Source: Hyphomicrobiales bacterium
GTDB taxonomy: Bacteria > Pseudomonadota > Alphaproteobacteria > Rhizobiales > Beijerinckiaceae
Assembly (NCBI GenBank): GCA_930633525.1
Contig: CAKNFP010000002.1
Coordinates: forward strand, 1,364,001-1,428,000
DNA length: 64,000 bases
Direction of reading: 5' to 3'
In this document: positions 1 through 64,000 of the stretch, one piece after another
How positions within the stretch are numbered: the stretch's first letter is position 1
Layout: every line of letters starts with the position of its first letter
Made by a program: the position numbers and the translations under genes
The notes under the pieces: model-generated
What the model saw: only the letters and a program-made list of their open reading frames with translations
Databases searched by the model: none
What the model was told of the DNA's origin: nothing

Positions 1-830
1 GCGGCCCGATCATGAACCGGGCTGGTCGACCAAATAAATGATAGGAATGTGGAACGTATCGCACAGCTGGATGAAGCGTGTCTGCTTTCTCGCGGCCGTG
101 TGATCCATCGCGCCGGCATAGATCAACGGGTTGGTGGCCACGATGCCGACTGCGAACCCGTCGATGCGAGCGGGCATGGTGATGATCGAGCGACCGAATT
201 CCTTCTGGATCTCGAAGCCGCTTTCCCGATCAATCACCAGGCCGATCAATTGGCGCATATCGTACGGCTTGCGGTGGTCCCTTGGGATCAGCGAGTTTAG
301 AGCGTGCCTCGCGCCCTTCGATCGGGTCGTCGTTCTCAATGTGCTAAGGGGGCCTCCCAAACGTTCTGAGGCATGAATCTCAGGAAACGCAGTGCAATCG
401 CGATGGCTTCTGCTTCGCTGTCTGCAACGTTGTCGATCGTGCCGGCCGCATTGACCGCGATTTCGGACCCCCCCAATTTTTCTCTTGTTAGCTCTTTCTT
501 CATCGCTCGCGCGACGATCGGCGGACCGGCTGCGAAAAGCTGACTCGTTCGGCGCACCATGGTTGAGAAATGCGACAGCACGGCTCGACCTGCCGGGCCG
601 CCGGCCGCAACTCCCAACACCACGCTCACAACAGGCATGATTCCGAGCAGCTGCACAGAGCGTTCGAAACCATGAAGCCCCGGAAACACCCCGTGTCCGC
701 CCTTGCGGATAGAAGCGACGCTTCCGCCAGAGGCGTCGATCAGATTGATCAGGGGTATCCGGTACTCGAACGCCAAGTCCTCAATGAGGCTGCGTTGTCC
801 CGCCCTTTCGACGCCACACGATGGACACGG
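1..830 (-). pseudogene. Acyl-CoA carboxylase carboxyltransferase (PccB/MmdA-like), frameshifted and cut by window edge
   Basis: The minus strand encodes the carboxyltransferase domain of a biotin-dependent acyl-CoA carboxylase. Recognisable stretches are SLIEDLAFEYRIPLINL, the DASGGSVAS oxyanion region, SEAEAIAIALRFLRFMPQN, RDHRKPYDMRQLIG and LVDQPG. The reading frame breaks three times. After the QNVWEAP block (about 345) it must shift to read ENDDPIEGREA, then shift again at about 300 to read LNSLIPRDHRKPYD. At about 15 the frame ends in a stop just after DQPG, while the next frame reads FMIGP, the expected continuation. The first 100 or so residues of the family are also missing. It continues off the left edge. 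Indels could in principle be sequencing errors, but the missing N-terminus argues for a dead gene. Confidence 0.8.
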
Positions 831-999
831 CCTGTGGTTCTTCATCGCTGTTGCCGCCCCAAGGCGCCCGAGCAAAGCAGCTTATAATGCTACCTTATGG
901 CTTCTCGCTCCAAACGCGGCTGGACGGCGCTGGATAGCATAGACCATCGTGACCCTACGAGGTGCGCTTATTGCATCTTTGAGCGATGAAGGGTCTCAA

Positions 1000-1893
1000 A
1001 TGGGTTTCCGCATCGGAGTCGATATCGGTGGCTCCTTCACAGATTTCGCGGTGTTCGATGAACTCACTGGGCAGCTTGAGGCGCTCAAGGTGTTGTCGCG
1101 TCCCGATCTGCCGGGCGAGGAGATGCTGACAGGACTCCGCGAGCTTGAGCGGCGCTATGGTATTAACGCGGACGCGATAACTTACTTCGATCATGGAACA
1201 ACTGTCGGCGTCAACACCGTTATTCAACGTAAAGACCTTCAGCTTGCGTTGTTCACTACCGACGGCGTTGTGGATGTACTTGAATTGGCGCGCCTCAAAA
1301 GCCCTGACATGTATGACCTGTTTTCCAGCCGCCCCGCGCCGCTTGTGCCACGCAGTCACGTCTTTGGAATCCACGAGCGTCTGAACGCGAACGGCGCTGT
1401 CGTGGAGCCGGTGGATCGTGCCTCCATTATGGAGGCCCATCGGGCGGCGCGCGCGGCTGGTTGTGAAGGTATTGTCGTCAGTTTCCTGCACAGCAACAAG
1501 AGCAGGGAGAATGAGCGGAAGGCGCCGCCGCTGCTGGTGGAAGATGGATGCACTGTGCCCATCTTCTTGTCCCACGAGGTCTGGCCGATCATCCGCGAAT
1601 TCGAGCGCACGACCACTGCCGTCGTCAACGGCTATGTGCAGCCGCAGGTCGCGCGATACCTTGCCTCGATGCAGGAGGCATTGTGGCAAGCCGGCGTGCG
1701 CCCTGAACTCCTTAGCGCGCCGAAGGCGACGGTGCATGCAGCGGCTGATGAAAGAAGGACTTTGCGCAGCATTTTCAAAGAACTCTTGCCGGATCTATCG
1801 CGGATGCCCAAGGACAGGAGGGGGCGGCGCGATCCGACATGTCGCGCCGCATCACACGCCCGGGGCGGCATCTTCCTGCGCGCCAGGGCTTAG
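1000..1893 (+). pseudogene. Hydantoinase/oxoprolinase subunit A, N-terminal fragment
   Basis: The ATG at 1000 opens the typical ATPase-fold start of HyuA/AcxA-type proteins: GVDIGGSFTDFAVFD (phosphate loop), then FDHGTTVGVNTVIQRK, then a degenerate version of the domain up to EFERTTTAVVNGYVQPQVARYL. Full-length HyuA proteins run to roughly 680-700 residues. Here similarity ends near residue 240 (about 1730) and the frame runs on as arginine-rich unlikely protein to 1893. A GTG at 949 is an alternative start. The missing two thirds includes the catalytic core, so the product should be inactive. It lies divergent from the carboxyltransferase relic, which suggests both came from one lost catabolic cluster. 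Confidence 0.75.
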
Positions 1894-1966
1894 GGTTCAG
1901 CTTAGTTGACGGTCTGGATCTTCGGCGGCTGCCAGGAACCGTCGAGGATCGCTTCTTTGGGGGGCG

Positions 1967-1980
1967 CCCCCCCCCCCCCC
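1967..1980. repeat. Run of 14 cytosines
   Basis: An uninterrupted C14 tract is preceded by G6 at 1959-1964. It lies between the end of the hydantoinase fragment and the IS66 relic, in sequence with no supported gene. Such tracts slip during replication and are also hard to sequence, so the length may be wrong. Confidence 0.9.
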
Positions 1981-2197
1981 GGAGCCAGCGGCTTGCACGA
2001 CATCTACGGATCCGCGCTCGCAGCGCATCTGGGCTAGTCGCAGGGGCGGCCAGATAACGACCTCGAACTCGCGGTTCATGGTGAGGACGGCCTGCCACCG
2101 TTTCGTGCTCCCGACACCCCCATCCCGGCCAGAAGAGACCAACCCGGAAGGGTCAGGCCCCACCACGAAGCCGGAGCGCCAAAAGCATCATGCTCTT

Positions 2198-2467
2198 AAC
2201 AATGCCGCAGAACGGGCACTACGCGGCTTCGCTCTCGGACGGAAGTCGTGGCTATTTGCCGGCTCCGAGCGTGGTGCTGATCGTGCCGCCTTGATGGCAA
2301 CAATGATCATGACAGCGAAGCTTAATTGCATTGGCCCCCAGGCTTGGCTTGACGACGCTCTCGATCGTATCGCCAATTCGCCCATCATCAAGTTGGGCAA
2401 TTGCTTCCCTGGAATTGGCAGCCCTCCAAGTCATTCCCATAACCTGGGGCCCACGCCGGATGGTTAA
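2198..2467 (+). mobile_element. IS66 family transposase (TnpC) C-terminal relic
   Basis: The plus strand reads NNAAERALRGFALGRKSW followed by LFAGSERGADRAALMAT and QAWLDDALDRIANSP, which is the conserved C-terminal end of IS66 TnpC. The usual closing motif LLPWNW is present only after a frame change near 2395 (QLLPWNW in the next frame), so the copy is broken. The sequence GCCGGATGGTTAAG near 2455-2468 resembles the terminal repeat expected at the right end of IS66 elements. Nothing upstream of 2198 matches the rest of TnpC, TnpA or TnpB. Confidence 0.75.
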
Positions 2468-3101
2468 GGCGCTGCAACAATGCTGATTATGCGCCAAAGC
2501 TGATCAATCGAAGGAAACGTCAGCAGGGGTTCGAGCAAGTTGTGTATGATATATCCCAGCCGCCTCAGATGGACTCTTCCAAAAATGATAAGTGGCGTTG
2601 GCACATAAGCGAAGAGCGCCGTGCGAACGTCGACGGTCCGAACAACGCTGTAACATGGTGGAGAGTGTATATCTGGTGCGGCAGCTCCTTCGTCATAGGG
2701 GGGCCGGGGACTGGCGTGTCACTCCTTCGCGCCTCTACAACACATCAATGTCATCATGGCTGTAAGATCTCCAACTATCGGCCTTTCGGATCGGTTGGCT
2801 ATCGCTTATCACTTTAGGATGAGGAGGCTATGATGTTGAAAGCGGTCTCACTACCGCTGCCATATAGGAATTGTGTTGATGATCATACCAGTGGTCGCTG
2901 AGGGACTGCTCATCCTTAGCGGCATGGGGACCGACAGTGATTGTCTGCCCCGATGGATTGGAAACTCTTCAGGGCAGGACGGCCGAATCCTGGCGTGTGT
3001 CGTAAAATGGCAAGAGCGGTCGCCATCATCGATGTAAGGGCGGCGTTCTAAGTGAATGTTTGGAAGGGCCGTGCGCAGCCCGATGCAATGAGGAGATGTC
3101 A
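2468..3101. other. No supported gene
   Basis: Short open frames occur on both strands but none shows a recognisable domain, signal peptide or convincing ribosome binding site. The sequence is less GC-rich and more degenerate than the metabolic blocks further right. Confidence 0.5.
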
Positions 3102-3323
3102 ATGAAAGCTGTTCTCTACGTTTGCGGTGTGCTTTTCGCGGGTTCCATGCTCGCGGGGTGCCAGACGTCGGAAGCACGATCGGCGCAGCTTGCGAAGATA
3201 TGTGCAGATCCAGGCAATCGACAGCCCGGATCCTTTTACTTTGCGGAATGCCAGGCGGTAGATCCGTCGTCGGACAAGGCCCTGCAGAAAGACTATATGC
3301 TCGGTTCGCCCACGGGGGATTAA
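3102..3323 (+). CDS. Small predicted lipoprotein
   Basis: This is a 73-residue protein beginning MKAVLYVCGVLFAGSML and then AGC, so it has a hydrophobic signal segment ending in a lipobox (MLAGC) with the lipidated cysteine near residue 19. The mature part (QTSEARSAQLAKICADPG) contains two further cysteines. AGGAG at 3091-3095 lies six bases before the ATG at 3102, which favours that start over the ATG at 3096. Exported small lipoproteins of this pattern are common in Rhizobiales and have no known function. No operon partner is visible. Confidence 0.7.
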   Translation: MKAVLYVCGVLFAGSMLAGCQTSEARSAQLAKICADPGNRQPGSFYFAECQAVDPSSDKALQKDYMLGSPTGD

Positions 3324-3397
3324 TCAAAAACGGGATTTTCAATGCCCGAAGTTATCGGCCTTTTTGCGAGAGCGAATACGCTCAAGCGAACCCACTG

Positions 3398-3649
3398 TTA
3401 CACAAGAATGGGCTTATCCTTCTCTGCTCGCTCATACCATGCCAGCATCGCGAGCAGCCGGCCGCGATCCATCTTCCGCATCTCCTGTTGACGTTCTTCT
3501 TGCTCCAGCCGTGCCATCACGTCAGTCGCGCCAATGCCCGAGAAGATCAACAGTGAGGCCAGTTCGTGCAGCCGCGCGATACGGTGCTCGCCACTGTGAA
3601 TGTGACGTTCAGCCAAGGTTAGTTGCTGTCGGATGGCCTCCGGATTCAT
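3398..3649 (-). CDS. Small helical hypothetical protein
   Basis: This 83-residue protein starts MNPEAIRQQLTLAERHIHSG. It is charged and predicted helical (AERHIHSGEHRIARLHELAS, then RLEQEERQQEMRKMDRGRLL). The pattern of an ERHI-x-G-E-x-RI-x-R segment, then a Leu-rich helix ending DRxRLL, matches a family of short proteins widespread in Rhizobiales and Methylobacteria with no assigned role. The gene at 16165-16377 carries the same architecture. The upstream ATG-less extension to 3685 was not used because the family start is at the MNPEAI methionine. Confidence 0.6.
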   Translation of the reverse strand: MNPEAIRQQLTLAERHIHSGEHRIARLHELASLLIFSGIGATDVMARLEQEERQQEMRKMDRGRLLAMLAWYERAEKDKPILV

Positions 3650-4547
3650 GCGACCCCCATCGCAAGCTAGTCCTGATGTCCTCATAACCGGTCAGGCCAC
3701 TATGGCCAAGCTTGCGGTCAGTGGCGGTTTTCGGACCAGGACGTGCGCACGCGAGATAAGTCATTTCACAGTTTTGTAGCGAGAAATAACGGCAGCGCGG
3801 CTCGCCCTGTTTTAGCAGGGGCAATACAGGGGAAAAGGTAGCTCGCGCGCGGGCGCGTACTGGCCACAAAACGCGCCGCCCAACTGCAACGACAGCAAGC
3901 AAACAGTTCGGGGCAATGTGCCTCCCGATTGCCCTGCGGCTACCGGGGGGGGATCGGTGTCGTCGGGAGGCTGCCCACGGGGGAGTATGGGCATCTCGAA
4001 CCAATCACATCAGGCCGGGTGGAAGCAAGCGTACCCGTTTTTACGGGATGGATACGGGGCGACGCGACGTATTTTGTCATCCCGTAAAAACGGGTTCGCG
4101 CCACCGTGGCGCAATCTCCCCCTTGAAAGACAATGAGGTGGAAATTAACGACCAGCCCGCCTCCGCTCCCATTTGTCCTGGCGGAATGTTCTGAGGACCT
4201 CTGCCCGTTGTTGCCTCTGCAAGGGGGTTAAATTCCGCTGGTGAGAGGGCCTCTGCTCTCCGCCAGCCACCTTCGGCCCACGACAAATCTTTAGGCGAGG
4301 CGTCGTTGCTCGATGACGGTCTGGAGTATACCCCGGCACCGCTTTGCACGCCATCGGAAGGCAGCGACAGGGATAGAACGCCCGCATATGACCAGAAAAA
4401 GGCCATCAGGACGCGGGTCGCTTTTGTGGCTCGATGGCACCCAGCTCTCGCGGGGCCTGAACTGCTCTATCAAGAGACCGGTGAGAGGGGCGATAGTCTG
4501 ATACGCAGGTAGCTGCTGCGTTTGCCCGGCCCCATCGTCCCGGTTGA
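3650..4547. other. Long stretch without a supported gene; contains a large inverted repeat
   Basis: No open frame here has recognisable protein features. The interval lies between a small hypothetical gene and the 3' end of the dead integrase, where an attachment site would be expected. I looked for a tRNA or tmRNA 3' end near the integrase and could not identify one. The notable structure is the inverted repeat at 4033-4095. Confidence 0.5.
4033..4095. repeat. Perfect 18-bp inverted repeat with adjoining hairpin
   Basis: The left arm ACCCGTTTTTACGGGATG (4033-4050) and the right arm CATCCCGTAAAAACGGGT (4078-4095) are exact reverse complements separated by 27 bases. Two bases further on, GCGCCA-CCG-TGGCGC (4098-4112) forms a second perfect 6-bp stem. 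The site is 450 bases from the 3' end of the integrase relic. It could be the end of a small non-autonomous element, a recombinase site or a cruciform; the sequence alone does not decide. Confidence 0.8.
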
Positions 4548-5735
4548 CTATGGTTTCGCCTTCGCCCCCGGCGTCGTCGCAAATATCGCCCAAGTCACCA
4601 TCAGTTCGCGGCGCTTGTCGAAAAGATCACCACGGCGGTAGGCGGCTTCGACCTTGTTCTCGATCGTGTGGGCAAGCGCCATCTCGCAGACATCGCGGGG
4701 GAAATGTGTGGTCTCGGCCGCCCAGTCCCGGAAGGACGAACGGAAACCATGGGCCGTCGCATCGACCTTCATCCGGCGCAGCATCATGAGCAAAGCCATG
4801 TTCGACAGCGGCCGGTCAAGGAACTGGCCCGGAAAGATGAAGGGATTGCCGTTCAGGGTCTTCGCGGTATCGAGAATGTCCACACACCGATCGGGGAGGG
4901 GGATGCGGTGCTCGCGACCAGCCTTCATGCGTGCCTTCGGAATGGCCCAGACCGCCTGATCGGTATCGATCTCATCCCACCGGGCATCCAAGACCTCACT
5001 GGTCCGGGTGGCGGTGAGGATCAAAAACTCGAAGGCAAGCTTGGCTGATAAGCTGCTGTCGGTGGCGCGCATGGCCTGGATGAACGCTGATACCTTGTCA
5101 TAGGGCAGTGCCGCATGGTGCGCGTCGCGATCCCGCTGTTTGGGAAGACCCTTGGTCACACCCGCGACCGGATTGCCCTCGCTTCGCAAGCCGGAGGCCT
5201 TGGCCCAATCCAGGACGGTACCGATCCGCTGGCGGACACGACGGACCGTTTCGGGTTTGGACAGTCAGATCGGGGTGAGGACCTTAAGGACATCACCGCT
5301 GCCGATCTGGTCTACCCGTTGCGAACCGATGACGGGAAAGGCGTAGTTCTTGAGTGTGGTGAGCCATTGTGCCGCATGCTTGGCGTTCTTCCACCCCGCA
5401 GCGTGTTCGCGATGAACGGTTTCGGCGGCTGACTGGAAGGTTGGGACGGCTTATTGCTGGCGCCCGTCCGCGAGGGGATCACCACCCGCACGCGCGATCT
5501 TACGATAGGTCAGGGCTTTTTCGCGTGCTTCGGCGAGCGTGACCAAACTCGCCCCACCCAGGCCGATGTCGCGACGCCTACCTTGCACGACCACACGCAA
5601 GACCCAGCGCCGGGCTCCCGAGGGATCGACGACGAGATAGAGCCCATTGCCGTCTGCATAGCGTCCCGGCTGGCTGAGGGTGCGCACCCGCAAGGCGGAG
5701 AGCGCTTTCTCGGGATGTCGACCTTTTGCTTTCAT
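4548..5735 (-). pseudogene. Tyrosine-type integrase (P4/DUF4102 family) with two internal stops
   Basis: From the ATG at 5735 the frame encodes an N-terminal DUF4102-type arm (LSALRVRTLSQPGRYADGNG, then LYLVVDPSGARRWVLR), a core-binding domain (AVPTFQSAAETVHREHAAGW) and a catalytic domain with TATRTSEVLDARW (first Arg), HGFRSSFRDWAAE (HxxR) and LAHTIENKVEAAYRRGD (His, Tyr nucleophile region). All parts lie in one frame, about 395 codons, the normal family length. TAA at 5451-5453 separates the arm from the core domain, and TGA at about 5265-5267 replaces a codon where relatives have Trp (TPI-W-LSKPET). The catalytic residues are intact. P4-type integrases drive genomic islands; this one should be inactive unless both stops are suppressed. 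Confidence 0.85.
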
Positions 5736-5864
5736 GTTACCCCACAATCCATACCACATTATAACTCGAATTGTGCTGGATCGCAATGGACGATCTCGGA
5801 CGGGGATGAATGTTAATTGATTGATTCCAAATCGTAATTCGTACTGCATTGGTCTGGGGTAGAT

Positions 5865-5993
5865 TTGGGTCTGGCGGTCACCCTCGCCGCCTACTATCCG
5901 GAGTGTAACGCCCTCATCCCCCTGTGGCAGTTCGCCGAGGAGAGCAAGACACCGGCCGCCAAATCGGTGCCGGTAAGAATTGCTCCGGAGTAA
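5865..5993 (+). pseudogene. Possible 3' remnant of an unidentified gene
   Basis: The frame ending TAA at 5991 reads LAVTLAAYYPECNALIPLW then QFAEESKTPAAKSVPVRI and stops six bases before the transporter start. The composition looks like a genuine protein C-terminus, and the short gap to the next ATG suggests an operon partner whose 5' part was lost, possibly when the integrase-borne segment inserted. I cannot name the family. Confidence 0.3.
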
Positions 5994-5998
5994 ACGCG

Positions 5999-6783
5999 AT
6001 GGCCGATGAAACCGCACTTCCAGCATCGCCAGAACTCACAGACGCCGTCTTTGCCGCTCTTGAGGACAAGGCGAAACTGCCGGCAGGCTCCATGATCGTG
6101 CTCGGCATCCTCGCCGGCGTCTATATCGGGCTGGGCGGCCTGTTTGCCACTGTCGCGCTGGCCGGCGCCAACGATCTTCCTTTCGGCGTGGCTCAGGTGC
6201 TGGCCGGGCTCGTGTTTACGGTCGGCCTCGCCCTCGTGCTCATCGCGGGCGCGGAACTGTTCACGGGCAACACCCTGATGGCGGGCCCATTGGCGGCAGG
6301 GCGGCTGAAAGCGTCTTCAGCATCGCGTGCGCTCGGCATCGTGTACATCTCGGATTTCGTCGGTTCGCTTCTTCTCGCCGGGGTTGTCTTGCTCGCCGGA
6401 GTTCACGAGGCCGGGTTGGACGTGCCGCGCTCGATCTCGGCGCGACGAAGCTTGACAAATCGTTCAGCGCGACGTTCGCGAGCGGCATCCTTGCCAACAT
6501 TCTCGTCTGTCTTGCTGTGTGGATGGCCTACGCCGGCAGGACGGTGACACAGAAATTCGTAGGGCTGCTGTTGCCCATTGCCGCCTTCGTAGCTGCGGGA
6601 CTGGAGCACTCCGTCGCCAATATGTATCTTCTGCCTTATGCCTTCCTCGTGCAGGGTGCCGAGGCTGGCATTTCGATTTCGGCCGGCGGCATAGCCGCCA
6701 ATCTCATGGCAGCGACGCTTGGGAACATGATCGGCGGATCTCTGGTGGCGCTTGCCTACGGTCATGTCTGTGCAGGGCAATAG
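5999..6783 (+). pseudogene. Formate/nitrite transporter (FocA/NirC family), frameshifted
   Basis: The ATG at 5999 follows GGAG at 5984-5987. The first part encodes family features: LGGLFATVALAGAND, GLVFTVGLALVLIAGAELFTGN and the following membrane segment. Near 6421-6428 the frame is lost. The expected continuation (ALDLGATKLDKSFSATFA, then SGILANILVCLAVWMAYAGRTV) is in the next frame and runs to a stop at 6783, ending with two further membrane helices. Restoring one base gives about 260 residues, the normal length for these pentameric channels for formate, nitrite or hydrosulfide. As sequenced, the product would lack its last three helices. This could be a real mutation or a single-base sequencing error. 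Confidence 0.8.
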
Positions 6784-7082
6784 ATGGTGAACCCAAATTG
6801 AACGTCAGCTACCTCGCGTCGATCCGTTCGACGATGAGGTTTCGTACCGGAAGCCTGAAGATGATAAAATCGGAGATAGGGCGGCGATCTCCAAGCGGAA
6901 AAGGCCACGGCCACCACCCGCTTGCGTGGACAGAGCTGACATATGATAAAAGTCTACGCCGTTATCGAACCTATCTGGCCAAGGAACATGTTGAAGGTGC
7001 ATCAAAGTACGAAGCAAACACCGATTATCATTGGTAAAGGGAAACCCACGATGCGCGCCCCAACTACAACCCGGCCATAAGG

Positions 7083-8195
7083 ATGTCGTCGCCTGCTGTT
7101 GAAAGAAGCAGCTTCCTCGCGGTAATCGTTCTGACGACTGCCGCATTCGCGTGGCTTTTGTGGCCGTTATCCGGCGCGCTCCTATGGGCGATCATACTCG
7201 CGATTCTCTTCAACCCGTTATACCGGCGGCTCTTGCGGCACTTCGGCGGACGCGCAAACCTCGCCGCGGCAATCAGCTTGTTAGCATGCGTCTTCATCGT
7301 GATCATTCCGGGTGCGGTGGTCGTCGCAGCGTTGGCGCAGGAAGCAGCTGCGCTTTACGAGCGCGTAAGCCGAAGCAACTTCGACATTTCAAACGGTCTC
7401 GAAGGCATCCGCGCCTATTTGCCGAGGTTCGTCCTCGACGCGCTATCGACCTTCGACATCGGGAGCCTTGAGGAGTTGCAGCAACGCTTGACGGCTTTCC
7501 TCGCGCAAGCCGCGCAATTCATTGCAAGCCGGGCTCTCTCCATAGGCCAGGGCACGGCCCAGTTCTTCGTCAGTATCGGCGTGATGCTCTATGTGCTGTT
7601 TTTTCTCTTTCGGGACGGGTCGAAGCTTGCCGTCACCATACGCCGCGCGAGCCCGCTCAACGCTCATCAGACCGATCACATTCTGGGCAAGTTCAGTGCG
7701 GTGGTGAAAGCTACCGTGAAGGGCAATGTGATCATCGCGCTGATCCAAGGTGCGATCGGCGGGATAGCGTTCTGGGCGCTTGGTATCGAGGCGGCTCTGC
7801 TGTGGGGTGTGCTCATGGCGATCCTCTCGCTGCTGCCTGCCGTGGGAGCTTTTCTCGTTTGGGGACCGGCGTCCGCATATCTCATGCTGTCCGGCCAATA
7901 CACTCAAGGATTTGTCCTCCTTGCGGTCGGCATCCTCGTGATCAGTATGATCGACAATCTGCTGAGGCCCCCGCTAGTCGGGGCCGGAACCAAGCTGCCG
8001 GACTACCTCATTCTTGTCTCGACACTGGGAGGCCTGTCCCTTTTCGGCCTCAACGGCTTTGTGATCGGCCCCCTCATCGCCGCCTTGTTCGTAGCCGTTT
8101 GGTCCCTTTTCATTGAGGATCGGTCGCGCGCGACAATCGCAGAGAAGCGGTCCGCCGAAAGATCAACGCTGAGTATCCATGACGACGACCGTTGA
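7083..8195 (+). CDS. AI-2E family transporter (PF01594)
   Basis: This 370-residue multi-pass inner membrane protein has the layout of the AI-2E/TqsA/PerM family. Two N-terminal helices (FLAVIVLTTAAFAWLLWPL, ALLWAIILAILFNPLY) precede a hairpin, then a soluble amphipathic segment at about residues 90-150 (SNGLEGIRAYLPRFVLDALS), then five C-terminal helices containing the conserved stretch LLPAVGAFLVWGPA and DNLLRPPLVGAGTKLPDYLI. The length is normal. Members export or exchange small solutes, and some are Na+/H+ or autoinducer exporters; no substrate can be assigned. The gene stands alone between the transporter relic and the oxidase operon. The C-terminal 30 residues are hydrophilic and cytoplasmic. 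Confidence 0.85.
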   Translation: MSSPAVERSSFLAVIVLTTAAFAWLLWPLSGALLWAIILAILFNPLYRRLLRHFGGRANLAAAISLLACVFIVIIPGAVVVAALAQEAAALYERVSRSNFDISNGLEGIRAYLPRFVLDALSTFDIGSLEELQQRLTAFLAQAAQFIASRALSIGQGTAQFFVSIGVMLYVLFFLFRDGSKLAVTIRRASPLNAHQTDHILGKFSAVVKATVKGNVIIALIQGAIGGIAFWALGIEAALLWGVLMAILSLLPAVGAFLVWGPASAYLMLSGQYTQGFVLLAVGILVISMIDNLLRPPLVGAGTKLPDYLILVSTLGGLSLFGLNGFVIGPLIAALFVAVWSLFIEDRSRATIAEKRSAERSTLSIHDDDR

Positions 8196-8399
8196 CGGCG
8201 GCTGCGTGGCCCATGCACGGGTGCCAAGTGCGGGCACCGCCGATAGCAGATCATCTCGCGGAAGTCCCAATTGTACCATTTGAAAACGCGGGTGTCGTTG
8301 CCCTGCGCTTTTTGCTTTTGTGGAAGGTGAGGCGATCTGGGGGGAACTACTTCTTCCGTCGGCGAGTTCCGCTCAAAGTGCGACAAGCGGAGACAGTGC

Positions 8400-9137
8400 A
8401 TGACGGAGGTATACTGCGGACCTGCCGCCGCGCCCGAGGCGCTGGGTTCCGCGTGGAATCTTGATTTCGCTGCGCTCCTCCTGTCCCTTGTGCTGGTTGC
8501 CGCGTATGTCCGCACGGGAACTCCTCGTCGAGATAGGGCATTTTGGGTGGCGACCTCCATCTTCGTGCTCCTCTTCATATCGCCGTTCTGCGCGCTGACG
8601 GTGTCGCTTTTTTCCGCCCGCGCCGCGCATCATGTCGTGTTGGTAAGCGTGGTGGCCCCGCTGCTGGCATTGAGCTTTCCCGAGGACGGACGGGTACGGC
8701 GGCGCTTGCCTTTGGCGCTGCTCGTCACGCTCCATGGCGCCATCCTGTGGCTGTGGCATGCTCCGGCGGTCTACGAATTCGCGGTACGCGGCGCGTTACC
8801 CTACTGGGTGATGCAGTTGAGCCTTCTTGGCAGCGCCTTTGTGATGTGGCGGCGTATTCTCGCCCCGCAGACCGAAATTGGGCCGGCATTGCTCGCGCTT
8901 CTGGCGACCGTTGTGCAGATGGGCATGCTCGGTGCGCTACTGACTTTCGCGCGCGAGGCACTTTACGCGCCTCATTTCACCACCACGCTGCCGTTCGGTC
9001 TGACGCCGCTTGCCGACCAGCAGCTGGCCGGACTGATCATGTGGGTGCCGGCAGCCCTGCCCTATGGCATCGCCGCCGCACTGCTGCTTGCCGGAAACCT
9101 GGATCGCGGCACGGCCCAGCGCGTGGGGCAGCGATGA
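8400..9137 (+). CDS. ctaG: Cytochrome c oxidase assembly protein CtaG (caa3 type)
   Basis: This 245-residue polytopic membrane protein (about seven helices) matches the PF09678 caa3-type CtaG family. Visible family residues include the ARAAHHVVLVSVVAPLLAL segment, LHGAILWLWHAPAVYEFAV, and the histidine-bearing loop YAPHFTTTLPFGLTPLADQ followed by LAGLIMWVPAALPY. CtaG proteins help insert copper into the oxidase and are normally co-transcribed with it. The gene is first in a tightly packed operon: its TGA overlaps the ATG of the next gene (ATGA at 9134-9137). The context with CoxB and a fused CoxI/III downstream supports the assignment. Confidence 0.85.
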   Translation: MTEVYCGPAAAPEALGSAWNLDFAALLLSLVLVAAYVRTGTPRRDRAFWVATSIFVLLFISPFCALTVSLFSARAAHHVVLVSVVAPLLALSFPEDGRVRRRLPLALLVTLHGAILWLWHAPAVYEFAVRGALPYWVMQLSLLGSAFVMWRRILAPQTEIGPALLALLATVVQMGMLGALLTFAREALYAPHFTTTLPFGLTPLADQQLAGLIMWVPAALPYGIAAALLLAGNLDRGTAQRVGQR

Positions 9138-9628
9138 TCTGGCTGAAGATGCTGCACCTTGCCACGATTGCGATCTGGAGCGCCGGACTGGTCAGCCTTC
9201 CCGGTCTCTACGTGCAGCGCGCGCATGTGCCGGACGACGAGACGAAGCACCGGCTGCAGGCGCTGGTCCGCTTCCTCTATGTTGGAATCATCTCCCCTGC
9301 CGCCTTTGTCGCGGTGGGTAGCGGCACGGCGCTGATCTTCATCCGCCAGTCCTTCGAACCCTGGTTTTCGCTGAAGCTCGGATTCGTCGGTGCGCTGGTG
9401 ATGATTCACATCCTGACCGGTCTTGTCCTCATCCGTCTGTTCGAGGCTGGCAACGTCTACCCGGTATGGCGTTTCGTAGCGGTGACGCTGGTGACGCTCA
9501 TGGCCATCGGCGCGATCCTTATTATCGTTCTCGCCAAACCGGACGTACCGGACTTTCTTCCCGACACCGTGATGGAACCCGGCGCGCTGCGCCGGATCGC
9601 CGAAGACCTCAATCCTTTTCGGAGATGA
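9134..9628 (+). CDS. CopD-like membrane protein of the oxidase operon
   Basis: This 164-residue protein has four or five membrane helices, starting MIWLKMLHLATIAIWSAGLV, with a conserved helix-1 histidine and a tryptophan in the CopD/DUF2269-like style. Its ATG overlaps the ctaG stop by four bases. Proteins of this type sit beside CtaG and caa3-like oxidases in many Alphaproteobacteria and are thought to assist copper or heme handling; the exact role is unproven. It converges with the DUF2231 gene, the two 3' ends overlapping by about 20 bases. Confidence 0.65.
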   Translation: MIWLKMLHLATIAIWSAGLVSLPGLYVQRAHVPDDETKHRLQALVRFLYVGIISPAAFVAVGSGTALIFIRQSFEPWFSLKLGFVGALVMIHILTGLVLIRLFEAGNVYPVWRFVAVTLVTLMAIGAILIIVLAKPDVPDFLPDTVMEPGALRRIAEDLNPFRR

Positions 9629-10112
9629 TAAGGCCGATGCCGTGATCGAACACCAGCTTGCCGCCATGCCAGCCTGCCAGACCGGTGAAGATGCTCGCCA
9701 GTACCGACAGCATCAACCCCTGCGGCAGCACCGCAGCCTCGTCGGTGAGGCGCAAGCCCCAGTTCGTGCCAGCGATCGAGATCAGCATCATCGCCGCGAC
9801 GGCATGGGTCCAGCTCGCCGCTCGCATGCGGATGCCGCGCACGAGCAGCAGTTCCGCGGTGCCGACCAGACCCGCCCCGACGCCCGACACAAAGGCGAAA
9901 CCTGCCGCCCACAACCCAGCGCGCAACCAGAAGGGATCTGCGCTCCACCAATAGATCACGTCGCAGCCCAGCGTGGCGATGACGAAGGCGATGGGAAAAT
10001 GCACGCTCATCGCATGCAGGGGATGGCCGGCAACCGCCACCGCCGACTCCACCGGTTGCTTGGCGACTTCGCTGATCACCGGGTTGTGGGCGCTGGCATC
10101 GGTTTCACTCAT
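9609..10112 (-). CDS. DUF2231 membrane protein
   Basis: This 167-residue protein starts MSETDASAHNPVISEVAKQ. A short cytoplasmic stretch precedes four helices, including HPLHAMSVHFPIAFVIATLG, which carries the conserved His pair of DUF2231. DUF2231 proteins accompany terminal oxidases and are probably redox or heme-associated, function unknown. The gene is inserted antiparallel within the oxidase operon, its 3' end overlapping the CopD-like gene and its 5' end overlapping the presumed start of coxB. That arrangement makes the two strands mutually constraining and suggests tight co-regulation or read-through antisense. Confidence 0.75.
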   Translation of the reverse strand: MSETDASAHNPVISEVAKQPVESAVAVAGHPLHAMSVHFPIAFVIATLGCDVIYWWSADPFWLRAGLWAAGFAFVSGVGAGLVGTAELLLVRGIRMRAASWTHAVAAMMLISIAGTNWGLRLTDEAAVLPQGLMLSVLASIFTGLAGWHGGKLVFDHGIGLIISEKD

Positions 10113-10841
10113 GGTGAGAAATCTCCCTTTGACGCCACAAGCCCGCAAAAGGCCGCTTGGTTCCGTCCACTTGCCGCGATCGCCTTCCCGCTCGTCGTTG
10201 CGGGCGGCTGTGGCGGCCCGCTTTCGGCATTGGAGCCGGAAGGCCCGTCAGCGCGCGGCGCGGCCGTCTTGTGGTGGTTCATGCTCGCCGGCAGCGCCGT
10301 CATCTTCCTCGCCGTCTCAATGATGCTGGCGCTGGCACTTTTGCGGCCGCAGGCGCTACGCGCCTTCGGCGCTAGCCGCACCATCCTGTGGGCCGGGCTG
10401 GTGGTTCCTTCCCTGATCCTCGCCGCGCTGGTCGGTGCGGCACTGGCTCTTGGCGAGCGGCTTCTGGCCACCACGCGCGAAGAGATGCCCCTGCGCATCG
10501 AGGTCGTCGCGCGGCAATGGTCATGGGAATTCCACTATCCCGACGGATCCAGCAGCTCCGGTCGGCTGCATTTACCGGCCGGCGAGGACGTCGATTTCGC
10601 CGTCACCAGCGAGGATGTGATCCATTCGTTCTGGATACCGCGCCTCGGCGGCAAGATCGACGCCATTCCCGGCCACGAGAACGTCGTGAGGCTGCGCGCC
10701 GACAAGCCGGGCGTCTTCGGCGGCGTCTGCGCGGAGTATTGCGGCACCGGCCACGCGGTGATGCCGTTTACCGTCGAAGCGCATGACAAGGCGGGCTTCG
10801 ATGCTGCGCTGGTCGCGCTTTCCGGGAAGGCGCTGCCATGA
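10086..10841 (+). CDS. coxB: Cytochrome c oxidase subunit II (CuA lipoprotein)
   Basis: This is the electron-entry subunit of an aa3/caa3-type terminal oxidase. A signal segment (WFRPLAAIAFPLVVAGGC) ends in a lipobox, then two membrane helices (VLWWFMLAGSAVIFLAVSM, WAGLVVPSLILAALVGAAL), then the periplasmic cupredoxin domain with the aromatic QWSWEFHY, first CuA ligand in VIHSFWIPRLGGK and the full CuA motif CAEYCGTGHAVM near the end. All CuA ligands are present. No ATG precedes the signal peptide in frame; the GTG at 10086 is my best start and lies inside the 5' end of the divergent DUF2231 gene. The stop overlaps the coxI/III ATG (10838-10841). Confidence 0.85.
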   Translation: MGAGIGFTHGEKSPFDATSPQKAAWFRPLAAIAFPLVVAGGCGGPLSALEPEGPSARGAAVLWWFMLAGSAVIFLAVSMMLALALLRPQALRAFGASRTILWAGLVVPSLILAALVGAALALGERLLATTREEMPLRIEVVARQWSWEFHYPDGSSSSGRLHLPAGEDVDFAVTSEDVIHSFWIPRLGGKIDAIPGHENVVRLRADKPGVFGGVCAEYCGTGHAVMPFTVEAHDKAGFDAALVALSGKALP

Positions 10842-13363
10842 GCGACAAGGCGGGCAAGACCAACCCGATTCGGCTGCATCGGGAACTAGCCGCGATCTGG
10901 GACACTCCACCGGGTATAGGCCACCTGTCGGCCGTCAACCACTCCATCCTCGGCAAGCGCTTCATCATCGCGGCCTTCGTCTTCTTCGCCATCGGCGGCC
11001 TTTTGGCGATGCTGATCCGCGTCCAGCTCGCGACCTCCTCCACCGCCTTCGTCGGGCCGGAACTCTATGGCCAGATCTTCACCATGCATGGCACGGTGAT
11101 GATGTTCCTATTCGCCATCCCGATGTTCGAGGGCCTGGCGATGTACCTGCTGCCAAAGCTGCTCGGCGCGCGCGACCTCGCGTTTCCACGCCTCTCGGCC
11201 TACGGCTTCTGGTGCTACGTCTTCGGCGGATCAATCTTGATCGTCGCCATGCTGGCCGGAGTCGCGCCCGCCGGCGGCTGGTTCATGTATACGCCGCTGT
11301 CCTCGTCCACCTACACGCCCGGCATCAACGCCGATGTCTGGCTGCTCGGCATCACCTTCGTCGAGATCTCGGCCCTGTCGGCGGCGATCGAGATTGTCGT
11401 GTCGATCCTCAAGCTGCGCGCGCCGGGCATGAGCCTCGAGCGCATGCCGATCATGGCCTGGTATCTGCTCATTACGGCGCTGATGATGCTGTTCGGCTTT
11501 CCGCCATTGATCCTCGGCTCGATCCTGCTCGAGCTGGAGCGCGCCTTCGACCTGCCCTTCTTCGACCCGACGCGCGGCGGCGACCCGTTGTTGTGGCAGC
11601 ATCTTTTCTGGCTGTTCGGCCATCCGGAAGTCTACATCATCTTCCTGCCAGCGGCGGGTGCGGTGTCGATGATGATCCCGACCTTCGCGCGTCATGAACT
11701 CGTCGGCTACCGCGCCGTCGTCGTCGCGGTGGTGGCGGTGGCATTCCTCTCCTTCGGCTTGTGGGTGCATCACATGTTCACGGTGGGCATCCCACATCTG
11801 GCGCTTGCCTTCTTCTCGGCGGCGAGCGGGCTGGTGGCGGTACCGACGGTGGTACAGATCTTCGCCTGGATCGCGACGCTGGCGCAGGGCCGCAGGGTGC
11901 GCCTCGGCGTGCCCATGCTTTATCTCGGCGGCTTCCTGTTCGTCTTCGTCCTTGGCGGGCTCACCGGCGTGATGCTGGCGATGGTGCCATTCAACTGGCA
12001 GGCGCATGACACGCATTTCGTCGTCGCGCATATGCATTATGTGCTGGTGGGCGGATTCATTTTTCCGATGATGGCGGCCGCCTATTACTGGCTGCCGCAT
12101 TTCACCGGCAGGGTCAGCGACCATCGCCTGTCGGTGCCGGCCTTCTGGCTGATCTTCGCCGGCTTCAACCTGACCTTCTTTCTGATGCACCTGACGGGGC
12201 TGCGCGGCATGCCGCGCCGCATCGATGTCTATCCGGCCGGGATCGGCTGGGACTGGCTCAACCTGCTGTCCTCGGTCGGCGGCTTCGTCATGACAGCTGG
12301 TTTTGCACTGTTCGTGGTCGATCTGTTCGTCCAGGTGCGGTTCGGCAAGCGATTTCGCCGCAACCCGTGGGGCGCTCGCACCGCTGAATGGGCGATGCCA
12401 ACGCCGGCGCCGTCCTACGCCTTCGCTTCGCTGCCGGAAATATCCGCCCGGGCAGACCGGCTCGACCCTGATGCGCTCGGAGCGGAGCTTGCCGGCGGGC
12501 GCGGCTATCTCGGCTTCGCGCGCAATGGCTGGATGGAGACGCTCGGTGTCGACATGACGACCGGCCGGCCTGAGCAGGTGGTCGTCCTGCCGCGCCAGAC
12601 CTACAAGCCGCTCGCCAGCGGTCTTGCCACCGGCGGCTTCGTGCTGTGCCTGTTGTTCAAGCTCTACTGGCTGGCGCTTCTGTTGCTGGCGTTGACCGTC
12701 GTCTCGCTGCTGGCGTGGACACGCGGCATGGGCGCCAAATGGGACACCGGCACGCTTGCGATCGGCAATGGCCTCTCCCTGCAGCCGCATTGGGAGACCG
12801 AGCGGCCGCCATCTTGGTGGGCGATGGTGTTTGTTTGCGCCGGTGATGCCACCTTGTTCTCTTCCCTGCTGTTCGGCGCGCTGTTTCTGTCGCTGATCGC
12901 GCCTGGCTGGCCGCCGGCGATCGTTGCCGCACCCGGCACCCTCCCCACCTTGGTGGCGGTGGCGCTTATTGTCGCCGCCGCCTTCTCGTCCCGCCGCGCG
13001 GTCTCCGCGCTGCATGCCGGGCAGCCGCCGCAGGCATGGCTTGCCGTCAACGGCGCGGCGCAACTGCTGGCGCTGGGAACCTTCTTTGTCATGGCGGCCC
13101 AGGTTCCCGCGCCGACCGCGCATGCGCATCAGGCGACGGTATTCGTGCTGCTTGTCTATGCCGGCATTCGCGCGGGAATAGGCGCGATATTCGCGCTGCA
13201 CGGCCTTCTGCGCTGGCATGGCGGCTACCTGTCGGCGCGGCGCAGCCTCGATCTGCGCATAGCCCGCATCTGGCACGATTACGCCGCCGCCGCCGGCATC
13301 GTTGCGCTCGGGATGGCCGCGCTGACGGCGCAGTTTGCCTGCTGCCTCAAGGCCACATCATGA
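10838..13363 (+). CDS. Fused cytochrome c oxidase subunit I/III
   Basis: This 841-residue fusion joins CtaD-like subunit I (about residues 1-520) to a CtaE-like subunit III (about 600-841). Subunit I carries the heme a ligand region TMHGTVMMFLFAIPMFEG, the CuB and cross-linked Tyr motif WLFGHPEVYIIFLP, HHMFTVGIPH, and the heme a3/a histidines in HDTHFVVAHMHYVLVGG. Subunit III begins near WWAMVFVCAGDATLFSSLLF. All metal ligands are intact. Fused I/III oxidases are known from Rhizobiales and Thermus-like caa3 enzymes and reduce O2 to water while pumping protons. The gene overlaps both neighbours by four bases, so the operon is translationally coupled. Confidence 0.92.
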   Translation: MSDKAGKTNPIRLHRELAAIWDTPPGIGHLSAVNHSILGKRFIIAAFVFFAIGGLLAMLIRVQLATSSTAFVGPELYGQIFTMHGTVMMFLFAIPMFEGLAMYLLPKLLGARDLAFPRLSAYGFWCYVFGGSILIVAMLAGVAPAGGWFMYTPLSSSTYTPGINADVWLLGITFVEISALSAAIEIVVSILKLRAPGMSLERMPIMAWYLLITALMMLFGFPPLILGSILLELERAFDLPFFDPTRGGDPLLWQHLFWLFGHPEVYIIFLPAAGAVSMMIPTFARHELVGYRAVVVAVVAVAFLSFGLWVHHMFTVGIPHLALAFFSAASGLVAVPTVVQIFAWIATLAQGRRVRLGVPMLYLGGFLFVFVLGGLTGVMLAMVPFNWQAHDTHFVVAHMHYVLVGGFIFPMMAAAYYWLPHFTGRVSDHRLSVPAFWLIFAGFNLTFFLMHLTGLRGMPRRIDVYPAGIGWDWLNLLSSVGGFVMTAGFALFVVDLFVQVRFGKRFRRNPWGARTAEWAMPTPAPSYAFASLPEISARADRLDPDALGAELAGGRGYLGFARNGWMETLGVDMTTGRPEQVVVLPRQTYKPLASGLATGGFVLCLLFKLYWLALLLLALTVVSLLAWTRGMGAKWDTGTLAIGNGLSLQPHWETERPPSWWAMVFVCAGDATLFSSLLFGALFLSLIAPGWPPAIVAAPGTLPTLVAVALIVAAAFSSRRAVSALHAGQPPQAWLAVNGAAQLLALGTFFVMAAQVPAPTAHAHQATVFVLLVYAGIRAGIGAIFALHGLLRWHGGYLSARRSLDLRIARIWHDYAAAAGIVALGMAALTAQFACCLKATS

Positions 13364-13683
13364 GCGGGCGCGCGCTACTGATGCTTGGGGCTTGCTTCAC
13401 CGTGTGGGCGGTGGCGTTCGTCCTGCTCTATGCGATGTTGTCGGTCGGCTGCCGTTTCGGCTGGGAGAGCGTCGAGATCGTCGCCGGCATTTCGCTTCAG
13501 CGCGCGCAGCTCGTTGCCATTTTTCTCCTTCATCTTGCCGCCTGCGTCGCCCTCACGCTGGGGATCTGTGAACCGAAGCGGAGTTCCTTCTTGCGCACCA
13601 CCGCGCGATGGGGGGCAATGGCCGCGACGGGCGCCATCGCTTTCGTGTTTCTGCCCGTCTTTGCCCTCTCGACATGCGATTGA
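13360..13683 (+). CDS. Small membrane protein closing the oxidase operon
   Basis: This is a 107-residue protein with three predicted helices (ALLMLGACFTVWAVAFVLLY, AQLVAIFLLHLAACVALTL, WGAMAATGAIAFVFLPVFAL) and four cysteines. Its ATG overlaps the stop of the fused oxidase gene (ATGA at 13360-13363). Position and size suggest an accessory oxidase subunit, but I do not recognise a named family. Confidence 0.65.
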   Translation: MSGRALLMLGACFTVWAVAFVLLYAMLSVGCRFGWESVEIVAGISLQRAQLVAIFLLHLAACVALTLGICEPKRSSFLRTTARWGAMAATGAIAFVFLPVFALSTCD

Positions 13684-13848
13684 GGTACTGGCTCTGCTGG
13701 AGGCGGATTGGTTTCAGCCCGTCGCGAACGATCATGTAACCCGCGTTCGCCGTCGTAGTTGTTGATCGCCTCGCTGGCGCTGATCGCGTATAGCCCGATC
13801 GCTCCAGACTACTGGCAGGATCAGGCCTTGATAACTGTGAGCCGAGTG

Positions 13849-14649
13849 ATGCGAGCCCAAAAATTGTTCGACACAGTTCTGATCGCCAATCGCGGGGAGA
13901 TCGCCCTTCGCATTCAGCGCACCTGACGGGCGTTGGGGCTGAAGACCGTTGTGATCCACTCCGAGGCGGACAGGGACGCGCGCTATGTGCGACTGGCGGA
14001 TCAGGCGCTCTGCATCGGCCCGGCACCGGCCGGCAGGACCTATCTCAATCCTGCAGCGATCCTGCTCGCCGCCGAGGTCAGCGGCGCCGGGGCCTTCCAT
14101 CCCGGATACGGTTTCCTGTCGGAGAATGCCACCTTCGCGGACAAGGTGGCTGCGGCGGGGCTGACATTCATCGGCCCAACAGCCGAGTTTCTTTATGAGG
14201 ACAATGCGTTCTTCTTCATCGAGATGAACACACGCGTGCAGGTTGAGCACCCCGTGGACTATTACGAATTCCGGCAGCTCATCGACCAGTCATTCACCGC
14301 AGATGAGCGCCGGGCTGCGCTCGACTTCGACCCGTCGTCAGAAACCGACATCTTCACCCTTGTCGCGGGCGCGCAAGTGCTCTGGCGGTGGCTGATCGAT
14401 CAGCCGGAAGATGCCGATGTGGTGGAGGTGCTGACGCGGTTCGACATCGCCATTGATCGGATCTACGCAGCTCCGTTGCGCTATTCGTGGGATCTCCCCT
14501 TGAAGCTATCTTTTCTCGCCTTCAAGGGGCTCCTTATCCCGGAGGTGGAGGCGCGGGACATTGCCATGGTGCGCGGCCTCGCTTCGGAGATCATCAACAC
14601 CAACATCGGCGTCAATATCGGTGAGGTGATGTCGCCCACGCTTCACTGA
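13849..14649 (+). pseudogene. Chimeric biotin carboxylase (AccC) relic
   Basis: The ATG at 13849 starts a biotin carboxylase N-terminus (LFDTVLIANRGEIALRI). A TGA at 13924 interrupts it, and then [18 protein letters not shown] and [18 protein letters not shown] continue in the same frame. After FIGPTA the frame jumps directly to [19 protein letters not shown] then VEHPV, which in intact AccC lies roughly 150 residues later, so the ATP-grasp core is deleted in frame. From about 14255 the protein turns into a sequence I do not recognise ([19 protein letters not shown] to [13 protein letters not shown]). The result is a three-part chimera, non-functional as a carboxylase. It may share origin with the carboxyltransferase relic at the left edge. 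Confidence 0.8.
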
Positions 14650-14662
14650 CGTTTGTCACATA

Positions 14663-15571
14663 TCACCCCCGGAACCAGTCACTCTTGATCGGCAAGCCAG
14701 CCGCATCAATCTCTTTGGCGAGCTTCGTCTTCCATCCACCGCCCATATCCATTTCCGTGTAGAGAACGCCAGCCAGATCGGATGGGATTTCGACATCGCC
14801 CTTCCGGACCAGGCAGACCTTGCCCTTACCTAGGCATCCACGAAAATAGCCGAGTTCGAACAGCACATTTTGTCGAGCTCGCCTGGACTGCTCGTCATTG
14901 CTGACGCTGCCACCGATATCATCCGGCGTTATGAGCACGACTGCAAAGCCCACTTCGCTAGCGTTGTCCTCAAATTTCTGGATAACGGTGCGGCCTTGAT
15001 CTACTTGCTCCGCCAGAATAACGGCCTCCAGTCCAAGCTTATCAATGAAGCGCGCAACGCTCTCGCGGGCGCCTTCATCATGCCCGTTCACGACAAAAAC
15101 CTTGTTGGATCCGGGTAAAACTAGGCCTCGGACGGGCTGTCCATTTCTCACCACGTAACGTTGGTAGTCTTTGACAAATGGGATCATCAAATCGCTGGTC
15201 ATAGAATAAATATGACTCATCTGGTCGCCTGAGCTCGAATAGAAGAACTCACGGGCAAATTCGATTGTGTATCTCTCACTCTCCGAGAGCTTATCGACTA
15301 TTTTTATAAACAATCCTAGCTGCTCGGCATCATCATCTGGCCAATCTAGTCTGCCATCGGCGATGTGACTTCCTGTTCTAGCGTCGCGGCTTTTTTTAAT
15401 AAACGCATCGAAATCCACCTTCTCGGATAGCGCCTTGGTCGTAGGCTCAAGGTCTGGGTGATGAATCGGGTTCGATAATTTTTTAATCGGTCGATGAAAC
15501 CCCCTAATTCTCGCGCCTTGTAGCTCAAAAAGAGCTTCAGTCATCTGCTCAAGGACGCCCGGATCATTCAT
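14663..15571 (-). CDS. TIR-like effector protein (PF10137/CAP12-type nucleotide-binding domain)
   Basis: This 302-residue protein has an unassigned helical N-terminal half (residues 1-155). A C-terminal domain from about residue 157 reads [74 protein letters not shown] and [16 protein letters not shown]. That is the hallmark order of the predicted nucleotide-binding TIR-like family, members of which are NAD+-cleaving effectors in CBASS/Pycsar-type defence. The glutamate in NVLFELGYF (about residue 239) is the expected catalytic residue and is present. The start at 15571 overlaps the stop of the upstream gene (ATGAATGA), so the two are coupled. No cyclase or ThsA-like partner is visible, so the trigger is unknown. 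Confidence 0.8.
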
Positions 15572-15848
15572 TGTCGACTGCCTTTCCCAACCGAGCAGCT
15601 GCGGCCTGAGCGACGATGCCATCGCGATAGCGTTGCTTCATTTGATTGCCGAGTGAAACCGCAAAGTCGTTGGCCGTAAATGGGGCCAAGCGTTCATCGA
15701 TTGTCGCCTCGACTGAGCGGATCGCCTGCTCGATGCTCGCTGGATCGCTGGGATCGAAGCTCACCACTCCTCGATCGCCGTCAAGCGCCTCGAACACCTT
15801 GGGGAGATCATCCAATCCCCCTGTGATCGTCGTTTTCACTTTTATCAT
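15564..15848 (-). CDS. Small protein coupled to the TIR-like effector
   Basis: This 94-residue protein starts [20 protein letters not shown]. It has a short beta-type N-terminus followed by acidic/helical sequence ([40 protein letters not shown]). I do not recognise a family. The opening strand and [12 protein letters not shown] helix faintly recall phage HK97 gp10-like tail completion proteins, which is only a resemblance by eye. ATG at 15848 is preceded by GGGGA at good spacing; ATG 15857 and GTG 15863 are alternatives. Its stop overlaps the effector ATG by eight bases, so both proteins should be made together, as expected for an inhibitor, sensor or adaptor of the effector. Confidence 0.65.
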
Positions 15849-16164
15849 GCTGTCCATCCCCACAATGAGACGCGCGGGCTCTACCCGCCCCAGCAGCAGC
15901 CACGCTTAAGATAGGCCTTTTTCTCGCTGGTAACACCCGAAACGGCGAAAAGATGCCCCCCTGAACGGCATCGAAAGCGGACGATCCCGACCATAGGCCC
16001 TTACTGGTCAGCTAGACCTGGATACCTCTGGATGCGCCTGGAATCAGATATAGCGGCGATACGTGTGGAAGAACACACGAAGCAGAATGCGGCGATACCA
16101 TATTAATGGGCGTCGGAACGTGGGTGGCAAAGACCGGTTCTTCGTTTCGACCACGGAGGGAAAG
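15849..16164. other. Intergenic, no supported gene
   Basis: This is divergent spacer between the TIR pair (minus) and the small protein at 16165 (plus), so it should contain both promoters. I could not pick out convincing -35/-10 pairs or a palindrome. Confidence 0.5.
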
Positions 16165-16377
16165 ATGTTCACGCCGAAGGTCGCCCCGATCGCGGTGTCA
16201 GCAGACCACGTAAAACAAGCCGAGACGCGCTGTGCCCGGCAACGTGATTTCATCAGGGAATTGCGGGCCAGTGGTCAGCCGACCGCGACGGCCGAGGCCA
16301 TCCTGGACAACATGCAAAGCTGCCTTGCCCGCGTGCGTGAAGCCGTGGCTTGCCAAGGCGGTCAGAAACCCGCCTGA
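16165..16377 (+). CDS. Small helical hypothetical protein
   Basis: This 70-residue protein starts MFTPKVAPIAVSADHVKQAE. GGAGGG at 16155-16160 is a good ribosome binding site for the ATG at 16165. The core VKQAETRCARQRDFIRELRA, TATAEAILDNMQSCLARV has the spacing of the short Rhizobiales family also seen at 3398-3649 (x-R-Q-x-x-x-I-x-x-L, then a second Leu-rich helix). Function is unknown, and it has no operon partner. Confidence 0.6.
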   Translation: MFTPKVAPIAVSADHVKQAETRCARQRDFIRELRASGQPTATAEAILDNMQSCLARVREAVACQGGQKPA

Positions 16378-16420
16378 GTCAGCGAAAAAGGTCTCCGGTC
16401 GCGGCACGTCCAGGTCGTGA

Positions 16421-16999
16421 CTATTTGACGACCTCACAGCCCCAGCCGTCATAGACGCCCTGGTTCTCATCGATAAGGGGAACCAATCCATCGGTGATGC
16501 TGTCGATGGCTGCCGGCTTGTCTTCTCGTCTGAAAACCAGCGGGAACTCGCCCCGACGCTCCGGATCGATATCCCTGACAGCAAACCCCCGCTTTTCCAC
16601 GGCGCTGATGAAGGCTTGTCGTCCTGCGGCGGTTTTGAAATAGGCGAAATGCTCGATGGTCCGGGGCGCGTCGTGGTCGTCTCCGCGTTCCGCCAAGGCC
16701 CGCAGGACATCACGATTGCTCATGCGCTGTTGAGCGGCAGCCGAGGGATAGAGCACGCGCCAATATGTAGCGGCCCCATCGTCCTCGACCGCCGCCACGG
16801 TAGCGTCGCCAATCTGCTTGATATCCTGGAATTCCTCGTTGCTCGAGAGGTCGTACGGCGTCGGCATTCGCATTGCAACCTGTAGCCAGGCAACGCTGTC
16901 GTATCCCTTATAACGGGGGTAGACTGCGCGATGCCAAGGTCAAGCTGCACGGAGGCCGGCTTCGTTGTCATCGACGTAAAAATCCCAGTCATCACTCAC
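16421..16999 (-). pseudogene. DUF695/RraB-type protein with two compensating frameshifts
   Basis: The C-terminal part (from about 16873) is an RraB-like domain: MSNRDVLRALAERGDDHDAP, RTIEHFAYFKTAAGRQAF and GVYDGWGCEVVK. RraB proteins modulate RNase E in gammaproteobacteria; in Alphaproteobacteria they are found fused to DUF695. An N-terminal DUF695 segment is readable from a GTG at 16999 (SDDWDFYVDDNEAG). The next piece, KPASVQLDLGIAQSTPV, is one frame off, and YKGYDSVAWLQVAMRMP returns to the original frame. Two opposite indels, near 16950 and 16923, therefore disrupt it. A short RraB-only product from the ATG at 16873 remains possible. Confidence 0.65.
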
Positions 17000-17104
17000 C
17001 GCGGTGCTCCCAAGCCTCGTTTGCCACCGTGTCATAGGGCGGAAGATCGGTGGAGAGAAATACAACAGTCTGAAAGCGAAGCGATAACGCCGGCGTCTGC
17101 TGGC

Positions 17105-17985
17105 TCACGCCAGCACGAAATCCGTGAAGGTGGCGGCGCCAAGCCCGGTGAGGACGAAGTCTGATGTGAGGGAGAAGGTGGCGTCGCCGTTGACGTTGAT
17201 GCAGATGACCGGCTGTCCGTCGAGGGTGACGCGGGCGATCGGGCCGTCGGCGAAGACGCTGGCGACCGTCTGGGCGGAGGCGGGGCCGAGTTCGGTGATC
17301 GCGGTGGCGGTGAAATAGAGCGGCACGAGGCTGAGCTTGGCGCCGTTGTGGACGAAGCCGACGACATTGCCGGTCGGGTTGGAGGCCGCCAGCATCTCGC
17401 CGGCGAGGTCATAGATCATGAAGCTGGGGAGACCGGTGATGGTGTAGGTCTTCGCCCGGGCGAGGACCTGCGCAAAAGTGCCAAGCGTCGTTTCGAGCGG
17501 CGCGGCCGCCACCCAGGTGTCGATCTGGGCCTTGGCGGCGGTGACCGAGGCGGAGGTCTGGTCGACGCTGTTGAGGATCGACTGCTGCCAGGAGAAGGCG
17601 GGGGCGGCGCCGGCGGCCAGGAACTTCTCGGCGAAATAGACGCCGACCGTGGTGCGGTTAGCAAGCACAGCGCCATCCGTTCCGCCGACCCCAAGGAGCG
17701 TCAGGAGGACCGGGGCGATGCCATTGGCCTGCAGCTCATTGGCCCAGAAGGTCTGGCCGGCCGCATCGGGGATGCGGTTGTAGAGATGGACATAGAGGGA
17801 GGCGATGAAGATATGGGCGTTGGTGAGGGTCGGGCTGTCGAGCCAGGGATTGAGGGCCTTGGCCTCGGCCGTGGCCGCCCAGGCATTGATGAAGGCGGTT
17901 TCGGTCATGGTGGGATAGAGGGAGACCCACCAGGCATGGCCGTTCGGCTCCGGCGCCCGCCCGAGGAAGGCCCGCCTGCGCGTCA
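17105..17985 (-). pseudogene. DUF4214-containing surface/secreted protein, 3' fragment
   Basis: About 290 codons encode Ala/Thr-rich sequence with DUF4214-like units: AFLGRAPEPNGHAWWVSLYP and LYVHLYNRIPDAAGQTFWAN, each the x-GR-x-P-x-x-x-G-x-x-x-W pattern. Beta-rich sequence follows, ending ATFTDFVLA. DUF4214 units occur in S-layer-like and RTX-type secreted proteins of Rhizobiales. The open frame extends upstream only by reading antisense into the adjacent permease gene, so the real 5' end is missing. The break near 17990 marks the left boundary of the intact inositol block. It is possibly the secretion-signal end of a former large protein. Confidence 0.65.
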
Positions 17986-18002
17986 GTGTGTCCTGAACTC
18001 GG

Positions 18003-18818
18003 TCATGAACCCACCTTGGCGAGCACATCGGCGCGCAGGAAGCGCTCGATGAACAGCATGAAAAGCACGGACGGCACTAGGAGGATCAGCGCCGTGATCG
18101 AGGCGACCTGATAGTTGCCGCCCATGGCCGCGTTGTAGAGCAGCAGGGGCAGCGTGATAACCTGCGGCACACCGACGAAGAACGTGCCGGTGAATTCGTC
18201 GAGCGATTCCAGGAAGACGAAGATGCCGCTGGCGATAATGCCAGGCGCCGCGAGCGGAAGCGTGATTGTGAAGAAGGTCCGCAGGGCGGAGGCGCCGATG
18301 TTGCGGGCGGCGAGTTCCAGATCCTTGTCGACGGCAGCGAAGGCGGCCGCCGCGATCCACACGGAATAGACGAGACCGTGTGCGGTATGCACCAGCACGA
18401 CACCGAGCACCGTGCCGTTGATCCCGAGATCGTAGAAGATGCGCGCCACGTTGATGTAGATCGCGACCGACGGAAACGCCTGGGGCAGGAGGAAGATGAT
18501 CATGAACAGGGCGCGCATCGGCAGCTTCAGACGCCCCAAGGCGTAGCCGGCCGGCACCGACAACGCCAGCGCGATCAGGACCGTCAGGACTGCAATCCAG
18601 ATCGACGTCCCGAGCGACGCCATGGCATCCCCCGTCGGGCGAAAGACCTGCTCCCAATAGCGGGTGCCGTAGACGACCGGCAGCTTATAGGGCGTGTACC
18701 AGCGCTCAGCCACCGACCACAGCGCCAGATTGGCCAGAGGACCGAACAGCAGGAAGGCGAAGACGACGAGGAGCGCGCTGGCCAGGGACGCGCGCAGCAA
18801 GGATGCGGCGCGGATCAC
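18003..18818 (-). CDS. ABC transporter permease (PotC/ThiP-like), transporter A
   Basis: This is a 271-residue inner membrane permease with six helices. The cytoplasmic EAA loop reads ELAARNIGASALRTFFTITLP and contacts the ATPase. Its GTG start overlaps the stop of permease 1 (GTGA, 18815-18818). The two permeases pair with the binding protein at 19810 and the ATPase at 20956 as a complete importer. It is last in the operon and abuts the DUF4214 fragment. Polyamine, Fe3+ and organophosphate importers share this architecture; the operator shared with the iol genes suggests an inositol-related substrate. Confidence 0.85.
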   Translation of the reverse strand: MIRAASLLRASLASALLVVFAFLLFGPLANLALWSVAERWYTPYKLPVVYGTRYWEQVFRPTGDAMASLGTSIWIAVLTVLIALALSVPAGYALGRLKLPMRALFMIIFLLPQAFPSVAIYINVARIFYDLGINGTVLGVVLVHTAHGLVYSVWIAAAAFAAVDKDLELAARNIGASALRTFFTITLPLAAPGIIASGIFVFLESLDEFTGTFFVGVPQVITLPLLLYNAAMGGNYQVASITALILLVPSVLFMLFIERFLRADVLAKVGS

Positions 18819-19651
18819 GGCGCGTTCTCCTTCGTCATGCCGTGCCTGAGATAGAGGATCGCGGCGCCGGCGCTGATGAGATAGGTGATGACGCCCAGCG
18901 CATTGGCGGTGGCATAGTCGCCATAGGCGTTGATCCGGAAAGCCATGTCGACCGTCAGCATGGTGGGTTGCGAGCCCGCCACCATCATCGGGACGGAGAG
19001 CACCGAGAGCATGGTGACGAAAGACAGGACGAGCGCGACGAGCAGCGTCGGCAGGACCTGAGGCAGGGCGAGTTCGACCAGCACCCGGAGCCGCGAGGCG
19101 CCGAGATTGCGTCCGGCCTCCAGGGTTGCCCGGTCGAGCGCAGCCAGCGCCCCGGCCAGAAGCAGCGCGACGAACGGCGTCTGCTTCCACACGAAGGTCG
19201 CGATGATGCCGCGCCAGTCGAGAAAGCTGACGGCTTGCAGGGGCTCCATCAGGCCCAAAGAGACGAACGTGTTGTTCATCAGCCCGTTCTTCGCAAGGAA
19301 GGTGCGCATGCATTGCGCGGCGACGATGAACGGGATGAACAGTGGCCAGCGGTAGAGGGCCCGGAGCGTGCCGACGATCCAGGGATTCTCGCCGAGCGTG
19401 AGCGTGCCCGCGATGGCGACCGCCGCAAGCGCCGTCAGGACACAGGACGAGACCACGATGACGATCGTGAAGAGGATGTCGCTGGAATAGAGTTCATAAG
19501 CTTTTGCGAAAGCCTGCAGCGAAAAGCCGCCATCCGGGCCGCTGAATGCCGAGATGAGGGAGAAGCACAGCGGATAGAGAAAAAGTGCGGCCACGAGTGC
19601 AAGACCGGGCGCGATCAGCAGCAAGGCAAGCTGACGTTGGGACAGGCTCAT
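18815..19651 (-). CDS. ABC transporter permease (PotB-like), transporter A
   Basis: This 278-residue permease starts MSLSQRQLALLLIAPGLALV and has six helices. Its EAA loop reads TLEAGRNLGASRLRVLVELA and then LPQVLPTL. It lies 158 bases downstream of the binding protein gene, across a strong stem-loop, and overlaps permease 2 by four bases. The pair is of the PotB/PotC type with separate permeases, unlike transporter B further right, in which both halves are fused. Confidence 0.85.
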   Translation of the reverse strand: MSLSQRQLALLLIAPGLALVAALFLYPLCFSLISAFSGPDGGFSLQAFAKAYELYSSDILFTIVIVVSSCVLTALAAVAIAGTLTLGENPWIVGTLRALYRWPLFIPFIVAAQCMRTFLAKNGLMNNTFVSLGLMEPLQAVSFLDWRGIIATFVWKQTPFVALLLAGALAALDRATLEAGRNLGASRLRVLVELALPQVLPTLLVALVLSFVTMLSVLSVPMMVAGSQPTMLTVDMAFRINAYGDYATANALGVITYLISAGAAILYLRHGMTKENAP

Positions 19652-19769
19652 GACGGCGATTCTCGGCAGGGGAGGGCGACGTCCCGGATGGGCGTGCCGG
19701 CAATGGCAATCCGAGGTCCATGCCTTCAGTCATTCAGGCGTGGAACCCGGCTCTTCAGTGTGTGGAGCA

Positions 19770-19796
19770 GGATGCTGGCGCGAGCGCCTGGCATCC
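19770..19796 (-). terminator. Stem-loop after the binding-protein gene
   Basis: GGATGCTGGCGC (19770-19781) pairs with GCGCCTGGCATCC (19784-19796) with one bulge, 14 bases downstream of the binding-protein stop. No T-tract follows. Such hairpins commonly stabilise the upstream message, giving more binding protein than permease. Confidence 0.6.
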
Positions 19797-19809
19797 CGCA
19801 CGGCGACGC

Positions 19810-20940
19810 TCAGTTCGCGACCTTCTTCTCGTAGCCTTCCAGAATGTCGTTGAAGTAGGGCGCGATCGGGAAGGGCTTGGCGTTCGTCGAGAGATCAGCC
19901 GGGGTGATATCGGTGAAAAGCTTGTCCCAGGCGGCCTTGTCGAGCTTGCCCTCAAGGTTCTTGGCGTCGATGCCCGGGTACCAGTTGAACTTCTTGACGA
20001 TACCGTCCGCCTGGACCTGTGGGCTCGTGGCGAGCGCGATGAACTCGCTGGCGAGCTTCTGCTGCGCCGACTTCTCGGGGACCGCGTAATACATCGGCTG
20101 GCCGGGCATGCCGGGCGCTGCCAGCTTGAGCTTCATGTTCGGCGGCAGCTTGCCGTCAGCCTGCCAGGAATAGAACATGTCGACCCACACCGGACCCATG
20201 GCGATTTCGCCGCGGTTGAGCATGTCGAGCGTGCCGGCGTTGCCGGGGGTGATAACGACGTTCTTGTTGAAGTCCTTGAGTTCAGTGAAGGCCTTGTCCC
20301 ACTTGGCCTTTTCGGCCGGGTCATAGGGCCCCGTCATCAATTTTCCGGCATCGCCGCCGAAGGCATAGACCCAGCCGGCCACGAAGGCGACGCCCGACAT
20401 GCCGCCCTTGATGCCATTGTAGCCGAACTGCTTGGGGTTCTTCGTCACCCACTCCCTAAGCTCAACGAAATTGTTCGGCGGTGTCTTGAGCATATCGGCA
20501 TTGTAGGCGAGCGCCGTCTGGGACTGGAACATCGGCATGACATAGCCCGACACATCCGAACCAAGCGCGTTCTTGGCGGTCTCGCTGGACACCAGCTTGG
20601 CGGTATCCACCTTGTCCGTGTATTTCGCGAGGAGCCCCTCCTTCACCATGGCGCCCGCCGCCTTCTGGTGAATCACGACCACGTCGAAGTCACTGGCGCT
20701 GGCTCCCTTCTGGGCATCCAGCTTCTCGTAGATCTTCTGCGAGCCGGCATCGCCTGGACCAGTGCCGACGGAAACGACTTTCACGCCGGGATGGCTCTTC
20801 TCGAACAGGGGTCCGAGATAGTCCTTCACGTAGTCGACCATGTTCTGGTCGCCCGCGGAGGCGACGTTGAGGGTCTGCGCGTGGACGGGGGATGCTGCGG
20901 CAAGCGCCGCCAGTGAACAGGCGATGGTGAGGATGCGCAT
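19810..20940 (-). CDS. ABC transporter substrate-binding protein, transporter A
   Basis: This 376-residue periplasmic protein has a Sec signal (MRILTIACSLAALAAASPVHA, cleavage after HA). The mature part resembles the PotD/Fe3+-type bilobed proteins: LNVASAGDQNMVDYVKDYLG, FDVVVIHQKAAGAMV, and GEIAMGPVWVDMFYSWQADG in the hinge/pocket region. It is the second gene of the operon (15 bases after the ATPase gene). The substrate is not readable from sequence. Because its promoter carries the same palindrome as the iol divergent promoter, an inositol derivative is the leading inference. Confidence 0.85.
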   Translation of the reverse strand: MRILTIACSLAALAAASPVHAQTLNVASAGDQNMVDYVKDYLGPLFEKSHPGVKVVSVGTGPGDAGSQKIYEKLDAQKGASASDFDVVVIHQKAAGAMVKEGLLAKYTDKVDTAKLVSSETAKNALGSDVSGYVMPMFQSQTALAYNADMLKTPPNNFVELREWVTKNPKQFGYNGIKGGMSGVAFVAGWVYAFGGDAGKLMTGPYDPAEKAKWDKAFTELKDFNKNVVITPGNAGTLDMLNRGEIAMGPVWVDMFYSWQADGKLPPNMKLKLAAPGMPGQPMYYAVPEKSAQQKLASEFIALATSPQVQADGIVKKFNWYPGIDAKNLEGKLDKAAWDKLFTDITPADLSTNAKPFPIAPYFNDILEGYEKKVAN

Positions 20941-20955
20941 GGGCTTGGCTCCTGG

Positions 20956-22068
20956 TTAGGCAGCAATGGCGGCCTCCGCCGCCGGGAAGATGTGAAGTCG
21001 CTCGGTGGGAATGCGAAGGCTGACCGCGCCGCCGGGTTCATGGCGCGCGGCGTCGTCGACGGTGATCTGCCGGCCGACCGCCTCGACGCGATAGCGGTAG
21101 AGCCCGCCGGGATAGCTGCGCGCGACGATCTGGCCTGGTACGAGGAGATCCCCGCGCGGATCGGCATCCGGCGCGTCCAGACTGGCGATATCGTCACGGA
21201 AATAGGCGACAGCCTCCCCTGCCGGGTGTGCCGGCGCATCCCTGTTCGTAAGGTGGACGACGGCGCCGCCGGCCTTCAGAACCGTCCCGCTCCCGGTGTG
21301 CTCGACATGCACGGGCAGGACGTTCTCCGCGCCCATGAAATTGGCGACGAAGGCGCTCGCAGGCTGGTCGTAAACCTCCTCGGGGCTTCCCACCTGGGCG
21401 ACCCGGCCGGCCTGCATGATGACGAGCCGATCCGCCATCGTCATGGCTTCCTCGCGATCATGGGTGACATGGATGGCGGTGACGCCGAGCCGCTGCTGGA
21501 TCGCGCGGATCTCGTGGCGCATGGTCATACGGATCTTGGCATCGAGATTCGACAGGGGTTCATCGAGCAGCAGGATGCCCGGATCGATGGCGAGCGCCCG
21601 CCCCAGCGCAACGCGCTGGCGTTGCCCGCCCGACAGCGCCGTAACCTTGCGCTCCTCGTAGCCGGACAGGCCGAGCATCGCGAGCAGGGAGGCCACCTTG
21701 GCCGTGATGTCCGCCTTCGGCTTGCCGCGCAGCCTCAGCCCGTAACCCATGTTCTGCAGCACGGTCATGTGCGGCCACAGGGCGTAGGACTGGAACACCA
21801 TCGCCATGCCGCGCTTTTCCGGCGGCAACGGCGCGACATCGCGGTTCCCGACGAGGATCGCCCCCGACGTGACCGGCACGAATCCGCACAGGGATCGCAG
21901 CAGGGTCGTCTTGCCGCAGCCCGACGAACCCAGAAGCGCCGTGAACGTGCCGGGAGCGAAATCGAGGCTGACGCCGTGTAGGACCGGCGTGCCACCATAG
22001 GCAACACGCAGATCACGAACCGCGATGGCCGCACCTGCGCACGACATGGCTTGCGTTTCCGCCTGCAC
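20956..22068 (-). CDS. ABC transporter ATP-binding protein, transporter A
   Basis: This 370-residue importer ATPase of the PotA/UgpC group has Walker A GSSGCGKTTL (about residue 40), Q-loop FQSYALWPHM, signature LSGGQRQRVALGRAL, Walker B ILLLDEPLSNLDA, switch His in IHVTHDREEAM, and a C-terminal TOBE regulatory domain from about residue 240. All catalytic residues are intact. It is the first gene of the operon (20956 upstream of binding protein and permeases) and reads away from the operator at 22107-22126. Confidence 0.92.
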   Translation of the reverse strand: MQAETQAMSCAGAAIAVRDLRVAYGGTPVLHGVSLDFAPGTFTALLGSSGCGKTTLLRSLCGFVPVTSGAILVGNRDVAPLPPEKRGMAMVFQSYALWPHMTVLQNMGYGLRLRGKPKADITAKVASLLAMLGLSGYEERKVTALSGGQRQRVALGRALAIDPGILLLDEPLSNLDAKIRMTMRHEIRAIQQRLGVTAIHVTHDREEAMTMADRLVIMQAGRVAQVGSPEEVYDQPASAFVANFMGAENVLPVHVEHTGSGTVLKAGGAVVHLTNRDAPAHPAGEAVAYFRDDIASLDAPDADPRGDLLVPGQIVARSYPGGLYRYRVEAVGRQITVDDAARHEPGGAVSLRIPTERLHIFPAAEAAIAA

Positions 22069-22106
22069 GATTTACTCCCCCCTTTCTTTGCGGCCCTCGT
22101 CACAAA

Positions 22107-22126
22107 AATGGAATTAATCTTCCATT
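22107..22126. promoter_or_regulatory. Palindromic operator, copy 1 (AATGGAA-N6-TTCCATT)
   Basis: Perfect 7-bp arms flank a 6-base spacer TTAATC, in the 101-bp divergent gap between the transporter A operon and the cyclic phosphodiesterase gene. Identical arms and identical spacing occur at 29289-29308 beside rpiR. This fits a dimeric RpiR-family repressor site controlling both directions. Confidence 0.8.
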
Positions 22127-22169
22127 ACAAGACAGCCTTGGAATAAACATAACGATCCAAAGCCTCCTC

Positions 22170-22706
22170 ATGCAACGGATTTATGATGGCATGCCCCCCT
22201 CCGTCCGATCGATCTGGCTGATGCCAAGCCATGACGATGAGGCGTTGCTCTCGTCGCTGATCCGCGATCTCGCGGATCGTTTCGGGACGCCTCATTTCCA
22301 GCCGCATGTGACGCTGCGCGGCGACACGACGACGCGGACCGACCAGCTCGCCGAGGCCATTGCCGTGGCCGCGCGCCAGGTGGCGATTTTCGCGGAGCCG
22401 ATCAGCACTGTCGAAATCACCGAGGCGTTCTTCAGGGCGTTCTATGCGCGCTTCGCTGTCTCGCTTGCTCTGGAGACGCTGAAGCGCAGCCTGGACCCGG
22501 CGGAAGCCGGTTCATTTCTGCCCCACATCTCGCTGCTTTACGGAACGCTCCCTGCGGAACGGAAAGCGCACGCCGCAGCCGAATTGGGCCGCAGTCTCAG
22601 CGGCCGCTGGATCACTTTCGACCGGATCTGCGTGGTCAGCTCTGGACAGGACATCCCCATATCCGAGTGGTCCATCCTCGCGACAGAGCCCCTGAGGATG
22701 GGCTGA
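22170..22706 (+). CDS. 2H phosphoesterase (cyclic phosphodiesterase-like, PF07823 type)
   Basis: This 178-residue cytoplasmic protein carries the two H-x-T/S-L signatures of the 2H superfamily: FQPHVTLRGD (about residue 50) and FLPHISLLYG (about residue 118). In plant CPDases and LigT-like enzymes the two motifs hydrolyse 1,2- or 2,3-cyclic phosphates to monophosphates. Both motifs are intact and the length is typical. An ATG at 22188 is an alternative start. The gene is transcribed divergently from transporter A with the shared operator between them. This suggests that the imported compound is a cyclic phosphate, for example inositol 1,2-cyclic phosphate; that is inference. Confidence 0.8.
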   Translation: MQRIYDGMPPSVRSIWLMPSHDDEALLSSLIRDLADRFGTPHFQPHVTLRGDTTTRTDQLAEAIAVAARQVAIFAEPISTVEITEAFFRAFYARFAVSLALETLKRSLDPAEAGSFLPHISLLYGTLPAERKAHAAAELGRSLSGRWITFDRICVVSSGQDIPISEWSILATEPLRMG

Positions 22707-22848
22707 GACTAAGCTGCGAAGTCAGGATGCGCTTTTTGGGGCAGGGGCACGGAGCCGCTGATACGGAAGGCACTGTGATATCCGCGGACGATGCCGATCT
22801 ACGCAAACTGTCGCGACGAGCGACCGCGTATGAAGCCCGGCACAGACG

Positions 22849-23652
22849 TCACGATCCCAGCATCCACTCATGCGCCGGGTCGTTGTGAAACTTCCAGATA
22901 CGCTTCGGTCCCGCCATGACATTGAGATAATACAGGTCGTAGCCATGGGGCGCGCCGACAGGATGGTAGCCGCGCGGCACAAGGACGACGTCGCCGTCCG
23001 CGAAGGCGAAGGTCTCATCGAGCGACCGGTCATCGGTGTAGACGCGCTGGAAGCCGAAGCCCTGCGGCGGGTGCAGCCGGTGATAGTAGGTTTCCTCGAG
23101 CTGCGACTCGGCGGGCAGCCTGTCCGCGTCGTGCTTGTGCGGCGGATAGCTCGACCAGCAGCCCGCGGGCGTAATGACCTCCACCACCAGCAAACCGTCG
23201 GCAGGCTCCGTCTCCGGCAGAATATTGCGCACGTGGCGGGTATTGCTGCCCTCGCCCCGCGTCTGGCAACCGACATCCCGTGGCGTGATGAGCCGCGCCG
23301 GACGTGCACCGACGACACCCGGCGCGGAGCATACCGCAACCTCGCAGGGACCCTCAGCCGTGATCGACCACTGCGATCCCGCTGGCACGTAAAGCGACCA
23401 CGGGTCGGCCTCGAAGGGCGAGGCACGGCCGCCGATGACGCCGAAATCGGTCTCGCCGGCCGTCGCGGTGACCTTGCCGGACAACAGCACGAGGCAGTGC
23501 TCGCGGTCGCCGGTGGCGCGGGTGAGCGTCTGGCCGTCCGCCAGCCGATGAACGGCGAAGCCCACATGGCTCCAGCCGGCGCTCTCCGGTGTTATGGTCT
23601 GCACGCATCCCTCGGCGTCGGCCGCCTGCGGCTTGACGAGTAACTTGGACAT
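22849..23652 (-). CDS. iolB: 5-deoxy-glucuronate isomerase
   Basis: This 267-residue cupin enzyme converts 5-deoxy-D-glucuronate to 5-dehydro-2-deoxygluconate (DKG) in myo-inositol degradation. Family features seen are REHCLVLLSGKVTA, PPHKHD (metal-binding histidines), LEETYYHRLHPPQGFGFQRVY and VLVPRGYHPV. The ATG at 23652 opens MSKLLVKPQAADAEG, the usual start, and the length is normal. It is the last gene of the iolC-D-E-B run, 13 bases after iolE, and converges with the phosphodiesterase gene. Confidence 0.93.
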   Translation of the reverse strand: MSKLLVKPQAADAEGCVQTITPESAGWSHVGFAVHRLADGQTLTRATGDREHCLVLLSGKVTATAGETDFGVIGGRASPFEADPWSLYVPAGSQWSITAEGPCEVAVCSAPGVVGARPARLITPRDVGCQTRGEGSNTRHVRNILPETEPADGLLVVEVITPAGCWSSYPPHKHDADRLPAESQLEETYYHRLHPPQGFGFQRVYTDDRSLDETFAFADGDVVLVPRGYHPVGAPHGYDLYYLNVMAGPKRIWKFHNDPAHEWMLGS

Positions 23653-23665
23653 CGCAGTTCGAAGC

Positions 23666-24565
23666 TCAGGCGAGCCCCGCCTCCTTGAGACTTTGCTTGA
23701 GATGGGCAACGCCCTTTTTCGCATAGGTGAGCGGATGCGCCTTTTCCGGATCCTGCTCGGCCTCGACGACGACCCAGCCGGAATAGCCCGGCAACGCCTT
23801 GAACACGGCAGCATAGTCGACCATGCCGTCGCCCGGCACCGTATAGACGCCGAGTTCGCCTCCCTTGCCCAGCACCGCATCGAGGAAGCTCCAGTCCTCG
23901 GCACGCGCCTGTTCCATCACGGGGCGGCGCACATCCTTGGCATGCACATGGCTGATGCGCGGGCGATAGCGCCGCGCGAGCGCGGCCGGATCGGCCCCGC
24001 CCCAGGTGGCATGGCCGGTGTCGAGCAGGAGATGCACGACCTCGCCGGTCGCTGCCATGAAGGCGTTGATATCGGCCTCGCTCTCGACGATCGTGCCCAT
24101 GTGGTGGTGGTAGACCAGCCGCACACCCTCCGCGTAGGTCCGCTCGGCGACCTCCGTGATGCACCGGCCGAACTCCGCCCAGTCGCCGGCCTTCATCACC
24201 GGCCGTTGCGACAGGGGCCGCGACCGGTCGCCATGGATGGCGTTCGAGGTTTCGGCGAAGACGAGCACGGTTGAGCCCATCGCCTTCAGGAGGTCGAGAT
24301 GCGGCCTGAGATGCTGCATCTCGACCTCGGCGTCGCGGCGCAACAGTTCGGCCGAATACCAGCCGGAGATACAGGCCATGCCGAAGGGCGCGAGCGCGGC
24401 CTTCAGCGCCTCCGGTTCGCGCGGGAACTTGTGGCCGAGCTCCATGCCCTCGAATCCGGCCTCGCGCGCCTCAGCGAGGCAGGTCTCCAGCGTGGTGGCG
24501 CCGCCGATATCCTGCAGGTCGTCGTTCGACCAACCGATGGGGTTGGCGCCGATGCGAATTGCCAT
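23666..24565 (-). CDS. iolE: myo-Inosose-2 dehydratase
   Basis: This 299-residue TIM-barrel protein removes water from 2-keto-myo-inositol to give 3D-trihydroxycyclohexane-1,2-dione. Diagnostic stretches are IGANPIGWSNDD at the start, FEGMELGHKFP, VRLVYHHHMGTIVES (metal ligands), LLLDTGHATWGGADP and RISHVHAKDVR. The motifs and length are complete. It lies 12 bases downstream of iolD and is co-transcribed. Confidence 0.95.
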   Translation of the reverse strand: MAIRIGANPIGWSNDDLQDIGGATTLETCLAEAREAGFEGMELGHKFPREPEALKAALAPFGMACISGWYSAELLRRDAEVEMQHLRPHLDLLKAMGSTVLVFAETSNAIHGDRSRPLSQRPVMKAGDWAEFGRCITEVAERTYAEGVRLVYHHHMGTIVESEADINAFMAATGEVVHLLLDTGHATWGGADPAALARRYRPRISHVHAKDVRRPVMEQARAEDWSFLDAVLGKGGELGVYTVPGDGMVDYAAVFKALPGYSGWVVVEAEQDPEKAHPLTYAKKGVAHLKQSLKEAGLA

Positions 24566-24577
24566 GTCGTCCTCGTC

Positions 24578-26419
24578 TCAGTTGTCGCGCCGCGCGAGCG
24601 CCTCGTCGTAGTGGCGGCGCGCCGCCTTGACCTCGTCACGCACGGACATTTCGGGCACCGCGACATCCCACCAATGGCCGCCGGCATCGGTGGAGGCCAG
24701 AGGGTCCGTGTCGATCACGATGACGCTGGTGCGGTCATGGCCGCGCGCCTCCGCGAGCGCACTCTCGAGCTCGGCGAGGCCGCCCACCTTGCGCGAGAGG
24801 GCCCCCAGCGACGCCGCATGCGCGGCGAAATCGATCTCCGGCAGCGTCTCATGGCGGGTGTCACGCAACAGATTGTTGAAGGGCGCGCCGCCGGTGGCAT
24901 TCTGCAGGCGGTTGATGCAGCCGAAGCCGTGGTTGTCGAGCACGACGATAGTCAGCTTCGCGCCCAGCATCACCGAGGTGGCGATCTCTGAATTCATCAT
25001 GAGGTAGGAGCCATCGCCGACCATGACGATGACGTCGCGCGCCGGATCGGCGAGCTTGGCGCCTAGCCCGCCGGCGATCTCGTAGCCCATGCAGGAATAG
25101 CCGTATTCCATGTGGTAGCCGCCGGGCGCCCCGGGCTGCCAGAGCTTGTGCAACTCGCCGGGTAGGCCCCCGGCCGCGCACAGCACGATATCGCTCGGTG
25201 CGCTCTGGCGCTGGACGGCGCCGATCACCTGGGCATCGCTCGGCAGGTCAGCGTTCCCCGCCGCCGTGTAGCGCGCCGCGGTCTCGAGCCAGTCCGCGCG
25301 GGCGGCCTCGGCGCCGGCGCGCCACGCCGCCGGCGCCGTCCAGCCCGCCAGCGCCGCGGTAATTCCCGCAAGGCCTGCCTTCGCATCGGCGACTAGCGGC
25401 CGCGCGCGGTGCTTGCCGGCATCGAAGGCCTGCGTGTTCAGGCCGATGATCTGAACGGCGGGATCATCGAACAGCGTCCAGGAGCCGGTGGTGAAATCCT
25501 GCAGCCGCGTCCCGACAGCCAGCACGACATCGGCGCGCCGTGCCGCCTCGTTGGCGGCGGCCGTACCGGTGACGCCGATGGCGCCCAGATTCAGCGGATG
25601 TCCGTGTGGCAAGCTGCTCTTGCCGCCCTGGGTCTCCGCCGCCGGGATGCCGTGTGCGGTGCAGAATTCCGCGAGCGCCTGTTCCGCCTCGCTGTAGAGC
25701 ACGCCACCGCCGGCCACCACCAGTGGGCGCCTCGCATCCCGGAGGAGCGCGATCGCCTGTTCAAGTTCCGCCTCGTCCGGCCGCAGGCGCCGAGGCCGCC
25801 AGAGGCGCTCGGCGAAAAAGCTCTCGGGATAATCATAGGCCTCGGTCTGCACGTCCTGGCAGAGCGCGAGCGTCACCGGCCCGCAATCGGCCGTGTCGGT
25901 CAGCACCTGCATCGCCCGGTCGAAGGCCGGAATGAGCTGCTCGGGTCGCGTGATGCGATCGAAATAGCGCGAAACCGGGCGAAAACAGTCGTTCGCGGAG
26001 ACGGTGCCGTCCCCGAAATCCTCGATCTGCTGCAAGACCGGGTCCGGCCGGCGTCCGGCGAAAACGTCGCCGGGAAGCAGCAGCAGCGGCAGGCGGTTGA
26101 CATGGGCGACGGCAGCCGCCGTGACCATGTTGGTCGCGCCCGGTCCGATCGAGCTCGTCACCGCCATCATCCGCCGCCGCCGCGCGGTCTTGGCGAAGGC
26201 GATGGCCGCATGCGCCATGGCTTGCTCGTTGTGGGCGCGAAGCGTGGGCAGGCGGTCGCGCGCACCATGGAGCGCCTCGCCGAGCCCGGCGACATTGCCA
26301 TGTCCGAAGATCGCCCAGACGGCCGCGAAGATCGGTTCCACCCGTCCCCCGACCATCGTCTTCTGTGCCGCCATGGCTGCGACCAGCGCCTGCGCCATGG
26401 TGAGCCTTACTGTTGCCAT
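24578..26419 (-). CDS. iolD: 3D-(3,5/4)-trihydroxycyclohexane-1,2-dione acylhydrolase
   Basis: This 613-residue ThDP-dependent enzyme opens the inositol ring to give 5-deoxy-glucuronate. The ATG at 26419 (MATVRLTMAQALVAAMAAQK) follows GGAGGGGG, and the open frame extending upstream overlaps iolC and was not used. Visible features are GHGNVAGLGEAL, the activating region SSIGPGATNMVTAAA, central domain VLAVGTRLQDFTTGSW, and the cofactor site EYGYSCMGYEIAGGLGAKLA followed by VMVGDGSYLMMNSEIATSV and NHGFGCINRLQ. All expected motifs are present. Confidence 0.95.
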   Translation of the reverse strand: MATVRLTMAQALVAAMAAQKTMVGGRVEPIFAAVWAIFGHGNVAGLGEALHGARDRLPTLRAHNEQAMAHAAIAFAKTARRRRMMAVTSSIGPGATNMVTAAAVAHVNRLPLLLLPGDVFAGRRPDPVLQQIEDFGDGTVSANDCFRPVSRYFDRITRPEQLIPAFDRAMQVLTDTADCGPVTLALCQDVQTEAYDYPESFFAERLWRPRRLRPDEAELEQAIALLRDARRPLVVAGGGVLYSEAEQALAEFCTAHGIPAAETQGGKSSLPHGHPLNLGAIGVTGTAAANEAARRADVVLAVGTRLQDFTTGSWTLFDDPAVQIIGLNTQAFDAGKHRARPLVADAKAGLAGITAALAGWTAPAAWRAGAEAARADWLETAARYTAAGNADLPSDAQVIGAVQRQSAPSDIVLCAAGGLPGELHKLWQPGAPGGYHMEYGYSCMGYEIAGGLGAKLADPARDVIVMVGDGSYLMMNSEIATSVMLGAKLTIVVLDNHGFGCINRLQNATGGAPFNNLLRDTRHETLPEIDFAAHAASLGALSRKVGGLAELESALAEARGHDRTSVIVIDTDPLASTDAGGHWWDVAVPEMSVRDEVKAARRHYDEALARRDN

Positions 26420-26456
26420 CGCCCCCTCCTCACGGCCGCCGCGGCTCAAGCCCTCG

Positions 26457-28406
26457 TCAGGCCTGTTGCCCGGATTGTTGCCATGACTGGACCAGCCGGC
26501 CGAAGCGCTCCGCCATCGCGGCGATTGCGGCCTCGTCATCGATCCGCCCGGCAAACCAGTCGCGCGCCGCCGCGCCGAAGATGGAGCGCCCGACGGCGAA
26601 ACCCTTGACGCTGGCCGCCCCGCGCGCCAGACGGAACGCGTCTTCGAGCTCCGCCAGCGGCGCATCGAGCCCAAGCAGCACGACGCCGCGGCACAGGGGA
26701 TCCTTCTCGGCGATCGCGGCATCGATCGCGGACCAGGCTGCCGCACTCGGCTGGCTCTCGAGTTTCCACCAATCCGGTTTGATGCCGCACTCGTAGAGCC
26801 GGCGCATCATCCGGGCGGTGGTGTCATCGCCGAGCGGGCCATGCTTCGAGGCGATGATCTCAACGAGAAGCTCACGCCCGACCTGCCTGCACGCCAGCGC
26901 AACGCGGCTGAGTGTCGCCTCCTGCGCGGCTTTCAGCGCTTCGTCGTCGTCGGGGTGATAGAAGCAAAGACATTTGGCGACATGGTCCACCGGCCATTCA
27001 TTGAGCGCCGCGCCAAGCGAACCGTCCGCATCGGTCTCCAGCGCGAGGGGCCGCGAAGCCGGCACCTCGAGCGGCCGTGCGACCCAGAAGCCGTGATCGG
27101 CGGCGCGGAACAAGGCCTCGCGGCCATGGCGGCCGTCGATCAACATGCCGAAACCCGGCACGTTCTTCAAACCCGGCATGCCCTTGGATCCAGGCCTATC
27201 CTTGGCCACGCGGGCCGCCGCCTCGACCGCGAGCTGCTTGAAGGCAGCGATGCGGCCACGCGGAACGCCCGCCTCGTCGGCAATGGCCTCGATCTGTGCG
27301 CGGTGGTCGATGGCAAGAGCCATCAGCGTTTCGGGCTGCGGGCGTCGCGTGGTCGCCCAGTGGATGTGATTGAGATCGGCATCTTCGCGCAGGGCGCGGT
27401 GCGGCGAGCCGTGCTTCAGGAAAAAGTCCAATTCCCGGAAGGTTGGGCTTTCGGGCGAGCACAAGAGCCGCGACACCGCGAAGGCGCCGCAGGCATTGGC
27501 CCAGGCGCAACAGGTCTCGATCGGCTCGTCGCGCAGGAACCCGCGCAGGAAACCCGCCATGAAGGCGTCCCCGGCGCCGAGCACATTATAGACCTCAACC
27601 GGGAAGCCAGGCCCCTTGATGCCCATCTCCAGCGAATCCGGGATGGCGCCCGGAAAGACCACGCAGCCCATCGGGCCGCGCTTGCAGACGATGATCGCCC
27701 CGCTCAGCGCGCGGATGGCGCGGATGGCCGTCAGCGTGTCCTCGCTGCCGCCGGCCGCGTGCAGTTCCTCCTCCGTGCCGACGACGAGGTCGCAATCCGG
27801 CAGGATGCTCTGGAGATGGCTCGTCACGTTTTCGGAGCGGATATAGCGCTCTTCCCCAGCCCCATGGCCGGCAAGACCCCAGAGATTCGGGCGATAGTCG
27901 ACATCGAACACGACCTTGCGCCCGTGCTTGCGGGCGAGGGCTATTGCCTTGCGCTGTGCCTTGGCTGCGCCGGGAATGGCGAAATGCGTGCCCGTGACGA
28001 CGATGGCACGGGCGGAGGCGATGAACTCCTCGCCGATTTCGCTTTCGTCGAGCGCCGCATCGGCACAGTCCGTCCGGTAGAAAATCAGCGGGAAGGTGTG
28101 CTCGTCGCGGACACCGAGGACGACGAGGGACGTCAGGCGCCTGGGATCAACGATCACGCCCGACGTGTCGACCCCCTCCCGGCGAAGCTGCTCCAGGATG
28201 AAGCGGCCCATCTGCTCGTCGCCGACGCGCGTGATGACCGCCGTCTTGAGGCCAAGCCGCGCGCCGCCGATGGCGATGTTTGTGGGACATCCCCCGACCG
28301 CCTTGGAAAAGCTCGCCATGTCCTCCAGCCGGCCGCCGATCTGCTGGCCGTAGAGATCCACCGACGAGCGGCCGATCGCAATCAGATCAAGTTCTGGTTC
28401 AGTCAT
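26457..28406 (-). CDS. iolC: Bifunctional DKG kinase / DKG-6-phosphate aldolase (IolC-DUF2090 fusion)
   Basis: This 649-residue fusion has a PfkB kinase at residues 1-325: AVGGCPTNIAIGGARLGLKT at the substrate site and NVLGAGDAFMAGFLRG with the catalytic Asp. A DUF2090 domain at about residues 340-649 (ALAIDHRAQIEAIADEAG, CLCFYHPDDDEAL, GVVLLGLDAPLAELEDA) is the aldolase that splits DKG-6-phosphate into dihydroxyacetone phosphate and malonic semialdehyde. This fusion is common in Rhizobiales and replaces a separate iolJ. It overlaps rpiR by eight bases upstream. No iolA gene for malonic semialdehyde is present in the window. Confidence 0.93.
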   Translation of the reverse strand: MTEPELDLIAIGRSSVDLYGQQIGGRLEDMASFSKAVGGCPTNIAIGGARLGLKTAVITRVGDEQMGRFILEQLRREGVDTSGVIVDPRRLTSLVVLGVRDEHTFPLIFYRTDCADAALDESEIGEEFIASARAIVVTGTHFAIPGAAKAQRKAIALARKHGRKVVFDVDYRPNLWGLAGHGAGEERYIRSENVTSHLQSILPDCDLVVGTEEELHAAGGSEDTLTAIRAIRALSGAIIVCKRGPMGCVVFPGAIPDSLEMGIKGPGFPVEVYNVLGAGDAFMAGFLRGFLRDEPIETCCAWANACGAFAVSRLLCSPESPTFRELDFFLKHGSPHRALREDADLNHIHWATTRRPQPETLMALAIDHRAQIEAIADEAGVPRGRIAAFKQLAVEAAARVAKDRPGSKGMPGLKNVPGFGMLIDGRHGREALFRAADHGFWVARPLEVPASRPLALETDADGSLGAALNEWPVDHVAKCLCFYHPDDDEALKAAQEATLSRVALACRQVGRELLVEIIASKHGPLGDDTTARMMRRLYECGIKPDWWKLESQPSAAAWSAIDAAIAEKDPLCRGVVLLGLDAPLAELEDAFRLARGAASVKGFAVGRSIFGAAARDWFAGRIDDEAAIAAMAERFGRLVQSWQQSGQQA

Positions 28407-29193
28407 CTGCCTGTGCTTTCTCGGCAGTGCCCACCGCCAGCGTCATGGCGAGGGCGAAGGTGGCGGCCATGGAGCGGAAGGCACCGTAATCGGCCTCCTG
28501 CACTTCCAGCCACAAATGGCAATTCCGTGCCAGCGGGCTGAGCGGGCCGTCGGTGAGGGCAATCACGGGGACACCGCGGTTATGGGCATCCGCCGCAATG
28601 TCGATGATCTCGGGTGTATAAGGAGCACAGCTTACCGCGAGCAGGACGTCGTCGGCGCGTGCCACGAAGGCCTGCGCCGCACCGAGCCCGGCGATCTGGT
28701 CGACCAGGATAGCGCGGATGCCGAGCTTGCCGAACGCGTAGGCGAGATAGGACACGACCGGGAACATACGCCGCGCGCCCACCAGGACGATGCTTTGAGC
28801 CCCGGCGAGTAGATCGGTCGCGCGGTCGATATCCGCATGGATCACGCTGGATTCGAGCTGGTCCAGCGAATTGCGGCTTGCTGCGACGAAGCCCTCAAGT
28901 AAAACGCGCGCCATGTCCGGGCCCGCCGCACCTTCGCCGCGCAACGTCTCGATTCGCTCGCGATAGTCTGGAAACTGCTGGCGCAGCCGCGCGCGAAATA
29001 CTTGTTGGAGTTCGCTGAACCCGGAAAAATCCAGAGCCTGCGCGAAGCGAACGAGCGTCGAGGCCTGAACGCCCGCACGTTGCGCCACCTGCGCGGCCGT
29101 CAGCAGCGCCATGTCGTCGGGGTTCGACAATGCGAAATCGGCGACTTGCCGCAGGCGTTTGGGCAACGCCTCGGCGCGGTCGCGCAGACGCAT
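28399..29193 (-). CDS. MurR/RpiR family regulator of inositol genes
   Basis: This 264-residue repressor has an N-terminal HTH (LLTAAQVAQRAGVQASTLVR, then FAQALDFSGFSELQQVF) and a C-terminal SIS sugar-phosphate-binding domain (SIVLVGARRMFPVVSYLAYAFG). I chose ATG 29193 because GAGGGG at 29200-29205 lies six bases upstream; the longer frame to 29307 would start inside the operator palindrome and has no ribosome site. The gene overlaps iolC. RpiR proteins usually sense phosphorylated sugars, which suits a pathway fed by inositol phosphates or sensing DKG-phosphate. The likely binding sites are at 29289-29308 and 22107-22126. Confidence 0.88.
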   Translation of the reverse strand: MRLRDRAEALPKRLRQVADFALSNPDDMALLTAAQVAQRAGVQASTLVRFAQALDFSGFSELQQVFRARLRQQFPDYRERIETLRGEGAAGPDMARVLLEGFVAASRNSLDQLESSVIHADIDRATDLLAGAQSIVLVGARRMFPVVSYLAYAFGKLGIRAILVDQIAGLGAAQAFVARADDVLLAVSCAPYTPEIIDIAADAHNRGVPVIALTDGPLSPLARNCHLWLEVQEADYGAFRSMAATFALAMTLAVGTAEKAQADD

Positions 29194-29288
29194 TATGAAC
29201 CCCTCATACTCGGATCGGGCATGCTCGCGGGATAACGCTGGGGACATGAGGATGAAAGCTTCTTCGACCTTGACTTGGCGCCCCCGAG

Positions 29289-29308
29289 AATGGAATATTT
29301 GTTCCATT
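29289..29308. promoter_or_regulatory. Palindromic operator, copy 2 (AATGGAA-N6-TTCCATT)
   Basis: The 7-bp arms are the same as at 22107-22126, here with spacer TATTTG. It lies in the divergent promoter region between rpiR-iolCDEB (left) and SDR-iolG-transporter B (right), 96 bases from the chosen rpiR start and 31 bases from the SDR start. The right flank is AT-rich and should hold the plus-strand promoter. Confidence 0.85.
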
Positions 29309-29338
29309 AGTCAAGAAAAACAAAATTAATGTACTATT

Positions 29339-30160
29339 TTGGTGGTGGGAGCGGCCAAATTGCCTCAAGCGGACGCCTATAGCCGAGACCTTGGCGGCAA
29401 GGTCGCGATCGTCACCGGCGGCACGCAAGGCCTCGGCGAAGCGATCGCGCGCGAATTCGTGGCGCGCGGCCTCACCGGCCTCGTCGTGACCGGCCGGAAT
29501 CGCGAACGCGGCGAATCAGTCGCGACCGCCTTAGCCGAGCAGGGGTGCCGTGCCGTTTTCCACCCCGCCGATCTCGCCGATCCTGATGCCGTGCAGGGCA
29601 TCATCCCCGCTGCCGAACGCCAGTTCGGCCGGCTCGACATTCTCGTCAATGCCGCCGGCGATACCGACCGCGGCACGATCCTCGACACCTCGTCCGAGCT
29701 CTATAACAGGATTATGGCGGTCAACCTCACGGCGCCGTTCTTCCTGATCCAGCACGCCGCCAATCTGATGCGGCGCCTCGGGATAGCCGGCACGATCGTG
29801 AACATCCAGTCGATGTCGGCCCACGGCGGCCAGCCCTTCCTCGCAGCCTACAGCGTGTCGAAAGGCGCCCTCGCCACGCTGACGCGCAACGCCGCCTACG
29901 GACTGCGCGCCGACCGGATCAGGGTCAACGGGCTCAATATCGGCTGGATGGCGACACCGGGCGAGGATGCCATTATGCGCCTGCGCCACGGCGCCGAGGA
30001 CGGCTGGCTGGAGGAGGCCGCGAGTGCGCAGCCTTTCGGCCGGCTCGTCGATCCCCGCGAGGTGGCGAAGGCGGTCGCCTATCTCGCCTCCGGCGAATCG
30101 GGGCTGATGACCGGCGCCAATATCGACTTCGACCAGACCATTCTCGGCGCCCACGACTGA
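29339..30160 (+). CDS. SDR family oxidoreductase of the inositol cluster
   Basis: This 273-residue classical short-chain dehydrogenase has the NAD(P) motif TGGTQGLGEAIA (TGxxxGxG), NAAG, active-site Ser in IVNIQSMSAHGG and YSVSK (Tyr-x-x-x-Lys). The start is a GTG at 29339. It is the first gene of the plus-strand operon, followed 19 bases later by iolG. Likely it oxidises a polyol or an inositol stereoisomer (for example scyllo- or D-chiro-inositol), or an intermediate of the pathway; substrate is not readable. Confidence 0.85.
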   Translation: MVVGAAKLPQADAYSRDLGGKVAIVTGGTQGLGEAIAREFVARGLTGLVVTGRNRERGESVATALAEQGCRAVFHPADLADPDAVQGIIPAAERQFGRLDILVNAAGDTDRGTILDTSSELYNRIMAVNLTAPFFLIQHAANLMRRLGIAGTIVNIQSMSAHGGQPFLAAYSVSKGALATLTRNAAYGLRADRIRVNGLNIGWMATPGEDAIMRLRHGAEDGWLEEAASAQPFGRLVDPREVAKAVAYLASGESGLMTGANIDFDQTILGAHD

Positions 30161-30179
30161 CCGAACGACGGATAGGGAT

Positions 30180-31178
30180 ATGAACATGCGGTTTGGACTT
30201 CTCGGCGCAGGCAGGATCGGGCGCATCCACGGGCTCAACGTCGCGGCGCGCGGCGATGCCCGGCTGGTCGCGGTGGCGGATGCCTCCGCCGAGGCTGCCG
30301 CCTCCCTGGCAGAGCTCGCGGGCGCCGAGGTGGCCGGTGCCGAGGCCATTCTCGGCAATCCCGAAATCGACGCGGTGATGATCTGCACACCGACGGACAC
30401 CCATGCCGATCTCATCGAGAAAGCGGTCTCCGCAGGCAAGGCCGTGTTCTGCGAGAAGCCGGTCGATCTCGACGCCGCCCGCATCCGCCGCTGCCTCGAT
30501 ATCGTGGAAAAGTCAGGCAGGCCGTTGATGATCGGCTTCAATCGCCGCTTCGACCCCAATTTCGCGGCGCTCGAGAAGCGGCTGCGGCAGGGCGAGGCCG
30601 GCGAGATCGAGATTGTCAGCGTGATCTCGCGCGATCCCGGCCCCCCACCGGTCGACTATGTCAGGCGCTCGGGCGGCCTGTTCCGCGACATGATGATTCA
30701 TGATTTCGACATGGCCCGCTTCCTCCTGGCCGAAGAGCCGGTGGAGGTCTTCGCGCTTGGCTCCGCGCTCGTTGACAAGGCGATCGGCGAAGCGGGCGAC
30801 GTGGACACCGCGGCCGTGGTGATGAAGACGGCGAGCGGACGCATCGCCCAGATTTCCAACTCGCGCCGCGCGACTTACGGCTATGACCAACGCATCGAGG
30901 TGCATGGCGCGAAGGGCATGCTGCGCGCGGGCAATATCCACGAGACCACAGTCGAGATCGCGACGGGCAGCGGCTTCAGGACCGATCCCGTTCAGAATTT
31001 CTTTCTCGAGCGCTATGCCGCAGCCTACCGGGCGGAACTCGATGCCTTCGTCGCGGTCTGCGCCGGCAAGGCCGCGCCGTCGCCGGACGGCTACGACGGC
31101 CTGCGCGCCCAACTTCTCGCCGATGCCGCCACCCTGTCCGCGCGCACCGGCAAGCCCGTCACGATAGAGGTCGCATGA
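30180..31178 (+). CDS. iolG: Inositol 2-dehydrogenase (Gfo/Idh/MocA family)
   Basis: This 332-residue NAD-dependent enzyme oxidises myo-inositol to 2-keto-myo-inositol, the entry step for iolE. The N-terminal Rossmann motif is GLLGAGRIGRIHG, the catalytic-lysine motif CEKPVDLD is at about residue 93, and GGLFRDMMIHDFDMARFLL matches the conserved HDxD region of inositol dehydrogenases. The length is typical. Its stop overlaps the start of the phosphatase gene, so dehydrogenation and dephosphorylation genes are coupled. Confidence 0.92.
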   Translation: MNMRFGLLGAGRIGRIHGLNVAARGDARLVAVADASAEAAASLAELAGAEVAGAEAILGNPEIDAVMICTPTDTHADLIEKAVSAGKAVFCEKPVDLDAARIRRCLDIVEKSGRPLMIGFNRRFDPNFAALEKRLRQGEAGEIEIVSVISRDPGPPPVDYVRRSGGLFRDMMIHDFDMARFLLAEEPVEVFALGSALVDKAIGEAGDVDTAAVVMKTASGRIAQISNSRRATYGYDQRIEVHGAKGMLRAGNIHETTVEIATGSGFRTDPVQNFFLERYAAAYRAELDAFVAVCAGKAAPSPDGYDGLRAQLLADAATLSARTGKPVTIEVA

Positions 31179-31972
31179 TGACGCCCACCGAACTCGCATT
31201 GCGCTTCTATGCCGTGCAGGGCCTGGCGCTGGAAGCCGGGCGCATCGCGCTCGACTATTTCGCCAGGCAGGACAGCCTCGGCGTCACCATGAAAGGCGAT
31301 CAGGACTGGTTGACCGTCGCGGACGGCGCCGTTGAAGACTTCCTGCGCCAGCGGCTCGCCCTGCTCTTCCCAACCGACACGATCATCGGTGAGGAAGGGG
31401 GTGGCGAGGCCAGCGACGCGGTCTGGATCATCGATCCCATCGACGGCACGTCCAATTTCGCGCGCGGTGACCGCAACTGGTGCATCTCGATCGGCTTCCT
31501 CTCGAACCGGGTCCCGACGATCGGGATCGTGTTCGCGCCGGCCTTTGAGGAGCTTTACGTGGCACAGCGAGGGCAAGGCGCGACGATGAACGGGCAGCCC
31601 ATCACCGTCTCCGGCGGCAGCGACATCAAGCGCGCTTATGTCGAGCTCGGCTGGTCGTCGCGGATTCCCGCCGAGCGTTATGTCGAGCTCGTTGCGCGCG
31701 GCTTCGCCGCGGGCAGCTCGATGAAGCGCGCGGCCTCCGGGGCGCTCGGCCTCTGCCATGTCGCGAACGGGCGCACCGACGCCTATGCCGAACTGCATAT
31801 CAACGCCTGGGATGTGGCTGCGGGCCTTGTGATCGCTGGCGAAGCCGGCGCGTCGATCAATGACTTTTTTGCCGGAGATGGCATCAGCAAGGGCAATCCC
31901 ATCCTGTGTTGTACGCCGGCATTAGCGCGCCAACTCGGTGAGATCACCGGGATTGCCGTGACGGCGCGGTAG
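31175..31972 (+). CDS. Inositol monophosphatase family protein
   Basis: This 265-residue Mg2+-dependent phosphatase carries the IMPase motifs: GEEGGGE (metal 1), WIIDPIDGTSNFARG (motif DPIDGT, fully intact) and INAWDVAAGLVIAGEAGA (motif WDxxAG). Members hydrolyse inositol-1-phosphate, related sugar phosphates or PAP. The ATG at 31175 overlaps the iolG stop (ATGA). Between an inositol dehydrogenase and an AfuABC-like importer, the most economical role is to strip phosphate from imported inositol phosphate before oxidation. Confidence 0.92.
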   Translation: MMTPTELALRFYAVQGLALEAGRIALDYFARQDSLGVTMKGDQDWLTVADGAVEDFLRQRLALLFPTDTIIGEEGGGEASDAVWIIDPIDGTSNFARGDRNWCISIGFLSNRVPTIGIVFAPAFEELYVAQRGQGATMNGQPITVSGGSDIKRAYVELGWSSRIPAERYVELVARGFAAGSSMKRAASGALGLCHVANGRTDAYAELHINAWDVAAGLVIAGEAGASINDFFAGDGISKGNPILCCTPALARQLGEITGIAVTAR

Positions 31973-32052
31973 TTTGCGACGACGGCGAACGGGCTCTCCG
32001 TCGCCGAAAACGGAATCGAAGAACGCAAAGTTCTCGTTTGAGGGAGGTGACT

Positions 32053-33084
32053 ATGCAGTTGAAATTCTGGCTCGGCGCGAGCGTGCTCGCGACCGCTGCG
32101 ATGTTTGGTTCGGCCCCGGCTTCGGCACAGGGCTCGCTCGTCATGTATTGCGGCGTCCAGGAGGAATGGTGCCGCGCGATGTCGACCGCCTTCGAGAAGG
32201 AGACCGGCATCAAGGTCGCGATGACCCGCAAATCGGCCGGCGAGGTCTACGCGCAGGTCAAGGCCGAGGCCTCCAATCCGCGCGGCGACATCTGGTGGGG
32301 CGGAACCGGCGATCCCCATCTGCAGGCGGCGGAAGAAGGCCTGACCCTTGAATACGAATCGCCGATGAACAAGGACCTGCAGGATTGGTCCCTGTCACAG
32401 TGGAAGGCCGCGCAGAAGCGCGCGATCGGCATCTACGCCGGCGCACTCGGCTTCGGCTACAACACGCAGTTGATTAAGGAAAAGGGGCTTGCCGACCCCA
32501 AATGCTGGGCCGACCTGCTCAATCCCAAGCTGAAGGATGACGTACAGGTCGCCGATCCGAACTCCTCGGGCACCGCCTACACATTGCTTGCGACGGTCGT
32601 TCAGTTGATGGGCGAGGACAAGGGCTTCGACTATCTTCGTGCGCTGCACAAGAACGTCAGCCAATATACGAAGTCCGGCGCGGCGCCGGCCAAGGCCGCA
32701 AGTCTCGGCGAAACCGCGGTCGGCATCGTCTTTATCCACGACGCCGTTGTCTTCGCGGTGCAGGGCGATCCGATCAAGCCCGTCGCGCCATGCGAGGGCA
32801 CCGGTTACGAAATCGGTTCGATGTCGATCATCAAGGGCGCTCGCAATCTCGAGAACGCCAAGAAGTTCTACGACTGGGCGCTGACTCCCGCCGCACAGGC
32901 GCTCGGCGCGGGCGCGAAGTCGTACCAGGTGCCGTCCAACAAGAATGCGCCTGTGCCGCCGCAGGCGCCGGACATGTCGCAGATGAAGCTCATCAACTAC
33001 GACTTCGTCAAATACGGGTCCTCGGCCGAGCGCACCCGGCTGCTGACCAAGTGGGACAAGGAGGTCAAGGCGCAGCCGAAGTAA
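32053..33084 (+). CDS. ABC transporter substrate-binding protein, transporter B (AfuA-like)
   Basis: This 343-residue periplasmic protein has a signal peptide (FWLGASVLATAAMFGSAPASA). The mature sequence has LVMYCGVQEEWCRAMSTAFE, NPRGDIWWGGTGDPHLQAAE and DPNSSGTAYTLL, the layout of the Fe3+-type cluster that includes AfuA, which binds hexose phosphates rather than iron. The typical ferric-tyrosine pair of true iron proteins is not evident by eye. GGGAGG at 32041-32046 fits the ATG at 32053. It is the fourth gene of the SDR-iolG-phosphatase operon. An AGAAC-GCAAA-GTTCT palindrome lies just upstream (about 32020-32034). Confidence 0.85.
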   Translation: MQLKFWLGASVLATAAMFGSAPASAQGSLVMYCGVQEEWCRAMSTAFEKETGIKVAMTRKSAGEVYAQVKAEASNPRGDIWWGGTGDPHLQAAEEGLTLEYESPMNKDLQDWSLSQWKAAQKRAIGIYAGALGFGYNTQLIKEKGLADPKCWADLLNPKLKDDVQVADPNSSGTAYTLLATVVQLMGEDKGFDYLRALHKNVSQYTKSGAAPAKAASLGETAVGIVFIHDAVVFAVQGDPIKPVAPCEGTGYEIGSMSIIKGARNLENAKKFYDWALTPAAQALGAGAKSYQVPSNKNAPVPPQAPDMSQMKLINYDFVKYGSSAERTRLLTKWDKEVKAQPK

Positions 33085-33112
33085 AGCCGCGTAATATCCG
33101 GAGAGAACGCCC

Positions 33113-35329
33113 ATGCGCGCCTCGACACGGTTAGCCCTGCTGATCGGCTGGCTCGGTTTTGTACTCATTCCCTGGTATCTGCCCCAGGGCGGGAGTCTCG
33201 CCGGCTATCCCTTTGGCGAGGCGGGAACGGCATTGGCGCTCGTTCTCTCCGGAGCCACCCCGTGGCTTATACCGACAGGTCTCGCGCTTGTTGCCGCGAG
33301 CCTTCTGGTGGGCCGCGAGGAGCAGCCTTGGATCGGTCGCAGCCTTGTCTGGATCGGCCTTCTCGGCCTGATCGCCTTTTTCGTCCAGGGCTTCGCGATC
33401 ACACTGCCCGACCAGGGCATTCCCTGGCTGGCGGCCCTCTTCGGCGGCGCCGGCCAGGCGCAGCCCGGCATGGGCTTTGGCGCGCTCCTGACGCTGTTCT
33501 CCCTGCTCCTCATGATGTGCCACGGCCTGGCCTACCGTGGCTATTGCAGGGGGGATATCTTCACCACCTCGGCGATCGGGATCGTCGTGCTGCTGATCGG
33601 CCTTTTCGTCTTCTACCCCGTGGCGACGATCCTCCAGAGCGCACTGGTCGAATCGGACGGCACGCTTGCGCTCTCCAGCTTCTTGGAGCGCCTCCTGCAC
33701 CCGACGATCTGGGGTCTTGGCTGCCTCGGCGGCGGCACCAACTGCGGCGTCGCCTGGAATACGCTGATCCTCGCCGTGCTGACGGGCGTCATCACGACCC
33801 TGCTCGGGCTTGCCTGTGCCCTGCTCGTTCTGCGCACGCGCATGCCCGGCAAGCGGCTGATGCGTGCGATGACGGTTTTGCCGATCATCACGCCACCCTT
33901 CGTCATTGGTCTCGCGCTCATTCTGCTCTTCGGGCGGTCCGGTGCGATCACCGGCATCCTCGCGGAGTGGTTCGGAATCCCGCGTTCGCGCTGGATCTAT
34001 GGTTTGCCGGGTGTCCTGCTTGCGCAGGTTCTCGCCTTCGCACCGATCGCCTTCCTCGTCCTGATGGGCACGGTCCAGGGCATAGCGCCGAGCATGGAGG
34101 AGGCCGCGCAGACGCTGGGCGCCAAGCACTGGTCGACCTTCCGCACGGTGACCTGGCCATTGTTGCGGCCCGGGCTCGCCAATGCCTTCCTGCTCGGCTT
34201 CGTCGAGAGCATGGCCGATTTCGGCAATCCGCTCGTCCTCGGTGGCAATTTCGAAGTGCTGTCCACCAAGATCTTCTTTGCCGTCGTCGGCGCGGCGCAC
34301 AACCAGGGGCAGGCGGCGGTGCTCGCCATCGTGCTGCTGGCATTCACGCTTGGCGCCTTCTGGGTCCAGCAGCGCTGGCTCGGTTCCAAATCCTATACGA
34401 CCGTTGCCGGCAAGGGCGATTCAGGCATTCCGGCGATGCTGCCTACCTCCGCGAAGGTCGTATCCGCGATCGTGATCGTGCCGTGGGTGCTGCTGACCGC
34501 GGTGATCTATGCCGTGATCCTCATCGGCGGCTTCGTGAAGGCCATGGGCCGCGATCACACCTTGACGCTGGAGCACTATCGCACCGGCTTCGCGATCGAC
34601 TTCAGCAACGGGATTTTCTTTGAGGGCGCGGCCTGGCCATCGCTGTTCACGACGCTGAAAGTCGCCGCGATCTCCTCGCCGCTAACGGCGTTGATCGGGT
34701 TGATCACCGCGTTCCTGCTGACGCGGCAGCATTTCGCGGGACGGCGCACGCTTGAATTCACGACGATGCTGAGCTTCGCCATCCCGGGCACCGTGCTCGG
34801 CGTCGCTTATATTCTCGCGTTCAACGTGCCGCCGGTCGAAATCACCGGCACGGGCCTCATCCTCGTGCTGGCTTTCGTGTTCCGGAACATGCCGGTGGGT
34901 GTCCGCTCCGGCATTGCGGGTCTCGCGCAGATCGACAAGAGTCTCGACGAGGCGTCGATGACGCTGCGGGCGCGCAGCTTCACGACCCTGCGCCGCGTCG
35001 TGCTGCCCCTGCTCAAACCGGCGCTGATCACCGCCCTGGTTTACAGCTTCGTGCGCTGCATCACCTCGGTCAGCGCGGTCATCTTCCTCGTCTCGGCCGA
35101 GTACAATCTGGCGACGGCCTATATCGTCGGTCGCGTCGAGGCTGGCGAATTCGGCCTCGCCATCGCCTATTCATCGGTCCTGATCGTGGTCATGGCCGTG
35201 GGCATCGCGCTGATCCAGGTCGGCGTCGGCGAACGCAAGCTCGGCCGCCGCGCGGTTCCCGTTCCCAAGCCGAAAGCCCCAAAGCAAACCGCGCGCCTGA
35301 CGAAACCCGCCGTCGAATCCGTCAAATAG
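33113..35329 (+). CDS. ABC transporter fused double permease, transporter B (AfuB-like)
   Basis: This 738-residue protein has about twelve or more helices with two complete BPD permease domains. The first EAA loop reads SMEEAAQTLGAKHWSTFRTV then TWPLLRPG (about residue 330); the second reads SLDEASMTLRARSFTTLRRV then VLPLLKPA (about residue 610). Four extra N-terminal helices precede the first domain. A single long permease with paired binding protein and ATPase is the AfuABC/FbpB layout. The C-terminal tail is basic and cytoplasmic. It starts 28 bases after the binding-protein stop. Confidence 0.88.
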   Translation: MRASTRLALLIGWLGFVLIPWYLPQGGSLAGYPFGEAGTALALVLSGATPWLIPTGLALVAASLLVGREEQPWIGRSLVWIGLLGLIAFFVQGFAITLPDQGIPWLAALFGGAGQAQPGMGFGALLTLFSLLLMMCHGLAYRGYCRGDIFTTSAIGIVVLLIGLFVFYPVATILQSALVESDGTLALSSFLERLLHPTIWGLGCLGGGTNCGVAWNTLILAVLTGVITTLLGLACALLVLRTRMPGKRLMRAMTVLPIITPPFVIGLALILLFGRSGAITGILAEWFGIPRSRWIYGLPGVLLAQVLAFAPIAFLVLMGTVQGIAPSMEEAAQTLGAKHWSTFRTVTWPLLRPGLANAFLLGFVESMADFGNPLVLGGNFEVLSTKIFFAVVGAAHNQGQAAVLAIVLLAFTLGAFWVQQRWLGSKSYTTVAGKGDSGIPAMLPTSAKVVSAIVIVPWVLLTAVIYAVILIGGFVKAMGRDHTLTLEHYRTGFAIDFSNGIFFEGAAWPSLFTTLKVAAISSPLTALIGLITAFLLTRQHFAGRRTLEFTTMLSFAIPGTVLGVAYILAFNVPPVEITGTGLILVLAFVFRNMPVGVRSGIAGLAQIDKSLDEASMTLRARSFTTLRRVVLPLLKPALITALVYSFVRCITSVSAVIFLVSAEYNLATAYIVGRVEAGEFGLAIAYSSVLIVVMAVGIALIQVGVGERKLGRRAVPVPKPKAPKQTARLTKPAVESVK

Positions 35330-35344
35330 GGACCATAGACCGCC

Positions 35345-36406
35345 ATGTCCAAGGCCGGCCCTGCCTCCGTAGAGTTCCGCAACGTCAGCATGCGCTATGG
35401 CGCCGTGACGGCCGTCGACAATGTCAGCTTCGCGATCGAGGCCGGGCAGCTCGTCACGCTGCTCGGGCCTTCCGGCTGCGGCAAGACGACAACGCTGCGC
35501 ATGATTGCGGGCCTGGAGATCGCCAGCGAAGGCGAGATCCTCATTGGCGGAAAGGACGTCACCCATCTGTCGGCGGCAGACCGCGACGTCAGCATGGTGT
35601 TCCAGTCCTATGCCCTGTTCCCGCATATGAGCGTGCTGGAGAATGCGGCCTATGGCCCGACGGTGAAGGGAATGCCGAAGGCCAAGGCGCAGGAGATGGC
35701 CCTGGAGAAGCTGGCCCTCGTTGGCCTGAAGGGCTTCGAGAAACGTTACCCCTCCGAGCTCTCCGGCGGCCAGCAGCAGCGCGTCGCCGTCGCGCGCGCG
35801 CTCGTCCTGGAACCGCAGGTGCTGCTCTTCGACGAGCCTTTATCGAACCTCGACGCCAAGCTCCGGCGCAAGGTGCGGCAGGAAATCCGCGACCTGCAGC
35901 AGTCCCTCAATCTGACAGTGGCCTATGTCACCCATGACCAGGAAGAAGCTCTAGCGGTTTCGGACAAGATCATCGTGATGTCGAATTCCCGGGTTGCGCA
36001 GCAGGGCTCGCCGCGTGAGCTCTACGAGGCCCCGTCGGACGCTTTCGTCGCGGATTTCATCGGTGACGCGAACCTCCTCGACGTCGCGGTGACCGCGGTC
36101 GCGAATGGCTCTGCGGAGATCGCACTCGGGCCGGCCCGCCTCACCCTGCCCTCGCGCGGGCTACCGGTCGGGCCCGCAAAGATAGCGATCAGGCCGCACA
36201 GCCTGCTGGTCAGCGAGCCTGGCTTGCCGAACGGTCTTCCGGGAATAGTCCGCAAAAGTTCCTATCTCGGCAATCACGTGGATCTCATCGTGGAAAGCCC
36301 GGTCGGGGAACTCTTCGTGATCAGTCCGGACACCCAGCGTCCCCCTGCGGCCGGCGACAGCATCGCGCTCGCCTTCGCGGAAACGGGCCTCGTGCTGGTG
36401 CCGTGA
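35345..36406 (+). CDS. ABC transporter ATP-binding protein, transporter B (AfuC/FbpC-like)
   Basis: This 353-residue ATPase has Walker A GPSGCGKTTTLRMIAG, signature LSGGQQQRVAVARAL, Walker B VLLFDEPLSNLDAKL, the switch His in VTHDQEEALAVSD and a C-terminal TOBE domain (about residues 240-353). All key residues are intact. It ends the plus-strand inositol operon and completes an importer with the two preceding genes. What follows (36423 on) is of different character, so 36406 is the right edge of the catabolic block. Confidence 0.92.
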   Translation: MSKAGPASVEFRNVSMRYGAVTAVDNVSFAIEAGQLVTLLGPSGCGKTTTLRMIAGLEIASEGEILIGGKDVTHLSAADRDVSMVFQSYALFPHMSVLENAAYGPTVKGMPKAKAQEMALEKLALVGLKGFEKRYPSELSGGQQQRVAVARALVLEPQVLLFDEPLSNLDAKLRRKVRQEIRDLQQSLNLTVAYVTHDQEEALAVSDKIIVMSNSRVAQQGSPRELYEAPSDAFVADFIGDANLLDVAVTAVANGSAEIALGPARLTLPSRGLPVGPAKIAIRPHSLLVSEPGLPNGLPGIVRKSSYLGNHVDLIVESPVGELFVISPDTQRPPAAGDSIALAFAETGLVLVP

Positions 36407-36422
36407 AGCTTGATGGCATGGC

Positions 36423-37022
36423 GTGTCTCCGCTGGGATGCCGTACGCAAGGTGACCGGCGAGAAGGCCTGCTGGCGATTTGCGCGCTCGCGACCTGCCGC
36501 GGCTGGTCGAAGGCGCAGCATCATGCCTTCTTCATCAAGGCAACGCAGGCAGACCGGATCTTCGACCTTAAGCCGGACCGTCTGCTGCTGCATGAGTTGC
36601 TGCTCGCAGGCGAACAGGGCGTGACCACTCTGGGAAATTCCGCCCTGCGCTGGTCGGACTGTGTTTTCAAGCTCCGCAAGAAGGGGATTGTTATAGAGAC
36701 TATCGACGAAAAGCACGGCGGCCCCTTCAGTGGGACTCATGGTCGCTATGTGCTCCGCTCCCCGATTGCTGTTCTTGATGTAACCAGGCGGGGGACAAAG
36801 CTGACGCAGTTTGAGCTGCCCGTGACCATCAGCGAGTGGCAAAAGAACACGCGCGAAACTGTGCGCGTCCGCCTCGATGTCTTTCATGACCGGGCAACGG
36901 TTGATGTTCGGACCGGCATCACTCTTGCCGAGCGCCATCTCCCCGCCCTGGCGGCCGGAATCGTCCAGGCCCTCGAAACAGCGCAGGCAGCAGGCCTGGC
37001 CAAAGAGGAGCGGCAGGAGTGA
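36423..37022 (+). CDS. Winged-helix domain protein (plasmid/accessory type)
   Basis: This is an up to 199-residue protein. The central region LKPDRLLLHELLLAGEQGVT and RWSDCVFKLRKKGIVIET, DEKHGGPFSGTHGRYVLRS is the winged-helix pattern of a family frequent in Methylobacterium and Rhizobiales accessory DNA, where a short basic HTH is followed by an acidic tail. The first 40 codons from the GTG at 36423 look unlike protein, so the true start may be further in or the 5' end may be damaged. The C-terminus (about residues 130-199) is helical. The stop overlaps the next start (GTGA at 37019). Function unknown, possibly DNA-binding. Confidence 0.55.
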   Translation: MSPLGCRTQGDRREGLLAICALATCRGWSKAQHHAFFIKATQADRIFDLKPDRLLLHELLLAGEQGVTTLGNSALRWSDCVFKLRKKGIVIETIDEKHGGPFSGTHGRYVLRSPIAVLDVTRRGTKLTQFELPVTISEWQKNTRETVRVRLDVFHDRATVDVRTGITLAERHLPALAAGIVQALETAQAAGLAKEERQE

Positions 37023-37270
37023 GCGCCCCGAACATGAAAACAATCAAGGTCAATCAAGATGGTGTGGACGCAGAGGAGAACCCCTACGATCACGTCGCGA
37101 CCCCCCGGATGAGCGAGGCGCTGCGGAAGGCTTGGGCGGAAGCCAAGGCCCCGGTTCGCCGTCTCCTCTCCGAAACCGTCGACCCATACCCGGCCCGCGT
37201 CTCGGCTGCTCAGGTCGCTGTCATCGCCCGCAACACTTACCCCGCTCGCCGGAGCTACGGCGCCCGATGA
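37019..37270 (+). CDS. Small hypothetical protein coupled to the winged-helix gene
   Basis: This 83-residue protein has MKTIKVNQDGVDAEENPYDH and RMSEALRKAWAEAKAPVRRL and then a basic C-terminus. GTG 37019 overlaps the previous stop; ATG 37034 is the alternative start. No family recognised. The coupling suggests it works with the winged-helix protein. Confidence 0.5.
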   Translation: MSAPNMKTIKVNQDGVDAEENPYDHVATPRMSEALRKAWAEAKAPVRRLLSETVDPYPARVSAAQVAVIARNTYPARRSYGAR

Positions 37271-37605
37271 GGGCTGCAGCTATTCGCTTGAGCGCCGACA
37301 CGCTCATGGGGGACGACAAGGCTCGTTGCTTTCCTTGACACGATGTCGGCGGCGGCCGAAGCCGGAATGAAGGAAATCGCCCGCCTGATCCACGCGCGCG
37401 CAGATGGAGCGAAAGACGAGGGGGGCGCTCCTCAAGCAGCCTGCCCGCGGTGATCGACCTTATCTTGTCGTGCCCGATCATCTCGGCGGCGACTGTCGCG
37501 AAGGCGGGCGATGTTATACAGCGCGGCGCGCTCAACTTGATCGCCGAGCTCGGTGTTCGCGAGGCGACCGGGCGAGGGCGCTATAGATCATGGGGTGTAT
37601 TCTAG
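37271..37605 (+). pseudogene. RHE_PE00001-family helix-turn-helix protein, C-terminal relic
   Basis: The sequence reads VAFLDTMSAAAEAGMKEIAR in one frame and then, after a shift near 37430, SSLPAVIDLILSCPIISAAT, AKAGDVIQRGALNLIAELGV and REATGRGRYRSWGVF in another, stopping at 37605. This matches the end of the RHE_PE00001 family, common on rhizobial plasmids and islands. The N-terminal two thirds is missing. It supports a plasmid or island origin for this segment. Confidence 0.55.
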
Positions 37606-37673
37606 GCTCAGGACCTATTAAAAGGTCACGGGTTTGAAACTTGGCTGATTCCATAGCGGCAGGAGGTGTTGCC

Positions 37674-37947
37674 ATGGACGATCTGCTGTTGCTCTCCGAG
37701 GCGCAGATGCGCCGGATCGAGCCTTATTTTCCTTTGTCGCACGGGGTTGCGGGTCGATGACCGGCGCGTGCTCAGCGGGATCCTGTTCGTGATCCGCAAC
37801 GGCTTGCGCTGGCCGCCTATGGGCCGCCCAAGACGATCTACAACCGCTTCATCCGCTGGAGCCGGTTGGGCGTGTTCAACCGGATCTTCGCCGAACTGGC
37901 GACCGATAGCGACAGCTCGGACCGTCTGATGATCGACGCTAGTCACC
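37674..37947 (+). mobile_element. IS5-family transposase relic
   Basis: ATG 37674 after AGGAGG begins MDDLLLLSEAQMRRIEPYFP, the start of IS5/IS427-type transposases. Frame changes give VDDRRVLSGILFVIRNGLRW and then YGPPKTIYNRFIRWSRLGVF and LMIDASH, where similarity stops at the first catalytic Asp region. Two frameshifts, a small internal deletion and the missing 3' two thirds make it dead. The left end of the element probably lies near 37605-37620. Confidence 0.8.
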
Positions 37948-38238
37948 CTCGCCCTCGTCGCGGATCATGCCCGCCATGGCAGGGATGCGGAAAAACTGTC
38001 GCGTGCGGCGCAAATGCCGGACCCACGGCTTTGTTTCGGCGCTGACGCTCATACCGCCGTGGCGAAGGCACTTCTGACATCGAAAGCGGCTCGTCAGCTC
38101 CTTGATGTCGAGACTGTCCGGACCACGTACCCTGGTCGGGTCGACGTTGGCGCGGTGGCTGCATAGGGGGCAGCTGACGGCAAGGGGGACGTTCGCCTTT
38201 CGCAACTCGCCCAGTTTTAGGGGAGGGAGGTCTTCCAT
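37939..38238 (-). CDS. Hypothetical protein with Cys pairs
   Basis: This 99-residue protein begins MEDLPPLKLGELRKANVPLA. CPLCSHRANVD and CQKCLRHGG give a C-x2-C ... C-x2-C zinc-ribbon-like arrangement. Similar short proteins occur in rhizobial accessory DNA. Its 3' end touches the truncated IS5 copy, so the C-terminus may be altered. Function unknown. Confidence 0.45.
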   Translation of the reverse strand: MEDLPPLKLGELRKANVPLAVSCPLCSHRANVDPTRVRGPDSLDIKELTSRFRCQKCLRHGGMSVSAETKPWVRHLRRTRQFFRIPAMAGMIRDEGEGD

Positions 38239-38381
38239 TTTTGCACTGGGCTTCGCGGCTCATGGCTGCCTCACGGCGCAGTGTCCACCGGATACTACGT
38301 CTGATCAGTGCGGAGGGTCACTCTGTGAACAAAATGGGAGCATTGAGGGACTATCACTGACGTTAGGTCAACGGAGCCTTG

Positions 38382-38759
38382 TCAGCCCGCCATTTCCTTC
38401 ATGCGATCCTGTAAAATCCGGGCATCATAAGGCTTTGGGAAAAAGACACCACGTTCCGGCATTTCCCAATCGCTGGGAAGGCGCGCACCTGAGGTAATGA
38501 TGATCTCGATGGGTGGCCAACGGTTCCTCACAGCGGCCGCCAGTTTCAGGCCATCCATTGATCCCGGCATGTCCACGTCTGTAAATATAATCCGAATATC
38601 GTTGCGACTTTCGAGTATCGCAATTGCCTCATCGGCGTTCGTTGCCTCGATCACTTCAAAGCCAGCCTCCGTGACGATGTCCGTCGCGTTCAGCAGCTGG
38701 AGAGGATCATCTTCTACGACTAGGACCACCGAAGATGGTGCAGCGCCATGAGTGCTCAT
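38382..38759 (-). CDS. Single-domain response regulator
   Basis: This 125-residue receiver domain has no output domain. It has the acidic pair in VVEDDPLQLLNA, phospho-acceptor Asp in IIFTDVDMPGSMDG, Thr/Ser switch in IIITSGARLP and Lys in VFFPKPYDA. It is transcribed divergently from the HWE kinase, its probable partner. Stand-alone receivers of this type act in alphaproteobacterial phosphorelays and stress responses. Confidence 0.9.
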   Translation of the reverse strand: MSTHGAAPSSVVLVVEDDPLQLLNATDIVTEAGFEVIEATNADEAIAILESRNDIRIIFTDVDMPGSMDGLKLAAAVRNRWPPIEIIITSGARLPSDWEMPERGVFFPKPYDARILQDRMKEMAG

Positions 38760-38966
38760 TTAAGCCCATCTGATCTTTAGGTAATCCCTCGCAAAGGGAT
38801 TCCCTTTCCCAATTTTTACCGAATCTGAAGACCACCCTTTCACTTGTCGACGGTAACGCGTGGTGGGCCCTCGTGTTCCCGTGCCCAGGTGTTGGCGCGT
38901 CTAGCACGGTGTCTCGATTTTCCATGGATGTCAGAACGTGCTTAGATTGGGCCTCAATAAGGAGCG

Positions 38967-40055
38967 ATGCCATTGCCTGCGACCCAATTTCTGAATGGCG
39001 GTGGCGAGATGGGCGAGGCCATCCGCGCCTTCGACTGGAGCACAACATCTCTCGGACCCATTCCCCATTGGCCGATAGCGTTGAAAACGGCCGTTGGTAT
39101 GATGGTGAGTTCGCGGTTTCCCAAATGCATTGTCTGGGGACCGGATTACACTTCCCTTTTCAATGATGCCTTTCGCCCCATCCTCGGCGACAAGGGTGAT
39201 TGCCTCGGTCTCTCATTCAGCGACATCTGGAGCGAGGCATGGTCGGAGATCGGCCCATTGGTCGACAAGGCCTATGCCGGCGAAGCCATCTTCATCGAGG
39301 ATTTCCCCCTCGTTGTCGACCGGGCAGGCTATCCGGAGCAGACATGGTTCACTTTCTGCTACAGCCCGATCAGAGACGAGCAAGGTGATATCGATGGGAT
39401 CATGGATACCGTGATCGAGACGACCTCACGCGTCGTTGCCGAGCGCAATGCCCGGATCGTCAATGCCGAGCTTGCTCACCGTATGAAGAACACGCTGGCG
39501 GTTGTCGGCGCCATCGCCAACCAAACCTTCAATACCAACGCATCCGTCGATGACGCCAAGCGCGTTTTCGGGCAGCGACTGCGCTCTCTTGCGGACGCTC
39601 ACTCTCTCTTGACGCAGGCAAGCTGGAGCGGGGCGCCCATAGGCTCTATCGTGGAGGGCGCGATTGCGCCGCATCGCGGTCCGAATGAGAAAGTGACGAT
39701 CGAAGGGCCACCGCTGGAACTCTCATCGCAGCAGGCCTTGTCGCTCGCTCTTGCGATCAACGAGCTGGCGACCAATGCGATCAAATACGGGGCTTGGTCG
39801 GTCCCCGAGGGCCGCATTCACGTCTCGTGGACCATAGGCAGGCCGGAGAGCGAAGACCTGTTTCAATTCCAATGGCTCGAAGAGAATGGCCCGCTCGTCC
39901 AGATGCCGACAAGAAGCGGTTTTGGTTCCCGTCTCCTGGAACGGGTCGTCGCGCAGGACTTTGGCGGCGAGGTTACGATCCGATATGAACCCGGCGGGCT
40001 CCGCTATGAACTCGTTACCCGGATGTCGAACTTGCACGAGATGACGACCAACTAG
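38967..40055 (+). CDS. HWE-family sensor histidine kinase
   Basis: This 362-residue cytoplasmic kinase has a PAS-like N-terminal domain (residues about 15-155, including WSTTSLGPIPHWPIALK and CIVWGPDYTSLFND), an H-box ELAHRMKNTLAVVGAIANQT of the HWE/HisKA_2 type, and an ATPase domain with the N-box LALAINELATNAIKYGA and GFGSRLLERVVAQDFGGE. No membrane segment is visible. HWE kinases are concentrated in Rhizobiales and often sense light or redox through the PAS. The divergent response regulator is the natural partner. Confidence 0.9.
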   Translation: MPLPATQFLNGGGEMGEAIRAFDWSTTSLGPIPHWPIALKTAVGMMVSSRFPKCIVWGPDYTSLFNDAFRPILGDKGDCLGLSFSDIWSEAWSEIGPLVDKAYAGEAIFIEDFPLVVDRAGYPEQTWFTFCYSPIRDEQGDIDGIMDTVIETTSRVVAERNARIVNAELAHRMKNTLAVVGAIANQTFNTNASVDDAKRVFGQRLRSLADAHSLLTQASWSGAPIGSIVEGAIAPHRGPNEKVTIEGPPLELSSQQALSLALAINELATNAIKYGAWSVPEGRIHVSWTIGRPESEDLFQFQWLEENGPLVQMPTRSGFGSRLLERVVAQDFGGEVTIRYEPGGLRYELVTRMSNLHEMTTN

Positions 40056-40129
40056 CCCCTCGTAAGGGCCACCTCGAGGGCAATCGGTGCCTTCGAGTGG
40101 CCAATTTGGCGACACGGTCGCCTCTAAAC

Positions 40130-40366
40130 TCATACCATTCCTGCTTCCTCGGCCGCCTTGAGAAAGGCGGCACGGGCACGTGCTATGTTGAGTTTAATGG
40201 GAGGGTGGCGCGCCAGCCCACAACGGTCCATGGCAACCGTCCGGGTGAAGCTGATCACAGGCCACTCATCGCGCAGCATGGCTTGCGCGTCTTCAACACA
40301 CATCACGAACCGGATCGAATTATCCGGTAGCCGAAGTGGAACTGGATCAAACCAAAGGCGAGGCAT
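40130..40366 (-). CDS. DUF982 protein, copy 1
   Basis: This 78-residue protein starts MPRLWFDPVPLRLPDNSIR. It shows the DUF982 pattern of a W-x-x-PV start, a central VEDAQAMLRDEWP helix and an ARARAAFLKAAEEAG end. DUF982 proteins are small Rhizobiales-specific proteins without a known function and often occur as several copies per replicon. A second copy lies at 40625. Confidence 0.75.
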   Translation of the reverse strand: MPRLWFDPVPLRLPDNSIRFVMCVEDAQAMLRDEWPVISFTRTVAMDRCGLARHPPIKLNIARARAAFLKAAEEAGMV

Positions 40367-40624
40367 GCCGGACGATAGCACAAATATACCCTCACGGCTG
40401 TCCAGGGGCGGGTGCTGGGCGATCTGGAGCGCTTCTCATGGACACGCGCTTGCGGGCGATCGGGGAGACTGACGCGCTGCAACCGGATGATCTCGACGCG
40501 GTGGCGTTGCTGATTGAGCTGGGCCTCATGGGGCATTCCGGCACGGGTGTCGATGCCCACCGTGCGGACTACAGATGCTGGCCGCGTGGCGCCAATGAAC
40601 AGAGATGAGATATGACACGTGACG

Positions 40625-40870
40625 TCACATCATCCCCGCTGCCTTGGCAGCTACGATGAAAGCGGCGCGAGCGAATTTAACGGCCTTAGGCCGGTGACCC
40701 TGCAACGCAGCTAGGCAGGCTCGCCGTGCTCTCAGGTGCGGTTCAGATTTAGCGGATGCTATTGGCCAGTCCCGAGATAACAGTCCAGCGGCCTCCTCGA
40801 CGCTTCTCACCTCGCGCCGTGCGCTGCTGGGCTCTCGCAGATTCACCGGTTCCAACCAGAGATGTGGCAA
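40625..40870 (-). CDS. DUF982 protein, copy 2
   Basis: This 81-residue protein starts MPHLWLEPVNLREPSSARRE and has VRSVEEAAGLLSRDWP and FARAAFIVAAKAAGMM. It aligns along its whole length with the 40130 copy but is strongly diverged, so this is not a recent duplication. The space between the copies (40367-40624) shows no supported gene. Confidence 0.75.
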   Translation of the reverse strand: MPHLWLEPVNLREPSSARREVRSVEEAAGLLSRDWPIASAKSEPHLRARRACLAALQGHRPKAVKFARAAFIVAAKAAGMM

Positions 40871-41037
40871 CCGGTGTTCCCGGTGCTCTTTGACCGGTGC
40901 CCGTCTCCACGGGCGACGCCTTTTTGTGCGGGCCGGGCCTTTGTGGGCTGCCAGGCCTGAGGGGCCGGACTCGGTAATGCAGATAAGCCCAGCGGACGTG
41001 GCGGCTGGATCTGCGGTCTGATCGAGGGCACTAGGCG

Positions 41038-41583
41038 CTATGCGTTCGCTAATCGATAGGTTACGGGATCAGGGAAAGATCGTCTGTTGAGTAGTCCCGG
41101 GTTTGTCTGACGTGAGGCCGGCTGCATTGAATGTTGCGTGCGCGTGTCGAAGGCTCCCGTCCGAGGATTTTTGAGCTCAGACTGTCTTACGCCCTCTTTG
41201 GCTTTTCTTTTGATCTTGAGCCATGTTCGCCTCTCGGGCGAGAGTACCTAAATGATATTAGGCCCATTCTTCTGGCCTCTTCGGCGCTGTTTGTGAACTT
41301 GAAGGAGTTGTTCGTGGATGGCCCGGCGAACAGCGTTCTGCACACTCGTACGACTGACTCCCGCCCGTGCCGCGATCTCCGCGATGGTCCGATCGCACTG
41401 GCCTCTTTCCCTGACTTCATCGGCGATGATCTTGAGCGCGGCCAGTTCGGCGGTCGTGAATGAACCCGCCAGTTGCGGCGGCATCGGTCCTGATGCCGCC
41501 AGTCGCCTGCGCCGTGACTTCTGGCGGGACCTGGGGTTTCCGTGGTGGAAAGATCGAGGGCCTCGGAATACTCTTTCGGGCAT
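41038..41583 (-). pseudogene. Helix-turn-helix protein with an in-frame TAG
   Basis: From the ATG at 41583 the frame encodes LAGSFTTAELAALKIIADEV, TIAEIAARAGVSRTSVQNAV and a basic LLQVHKQRRRGQK segment, a HTH family common in alphaproteobacterial accessory DNA. A TAG at 41248-41250 ends it at 111 residues just where relatives continue. Reading through, the same frame goes on as VLSPERRTWLKIKRKAKEG and stays open to 41038, giving about 181 codons, the usual family length. So a single nonsense change appears to be the only lesion, and the HTH itself is intact. Confidence 0.65.
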
Positions 41584-41912
41584 ACGTAGACGTAATACTT
41601 CGCCGACTCACATGGATGCATTCGGCGAGGTGCTGAGCATCACCGTCCGACATCGCGCGGTACCCGAACCACGCTACTATCTAATTGTGCCCCCGCAAGT
41701 GGGTCAAGCGAACCTTCCGCGCAAAGGCGCGGGATCCACAAGCGATCTGGATCGCCAACGAACGTTCCAGCTGTCGGTTCAATCGTGCAGCTGAACGTTA
41801 ACCAACATGGGAAGCGGTCGCATGCCAAAGTCCGAATTGATTGCAGAGGACGGAATTGCCTGCCCCCATATCGCCCCTCATGGGTGGCACACTACGCCCG
41901 ACCCGATCGTCG
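41584..41912. other. Intergenic, no supported gene
   Basis: No recognisable protein or RNA here. It lies between the start of the HTH relic and the 3' end of the RraA-like gene. It marks the boundary between the small-gene region and the amine oxidation block. Confidence 0.5.
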
Positions 41913-42611
41913 TTATAATGCACTTGGCGGAACGCCCTTGTTGCGGAGGATTGCGTTGATGCGCTCGGGATCGGTCTTCCCTGCCAGAATGGTCTGCATC
42001 GCCCGCTCCTCCTTGGCGGCATGGGCGCGGACCTGGGCCAGCAGGTCATGAAGCCCGGCCGGATTGACCGCAACCACGCCATCTTCATCACCGATCACGA
42101 GATCCCCCGGCGCGACGGCCAGTCCCGCGCAGGCAATAGGGACATTGATCTCGCCAGGGCCATCCTTGCTGGGGCCGCGATGGGTATGGCCCCTCGCGAA
42201 ACACGGCAGTTTGCCATCGGTGAACGCCGAGACATCGCGAATGGCGCCGTCGATGACAACGCCGGCAAGGCCTTTGGTTATCGCAGTCGCTCGCATGAGT
42301 TCGCCCAACAGGGCCTGGCTCGTATCCCCCCCGCCATCGATGACTAGGACGTCGCCCGCTTCGGCCATTTCCAGAGCCTTGTGGATCATCAGATTGTCAC
42401 CCGGCCGCACTCTGACGGTCAAGGCGCGACCACACATCCGGCCGCCACCGTGGTAAGCGCGCAGGATGCTCGTCCCGACGATCCGACCAAGGCAGTCGCT
42501 GACATGGGCCGCGGCAACGCCCTTGAAGGCCTCGATAAGATCGTCGTCTATCCGCGTCGGCCTGGCATTGATGCGGAAGCCGACTGGCCACGGAATCGCC
42601 GGATCATTCAT
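41913..42611 (-). CDS. RraA-like protein (HMG/CHA aldolase family)
   Basis: This 232-residue protein has the RraA fold motifs GDVLVIDGGGDTSQALLGEL, KGLAGVVIDGAIRDVSAF (Arg-Asp of the substrate and metal site) and GDLVIGDEDGVVAVNP. Proteins of this family include 4-hydroxy-4-methyl-2-oxoglutarate aldolase and oxaloacetate decarboxylases as well as the RNase E regulator; in a catabolic operon an aldolase or decarboxylase role is more likely. It is last in the ABC/oxidase operon, 62 bases after dppC-like. Confidence 0.8.
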   Translation of the reverse strand: MNDPAIPWPVGFRINARPTRIDDDLIEAFKGVAAAHVSDCLGRIVGTSILRAYHGGGRMCGRALTVRVRPGDNLMIHKALEMAEAGDVLVIDGGGDTSQALLGELMRATAITKGLAGVVIDGAIRDVSAFTDGKLPCFARGHTHRGPSKDGPGEINVPIACAGLAVAPGDLVIGDEDGVVAVNPAGLHDLLAQVRAHAAKEERAMQTILAGKTDPERINAILRNKGVPPSAL

Positions 42612-42672
42612 AGGACTTGCCTCATGGTGTTACCGCGTATCGCCCCGACTATCTCAATAGATAAAACGGGCA

Positions 42673-43542
42673 CTAGGCTTCGCGCAGTTTGGGATCGATG
42701 GCATCACGCAAGGCGTCGCCTAGGATGCTGAGTGCAAGCACGGTCAGGAGAATGGCGAGGCTGGGAAAAAGCACTAGCCACCAAGCCGTCAGGATGTTCT
42801 CGAAGCCCTCGCGGATCATCGATCCCCAGGTTGCTGTGGGCGGCGGAACGCCAAGCCCGATGAAGCTCAGCGATGCTTCGGTGCGAATGGCGCTGGCCAT
42901 CCAAAGTGATCCCACCACAACGACATCCGAGAGCATATTGGGAAGAATGTGAACACCCATGATGCGTAACGGCCGCAACCCCATTGCGCGCCCGGCATCG
43001 ATGAAGTCGCGATGTTTAAGGTTCGTAGTCGGCGCCCGGGCGACACGCACGAAGGGAGCAATCTCGGTGACCGCGATTGCAATGATCAGATTTTCCAGGC
43101 TGGCCCCCAGCATGGCCGCGATCATCAAACCGAGGAGGAGCGTCGGAAAGGACAGCATCACGTCGACAAGAGCGCTGACAATCTGGTCGAACCAGCCGCC
43201 GACGTAGCCGGCGATGATCCCGATGGTCGATCCGACGACCATCGCAATCAGAATGGACATGAACCCGACGAACAGCGAGATACGCGTGCCGTAGATGAGA
43301 CGGGACAGTACATCCCGCCCATAGGTGTCAGTGCCCATCCAGAACTCGGCAGATGGCGGCTCCAGGCGATAGGCAATATTCTGCTTGATCGGCGAATAAG
43401 GCGCGATCCAAGGCGCGAAGATCGCGACAAGAATAATCAATAGTAGCAACCCAATGCCGAGCCAGGACAGCCTGTTCCTGCGCATGACTTGCAGGAGGCT
43501 CGCTTTTGGCTTCGGCATGGCTGCAACAAGGGCTCCGCTCAT
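42673..43542 (-). CDS. Peptide-type ABC permease (DppC family)
   Basis: This 289-residue permease has an N-terminal cytoplasmic segment then six helices (SWLGIGLLLLIILVAIFAPW first). It carries YSPIKQNIAYRLEPPSAEFW, FWMGTDTYGRDVLSRLIYG and the EAA loop FIDAGRAMGLRPLRIMGVHI then LPNM. It overlaps the dppB-like gene by four bases (ATGA, 43539-43542). No DppD/DppF ATPase gene is present nearby. Confidence 0.9.
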   Translation of the reverse strand: MSGALVAAMPKPKASLLQVMRRNRLSWLGIGLLLLIILVAIFAPWIAPYSPIKQNIAYRLEPPSAEFWMGTDTYGRDVLSRLIYGTRISLFVGFMSILIAMVVGSTIGIIAGYVGGWFDQIVSALVDVMLSFPTLLLGLMIAAMLGASLENLIIAIAVTEIAPFVRVARAPTTNLKHRDFIDAGRAMGLRPLRIMGVHILPNMLSDVVVVGSLWMASAIRTEASLSFIGLGVPPPTATWGSMIREGFENILTAWWLVLFPSLAILLTVLALSILGDALRDAIDPKLREA

Positions 43543-44477
43543 TGCAACTTCCCCCGCGGGTCCACAAGTGTATAGGCGATATCAGTCAAAATATTCACCA
43601 CGATGACGAGAGCGGCGAAGATGATCATTAAACCTTGTAACAAGGTGTAATCGCGTGACGTCAGCGCGCCAAGGATGAGCTTTCCAAGTCCTGGTCGTGT
43701 AAAAACAATCTCGACCAAGACCGAGTTGCCTATAAGTGTACCGAAATAGAGCCCGACAACAGTAACAACCGGCACAAGTGCATTGCGAAGGGCGTGATGT
43801 GTAACCACCCCCCTCGGCGCGACCCCCTTGGCCCTGGCAGTTCGGATGTAGTCCTCGCCCAGGACGTTCAGCATCGAGGAACGGGTGACGCGCATGATGT
43901 ACGCGGTCATGATGAGCCCAAGATTGAGGGCAGGGAGAGCCAGGTTCCTGAAATGCTGTGCGAGATCAGTGGCCTGCGAGTTCATCACCGGGAACCAGCC
44001 AAGCTGCACGGCAAAAGCTAGCAGCATCAGGATGCCAAGGACGAATCCGGGGAAAGACAAACCCGTCAGCGACACGAGCCGGCCAATGTAATCCGGCCAG
44101 GCATTGCGGCGGATCGCAGCCCATGTGCCCAGAGGTATTCCAAATATCGCTCCGATGGCGATGGCCGATGCTGTCAGCTCCAAGGTATAGGGCAGAACTT
44201 TCGCGACTTCCTCCCAGACTGTACGGCCACTCATCAGTGATCGGCCAAAATCCCCGGTAAGCGCGTTCATGACGAAGGTGAAATACTGAACGTGCATCGG
44301 TTCGTTCAGACCGAGGCGATCTCGCAACGCGCGCAAGGATTCTTCTGTCGCCATATCACCCAGGATCGCCATTGCCGGATCCCCAGGGACGAGACGAACC
44401 AGAACGAAAATCACCGTCAGCATCAACAGCAACGTCGGTATCGCTTTGAGAAGGCGTTTGAGAACAAACTGAATCAT
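43539..44477 (-). CDS. Peptide-type ABC permease (DppB family)
   Basis: This 312-residue permease begins MIQFVLKRLLKAIPTLLLML, typical of DppB/GsiC proteins, with VRLVPGDPA, six helices, the EAA loop YIRTARAKGVAPRGVVTHHA and LVEIVFTRPGLGKLILGALT near the end. It overlaps the upstream oxidase gene and the downstream dppC-like gene, so it is coupled to both. With the family-5 binding protein at 47591 it forms an importer for small peptides, opines or chelate-like amino acids. Confidence 0.9.
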   Translation of the reverse strand: MIQFVLKRLLKAIPTLLLMLTVIFVLVRLVPGDPAMAILGDMATEESLRALRDRLGLNEPMHVQYFTFVMNALTGDFGRSLMSGRTVWEEVAKVLPYTLELTASAIAIGAIFGIPLGTWAAIRRNAWPDYIGRLVSLTGLSFPGFVLGILMLLAFAVQLGWFPVMNSQATDLAQHFRNLALPALNLGLIMTAYIMRVTRSSMLNVLGEDYIRTARAKGVAPRGVVTHHALRNALVPVVTVVGLYFGTLIGNSVLVEIVFTRPGLGKLILGALTSRDYTLLQGLMIIFAALVIVVNILTDIAYTLVDPRGKLQ

Positions 44478-45601
44478 GCGGCTGCGGTCCTCGCGAAACG
44501 GCGGGGGTTAAAATGTTTGATGTCTCGCAGCGTCTGACCGCGGAGCACTAGGTCGGCGACGATCGCCCCAACAACCGGTGCGAGTTGGAAGCCATGGCCG
44601 GAAAAGCCGAAAACATGGAAGACCCCCTCGACGGATGGAGAAGGACAGATGTAGGGAAGCCGGTCCTTTGTGAGCCCTTCCAGCCCGCCCCACGTTCTGA
44701 CGATTTTGACATCCCGCATAGCGGGAAACAGCTTGATCAGATTGCGGGCCATCTGAGCGAGATTCGCGAATTGCGTGGGTGTCGTCTCGGCATCGAGATC
44801 CTGCCCACCTTGAAATCCACCACCGATCAAGACCGTGCCGCGGGCGGTCTGCTTGAAGGATCCCTTCGTGCTCACCGCACCGACTGTCGGCGTGAGGAAC
44901 GGCGCAACACGCTCGGAAACGGTCATCATCGAAGCGCGTGTGCCCAGGGGAAATTCATCCCCGACCAGCCTTGCAATGCGCCCACCCCACGCGCCTGCCG
45001 CGTTGACCACGGCGGCTGAGGAATAGCTTGCCCCTCCAGCGCCCACTGTCCATCCGCGGGCTGACGGTGTGATCGCGTCCACCCCTGAGCGTTGGTGGAT
45101 CGTGACTCCAGCGCGTTCCGCTGCAGTGCGGAATGCGAGAAGCGTGCGGTGTGGATCGGCAGCCCCATTGTCGGGGGAGTAGCTCGCGCCAACGCAATGG
45201 TGCGCCAAAGCCGGCACAATGCGGCGCAATTCACCCTGACCGATCATGATCTCATGGCAGTAGCCCAGCCTGTTGAGGTTCGCGACACCCTCTTCCAGCT
45301 TTCTAAACTCCTCCGGCGTCTCCGCAACCTTTAGATGCCCGCTTGGCGAAAAGCCGCAGTCGTCCCCCACCAGGGCTTCAATGTCATGCCACATGCGCAT
45401 CGCTTCCAGCGAGATCGGCAACTCCTCCAGGTCGCGCCCGAGTGTCCTTACACCTGCCGCCGTCGCCCCCGAGGCATGGCGCCCGGTCCAGGCGCGTTCG
45501 AGCACGATGACCCTGGCGCCTTGGCGGGCAAGGTGAAGACCGGCGGAGAGGCCGTGCAGACCACCGCCGATCACCACCACATCGAACACCTCCGACGTCA
45601 T
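44474..45601 (-). CDS. FAD-dependent amine/amino-acid oxidase (DAO family, HcnC/OoxB-like)
   Basis: This 375-residue DadA/sarcosine-oxidase-beta-type flavoprotein has the FAD motif VVVIGGGLHGLSAGLHLARQ at the start, GRHASGATAAGVRTLGRDL, VVNAAGAWGGRIARL and the closing FGFSGHGFQLAPVVGAIVAD. Such proteins oxidise C-N bonds of secondary amines and D- or N-substituted amino acids. It overlaps the next gene upstream (45598-45601), and with it and the small ferredoxin-like gene forms the three-subunit layout of HcnABC and opine/D-hydroxyproline dehydrogenases. Confidence 0.88.
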   Translation of the reverse strand: MTSEVFDVVVIGGGLHGLSAGLHLARQGARVIVLERAWTGRHASGATAAGVRTLGRDLEELPISLEAMRMWHDIEALVGDDCGFSPSGHLKVAETPEEFRKLEEGVANLNRLGYCHEIMIGQGELRRIVPALAHHCVGASYSPDNGAADPHRTLLAFRTAAERAGVTIHQRSGVDAITPSARGWTVGAGGASYSSAAVVNAAGAWGGRIARLVGDEFPLGTRASMMTVSERVAPFLTPTVGAVSTKGSFKQTARGTVLIGGGFQGGQDLDAETTPTQFANLAQMARNLIKLFPAMRDVKIVRTWGGLEGLTKDRLPYICPSPSVEGVFHVFGFSGHGFQLAPVVGAIVADLVLRGQTLRDIKHFNPRRFARTAAA

Positions 45602-46995
45602 GGAGCAGGTTCCTCCGATTGCAACCCGGCCAGCTCTGAGAATGAGATGGGCCGCAAGGGTGGCCTCACCTTCATAAAGCCGATATCCGCCACGGGCCGC
45701 TGTTGGGCTGCCGCCAGGATATGACTCAAGCTATAGCCGCATTGGCGGCCTTGGCACGGCCCCATGCCGATCCGGGTGTGTGCCTTGATCTGATTAGGCG
45801 CGGCCTCACCAATTGCGAGCTCGCGAATGCATCCAGCCGTCACTTCTTCGCAACGGCAAATTATGGTCTCGTCGTCCGGCGCGAAGATCTCCGGACGAGG
45901 CCGGAACAACGCATCGAGAAAGCGTCGGCTGGCCAATGCTTGGTCCAACTTGCGGCGCACCGGCGCGACATGCCGTTCCGCCTGATCCAGGTCCAGACAT
46001 CCGCGGCGGAAAGCGATGCCGATGCCGGCGACCTGGCCGCGAAGCCAGGCCGCCCTGGCTCCGCCGATGTCAGCGCCGTCGCCGGCGACGAAGAGGCCTT
46101 GACGAGACGTTTCACTCCAGGCATCGAGTACCGGAGCCATGCATAGCTGTTGATCATGCCAGCGATGCTCGCATCCAAGGGCCTGGGTGGCATGGATGGC
46201 GGGAACGACGCCCTCGTGCACGAGGAGCACCGCGGCAGACACCTCGCGCTCTTCGCCACGCCGGCTACGATAACGAACAGCTGTGAGCCGCCCGTCGCCG
46301 ACCGCCCTCAACGCCGCCACATCCTTGATGATTGGCACACCGCTTCGCCGCAAAGCGCCGAGCCACGCCGCACCCTTCGCCAGATCGCGCCAGCCACGCG
46401 CGGCCGAGGCTGCTTGCGCCAGAGCTGTCCGCCGATTGGCAAGGGGGGTCGTGTCGAGGAAGCCGGCCGGGCGCACGCCGAGCCGCATGATCTGCATGAT
46501 ATAGAGCAACGGCAACGGCCCGGATCCGGCGACCCAAACCGGCCCGCTGGGGATCTGACCGGAAGTCTTGAGCATGATCTGGGCACCGCCGACGGACACT
46601 ACGCCCGGAAGCGTCCAACCTGGAAAGGGAGCCGGCCGTTCTTGTGCGCCTGTGGCGAGCAAGACCTGCGAAAATGACTGAATCTCAGCATTGCCGTCCT
46701 TGCGAAGAAAGACACGCCACTCGGGCTCGATCTGCCAGGCCGCGGTCCCGAAGCGCATCTCCGCACCGCAAGCCAGAAACTGCCTCACGTGCCCCAATCC
46801 GGCGCTGTAGTCCTGCCCTAGCGCCCTTGAGAGGCTCTGCGGCCGGTCGGCTGTGACAGCCCGCCAAATTTGTCCCCCCGGCGCCATTTGTTCATCAACT
46901 ACGACAACCGGAATGTCGAACTGGCGCAGGGTGATCGCGGCCGCCATCCCCGCGGGCCCCGCCCCAATGATGACAACAGGACGGAGGCCGCTCAC
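45598..46995 (-). CDS. FAD/NAD(P)-binding subunit with BFD-type [2Fe-2S] motif (HcnB/OoxA-like)
   Basis: This is a 465-residue protein. GTG 46995 (SGLRPVVIIGAGPAGMAAA) overlaps the stop of the preceding ferredoxin-like gene (GTGA), which fixes the start. Two dinucleotide folds are visible, and near the C-terminus CRCEEVTAGCIREL plus CQGRQCGYSL supply the cysteines of a BFD-like [2Fe-2S] site. HcnB/OoxA proteins pass electrons from the DAO-type subunit to the respiratory chain. Confidence 0.88.
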   Translation of the reverse strand: MSGLRPVVIIGAGPAGMAAAITLRQFDIPVVVVDEQMAPGGQIWRAVTADRPQSLSRALGQDYSAGLGHVRQFLACGAEMRFGTAAWQIEPEWRVFLRKDGNAEIQSFSQVLLATGAQERPAPFPGWTLPGVVSVGGAQIMLKTSGQIPSGPVWVAGSGPLPLLYIMQIMRLGVRPAGFLDTTPLANRRTALAQAASAARGWRDLAKGAAWLGALRRSGVPIIKDVAALRAVGDGRLTAVRYRSRRGEEREVSAAVLLVHEGVVPAIHATQALGCEHRWHDQQLCMAPVLDAWSETSRQGLFVAGDGADIGGARAAWLRGQVAGIGIAFRRGCLDLDQAERHVAPVRRKLDQALASRRFLDALFRPRPEIFAPDDETIICRCEEVTAGCIRELAIGEAAPNQIKAHTRIGMGPCQGRQCGYSLSHILAAAQQRPVADIGFMKVRPPLRPISFSELAGLQSEEPAP

Positions 46996-47288
46996 GATGC
47001 GATCTTTCGCGCGCCGCGCTGACGTTCGATCACCATCCCAGCCCGAACTGGCAGCATGCACGTTTGCACAGACTGCATGCCGTCGACGATCGCGAGGCAA
47101 TCGAAACATACGCCCATAAGACAATAGGGTGCACGTGGGGCATCTCCGACGGGTGTCGTCCGGGCGCAATAGGGCTCGGTCCGAAGGAGCACACTCGCGA
47201 CGAGCTCACCTTCCCGAGCTTGGATCCGCTCTCCATTGATCATGATCGAAACCATGGGCGAGAGCACATCCGGATGCACTTGAAACAT
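46992..47288 (-). CDS. Small [2Fe-2S] protein (HcnA-like)
   Basis: This 98-residue ferredoxin-like subunit has the cluster ligands in APYCLMGVCFDCLAIVDG and a fourth Cys in QSVQTC, the HcnA/SoxA-alpha N-domain spacing C-x4-C-x2-C-xn-C. ATG 47288 follows GAGGA; ATG 47294 is an alternative. It overlaps the FAD subunit gene. With the two following genes it makes a membrane-linked dehydrogenase for an amino or imino acid. Confidence 0.85.
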   Translation of the reverse strand: MFQVHPDVLSPMVSIMINGERIQAREGELVASVLLRTEPYCARTTPVGDAPRAPYCLMGVCFDCLAIVDGMQSVQTCMLPVRAGMVIERQRGARKIAS

Positions 47289-47590
47289 TGTCATCCTCAC
47301 AAGTGGCAAGGCCACAGCGCCTATAGTTACCGTATAGGTTCCAATTCCTGTCGGCGAACGACGCCATATTGACTTGGGCGGGTACGCGAACAGCGGGCGG
47401 AAAATCGTAATCGCGAGGGAATGCGCCATCGGGCTACGCGGCACTATTTGCAGCTACGGACGGGGAACCGCTCATGCGCACCGCCGGCAGCTGTACCTAG
47501 GGCTTTAGACGAATGTGCACACAGCCTGGCAGCGCAGCAAGGAAACGGTGCCGCCAGGCTTGCCAATCGGAAGTCCAATTGTCGTTGTGC
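47289..47590 (-). other. Operon gap with stem-loop after the binding-protein gene
   Basis: No gene is supported. GCCTGGC (47524-47530) pairs with GCCAGGC (47553-47559) about 32 bases beyond the binding-protein stop, with a 22-base loop. This probably separates high binding-protein expression from lower expression of the oxidase and permease genes; an additional promoter could also lie here. Confidence 0.45.
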
Positions 47591-49141
47591 TTACCGCGTG
47601 ATCGTCGTCTTCTCATTAATCGGCGGCGTGAGGTTCATGGCGCCAGTGAATTCGACCCCGTAGTCCAGACCCTTCTTCCGCTGCCAGACTTGCTTCAGAT
47701 TAAAGAGCGGAACCGAGCAGATATTTTCATGAATTTTCTCTTGGGCGTCAGCCCAATGCTTGATCTGCTCATCTTTGTTTGTCGCGCGGCGTGCGGCTTC
47801 GATATCCTTATCCGCGACCTTGCAGTGCGAGAAGTTGGTGATCGCCGTCGGCTTCCCGACCTCGGCGTCAGAGTGATAAAACTCCGTAAGATATGAATCG
47901 GCAATCGGGAATCGCGCCGATCCATAAAGCACGAGGCCGCTCGCGTCTTTACGGATCCGCTCGTGGTACGTGGCGTGATCGACGACCTGAAGATCAACCT
48001 TGATGCCGACTTCTCCCAGCTGCGCCTGGATGATTTCAAGAATCGGCTGGAAAGATACAGAGTTGGAAATCAGCGCCGGAATAGTGATACCGTTCTCATA
48101 GCCAGCTTCCTTGAGGAGTGCCTTGGCCCGGGCAGGATCGTATTTATATTTCCAGCTGCAAGACTCTCCGAGATAGCCGGTGGGAATAACCGAGCAACCC
48201 TTCGGCCCCACGTCGGCGCCGACATAACGCACGATATCGTCGACGTTGATCGCCGTGGCGATTGCCTCACGGACGCGCCGATCGTCCAGGGGCTTGATAT
48301 TGGTGTTCAAGTGGAGTGTGCGAAACTCGGCCGGCCAGAACACATCGACGACGCCATCACCACGCTTGCGCATAGCATCGACCCAACGTTGCTCGCGTTT
48401 TCCGTAGATCACATCGAGCTCGCCTGAATTAAAGGCAAGTTCACGGCTCGAGTCAGACGGGATGAAGCGGAATAATATCCCGTCGACCTTCGGCGCGCCA
48501 CGGAAATAATTCTTATTCGCATTCAGCTTCACGTGCTGCTGGGTGACATGCTCTGAAAAGACGAAGGGGCCGGTTCCGACCGGGGCGTTGGAAAACTTGT
48601 CGCCCATCTCCTCCGCGGCTTTTTTGCTGATGATATGGCCGGCCTGGTAATTCGAAATCAGGCCCATGAAGACGGCGAGGGGGTAGTCGAGTTTGATCTT
48701 GACGGTATAGGGATCTTCCGCCGTCACATCCGCAATCGCCGCATAGCTTCCGGCATAGGATGATCTTTTCGGATCCCGCGCGCGATTGAGCGAATAGACC
48801 ACGTCATCCGCGGTCAATTCACCCCAATCGCCGTGAAACTTGACGCCCTTGCGAAGTTTGAAGGTCCACTCTTTCCCGTCCGGCGAGACTGTCCAGCTTT
48901 CCGCAAGGTCGGGCTCGATCTTCGCTGGATCCGACGAGCCGGGAGGAAACCGAACAAGCGCATTGAACATCCAGTCGGCGAGCCAGCGCGTGCCGTTCCG
49001 ATGCGGGTCCATCGACGACATGTCCGCGATATTGAACGCGACTTTGACGACATTGTCCGTGTTCTGGGCCATGGCGCTCATCGGAGCGAAGCTCGCCACT
49101 GAAAGCGCCGTTGCCAGCATAAATTTACGCAATGCCTTCAT
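47591..49141 (-). CDS. Family-5 ABC substrate-binding protein (DppA/OppA type)
   Basis: This 516-residue periplasmic protein has a signal peptide (FMLATALSVASFAPMSAMAQ). The mature region has FNIADMSSMDPHRNGTRWLA, the DLAESWTVSPDGKEWTFKLR family signature and VVYSLNRARDPKRS. ATG 49141 follows GAGAGGGG; a methionine six codons earlier is less likely. It is the second gene after RidA. Substrates of this family include peptides, opines, nickel chelates and aminopolycarboxylates. Confidence 0.9.
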   Translation of the reverse strand: MKALRKFMLATALSVASFAPMSAMAQNTDNVVKVAFNIADMSSMDPHRNGTRWLADWMFNALVRFPPGSSDPAKIEPDLAESWTVSPDGKEWTFKLRKGVKFHGDWGELTADDVVYSLNRARDPKRSSYAGSYAAIADVTAEDPYTVKIKLDYPLAVFMGLISNYQAGHIISKKAAEEMGDKFSNAPVGTGPFVFSEHVTQQHVKLNANKNYFRGAPKVDGILFRFIPSDSSRELAFNSGELDVIYGKREQRWVDAMRKRGDGVVDVFWPAEFRTLHLNTNIKPLDDRRVREAIATAINVDDIVRYVGADVGPKGCSVIPTGYLGESCSWKYKYDPARAKALLKEAGYENGITIPALISNSVSFQPILEIIQAQLGEVGIKVDLQVVDHATYHERIRKDASGLVLYGSARFPIADSYLTEFYHSDAEVGKPTAITNFSHCKVADKDIEAARRATNKDEQIKHWADAQEKIHENICSVPLFNLKQVWQRKKGLDYGVEFTGAMNLTPPINEKTTITR

Positions 49142-49170
49142 TTTATTCCCCTCTCTCAATTATTATCGGC

Positions 49171-49554
49171 TTACGGCTGGGCGGCGGCCGTGAATACCAT
49201 CTCGACTTTGATGTGCTCCTTTGCGAATTTCGTCACGACGCACATGCGCGATGGCGCATGATCTGGATCGATCCAGTCGTCCCAAACCTCGTTCATTCCA
49301 TCGAAATGGCTGGCGTCCGAGATTGCGATGAATGCCGAAATGATCGCGTCCCGTCCGGCGTTTATCGCCTTCAATCTCTCGTCAGCGCGTGCGAGGAGCT
49401 GACGGGTCTGCTCCGCGATATCAACACCGGGCTGGTAGGGACGATGCGGCGTGCAGGTGAACTTTGCGACGCCATTGAACACAACGATCTGGCTCGAGCG
49501 GACGCGTTTGCGATCCGGAGCTGGCGGGCTGGGATTGAGGCGTGTAGGCAGCAA
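49171..49554 (-). CDS. RidA family protein (enamine/imine deaminase)
   Basis: This 127-residue protein has the RidA/YjgF elements VVFNGVAKFTCTPHRPYQPG, DIAEQTRQLLARADERLKA and the C-terminal substrate Arg/Glu region in SRMCVVTKFAKEHIKVEMVF. RidA proteins hydrolyse reactive imines released by amino acid oxidation, which suits an operon encoding an amine dehydrogenase. It is the first gene of the operon, facing the LysR gene. Confidence 0.85.
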   Translation of the reverse strand: MLPTRLNPSPPAPDRKRVRSSQIVVFNGVAKFTCTPHRPYQPGVDIAEQTRQLLARADERLKAINAGRDAIISAFIAISDASHFDGMNEVWDDWIDPDHAPSRMCVVTKFAKEHIKVEMVFTAAAQP

Positions 49555-49643
49555 AACAGTCTCCTAGCAGCAGATTAGTTGCGCGGCAGAGGCGCAACTT
49601 CGCTTGTTATCCAAGTGTCATTATTCCAATTGCAGGATCAGCA

Positions 49644-49686
49644 TGTCAAAGTCGATCAATTGACGAAGCTATTCCGTAAAGTTATG
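49644..49686 (-). promoter_or_regulatory. 43-bp regulatory element, copy 1
   Basis: In the ridA-lysR divergent gap, TGTCAAAGTCGA at 49644-49655, ATTCC at 49671-49675 and AAGTTATG at 49679-49686 match the sequence at 52209-52251 at the same spacing without gaps (31 of 43 identical by hand count). On the minus strand it contains TTGACA as a -35, with AATAAT 18 bases on as a -10, reading towards ridA. The conserved block just upstream of the -35 is where a LysR activator would bind. Confidence 0.75.
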
Positions 49687-49770
49687 CATGGCGGGGGCAG
49701 TGACACGACGCGGCCACGCCTGGATCACGCAGACAGGTGGATGGATGCATAGCGCAAGATCGAGATTTCA

Positions 49771-50712
49771 ATGAACTTCCGCCAGATTGAGGTGTTTCGG
49801 ACAGTCATGCAGACCAGTTCAGTCACAGCGGCTGCACAGAAGCTGAACGTGACCCAGCCAGCGGTGAGCAAGATTCTTGCGCAGCTCGAAGCCGCCCTCG
49901 GCTTCAAGCTATTCACGCGCCACGGCCGCACATTGGTTGCGACGGAGGAGGGGCGCATTCTTTATACGGAGGTGGAGCGCAGCTTCATGGGGCTGAACCA
50001 TCTCACCCGTTTTGCGCAATCTCTCAACCAACTTCCGAAGGGGCATCTGGTCATCGGTGCAATGCCGGCTTTGGCGAACCGCTGGCTGCCCTCCGTGCTG
50101 GCGAGTTTCCTTCGCCAGTTCACCGATCTCACCGTCTCGTTGAAATCGATCGAATCGCCACGCGTCGCCGAGTGGATGGCGAACGGACAGATTGACCTTG
50201 GCCTTGGCTATGTGGAGTATGATCATCCATCGCTGTCACGCGAGACAATAGCGCGGATGGACGCGGTTTGCATCGTGCCCAAAGGCCATCGTCTCGCGGC
50301 CAGTTCCGTCGTCACGATCGGTGACCTCGAGGGACAGACGCTCATCGCGGCGGGGCCGACGAATAGATATCGCCTCGAGTTGGATAGGCTGCTTTCTTTG
50401 CAACGCATCAATTGTGTCGCGCAGGTGGACACCCAATCATCCAGTGTCCAATGCGCACTGGTGCATGAAGGCATAGGTGTAGCACTCGTCGATTATCTCA
50501 GCGCTGTGGATCACAACCATCTGAATTTCGTGATCAAGCCGTTCTCGCCAGCTATTTCTCGTGACCTTTATCTGCTTCGCGCGGCTAATCGTTCTCGCGT
50601 GACCATCGCCGATCAGTTCGTTGACCACCTGAGGATCGCTATTGCTGGCGCGAACAACTTCGAGTTTCCGAGGAGCACGCCGAAGGCACGGCATCGCTCC
50701 CGTGAGTGCTGA
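49771..50712 (+). CDS. LysR-type transcriptional regulator
   Basis: This 313-residue regulator has the N-terminal winged HTH MNFRQIEVFRTVMQTSSVTA, AQKLNVTQPAVSKILAQLEA, and a periplasmic-binding-like effector domain from about residue 90. It is divergent from the ridA operon with the 43-bp element between them, the classic LysR arrangement, and should activate that operon in response to its substrate. The second element copy predicts that it also controls the monooxygenase at 50776. Confidence 0.9.
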   Translation: MNFRQIEVFRTVMQTSSVTAAAQKLNVTQPAVSKILAQLEAALGFKLFTRHGRTLVATEEGRILYTEVERSFMGLNHLTRFAQSLNQLPKGHLVIGAMPALANRWLPSVLASFLRQFTDLTVSLKSIESPRVAEWMANGQIDLGLGYVEYDHPSLSRETIARMDAVCIVPKGHRLAASSVVTIGDLEGQTLIAAGPTNRYRLELDRLLSLQRINCVAQVDTQSSSVQCALVHEGIGVALVDYLSAVDHNHLNFVIKPFSPAISRDLYLLRAANRSRVTIADQFVDHLRIAIAGANNFEFPRSTPKARHRSREC

Positions 50713-50775
50713 GACCAGCATATGGGCGCATGAGGTGCGGACCGACTGCACTCCTCGGTGCGATAGACAATTGTC

Positions 50776-52146
50776 CTAGGCGACAGACGATACTTCCCGT
50801 CCAGGTGTTCCGGCGCCCCGAATGTATCGACTCGGCATACGTGGTAGACTGAGATTGTCGCGTAAAGTCGCGCCGGTGTACTCGGTGCGGAAAAGCCCAC
50901 GTCGCTGCAACTCAGGCACGACCAGACGCGCGAAATCGTCCATTCCTTGCGGCAGGCAACTGGAACAGAGGTTGAAGCCATCGGCAGCACCCGTTGTGAA
51001 CCATTCTTCCAATACGTCGGCAATTTGCTTTCCGGTTCCGATCATGGGCGCGCGACTGTTCGTGCCCGCGGCCATCCGTTGATAGAGTTGACGGATGGTC
51101 AAGTTCTCCTTTTGGGCAAGCTCGTATGTCCTCCGCCCGATGCTGCGGACCGCTGGATCGAGCGGTAACGGTACAGGGCCATCCAAGTCGTATCCCGAAA
51201 GATCGCCCAGTTTCGTGAACAACATCGAAAGCCCGGTCAGCGGATCGATGAGTTCCTGCATAAGCCCGTATTTATCCTGCGCCTCCTGAATGCTCTCCCC
51301 AATGAACGGAGTAATAGCAGGCAGAACTTTCAGAGACCCGGGTTGTCGTCCTGCAGCAGCGAGGCGATCCTGCATGTCTTTATAGTATACATGAGCGGCG
51401 TCCAAATCATTATGCGAGGTATACACCGCGTCCGCATAGAGCGCGCCGATCTCTCGCCCTTGCTCGGAATCGCCTGCTTGCACCAGAATAGGCCGACCCT
51501 GTGCCGTGCGGCCGGACGTCAGAGGGCCGCGCACCGAGAAATGCGGCCCTTTGTGGTTGAGAACTCTCAGCTTGTCAGGATCGTAAAACAACCCGGATTG
51601 CTTGTCATGGACGAAGGCATCATCGTCCCAGCTATCCCAAAGCCCGGTTACAACCGACGCAAATTCCTTTGCCCGATCATAGCGGGTGTCATAGTCGAGG
51701 TGCTTTTCTCGTCCGAAGTTCCTGGCCTCGTCGTCAGACCACGAGGTTACGATATTCCAGCCCGCCCTTCCGCCGGAGATATGATCGATCGAGGAGAATT
51801 TGCGAGCAATATGATAGGGTTCGTTGTATGTTGTCGAAGCCGTCGCAACGAGCCCGATATTATTTGTCATGGGGGCGAGCGCCGCAAGTAAAGTTAAAGG
51901 TTCCAGCTCGACGTTGCGGCTTGAATGACTTAACGCGCCGGGCGGATCGTCACCGCCACGCACTGCAAGGCCGTCAGCGAAGAATATCATGTCGAACTTG
52001 GCACGTTCGGCAATTTTGGCTGTTTGAAGGAAATAGTTGAAATCGAGCGTACCACCTGCCGGAATGTCGGGATGACGCCAGGCGCCAAGCGCGTATCCGT
52101 GATAACGCATTGAAAGACCGAAGTGCATTTGGCGTTTTTGCGGCAT
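50776..52146 (-). CDS. Flavin-dependent monooxygenase (NtaA/EmoA/DszA group, luciferase-like)
   Basis: This is a 456-residue FMNH2-dependent class C monooxygenase: MHFGLSMRYHGYALGAWRHP, the NIGLVATASTTYNEPYHIAR barrel strand, SGGRAGWNIVTSWSDDEARN and RPILVQAGDSEQGREIGALY are typical of the nitrilotriacetate/EDTA and sulfone monooxygenases. These need a separate flavin reductase, which is not seen in the window. The length matches EmoA/NtaA. It is converging with lysR and carries the 43-bp element at 52209-52251 in its promoter. Confidence 0.88.
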   Translation of the reverse strand: MPQKRQMHFGLSMRYHGYALGAWRHPDIPAGGTLDFNYFLQTAKIAERAKFDMIFFADGLAVRGGDDPPGALSHSSRNVELEPLTLLAALAPMTNNIGLVATASTTYNEPYHIARKFSSIDHISGGRAGWNIVTSWSDDEARNFGREKHLDYDTRYDRAKEFASVVTGLWDSWDDDAFVHDKQSGLFYDPDKLRVLNHKGPHFSVRGPLTSGRTAQGRPILVQAGDSEQGREIGALYADAVYTSHNDLDAAHVYYKDMQDRLAAAGRQPGSLKVLPAITPFIGESIQEAQDKYGLMQELIDPLTGLSMLFTKLGDLSGYDLDGPVPLPLDPAVRSIGRRTYELAQKENLTIRQLYQRMAAGTNSRAPMIGTGKQIADVLEEWFTTGAADGFNLCSSCLPQGMDDFARLVVPELQRRGLFRTEYTGATLRDNLSLPRMPSRYIRGAGTPGREVSSVA

Positions 52147-52208
52147 GGCACGAAACTTTCAGATCAAAGCTTGAAACACCGCTGGAGCTAAGACCTTTAA
52201 CGAACATG

Positions 52209-52251
52209 TGTCAAAGTCGAAAGTTCGCCGGAGAAATTCCTGGAAGTTATG
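52209..52251 (-). promoter_or_regulatory. 43-bp regulatory element, copy 2
   Basis: It matches the element at 49644-49686 in order and spacing: TGTCAAAGTCGA (52209-52220), ATTCC (52236-52240), AAGTTATG (52244-52251). It lies 63 bases before the monooxygenase ATG. The minus strand carries TTGACA but only a weak -10, as expected for an activator-dependent promoter. The rest of the 52147-52437 gap shows nothing else. Confidence 0.75.
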
Positions 52252-52437
52252 GTTGGTGCGCGGCAAAGGCCGCGCATTTTCTCGCACCTGGGCCTTAAGT
52301 CACAGCGCGCTTTTGAATGCTCATTGGAGCAAGTGTAGGGATTTGCTCGTCTATCTCCAAGCGGCGCAAGTCCGCAACACAAGCGCGCAGCGGTACCCCT
52401 GCCAGGGTCAACATCAAGCGCGCACTGGGGCCGGCCT

Positions 52438-53436
52438 TTAGCCGAGTACGCCTGGATTGACCAGATTGGGGCTATCGAGGCTTTCGCCGTTGAGCCCGCG
52501 CAGGAGATTGTCGATGACGGCGAGCGATAGGCGTTCAGCGGCATCGCGCGTCGACGCCCCGCAATGCGCGGTCAACAGCACATGGGGTGCCTGCGCCAAG
52601 GGCGTTGGCTTGCTCGGAGGCTCATCGGAGTGGGTGTCGATCCCAGCGCCCGTAAGAAATCCGCTCGTCAGAGCCTCGGAAAGCGCATGCTCGTCCACAA
52701 TGCCGCCGCGCGCCGTATTGATGACGATTGCGCCCCGCTTCAGCCGCGCCAATTCTGCGGCGCCAATCATGCCGCGTGTGGCATTTGTCAACGGGCAATG
52801 CAGAGACAGTATATCCGTGCGTTCTAGCAGAAGCGGCAGCCGATCAACGCATTCTACGCCGTCAGGAAGCAGGGTGGCGTCGATATAGGGATCGAACACA
52901 GCAATCCGCATGCCGAGTGCGGTGGCGATTGCTGCCACGCGCGAGCCAACGGCACCAAAGCCGACGATACCAAGCGTGCGACCACTGAGCTCGATACCTC
53001 GGTTGGGCCGATGCCACTGGCCCTGACGCAGTTCCATGTCCTGTTCACGTATATGCCGCGCCACGCCCAGCATCAGTCCAATCGCCAGCTCGGCCACCGA
53101 CTGACTGTTGGCTCCTCGGGTGATGTAGACCGGAACGCCCCGCGCGGTCGCCGCAGCAATGGCAATATTGTCGTAGCCGACCCCGTATTTGGAAATGACC
53201 TTCAGCCTTGGCGCGGCGGCGATGGCGGCTGCGCTCAGTTGCGCGCCCCGGGAGATGATCCCGACGGGATCCGCCGCCGCGATAACCTGTTCGAGCTCGG
53301 AGGCCGAAATGGTCATCGATGTCTTGACGACCCGCAGCCCATGGGCCTCGAGCCGCTCCCAGGCGGCGCCCGAGAGTTCCGGTGCCGTTGAGACAATGGA
53401 TCCGGCGTTCGCCACGGGCGTCCTCGGCGATGTCAC
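52438..53436 (-). CDS. D-2-hydroxyacid dehydrogenase (SerA-like)
   Basis: This 332-residue NAD-dependent dehydrogenase has GIVGFGAVGSRVAAIATALG (Rossmann), catalytic Arg in INTARGGIVDEHAL, Glu in THSDEPPSKP and His in LLTAHCGASTRDAAE, all intact. It lacks the ACT domain of biosynthetic SerA, which points to a catabolic hydroxyacid. The GTG at 53436 has AGGAG eight bases upstream. It is last in the tcuA-tcuB-ALDH-gntR operon, 11 bases after gntR. Sulfolactate, phosphonolactate or a similar substrate would link it to the decarboxylase. Confidence 0.88.
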   Translation of the reverse strand: MTSPRTPVANAGSIVSTAPELSGAAWERLEAHGLRVVKTSMTISASELEQVIAAADPVGIISRGAQLSAAAIAAAPRLKVISKYGVGYDNIAIAAATARGVPVYITRGANSQSVAELAIGLMLGVARHIREQDMELRQGQWHRPNRGIELSGRTLGIVGFGAVGSRVAAIATALGMRIAVFDPYIDATLLPDGVECVDRLPLLLERTDILSLHCPLTNATRGMIGAAELARLKRGAIVINTARGGIVDEHALSEALTSGFLTGAGIDTHSDEPPSKPTPLAQAPHVLLTAHCGASTRDAAERLSLAVIDNLLRGLNGESLDSPNLVNPGVLG

Positions 53437-53447
53437 GGGTAGGCTCC

Positions 53448-54131
53448 TCAGAGATTCTTGAACATCATGCGGAAACGCACCTGACCCGCGTGTCGAATGT
53501 GCAGCCGCGCGGCTTCATCCGCGCGCTCCGGCTCACGTTCCGCAATGGCTTCCAGAATGGCGAGATGCTCCCCGATCGCCGTCTCGGCGCGGCCCGGTTC
53601 CTCAAAGGTGGTACCGGGCAACAGAGCAAGCGAGTCGGAGAGTTGCTCCAAAGCAAGACCGAGATAGCGATTATGAGCAGACTCGTGGATCGCCTGATGA
53701 AAGCGGGTGTTCGCCGCCGCGGCATCGGCGGGGCCAAGAGCTTCCTTGCTCGCGGCAAGCAACTCGTACATCATCTCGATCTCCGCCGCGGACGCATGTC
53801 GCGCGGCAAAACCTGCGGCGGTGCCCTCCAGCGCTTCGCGCAAGGCGTAGAGTTCACGCACCTGCTGCCTATCAAGTTGCACCACCATGACACCACGCGA
53901 AGGGGCGACCTCGACGAGGCGATCAGACACGAGCCGGTTGATCGCCTCGCGAATGGGCGTGCGGCTGACGTCCAACTGGGTCGCGAGCTCCGCCTCGCGC
54001 AGTCGATCTCCCGGCTTGTAGCGGCCGCTGCGAATGCCCTGACGGATCTGCCGGTAGACGGCCTCTGCGCGCGACAGATTGCCGGCCTTGACCTCCGCCA
54101 CCCATTCCGTGCCCTCACCAAGCGGTTTCAT
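53448..54131 (-). CDS. GntR-family regulator (FCD subfamily)
   Basis: This 227-residue regulator has the wHTH YRQIRQGIRSGRYKPGDRLR, ELATQLDVSRTPIREAINRL, and an all-helical FCD ligand domain (residues 90-227, with the metal-site histidines in NTRFHQAIHESAHNRYL and GEHLAILEAIAE). ATG 54131 follows AAGGA. FCD proteins typically sense organic acids. It is internal to the operon. Candidate operators are the TTGTA...TACAA and ATTGCATAC repeats between tcuA and the TPP genes. Confidence 0.9.
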   Translation of the reverse strand: MKPLGEGTEWVAEVKAGNLSRAEAVYRQIRQGIRSGRYKPGDRLREAELATQLDVSRTPIREAINRLVSDRLVEVAPSRGVMVVQLDRQQVRELYALREALEGTAAGFAARHASAAEIEMMYELLAASKEALGPADAAAANTRFHQAIHESAHNRYLGLALEQLSDSLALLPGTTFEEPGRAETAIGEHLAILEAIAEREPERADEAARLHIRHAGQVRFRMMFKNL

Positions 54132-54145
54132 GCCGTTCCTTCGTG

Positions 54146-55600
54146 TCAATTGACGGTTATGAGACGCTCTTCCGTCAGTTCGCGTATCGCGTAGCGCGGC
54201 CCTTCGTGCCCGAAGCCAGATGCCTTGACACCGCCGAACGGCATGGCATCGGCCCGGGCGCTGGACGTCTCGTTAATATGGATGGCGCCGAAACGAAGGG
54301 TGCGCGCTGCTGCGAATGCATTGGTGATATCCGCCGTGAAAATGCCGGCTGCCAGCCCGAATGGTGTCGCGTTGGCATCCGCTACGGCCGCGTTCAAATC
54401 ACGGAACGGCAATGTTGTCACGCATGGCGCGAAAATCTCCTGCTCAAGCACGCGCATGCCGGGCTGCGCGGCGGTTATGACGGTTGGCTGCAAAACGGCA
54501 CGATCGCGCGTACCGCCTTGCAGTATGCGCGCTTGCCCCAGCCGCGCCTGTTCGATCCAGCTCAAGGCCCGTTCCGCTTCCGCCACGGCAATCATGGGGC
54601 CGACCCTGGTATCGGGATCACGGGGATTGCCGGCCCGCATCGAGCCCGCGAGATGCGCAAGCCGACTGTTGACCTCGTCAATGATCGCCTCATGGACATA
54701 GAGACGCTGGACGGAGGTGCAAACCTGGCCCGCCTTGCGAAACGCGGCGTTGGCGATCTTTGGCAGGGCCTTGTCGAGATCGGCATCGGCACAGACGATC
54801 GTGGAGGCTATCGAACCCAGTTCCATCTGTGTCCTGCGCAGCCCCGCGCCCTGCTGGATTTGAGCGCCGACCCGCGTGCTACCCGTGAAGGTGTAGAACG
54901 CGACGGTCTGGTCTTCGACGAGCCAGGAACCCACCGTGGCTCCGGCCCCATGGACGAGTGCCAGAGCGTCCGGCGGGACACCTGCTTCCAGGAAAAGCTC
55001 ACAAAGCAGCGCAGATGTCAGGGGCGTGAGGTTCGATGGCTTGAGCACAACCGGATTACCCGCCGCGAAAGCAGGCGCGATCTTGTGCAGCACCGTATTC
55101 AACGGTGAATTGAACGGCGTGATGGCGCAGACGACGCCAAGCGGCACGCGGATGGTAAAGCCGAGCCGCCCGCCCGCGCCTGGCTGGGAACCGAACGGCA
55201 CGGTGTCGCCAACAATCCGCGTCGCTTCTTCGGCGCACAGGCGGACGGTGATAATGGCGCGGTCAATCTCGCCGTCCGCATCTGCGAGCGTGAAGCCTGC
55301 CTCGGCGACCATCAACGCACGGAAGCGCTCACGATGGCTGGCGAGCAGGCCACCGAGCCTGTCGAGCACCCGAGAACGCTCATACGGCTGTAGCGGCCCC
55401 TTCAGGAACGCTGATTGTGCCCTCGCGACAGCGTCGCTGACTTGCATTTTCGATGCGGAGGCGACCTCGCAGATCGTGGCACCCGTGAATTTATCAGACA
55501 CGGGGAATGGCTCATCGCCCGCGAGCCAGCGGCCACCGATGAGGATGCCGAGAGGTGGCAGCGTGCCGTCTGCGGTCGGGACTTGGGGGGTGTCAGACAT
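54146..55600 (-). CDS. Aldehyde dehydrogenase
   Basis: This 484-residue NAD(P)-dependent enzyme has GVVCAITPFNSPLNTVLHKI (substrate channel), FTGSTRVGAQIQ, QMELGSIASTIVCADADLDK (general base Glu in ELG) and FRKAGQVCTSVQRLYV (nucleophile Cys). All catalytic residues are present. The ELGS-x-A-x-T-IV form resembles phosphonoacetaldehyde and sulfoacetaldehyde dehydrogenases rather than betaine aldehyde types; this is by eye. In context it would oxidise the aldehyde made by the divergent TPP decarboxylase. Confidence 0.88.
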   Translation of the reverse strand: MSDTPQVPTADGTLPPLGILIGGRWLAGDEPFPVSDKFTGATICEVASASKMQVSDAVARAQSAFLKGPLQPYERSRVLDRLGGLLASHRERFRALMVAEAGFTLADADGEIDRAIITVRLCAEEATRIVGDTVPFGSQPGAGGRLGFTIRVPLGVVCAITPFNSPLNTVLHKIAPAFAAGNPVVLKPSNLTPLTSALLCELFLEAGVPPDALALVHGAGATVGSWLVEDQTVAFYTFTGSTRVGAQIQQGAGLRRTQMELGSIASTIVCADADLDKALPKIANAAFRKAGQVCTSVQRLYVHEAIIDEVNSRLAHLAGSMRAGNPRDPDTRVGPMIAVAEAERALSWIEQARLGQARILQGGTRDRAVLQPTVITAAQPGMRVLEQEIFAPCVTTLPFRDLNAAVADANATPFGLAAGIFTADITNAFAAARTLRFGAIHINETSSARADAMPFGGVKASGFGHEGPRYAIRELTEERLITVN

Positions 55601-55671
55601 GCAACGTGCTCCTGAAGTCTTTTCCGCGGTCGTGCGGCGTCGCGCGGGAGGTAAGATTGGCTTGGCGAAAG

Positions 55672-56775
55672 TTACATCCCCATCATCCGCCGCTCCTTGG
55701 CATAGCGAACCAATGCCATGAAGCGGTAGAGTCCATGGACGAACTTGCCGTATGGCATGGTGATGAAGAGCGCGAAGACCACCCCGAGATGTATGGCCAG
55801 CATCATGCCCATGGCTGGCGTCTGCCGGACCAGAAGCAGCAGGAGACCGGTCAGGCTTGTCAGGAACAGCATAGCAAGGAATGCCACGTCCATCCCAAAG
55901 CGCTTTTCATCGACCATCATGGGATCCCGGCGCAGCTTCTCACGGAGGAGCCCGAGAGGGCCTATTAGAAGGCCGATGCCCCCCAGGGTTCCCAGCACCA
56001 CCGGCAGATCGTACCACGGGTATGGAGCATGCAGATCGAGAAGATAATGGTACAGTGTCGCGGACGAGGTTGCCGCGAAGCAAAGCATGAAACCGTAAAA
56101 CGTGAAGTGATGATATAGCCGTCGCCTGTCGGTCGGCAGTTCATTTTCGTTCATGCAGCCCACACCGCCACCATCGAGATAACGCAGCTGGCCCGCGTCT
56201 TTCATGGCCTGCCAGAGCGATGGTGCCTCGAAGAAGGTGCTCGCTGGCTCGCCAATATCCCGCCAAAACATGCGGATGCCCATGGCAATGGCAACGAACG
56301 CATAGAGCGTGACGGCGCTGAACAGCACGGCCATGGTGTTATGAGGCATGAGCTTATAGAATGCCCCTGGCCCGACATGGACGCCAAAGAGCGCCGCCGG
56401 ATCATTGAAAATGATAAATCCGGCGATGAAGGCGGTGACACTTAAAGCAGCCACCAAGCTGATCGCGAGCCCATTACGCTGGAACATTCCGGAGAAAGCC
56501 CGCGGCCAAGCATAGGCCTCGTAGGATTCAGCGCGAACTTCGGCCAGGACTTTCGGCACGTTGACGGCGAATTCATGCGGCGGCGAAAACTGGCAGTCGT
56601 AGTAGCAGCCACCGCAGCCATGACAGAGATTTGCCAGATAGTTCAGGTCACCGTCGCCGAAGGCCCGTCGCATTTCCATAGCGGGAAAGACGGCGCACAG
56701 GCCCTCGCAATAGCGGCATGAATTGCAGACCGTCATCAGGCGGTCGGCCTCGGCAAGGGTGTCAGTTGCGTGCAT
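55672..56775 (-). CDS. TcuB-like membrane iron-sulfur protein
   Basis: This 367-residue protein has an N-terminal ferredoxin part with CNSCRYCEGLCAVFP and CHGCGGCYYDCQF (two 4Fe-4S sites), followed by six helices with conserved histidines for heme (HNTMAVLFSAVTLYAF, LYHHFTFYGFMLCFA). TcuB carries electrons from the flavoprotein TcuA to the quinone pool in tricarballylate utilisation. It overlaps tcuA by 14 bases. Confidence 0.88.
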   Translation of the reverse strand: MHATDTLAEADRLMTVCNSCRYCEGLCAVFPAMEMRRAFGDGDLNYLANLCHGCGGCYYDCQFSPPHEFAVNVPKVLAEVRAESYEAYAWPRAFSGMFQRNGLAISLVAALSVTAFIAGFIIFNDPAALFGVHVGPGAFYKLMPHNTMAVLFSAVTLYAFVAIAMGIRMFWRDIGEPASTFFEAPSLWQAMKDAGQLRYLDGGGVGCMNENELPTDRRRLYHHFTFYGFMLCFAATSSATLYHYLLDLHAPYPWYDLPVVLGTLGGIGLLIGPLGLLREKLRRDPMMVDEKRFGMDVAFLAMLFLTSLTGLLLLLVRQTPAMGMMLAIHLGVVFALFITMPYGKFVHGLYRFMALVRYAKERRMMGM

Positions 56776-58192
56776 TGCGTGCTGCCTCGCGCCCGGCGAT
56801 CCGTCCGAAGACGCTGCCGATAGTCATGCCGATCCCCGCTGCATAGCCTTGACCCAGTACGTTGCCTGCCATGATCTCGCCGGCCGCGAATATGTTCGCA
56901 GATGGCCGCCCGTCGCGCATCATCACACAAGCGCTGCGGTTCACCTTGGTGCCCAAATAGGTGAAGGTAATGCCCGGCCGAACCGGGTAGGCGTAAAACG
57001 GGGCGCTGTCGATCCGCCGCGCCCAGTGGGTCTTCGGCGGCACTAGCCCATCCGTGCGGCAATCATCAAGTATCGTATGATCGAAGGTGCCGGGTTGGAC
57101 GGCGTTGTTGAACCGCTCGACCGTACAGGCGAGCGCCGCGTCATCAAGCCCCAACTTCTTTCCTAGCTCCTCGATGGTATTGGCTTTTATGGGAGGGTAA
57201 AGCGATGGCATGAAGAGCTCGAGTGACTTGGCGTCGAAAACGATATACGCGATCTGATCCGGCTGGTTCGCCACGAGACGTCCCCAAATCGCGTAGCGCT
57301 TGGGCCAGACGTCTTCACCTTCGTCGTAAAAGCGCTCGCATCTGTTGTTGACGACAATCCCGAACACCACGCAATCGAGACGCGTGATAATGCCTCCGTC
57401 GAACTTGGGCGCGCGAGCATCGATCGCGACAGCATGGCACTGGGTCGGATCGCCTATCTCCTGTACGCCATGATCCATGAGCATTCTGAGCACCGTACCG
57501 CGATTATAGCGCGTGCCGCGGATGAGAAAATTCTCGGCGATCTCGCCCCAACCCTGCTTCAGCCAGTCGATATTGGCCTCGAAGCCGCCGGAAGCCGCGA
57601 CCAAAGCCCCTGCACGCACGTCGTGCGCCGTACCATCGCTTCGGTAGCGCGCACCCTGGAAAGCGCCATCTTCGATATCGAGCGCAATCACCTCGGCATC
57701 ATAGAGCACCTCGACACCCAGCGAACCAGCGCGCCGGTAAAGCGCGTTGAGCATGGCCCTGCCACCCCCGAGGAAGAATGAATTTGTGCGCCCCAGGCTG
57801 AGCGTGCCACCGAGCGAAGGCTGGAACCGCACACCCTGCTCCGCGATCCACAGCAACATTTCCTTTGATTGCGTAATCATGAGTTTCGCGAGGTCTTCAT
57901 TGGTGTTGCCGCCCGTGACCCGCAGCAAATCGTCCCAGAACTCTTCCTCGGTGTAAGGTCCGGACAGGGTCTCGGTGGCCTCATCATGAGCGCAGCGCAT
58001 ATTGCGTGTGTGGCGTGTGTTGCCGCCGCGATAGAACCGGGGGGCTGCCTCCAGCACCATGACGCTCGCGCCATGCTGCGTGGCGCTGATCGCCGCGCAG
58101 AGCGCCGCATTTCCGCCGCCGATTACGAGGACATCGTAATGCTTCGCATCCCTCGAGGCGCCGTTGCGCTTGGCCATATTTCGCACGTCCAT
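56762..58192 (-). CDS. TcuA-like FAD-dependent dehydrogenase
   Basis: This 476-residue flavoprotein of the fumarate reductase/succinate dehydrogenase fold has VLVIGGGNAALCAAISATQH (FAD), APRFYRGGNTRHTRN, LVAASGGFEANIDWL and the closing NVLGQGYAAGIGMTIGSVFG. TcuA oxidises tricarballylate to cis-aconitate in Salmonella. Relatives act on other carboxylates, and the TPP/ALDH neighbours here suggest a different acid. ATG 58192 was preferred (AGGA upstream); 58177 and 58210 are alternatives. No TcuC transporter is present. Confidence 0.85.
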   Translation of the reverse strand: MDVRNMAKRNGASRDAKHYDVLVIGGGNAALCAAISATQHGASVMVLEAAPRFYRGGNTRHTRNMRCAHDEATETLSGPYTEEEFWDDLLRVTGGNTNEDLAKLMITQSKEMLLWIAEQGVRFQPSLGGTLSLGRTNSFFLGGGRAMLNALYRRAGSLGVEVLYDAEVIALDIEDGAFQGARYRSDGTAHDVRAGALVAASGGFEANIDWLKQGWGEIAENFLIRGTRYNRGTVLRMLMDHGVQEIGDPTQCHAVAIDARAPKFDGGIITRLDCVVFGIVVNNRCERFYDEGEDVWPKRYAIWGRLVANQPDQIAYIVFDAKSLELFMPSLYPPIKANTIEELGKKLGLDDAALACTVERFNNAVQPGTFDHTILDDCRTDGLVPPKTHWARRIDSAPFYAYPVRPGITFTYLGTKVNRSACVMMRDGRPSANIFAAGEIMAGNVLGQGYAAGIGMTIGSVFGRIAGREAARNARN

Positions 58193-58266
58193 AGCCGCGA
58201 TATCCTGCATCCCCGGAATGCTGCCGATTGACGGCGACCATACGGGCGATCCTGCCGTCCGGGGTT

Positions 58267-58384
58267 TTGTATGCAATAGCGTACAATGAGTCAATAAAAA
58301 AATATCCTTGCTTATTAGATAGATATTGGAATATTTGATTTAAAAAATCGTGCTCATGAAGAGTCAATCCGAATAATTGCATAC
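58267..58384. promoter_or_regulatory. AT-rich divergent promoter with paired inverted repeats
   Basis: The tcuA-TPP gap contains TTGTA-N10-TACAA at 58267-58286. In addition GTATGCAAT (58269-58277) is the exact reverse complement of ATTGCATAC (58376-58384), so the same 9-mer faces inward from both ends of a 90-base AT-rich stretch. The layout suits a GntR dimer binding at each end of a shared promoter, possibly with looping. Confidence 0.6.
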
Positions 58385-58414
58385 GTAACTGTGCTCAAAC
58401 CCAGGAGATCCCGC

Positions 58415-58960
58415 GTGGAGTTGGCAACGGCAACAGCTGCCCAGTCTTGGCAGAAGGCGATGGCGAGCGCGTTCAAACGCAACGAGGTCAAGCTCGCAAC
58501 CTACGTACCTGATCGAGTCCTCACGCCGATTATCACCGAGCTGACAGAGGACCCGTTCTTCAAGACGTTCTGCGCAACGCGCGAGGAAGAAGCGGTCGGC
58601 ATCGTCAGCGGTGCATGGCTCGGTGGCCTGAGGGGTGTCGCGTTGATGCAGACGAGCGGTCTTGCGACCTTGCCGAACGTGCTAGCGTCCCTGTGCGTTC
58701 CGTATCAGCTGCCCACAATCCTCGTGATTTCCGAGCGGGGAACACTGGGCGAGTTCAATATCGGCCAGGTGCTGGTGTGCCGGACTCTGCGGCCGACGTT
58801 GGATTCGCTGGGGATAGAGCATCACACGCTGCGCCATTCGGCTGATGTGGATTTCATCGTAGACCGCGGCATCAAACAGGCGATCGGTACGCAAGCGCCC
58901 GTTGCCTTCATTCTCAATCCTCAGTTGACCGCGACGACTGCAACGGGAAAGGGCCACTAA
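58415..58960 (+). CDS. TPP-dependent decarboxylase alpha subunit (sulfopyruvate/phosphonopyruvate type)
   Basis: This 181-residue pyrimidine-binding half of a split ThDP enzyme has YVPDRVLTPIITELTEDPFF, CATREEEAVGIVSGAWLGG (activating Glu) and LMQTSGLATLPNVLASLCVP. GTG 58415 has AGGAG at 58403-58407; the GTG at 58391 has no ribosome site. The ComD/sulfopyruvate decarboxylase alpha family has this size. It pairs with the gene starting at 58962. Confidence 0.85.
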   Translation: MELATATAAQSWQKAMASAFKRNEVKLATYVPDRVLTPIITELTEDPFFKTFCATREEEAVGIVSGAWLGGLRGVALMQTSGLATLPNVLASLCVPYQLPTILVISERGTLGEFNIGQVLVCRTLRPTLDSLGIEHHTLRHSADVDFIVDRGIKQAIGTQAPVAFILNPQLTATTATGKGH

Positions 58961-58961
58961 G

Positions 58962-59597
58962 ATGACAGCCGCATCAATGCAAACGCGCGCCACGCCCAAG
59001 ACGATGAACCGCTTAGACCTCACCAAGCGTCTCGTATCGCGGTTGAAGAGACAAGAGGCCGTCGTCGGCGGTATAGGTTTCACAAATTTCGACCTCTGGG
59101 GCGCGGGTCATCGCCCGCAGAATTTCTATATGCTAGGCAGCATGGGTCTGGCTTTTCCCATTGGTCTGGGGGTTGCGCTCGCTCAGCCGGATCGCCTGGT
59201 CTTCGCCCTCGAAGGTGATGGCTCACTGTTGATGCAACTCGGCGCGCTGGGAACCATCGCTGCCCAAAATCCCAAGAACTTTGCTATGATCGTGTGGGAC
59301 AACGCCGGCTACCAGATTACCGGCGGGCAGCCGACGACGACCGCCAACTTCGCAGATATTGTTGCCATTGCCAGGGGGTCCGGCCTCGCAAACAGTCATT
59401 GGGCAGATGACGAGTCAGACTTCGAACGTCTGGTTGATCAAGCGATATCAGAGGGCGGACCATTGCTAATCGCTGCTAAGATCGACAAGGAAAAGGCAGC
59501 GACGACGACGCATCGTGACCCGGCACTGATCCGCGAGAATTTCATGCGCGGGCTTGGTGTCAGAAAGGATGCTTTCGCGCAAGGTATCTGGAGCTAG
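58962..59597 (+). CDS. TPP-dependent decarboxylase beta subunit
   Basis: This 211-residue cofactor-binding half has NFYMLGSMGLAFPIGLGVAL and the diphosphate motif GDGSLLMQLGALGTIAAQNP then IVWDN (GDG-xn-DN), followed by AGYQITGGQP. It matches the ComE/sulfopyruvate decarboxylase beta family. It starts one base after the alpha stop. The heterodimer would decarboxylate a 2-oxo acid to an aldehyde for the neighbouring dehydrogenase. Confidence 0.87.
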   Translation: MTAASMQTRATPKTMNRLDLTKRLVSRLKRQEAVVGGIGFTNFDLWGAGHRPQNFYMLGSMGLAFPIGLGVALAQPDRLVFALEGDGSLLMQLGALGTIAAQNPKNFAMIVWDNAGYQITGGQPTTTANFADIVAIARGSGLANSHWADDESDFERLVDQAISEGGPLLIAAKIDKEKAATTTHRDPALIRENFMRGLGVRKDAFAQGIWS

Positions 59598-59864
59598 GAT
59601 CACTCTCGGTCGTCGAGTAAGTGCATATAAATGCAGAGAATGATCAGACGTAATATTTTTGTTGCGGCGGCAGAATGACGTGCAACCTGCATCACGTCAC
59701 TTGTCTGACAACCAAGGCGTGATGCGCTTTGCATCGACAATGAAGAAAGTCGGCCAATGAGCGCTGCAAAATCGGGCCACTTGATGTGCTGGTATAGCGC
59801 ACCATCCCGCGTAACCTCGGCGTTGTTCGCAACGAGCACGTAACGCTTTACTCGGCAGATGCGG

Positions 59865-59974
59865 CTGACTCTTCGGGCGCGGCTCTTCGCCAGGCGATAA
59901 TCGTTGCCGGTCAACTCGATGAGGCCGGAGTTATGGGTCAGCCTGTCGGAGAGCGCGTCATTGAGACGCGCCAA
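59865..59974 (-). mobile_element. IS21 helper ATPase (IstB) C-terminal relic
   Basis: The minus strand reads RLNDALSDRLTHNSGLIELT then GNDYRLAKSRARR, the end of IstB-type ATPases (LLDRLTHH...GDSYRLKQSR). Only about 35 codons remain, and the frame then runs on without similarity to 59600. Confidence 0.5.
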
Positions 59975-60190
59975 TGCGCGCCGATCCGTTCAGAGGCGCA
60001 GTTTATGTCTTCCGTGCGAAACGGACGGACTGGATCAAGCTGATCTTCTGGGACGGCACCGGCGTCTGCCTTTATGCGAAACGCGCTGGAGCATGGCGAG
60101 TTCCGCTGGCCAAAAGTGCAGGATGGTGTAACGAGGCTGACGGCCGCTGGCCTTGCATTTCGGGCGGACAACTATCGCCGACGAGCGAGC
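59974..60190 (+). mobile_element. IS66 TnpB relic
   Basis: RADPFRGAVYVFRAKRTDW then IKLIFWDGTGVCLYAKR matches the middle of TnpB. After a frameshift near 60090 it continues LEHGEFRWPKVQDGVTRLTA. The first 50 or so residues and the end are missing. It is a second IS66 fragment, distinct from the TnpC piece at 2198. Confidence 0.75.
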
Positions 60191-61160
60191 GACTTGCATG
60201 GTGGAGGACAACATTGCAATACTCTTACCGAGATATTGTGCTCCTTAAAAGAATGCGCTTGGGCGTAAGATGATTCTTTATCTTGATGGCCAACACATTT
60301 GATCGAACTCCGATCAATGATAGGACAGCAATCGCTCGTACCAATCACTTCCCATGTCATTCAGAAACGAACGGCTATAGGCCGGATGATTTCCGAAGAC
60401 GCTTCGCTGAAGCCGGAAACTCTGGTGTATATTCGTGAATGATCCGTCAGAAATTATCGCTTTAGATATGCTTCAGTATATTGCATTCACGCTCTGCCCG
60501 CCTCCGAAAAGGGCTTCCATTGATATATTCCGTAATAGACCTTTTATGCGTAACAATCCTGTCGACGCCTAGTTAAAATTTTCTATCGTAGCAAACTAAG
60601 AATGTCGCCCTCTTCCGAATTATCATGCGTGGAGTCTGGCATGGGCTGGTTGGAGATGAGCGAACGGGAGTTTCGCCACGCCGCGGTGCTGAGATCTTGT
60701 TGGTGCAGTTTGGTCACATCCTCGATCCCGTTAAGAACCGCCTCGATGGTGGTTGGGCGCGGTTGCGCGCTGACTAACCGGCGGCAGCTGAGGACGACCC
60801 CGTACTCACTAGCGATAAAGCCGGCCGCCGCTTCGAGCAGCTTGAACGCGGCCTCGCTGTCGATGCCCTCCTGCATCACTTGGTTGATATCACGACGGGC
60901 ATTGATTCGATCGAGCAGCCGGTTGAAGAGGAACTCGTCGAATCGGCGGGGGGCTTGGGAACGACCAGGCGTAGGCCGTTGATGATGGCGTAGGGCCCCG
61001 CAAAGGCTATCGAGATCACCTTGGATGCACGGAGCTCTGTTGCGGCGATGCACATGCCGGCGTCGTGGCGGATCGAACAGAGGGTTGTTTTGGGGATCGG
61101 GCTCCGGATTGTCGGCAACGACCGAAGGGCTGGGTGGAGCTAGCGGTGGTGGTGACATCG
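60191..61160. other. No confidently supported gene
   Basis: 60191-60600 shows nothing recognisable. From 60640 the plus strand opens MGWLEMSEREFRHAAVLRS, which looks like the first residues of an ISNCY-type transposase (the MSxREL-x-x-x-x-VL pattern), but the continuation is degenerate. A long minus-strand frame across 60583-61599 is stitched from antisense and IS6 sequence and is not a credible protein. Confidence 0.4.
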
Positions 61161-61185
61161 ACATGTTCTTCTCGAGGAGAGGGAA

Positions 61186-61425
61186 ATGGGAGACGGCGGC
61201 TCGCCCTTGTCCAGGAGCGTTGCCCGCCAGCTGGTCGAGGCGAAGGTGGACATCCTCCATCTCGAAGAGCGGTTGGCCGCCAACCACATGAGCCGCCTGC
61301 GCGACGGCCAGGTCGAGAGTGTGCAGACGTCGTCTCTTCACCTCGACATCCTGCGCGACCTTAAGCGCATCAACGCCCACATCGCCGCGATCGCTTACCC
61401 GATTCTCAAGGAGGGGGTATATTGA
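61186..61425 (+). pseudogene. Na/Pi cotransporter C-terminal (PhoU-like) remnant
   Basis: The frame reads VEAKVDILHLEERLAANHMS then RLRDGQVESVQTSSLHLDIL and RDLKRINAHIAAIAYPIL, which is the cytoplasmic PhoU-like tail of Na+/phosphate cotransporters. The membrane domains are absent and the IS6 relic abuts the 3' end, so this is a truncated leftover. Confidence 0.7.
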
Positions 61426-61434
61426 GGGAGCCGC

Positions 61435-61800
61435 ACCTGGTCGAAACAAATCAATCGCCGTGTACAGATGCCGCCACTGGCCACGAACTTTGCTATATGT
61501 TTCGTCGATGCCACTTTCCGGTGACGGCTCGCTTTCGCTGATCGAACCGCTCCAGCAACTTCTGAGAGTAGCGGATAAAACCGCGCTGCACAGTCGCATG
61601 ACAGACTGAGATGCCGCGCTCGGCTATCATCTCCTCCAGGTCCCGCAGGCTGAAGCTGTAAGCCAAATACCACCGGACACGGAGCAGGATTACCGAACGA
61701 TCAAAATGCCTGCCTTGAACACTCTGTTCTCCGCCACTGAGATCTCTACCTAGTCGCTGAAACTCTGAAACAACCAGTTGGCGACAGAGCCTTCTCTGAG
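61435..61800 (-). mobile_element. IS6-family transposase relic
   Basis: GRHFDRSVILLRVRWYLAYS, FSLRDLEEMIAERGISVCHA and LLERFDQRKRAVTGKWH match IS6/IS26-type transposases. After a frameshift near 61510 the frame reads DETYSKVRGQWRHLYTAIDL (first catalytic Asp region), and similarity ends there at the Na/Pi fragment. The C-terminal half with the remaining DDE residues is gone. Confidence 0.8.
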
Positions 61801-61894
61801 CGTTGATCGGCGTACCGTCCGGTTCCAAATAAAGATATGCTGATAAAGCGCGGATCGCTGGTCGAGGCTCTTCCCGAACTGTCCGCAGCAGGCC

Positions 61895-63895
61895 CTATAT
61901 TTTCATTTTAAATATAACCGACCCGGTTTGGTTCAGGTATCCGGTCGGGCTTGCCTGGATATTATAGTGAACGCCGATACTCGTATCGGTTGCATTATGG
62001 CCAACGAGGCCCGCGCCAGCCGAAAACAGCCATGGCGAGACGTCCGGTCCATAGGTCACAAAGCTCCCACCGCCTGCAAAGGATGACGTGATGCGCGTAT
62101 CGTTATCGAGAACGTTGTAACCGACGCCACCATGCATCGTCAGCGCCATGGTGTCAGTCAGCTTGTAATCGACCTTCAGATCAGCCGTCATATTCAGTTC
62201 TTGGTAGAACTGCGAATTGACACGCAGATCGAGTGCCCCCGCTCCGGACTCGGCGTAGTCACCCGCGTTGATCTGCAGATAATCAAGCCTGAGAGATGGC
62301 GTAACTATAGCCTTGTCACCAAACGCGATCGTCCGTCGCAGCCCTAACCCGGCATGTGCGCTATAGCTGTTATAGTCGCCCGAGGCTGTGCTCCCCATGA
62401 ACTGGATCGTGCGGCTCGTATCGTTCGTGTTGAGGCCGACGTCGAGTCGCAGGTCGAGCGAGATGTCATGGCCGAGGGCATATGTGCCGTAGGTGCCGAG
62501 CAGGTAGCTGCTGACGTCGAGCGTGCCGGGTACCTCGCTCCAGCTCCCGTCAATGGTATTCTTGAGATAAGCGAAGAAGGCACCCAACGACAGGCCCGGC
62601 ATCACCGCGCCGTCGATACCGGCCACGATGCCGCCGCCATCCGACTGGTACCCGGGAGACCCACTCCGGCTGCCTTGGTGCATGAAGGTGCCGAACGGCC
62701 TCATCCAGATGCGCTGATGAGCGGGCTCCGCACGGGAGGGCGCTACGCTTCCCTCGCCGATATCCTCAATTCGATCCATGACAATCTGCTGGAGCACCCG
62801 TTGGGAGTTGGCCGTCGCCTGGGATGCGGCGCCGGACAGCACCGGTAGGGTCTGGCTGAGGGCTGTCGATAGGGCCGCGCCGCTTGACGCATTGAGCGCG
62901 TCGAGTGTGGGTGCCATGGGTCCGAACAGGCCGGCCGGGGTGCTGGCTATGGCGTACAAGGTTTCGGCCACGCCCATTGCAGAGCGGTTGTTCATCGCCG
63001 CTGCGGTCTCTCCATAGGGGCGCACGACGGCGACAGACGTCAGATCACCCGTGAAGATCGCCGTCGCATCGTAGGAGCCGAGTATCATCTCGGCCATGGA
63101 GGCATCGCCGGCGATCCCCCCATAGAGGCTCGTCAGCTTCGCATCGGCGAGCGTGTTGAAGAGCACCCTGCCTTCAGGTGTGATCGATCCAAGGAGCGTA
63201 TAGGTCGTGGGGCTGCCGGCTGGCCCTTTGCCCAGGCCCCAGAAATAGCCGTTCTTGTAATCGGTGATGACGAGGGTGCCGGGTGCGCCGGTGCCGAACA
63301 GGGCTGGGCTTACGATCCGCCAGGGTGTGCCGGCTGTCCAGGCCCATCGCGGGGAGGAGTTGGTCGGGACCGGCAGGGGCGGAGGCGGCGTGAAATTCGC
63401 CGGATCATAGGGCAGCATATAGGCCCAGTGGCTCACGAGCAGGCTCGTGCCGGTGATCATCTGCATTTCCATCGCCGTCACGCCATTGCGCGTTTGCATG
63501 GTGCCAAGCCCGATGGTCGTCGCGCCGCCTGTCGTCGGCGTGAACACCATCGCGATCTCGCCCGACGGCGTAACCCGCCCCTCGATATTGGAATCAGACA
63601 GCGTGGTGAGCGGGCCGATGGCGAGGGTCGCTGAACTCGTTCCGGTAAACACGCCGTTGACAGACGTGCCAAGTGACCAAAGGGTCTGGTCACCAGTCGG
63701 GATGGGATTGGCAAAGCTCGTCGCGGGCGCTGAATAAGCAAGAAGCTGCGGTACTGGCACGTACCAGTGGGTGTTTGAGATCGTGGAATCCCAAGGGCCC
63801 GATTGCGCGGCGGCGACGCCAGGACAAGCGAGCACTGCGGTGGACAACCCGACTATTCTGAGCCCTACGGATTTTACGCGCATACGCAGCGGCAT
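61895..63895 (-). CDS. Autotransporter-domain outer membrane protein
   Basis: This 666-residue protein has a signal peptide (LRIVGLSTAVLACPGVAAAQ). The passenger region (about residues 30-390) is Thr/Ser/Gly-rich with repeated beta-type stretches such as TLVITDYKNGYFWGLGKGPA. The C-terminal autotransporter barrel (about 400-666) includes RIWMRPFGTFMHQGS, SLGAFFAYLKNTIDGSW, ISLDLRLDVGLNTNDT and the closing strand GSVIFKMKI. ATG 63895 follows GGGGGG at 63902-63907. The final residue is Ile rather than the usual Phe. The passenger has no recognised enzymatic motif. Confidence 0.75.
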   Translation of the reverse strand: MPLRMRVKSVGLRIVGLSTAVLACPGVAAAQSGPWDSTISNTHWYVPVPQLLAYSAPATSFANPIPTGDQTLWSLGTSVNGVFTGTSSATLAIGPLTTLSDSNIEGRVTPSGEIAMVFTPTTGGATTIGLGTMQTRNGVTAMEMQMITGTSLLVSHWAYMLPYDPANFTPPPPLPVPTNSSPRWAWTAGTPWRIVSPALFGTGAPGTLVITDYKNGYFWGLGKGPAGSPTTYTLLGSITPEGRVLFNTLADAKLTSLYGGIAGDASMAEMILGSYDATAIFTGDLTSVAVVRPYGETAAAMNNRSAMGVAETLYAIASTPAGLFGPMAPTLDALNASSGAALSTALSQTLPVLSGAASQATANSQRVLQQIVMDRIEDIGEGSVAPSRAEPAHQRIWMRPFGTFMHQGSRSGSPGYQSDGGGIVAGIDGAVMPGLSLGAFFAYLKNTIDGSWSEVPGTLDVSSYLLGTYGTYALGHDISLDLRLDVGLNTNDTSRTIQFMGSTASGDYNSYSAHAGLGLRRTIAFGDKAIVTPSLRLDYLQINAGDYAESGAGALDLRVNSQFYQELNMTADLKVDYKLTDTMALTMHGGVGYNVLDNDTRITSSFAGGGSFVTYGPDVSPWLFSAGAGLVGHNATDTSIGVHYNIQASPTGYLNQTGSVIFKMKI

Positions 63896-64000
63896 GATGT
63901 GGCCCCCCACGCTAAAATCTGACGAGTCCAGAGAGGCAGGCAAGCTGCACTTATCAAAAGGGACTGTGGTCGCAACGCTTATCCACGAATTTTCGCTTCC

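Follow-up and report, generated by a model that had tools for sequence, protein, structure and literature searches.

A candidate IolR regulon for phosphorylated inositol with two importers, a phosphodiesterase and a phosphatase

Myo-inositol 1,2-cyclic phosphate and glycerophosphoinositol are products of phosphatidylinositol breakdown, and soils and hosts commonly contain inositol phosphates as well as glycerophosphoinositol. Among systems that handle related esters, the Ugp importer for glycerophosphodiesters works with UgpQ, the agrocinopine Acc system presumably also has a phosphatase (AccG) and a different regulator, and the substrate of the Arabidopsis CPDase is, as we take it from the title of its structure entry, ADP-ribose 1'',2''-cyclic phosphate. 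The Acc importer is AccA and its phosphodiesterase AccF (PMC4526662, PMC7356202), AfuA of Actinobacillus binds hexose and heptose phosphates (PMC4546632), and P5PA is an importer of pyridoxal phosphate (PMC8427247). In the alphaproteobacterial IolR module (Caulobacter, S. meliloti) free inositol is taken up by IbpA-IatA-IatP, and GGAA-N6-TTCC is the experimentally supported IolR motif (PMC2597717). SpdA of S. meliloti acts as a phosphodiesterase on 2',3'-cNMPs, and its own authors left its biological role open (PMC4222275). As far as titles and the opening lines of abstracts tell, our literature searches found nothing on point about bacterial import of intact phosphorylated inositol.

We report that a locus within a 64-kb window (the whole stretch of DNA analysed) probably constitutes a regulon under IolR control for the consumption of phosphorylated inositol, in which importer A and a 2H enzyme would serve a phosphodiester and importer B a monophosphate, followed by an inositol-monophosphatase-family phosphatase (IMPase) and the Iol enzymes. 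Its features are:

18003..18818, minus strand, permease A2 of importer A (BPD_transp_1; PF00528, 57.8 bits)
18815..19651, minus strand, permease A1 of importer A (BPD_transp_1; PF00528, 41.8 bits)
19810..20940, minus strand, solute-binding protein A (SBP-A; PF13416, 85 bits; model pLDDT 89.9)
20956..22068, minus strand, ATPase of importer A (PF00005, 116.5 bits)
22109..22124, no strand, IolR operator TGGAATTAATCTTCCA between the importer A and 2H genes (motif GGAA-N6-TTCC, PMC2597717)
22170..22706, plus strand, 2H phosphodiesterase of the CPDase family (PF07823, 31.8 bits against a cut-off of 21)
22849..23652, minus strand, iolB (TIGR04378, 343 bits, cut-off 205)
23666..24565, minus strand, iolE (TIGR04379, 380 bits, cut-off 290)
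24578..26428, minus strand, iolD, its start known to within a few codons (TIGR04377, 935 bits, cut-off 715)
26457..28406, minus strand, iolC with a fused aldolase domain, DUF2090 (NF047869, 725 bits, cut-off 600; PF09863, PF00294)
28399..29307, minus strand, RpiR-family/SIS regulator, IolR by position and operator (PF01418, PF01380)
29291..29306, no strand, IolR operator TGGAATATTTGTTCCA in the divergent rpiR/SDR promoter (motif GGAA-N6-TTCC)
29339..30160, plus strand, SDR oxidoreductase (NF004847, 390 bits, cut-off 240)
30180..31178, plus strand, iolG, inositol 2-dehydrogenase (TIGR04380, 444 bits, cut-off 355)
31175..31972, plus strand, IMPase (PF00459, 188 bits, cut-off 27)
32053..33084, plus strand, SBP-B, predicted AfuA-like organophosphate-binding protein (AfuA 4r72, 314 bits; P5PA 6wce, 265 bits)
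33113..35329, plus strand, two-domain permease B (PF00528, two stretches)
35345..36406, plus strand, ATPase B (PF00005, 128.6 bits, TOBE_2)

An earlier note, made from the sequence alone, had described much of this layout, and its gene assignments held: the iolC/D/E/B run and iolG all score above the curated cut-offs of their family models, iolG (ending at 31178) and the IMPase (ATG at 31175) overlap by 4 bp, importer B is AfuABC-like (AfuA being the nearest PDB relative of SBP-B) and lies in one gene row with iolG and the IMPase, and family models confirm importer A, in the order ATPase-SBP-permease-permease, as divergent from the 2H gene. Two gene models were corrected: the permease genes of importer A are 18003-18818 and 18815-19651, the listed 436-aa ORF at 18003 extending upstream of the real gene, and iolB extends over 22849-23652. 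An RpiR-family regulator beside iol genes and the catabolic genes iolG, E, D, B and C are features of an IolR regulon that are present here. The SDR gene recurs in the iol clusters of relatives, and its gene context suggests that the enzyme takes part in inositol oxidation. The host of the locus is a Chelatococcus; its genome carries a second SBP-A gene (63%) away from iol, and with a rhizopine-type SBP of Bosea as query (a protein other than IbpA) it gave no relative at 1e-40.

That one palindrome is common to both divergent promoters was also borne out, TGGAA-N6-TTCCA occurring exactly twice in the window where 0.02 would be expected. Judged by its sequence it is the already described IolR operator GGAA-N6-TTCC (Boutte 2008) and thus not new. 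In the whole genome the palindrome matches 8 places against 7 for a reversed control pattern, and the six matches other than the two locus copies all lie inside predicted ORFs. At its listed start the RpiR gene runs into the copy at 29291, and the true start of the regulator is therefore probably internal to the listed ORF. Among the 80 named SBP-A loci, which are the best 80 of 445, 33 form a close group (ATPase identity at least 70%); in 28 of these an exact operator lies at most 120 bp upstream of importer A, and in five it is absent. For 23 of the 28 the fetched DNA holds no iolB/C/D/E/G at 55% identity, although one (L075) still has SDR-IMPase-B and two (L081, L108) are short contigs. The 30 exact sites before importer A over the best 80 of 445 loci have 16 distinct spacers, and the background amounts to five further exact sites in 1.52 Mb, or 0.0004 expected per 120 bp. 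Beyond the close group only 2/47 of these 80 loci have the operator, and many carry a LacI-type gene instead; Bosea AAP35 (G134, L082) has importer A and iolD, yet no exact operator anywhere in its genome. Before the SDR gene of 13 iol loci the operator was exact in seven, had one mismatch in three and was absent from three, two of which (L027, L114) are the same place.

SBP-A, which has no PDB sequence relative (UgpB included) at E 1e-3, was found only in iolD genomes among the 149 genomes of the family: iolD is present in 27/27 genomes with A vs 42/122 without (Fisher one-sided 3e-11, relatedness ignored). From the 28 SBP-A places in these genomes 19 were fetched, as 20 stretches (G001 twice). 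Outside the family, Marinomonas balearica has A, an MBL enzyme and an IMPase but no iolD at 1e-50 (1/20 A-bearing genomes). Permease A2 is kept in 78 of the best 80 of 445 loci, the remaining two (L106, L108) ending before it. Adjacency of A and iol recurs in Bosea (L058, L059, L061) and in Bradyrhizobium (L071, L075). Loci L114, L120 and L125 of distant MAGs show it too, with A inside the iol cluster in each, while the fetched flanks of A hold no iol gene in most Bosea loci and in all 22 named Microvirga loci.

The 2H protein has two HxT/S motifs and a CPDase fold, with an Arabidopsis cyclic nucleotide phosphodiesterase as nearest fold. Enzymes of this kind occur in 13 genomes (5/60 and 10/297, two common to both), each time beside SBP-A; the exception to the pairing is a Paracoccus plasmid (L189). 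With queries drawn from the SBP-A loci themselves, a phosphodiesterase of one of four unrelated families was found at most 6.5 kb from A in 58 of the best 80 of 445 loci (2H in 35, L116 being only a remnant, EEP in 16, SpdA-like in five and RNase-Z-like in two) and none of the four in 22/80, or in 16/66 of those with full flanks; 20 control stretches (374 kb) of SBP-A-bearing genomes held zero phosphodiesterases of these families and one IMPase. The 2H alignment comprised the window and 21 of the 35 hits, ten having been left out initially (L081 and L116 as partial, the others as near-duplicates), as were L074 (a stop in the aligned stretch) and the near-duplicates L077, L080 and L109. Importer A, a phosphodiesterase and an IMPase stand together in L173, L174, Rhizobium (L187, L188), Klebsiella (L191), an E. 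coli plasmid (L190) and Marinomonas (L123), and along with iol genes in L114 and L120. We raise it tentatively that importer A could define an undescribed, widespread cassette for importing and salvaging inositol 1,2-cyclic phosphate and similar phosphodiesters, in which the four families would stand in for one another beside A, often with an IMPase, from Alphaproteobacteria to Klebsiella.

In SBP-B the AfuA residues His205, Asp206 and Glu229 correspond to H229, D230 and E253, and Thr150 to T174; the triad and Thr150 are kept in 30/30 SBP-B rows compared, and P5PA aligned with SBP-B has neither the Asp nor the Glu. At the AfuA phosphate residue Ser37, SBP-B has Ala62 with Ser61 beside it. AfuA itself takes hexose and heptose phosphates, and the triad is also found in tandem SBP-B paralogues (56 to 63%), so it does not point to inositol. 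Across 22 SBP-B loci (20 fetched, mostly top matches, and L014 and L027) the IMPase adjoins SBP-B in 18, iol or iolG genes are present in ten, and in nine IMPase and SBP-B occur without iol genes; iolD is found in 37/44 SBP-B genomes vs 32/105 others of the 149, leaving 7/44 without it. SBP-B scores 209.9 bits with the PhnS2 2-aminoethylphosphonate SBP profile TIGR03261 (curated cut-off 392.75), and the IMPase 121 bits with the inositol-1-monophosphatase equivalog NF008027 (curated 332) and below the SuhB and HisN cut-offs.

Other substrates would account for parts of this picture. Importer A could bring in nucleoside 2',3'-cyclic phosphates from RNA breakdown, the 2H, SpdA-like or RNase-Z-like enzyme opening the ring and the IMPase stripping the 2'- or 3'-phosphate to give nucleosides; the activity of SpdA, the cyclic nucleotide phosphodiesterase fold nearest to that of the 2H enzyme and the one A-bearing genome without iolD speak for this, but the IolR operator precedes A even where iol is unlinked, iolD accompanies A in every such family genome and A sits inside three iol clusters, which makes it quite unlikely. 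Alternatively, A may be a general glycerophosphodiester importer with a Ugp-like role, salvaging phosphate and glycerol with inositol as one head group of several. Here A in L062, L064 and L113/L030 stands with another importer, Ugp-like by eye, and with an EEP enzyme beyond 6.5 kb; in the Paracoccus locus L189 a UgpC-annotated importer and a Na/Pi cotransporter accompany 2H, IMPase and LacI. The near folds of SBP-A include UgpB, with scores that many unrelated SBPs also reach. Against this stand the operator, the iol linkage and the IMPase as recurrent companion, and we consider the reading unlikely.

For importer B, the AfuA score with its conserved triad and Thr150, and the nine loci with B and IMPase but no iol genes, would suit an ordinary AfuABC hexose-phosphate importer (glucose-6-P, fructose-6-P, sedoheptulose-7-P) recruited beside iol, with a substrate other than inositol phosphate. 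Hexose-6-phosphate, however, is usable without a prior phosphatase step, B shares the gene row of iolG and the IMPase with the IolR operator at the promoter, and iolD is enriched in SBP-B genomes, so this too seems improbable, to about the same degree as the Ugp-like role of A. Finally, A/2H and iol/B might be separate systems merely adjacent in Chelatococcus, as the many Bosea and Microvirga flanks without iol genes would allow; the operator common to unlinked loci and the recurrence of the adjacency in Bosea, Bradyrhizobium and distant MAGs already disfavour such a chance cluster, which is very unlikely.

In the phosphorylated-inositol regulon that we prefer, IolR (this RpiR protein) would keep the two divergent promoters repressed until its inducer is formed by inositol catabolism. 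The compound entering through importer A would be an inositol phosphodiester, most probably glycerophosphoinositol or myo-inositol 1,2-cyclic phosphate, and the 2H enzyme, taken as cytoplasmic, would open it to inositol monophosphate, while importer B would bring in inositol monophosphate directly. The IMPase-family enzyme would dephosphorylate the monophosphate from both importers, after which inositol would be degraded by IolG/SDR, IolE, IolD and IolB together with the IolC kinase/aldolase fusion. The by-products would be phosphate, plus glycerol if the glycerol ester is taken up. The earlier note had paired A with the phosphodiesterase and B with the phosphatase, both feeding the Iol pathway; evidence for these roles comes from the known operator of IolR, gene linkage in different genera, iolD co-occurrence and the AfuA ligand triad, but a phosphatase serving strictly B is less certain, the IMPase lying also beside A in several genera. 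A soil-type bacterium appears to hold two importers and matching phosphate-handling enzymes under an inositol-sensing switch. If so, two importers with only generic names and a protein annotated as hypothetical in one relative would become one testable pathway, and phosphodiesterases of open biological role (SpdA-like, 2H) would gain a candidate natural substrate.

Compared with known systems, the locus resembles Ugp in coupling import to a phosphodiesterase, but SBP-A has no sequence relation to UgpB at 1e-3, the phosphodiesterase families differ and an IMPase is the companion. It is like Acc in its working, by description and not by sequence, with import of a sugar phosphodiester, a phosphodiesterase and then, presumably, a phosphatase; the substrates there are agrocinopines and here inositol compounds, and the regulator presumably differs. 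The 2H enzyme shares fold and both HxT/S motifs with the Arabidopsis CPDase (1fsi, 1jh6) at 21% identity, with a presumed inositol ester in place of ADP-ribose 1'',2''-cyclic phosphate. SBP-B is related to AfuA, with the ligand triad kept, and to P5PA (6wce, 265 bits), which is without the triad Asp and Glu; unlike AfuABC, it sits among genes for inositol breakdown and beside a phosphatase, and the ligand of SBP-B is a prediction. With the IolR module the locus shares the RpiR-family regulator, the GGAA-N6-TTCC operator, the iol catabolic genes and an ABC importer under the operator, but its importers are two different ones, accompanied by a phosphodiesterase and by a phosphatase. What is new is most likely a variant of the IolR regulon with parts for phosphorylated-inositol import, placed behind an operator that was already known.

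The region 18003-36406 of the window holds four gene rows arranged as two divergent pairs:

20956-22068, minus strand: ATPase of importer A (pair one)
19810-20940, minus strand: binding protein of importer A, SBP-A (pair one)
18815-19651 and 18003-18818, minus strand: permeases of importer A (pair one)
22170-22706, plus strand: 2H protein, a CPDase-family phosphodiesterase, divergent from importer A (pair one)
29307 down to 22849, minus strand: rpiR-iolC-iolD-iolE-iolB (pair two)
29339 to 36406, plus strand: SDR-iolG-IMPase-SBP-permease-ATPase, divergent from the rpiR row, ending with importer B and its binding protein SBP-B (pair two)

Family models recovered the regulator, the inositol-monophosphatase-family gene (IMPase), both importers and the iol genes as the earlier note had claimed, all iol genes scoring over their curated cut-offs. 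IolC matches the bifunctional kinase/aldolase form, and therefore the local genes cover the pathway as far as the aldolase step. The window comes from a Chelatococcus, and the same cluster is present in its congener Chelatococcus asaccharovorans DSM 6462 (G001), with 90 to 98% identity per protein (2H, 80%). Elsewhere in the window, 14663-15622 (minus strand) is a candidate defence gene for a TIR-domain protein (PF10137, CAP12/Pycsar effector TIR; PADLOC PDC-S35, 222 bits); no partner matched among the three neighbours scanned. A 238-residue ORF at 13933-14649 (plus strand), following a cytochrome c oxidase set (8400-13363), matches model positions 24-109 of the biotin carboxylase N-terminal domain and is possibly a gene remnant.

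The single palindrome said to be common to both divergent promoters was confirmed by an exact pattern search: TGGAA-N6-TTCCA occurs twice in the window, once per promoter, against 0.02 copies expected. The whole genome has 8 exact copies vs 7 of the reversed control pattern, and the six outside the two promoters all lie within predicted ORFs. Boutte and colleagues (PMC2597717) describe GGAA-N6-TTCC upstream of iol genes and an inositol importer in Caulobacter and relatives, where the RpiR-family protein IolR regulates these genes and mutation of one copy raises iolC expression. Given this known motif, the palindrome is, judged by its sequence, the already described IolR operator and not new.

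Organism names were attached to the best 80 of 445 SBP-A loci, and 33 of these form a close group, their importer-A ATPase sharing 70% or more identity with that of the window. Among these best 80, the exact operator lies within 120 bp upstream of importer A in 28 of the 33 close loci; the other five have one mismatch (four loci) or two (L082, in whose genome, G134, the exact operator is absent throughout). In 23 of the 28 the fetched DNA lacks iolB, iolC, iolD, iolE and iolG at 55% identity; these 23 include two short contigs (L081 and L108) and L075, still with SDR, IMPase and importer B. Half-sites are constant and spacers variable (16 distinct spacers over 30 exact sites in the best 80 of 445 loci), with only 5 further exact sites elsewhere in 1.52 Mb of these loci. 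Of the 47 loci outside the close group only 2 have the exact operator; in many of the 47 a LacI-type gene lies close to importer A. Genome G028 (L117) carries the iol cluster and importer A on separate contigs, each with the operator. Upstream of the SDR gene in 13 iol loci the motif is exact in 7, has one mismatch in 3 and is lacking in 3. By this pattern the operator appears to tie importer A to inositol. An operator also precedes a rhizopine-type SBP gene in Bosea G078 (L134 3011; 341 bits vs a cut-off of 420), which may represent a free-inositol importer belonging to this regulon.

SBP-A was found in 27 of 149 family genomes, all 27 with iolD, vs iolD in 42 of the 122 others; for SBP-B (1e-100; 44/149 genomes) the figures are 37/44 vs 32/105. 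Neither test corrects for relatedness, and proteins near 50% identity pass the iolD threshold. An iolD match at 1e-50 was obtained in 19 of 20 named genomes with importer A, in the L063 genome only at 51% identity; the one genome without a match is Marinomonas balearica.

IMPase-family genes lie within 6.5 kb of importer A in 6 of the best 80 of 445 loci (L063, L075, L114, L116, L120 and L123). They also accompany it in L173 and L174, with the order IMPase-A-LacI-2H, and likewise on two Rhizobium plasmids (L187, L188). In L114 the order is iolD-iolE-SDR-EEP-A-IMPase, EEP being another phosphodiesterase family. In L120, iolC is followed by iolD-E-B, IMPase and a metallophosphoesterase in a row convergent with importer A; in L125, rpiR and SDR-iolG flank the importer. 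Klebsiella (L191) and an E. coli conjugative plasmid (L190) combine importer A, IMPase and an RNase-Z-like gene; its product is annotated ribonuclease Z, a label that may be wrong as to function. On a Paracoccus seriniphilus plasmid (L189), 2H (annotated hypothetical) and IMPase accompany LacI, a UgpC-type importer and a Na/Pi cotransporter, so the two enzymes are linked independently of importer A. Bradyrhizobium sp. Ec3.3 (L116) has a 39-residue 2H remnant (8597-8760) followed directly by an IMPase 82% identical to that of the window, both divergent from importer A. A second importer A set in the window's own genome (G000:C2:1936953-1938062, L032; 63% identity) has a 2-hydroxyacid dehydrogenase nearby, and the 20 kb of DNA retrieved for it contain no iol cluster.

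SBP-B is closest to AfuA (314 bits), whose ligand residues are His205, Asp206 and Glu229 and phosphate residues Ser37 and Thr150 (PMC4546632). All 30 SBP-B rows compared (L027 and L114 being one place) retain the triad and Thr150, with Ala, Ser or Thr at the Ser37 position, whereas P5PA lacks the triad Asp and Glu in the alignment. IMPase adjoins SBP-B in 18/22 loci; 10/22 contain iol or iolG genes. From the AfuA likeness, the kept residues and the adjoining IMPase, importer B looks like an organophosphate importer with a cargo requiring dephosphorylation. Given that its row also includes iolG, inositol monophosphate would be the simplest cargo, the main rival being hexose phosphates; in nine loci IMPase and B occur but the 20 kb fetched hold no iol genes, and the family may therefore have more than one cargo.

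For importer A, the main rivals to a phosphorylated inositol are 2',3'-cyclic nucleotides and general glycerophosphodiesters. Cyclic and glycerophospho-inositol are indistinguishable from genomes, because a 2H enzyme might also act on the glycerol ester, freeing its glycerol by way of the cyclic form. The sequences directly show the gene content, the operators, their conservation and the kept residues. Phosphorylated inositol is the likely substrate of both importers, the 2H and IMPase steps would be cytoplasmic, and the window's RpiR protein would repress the regulon. Neither this combination of parts nor two importers assigned to phosphorylated inositol under IolR was found in literature titles and abstract beginnings; the catabolic pathway, regulator, operator, AfuABC family and 2H family are each already known.
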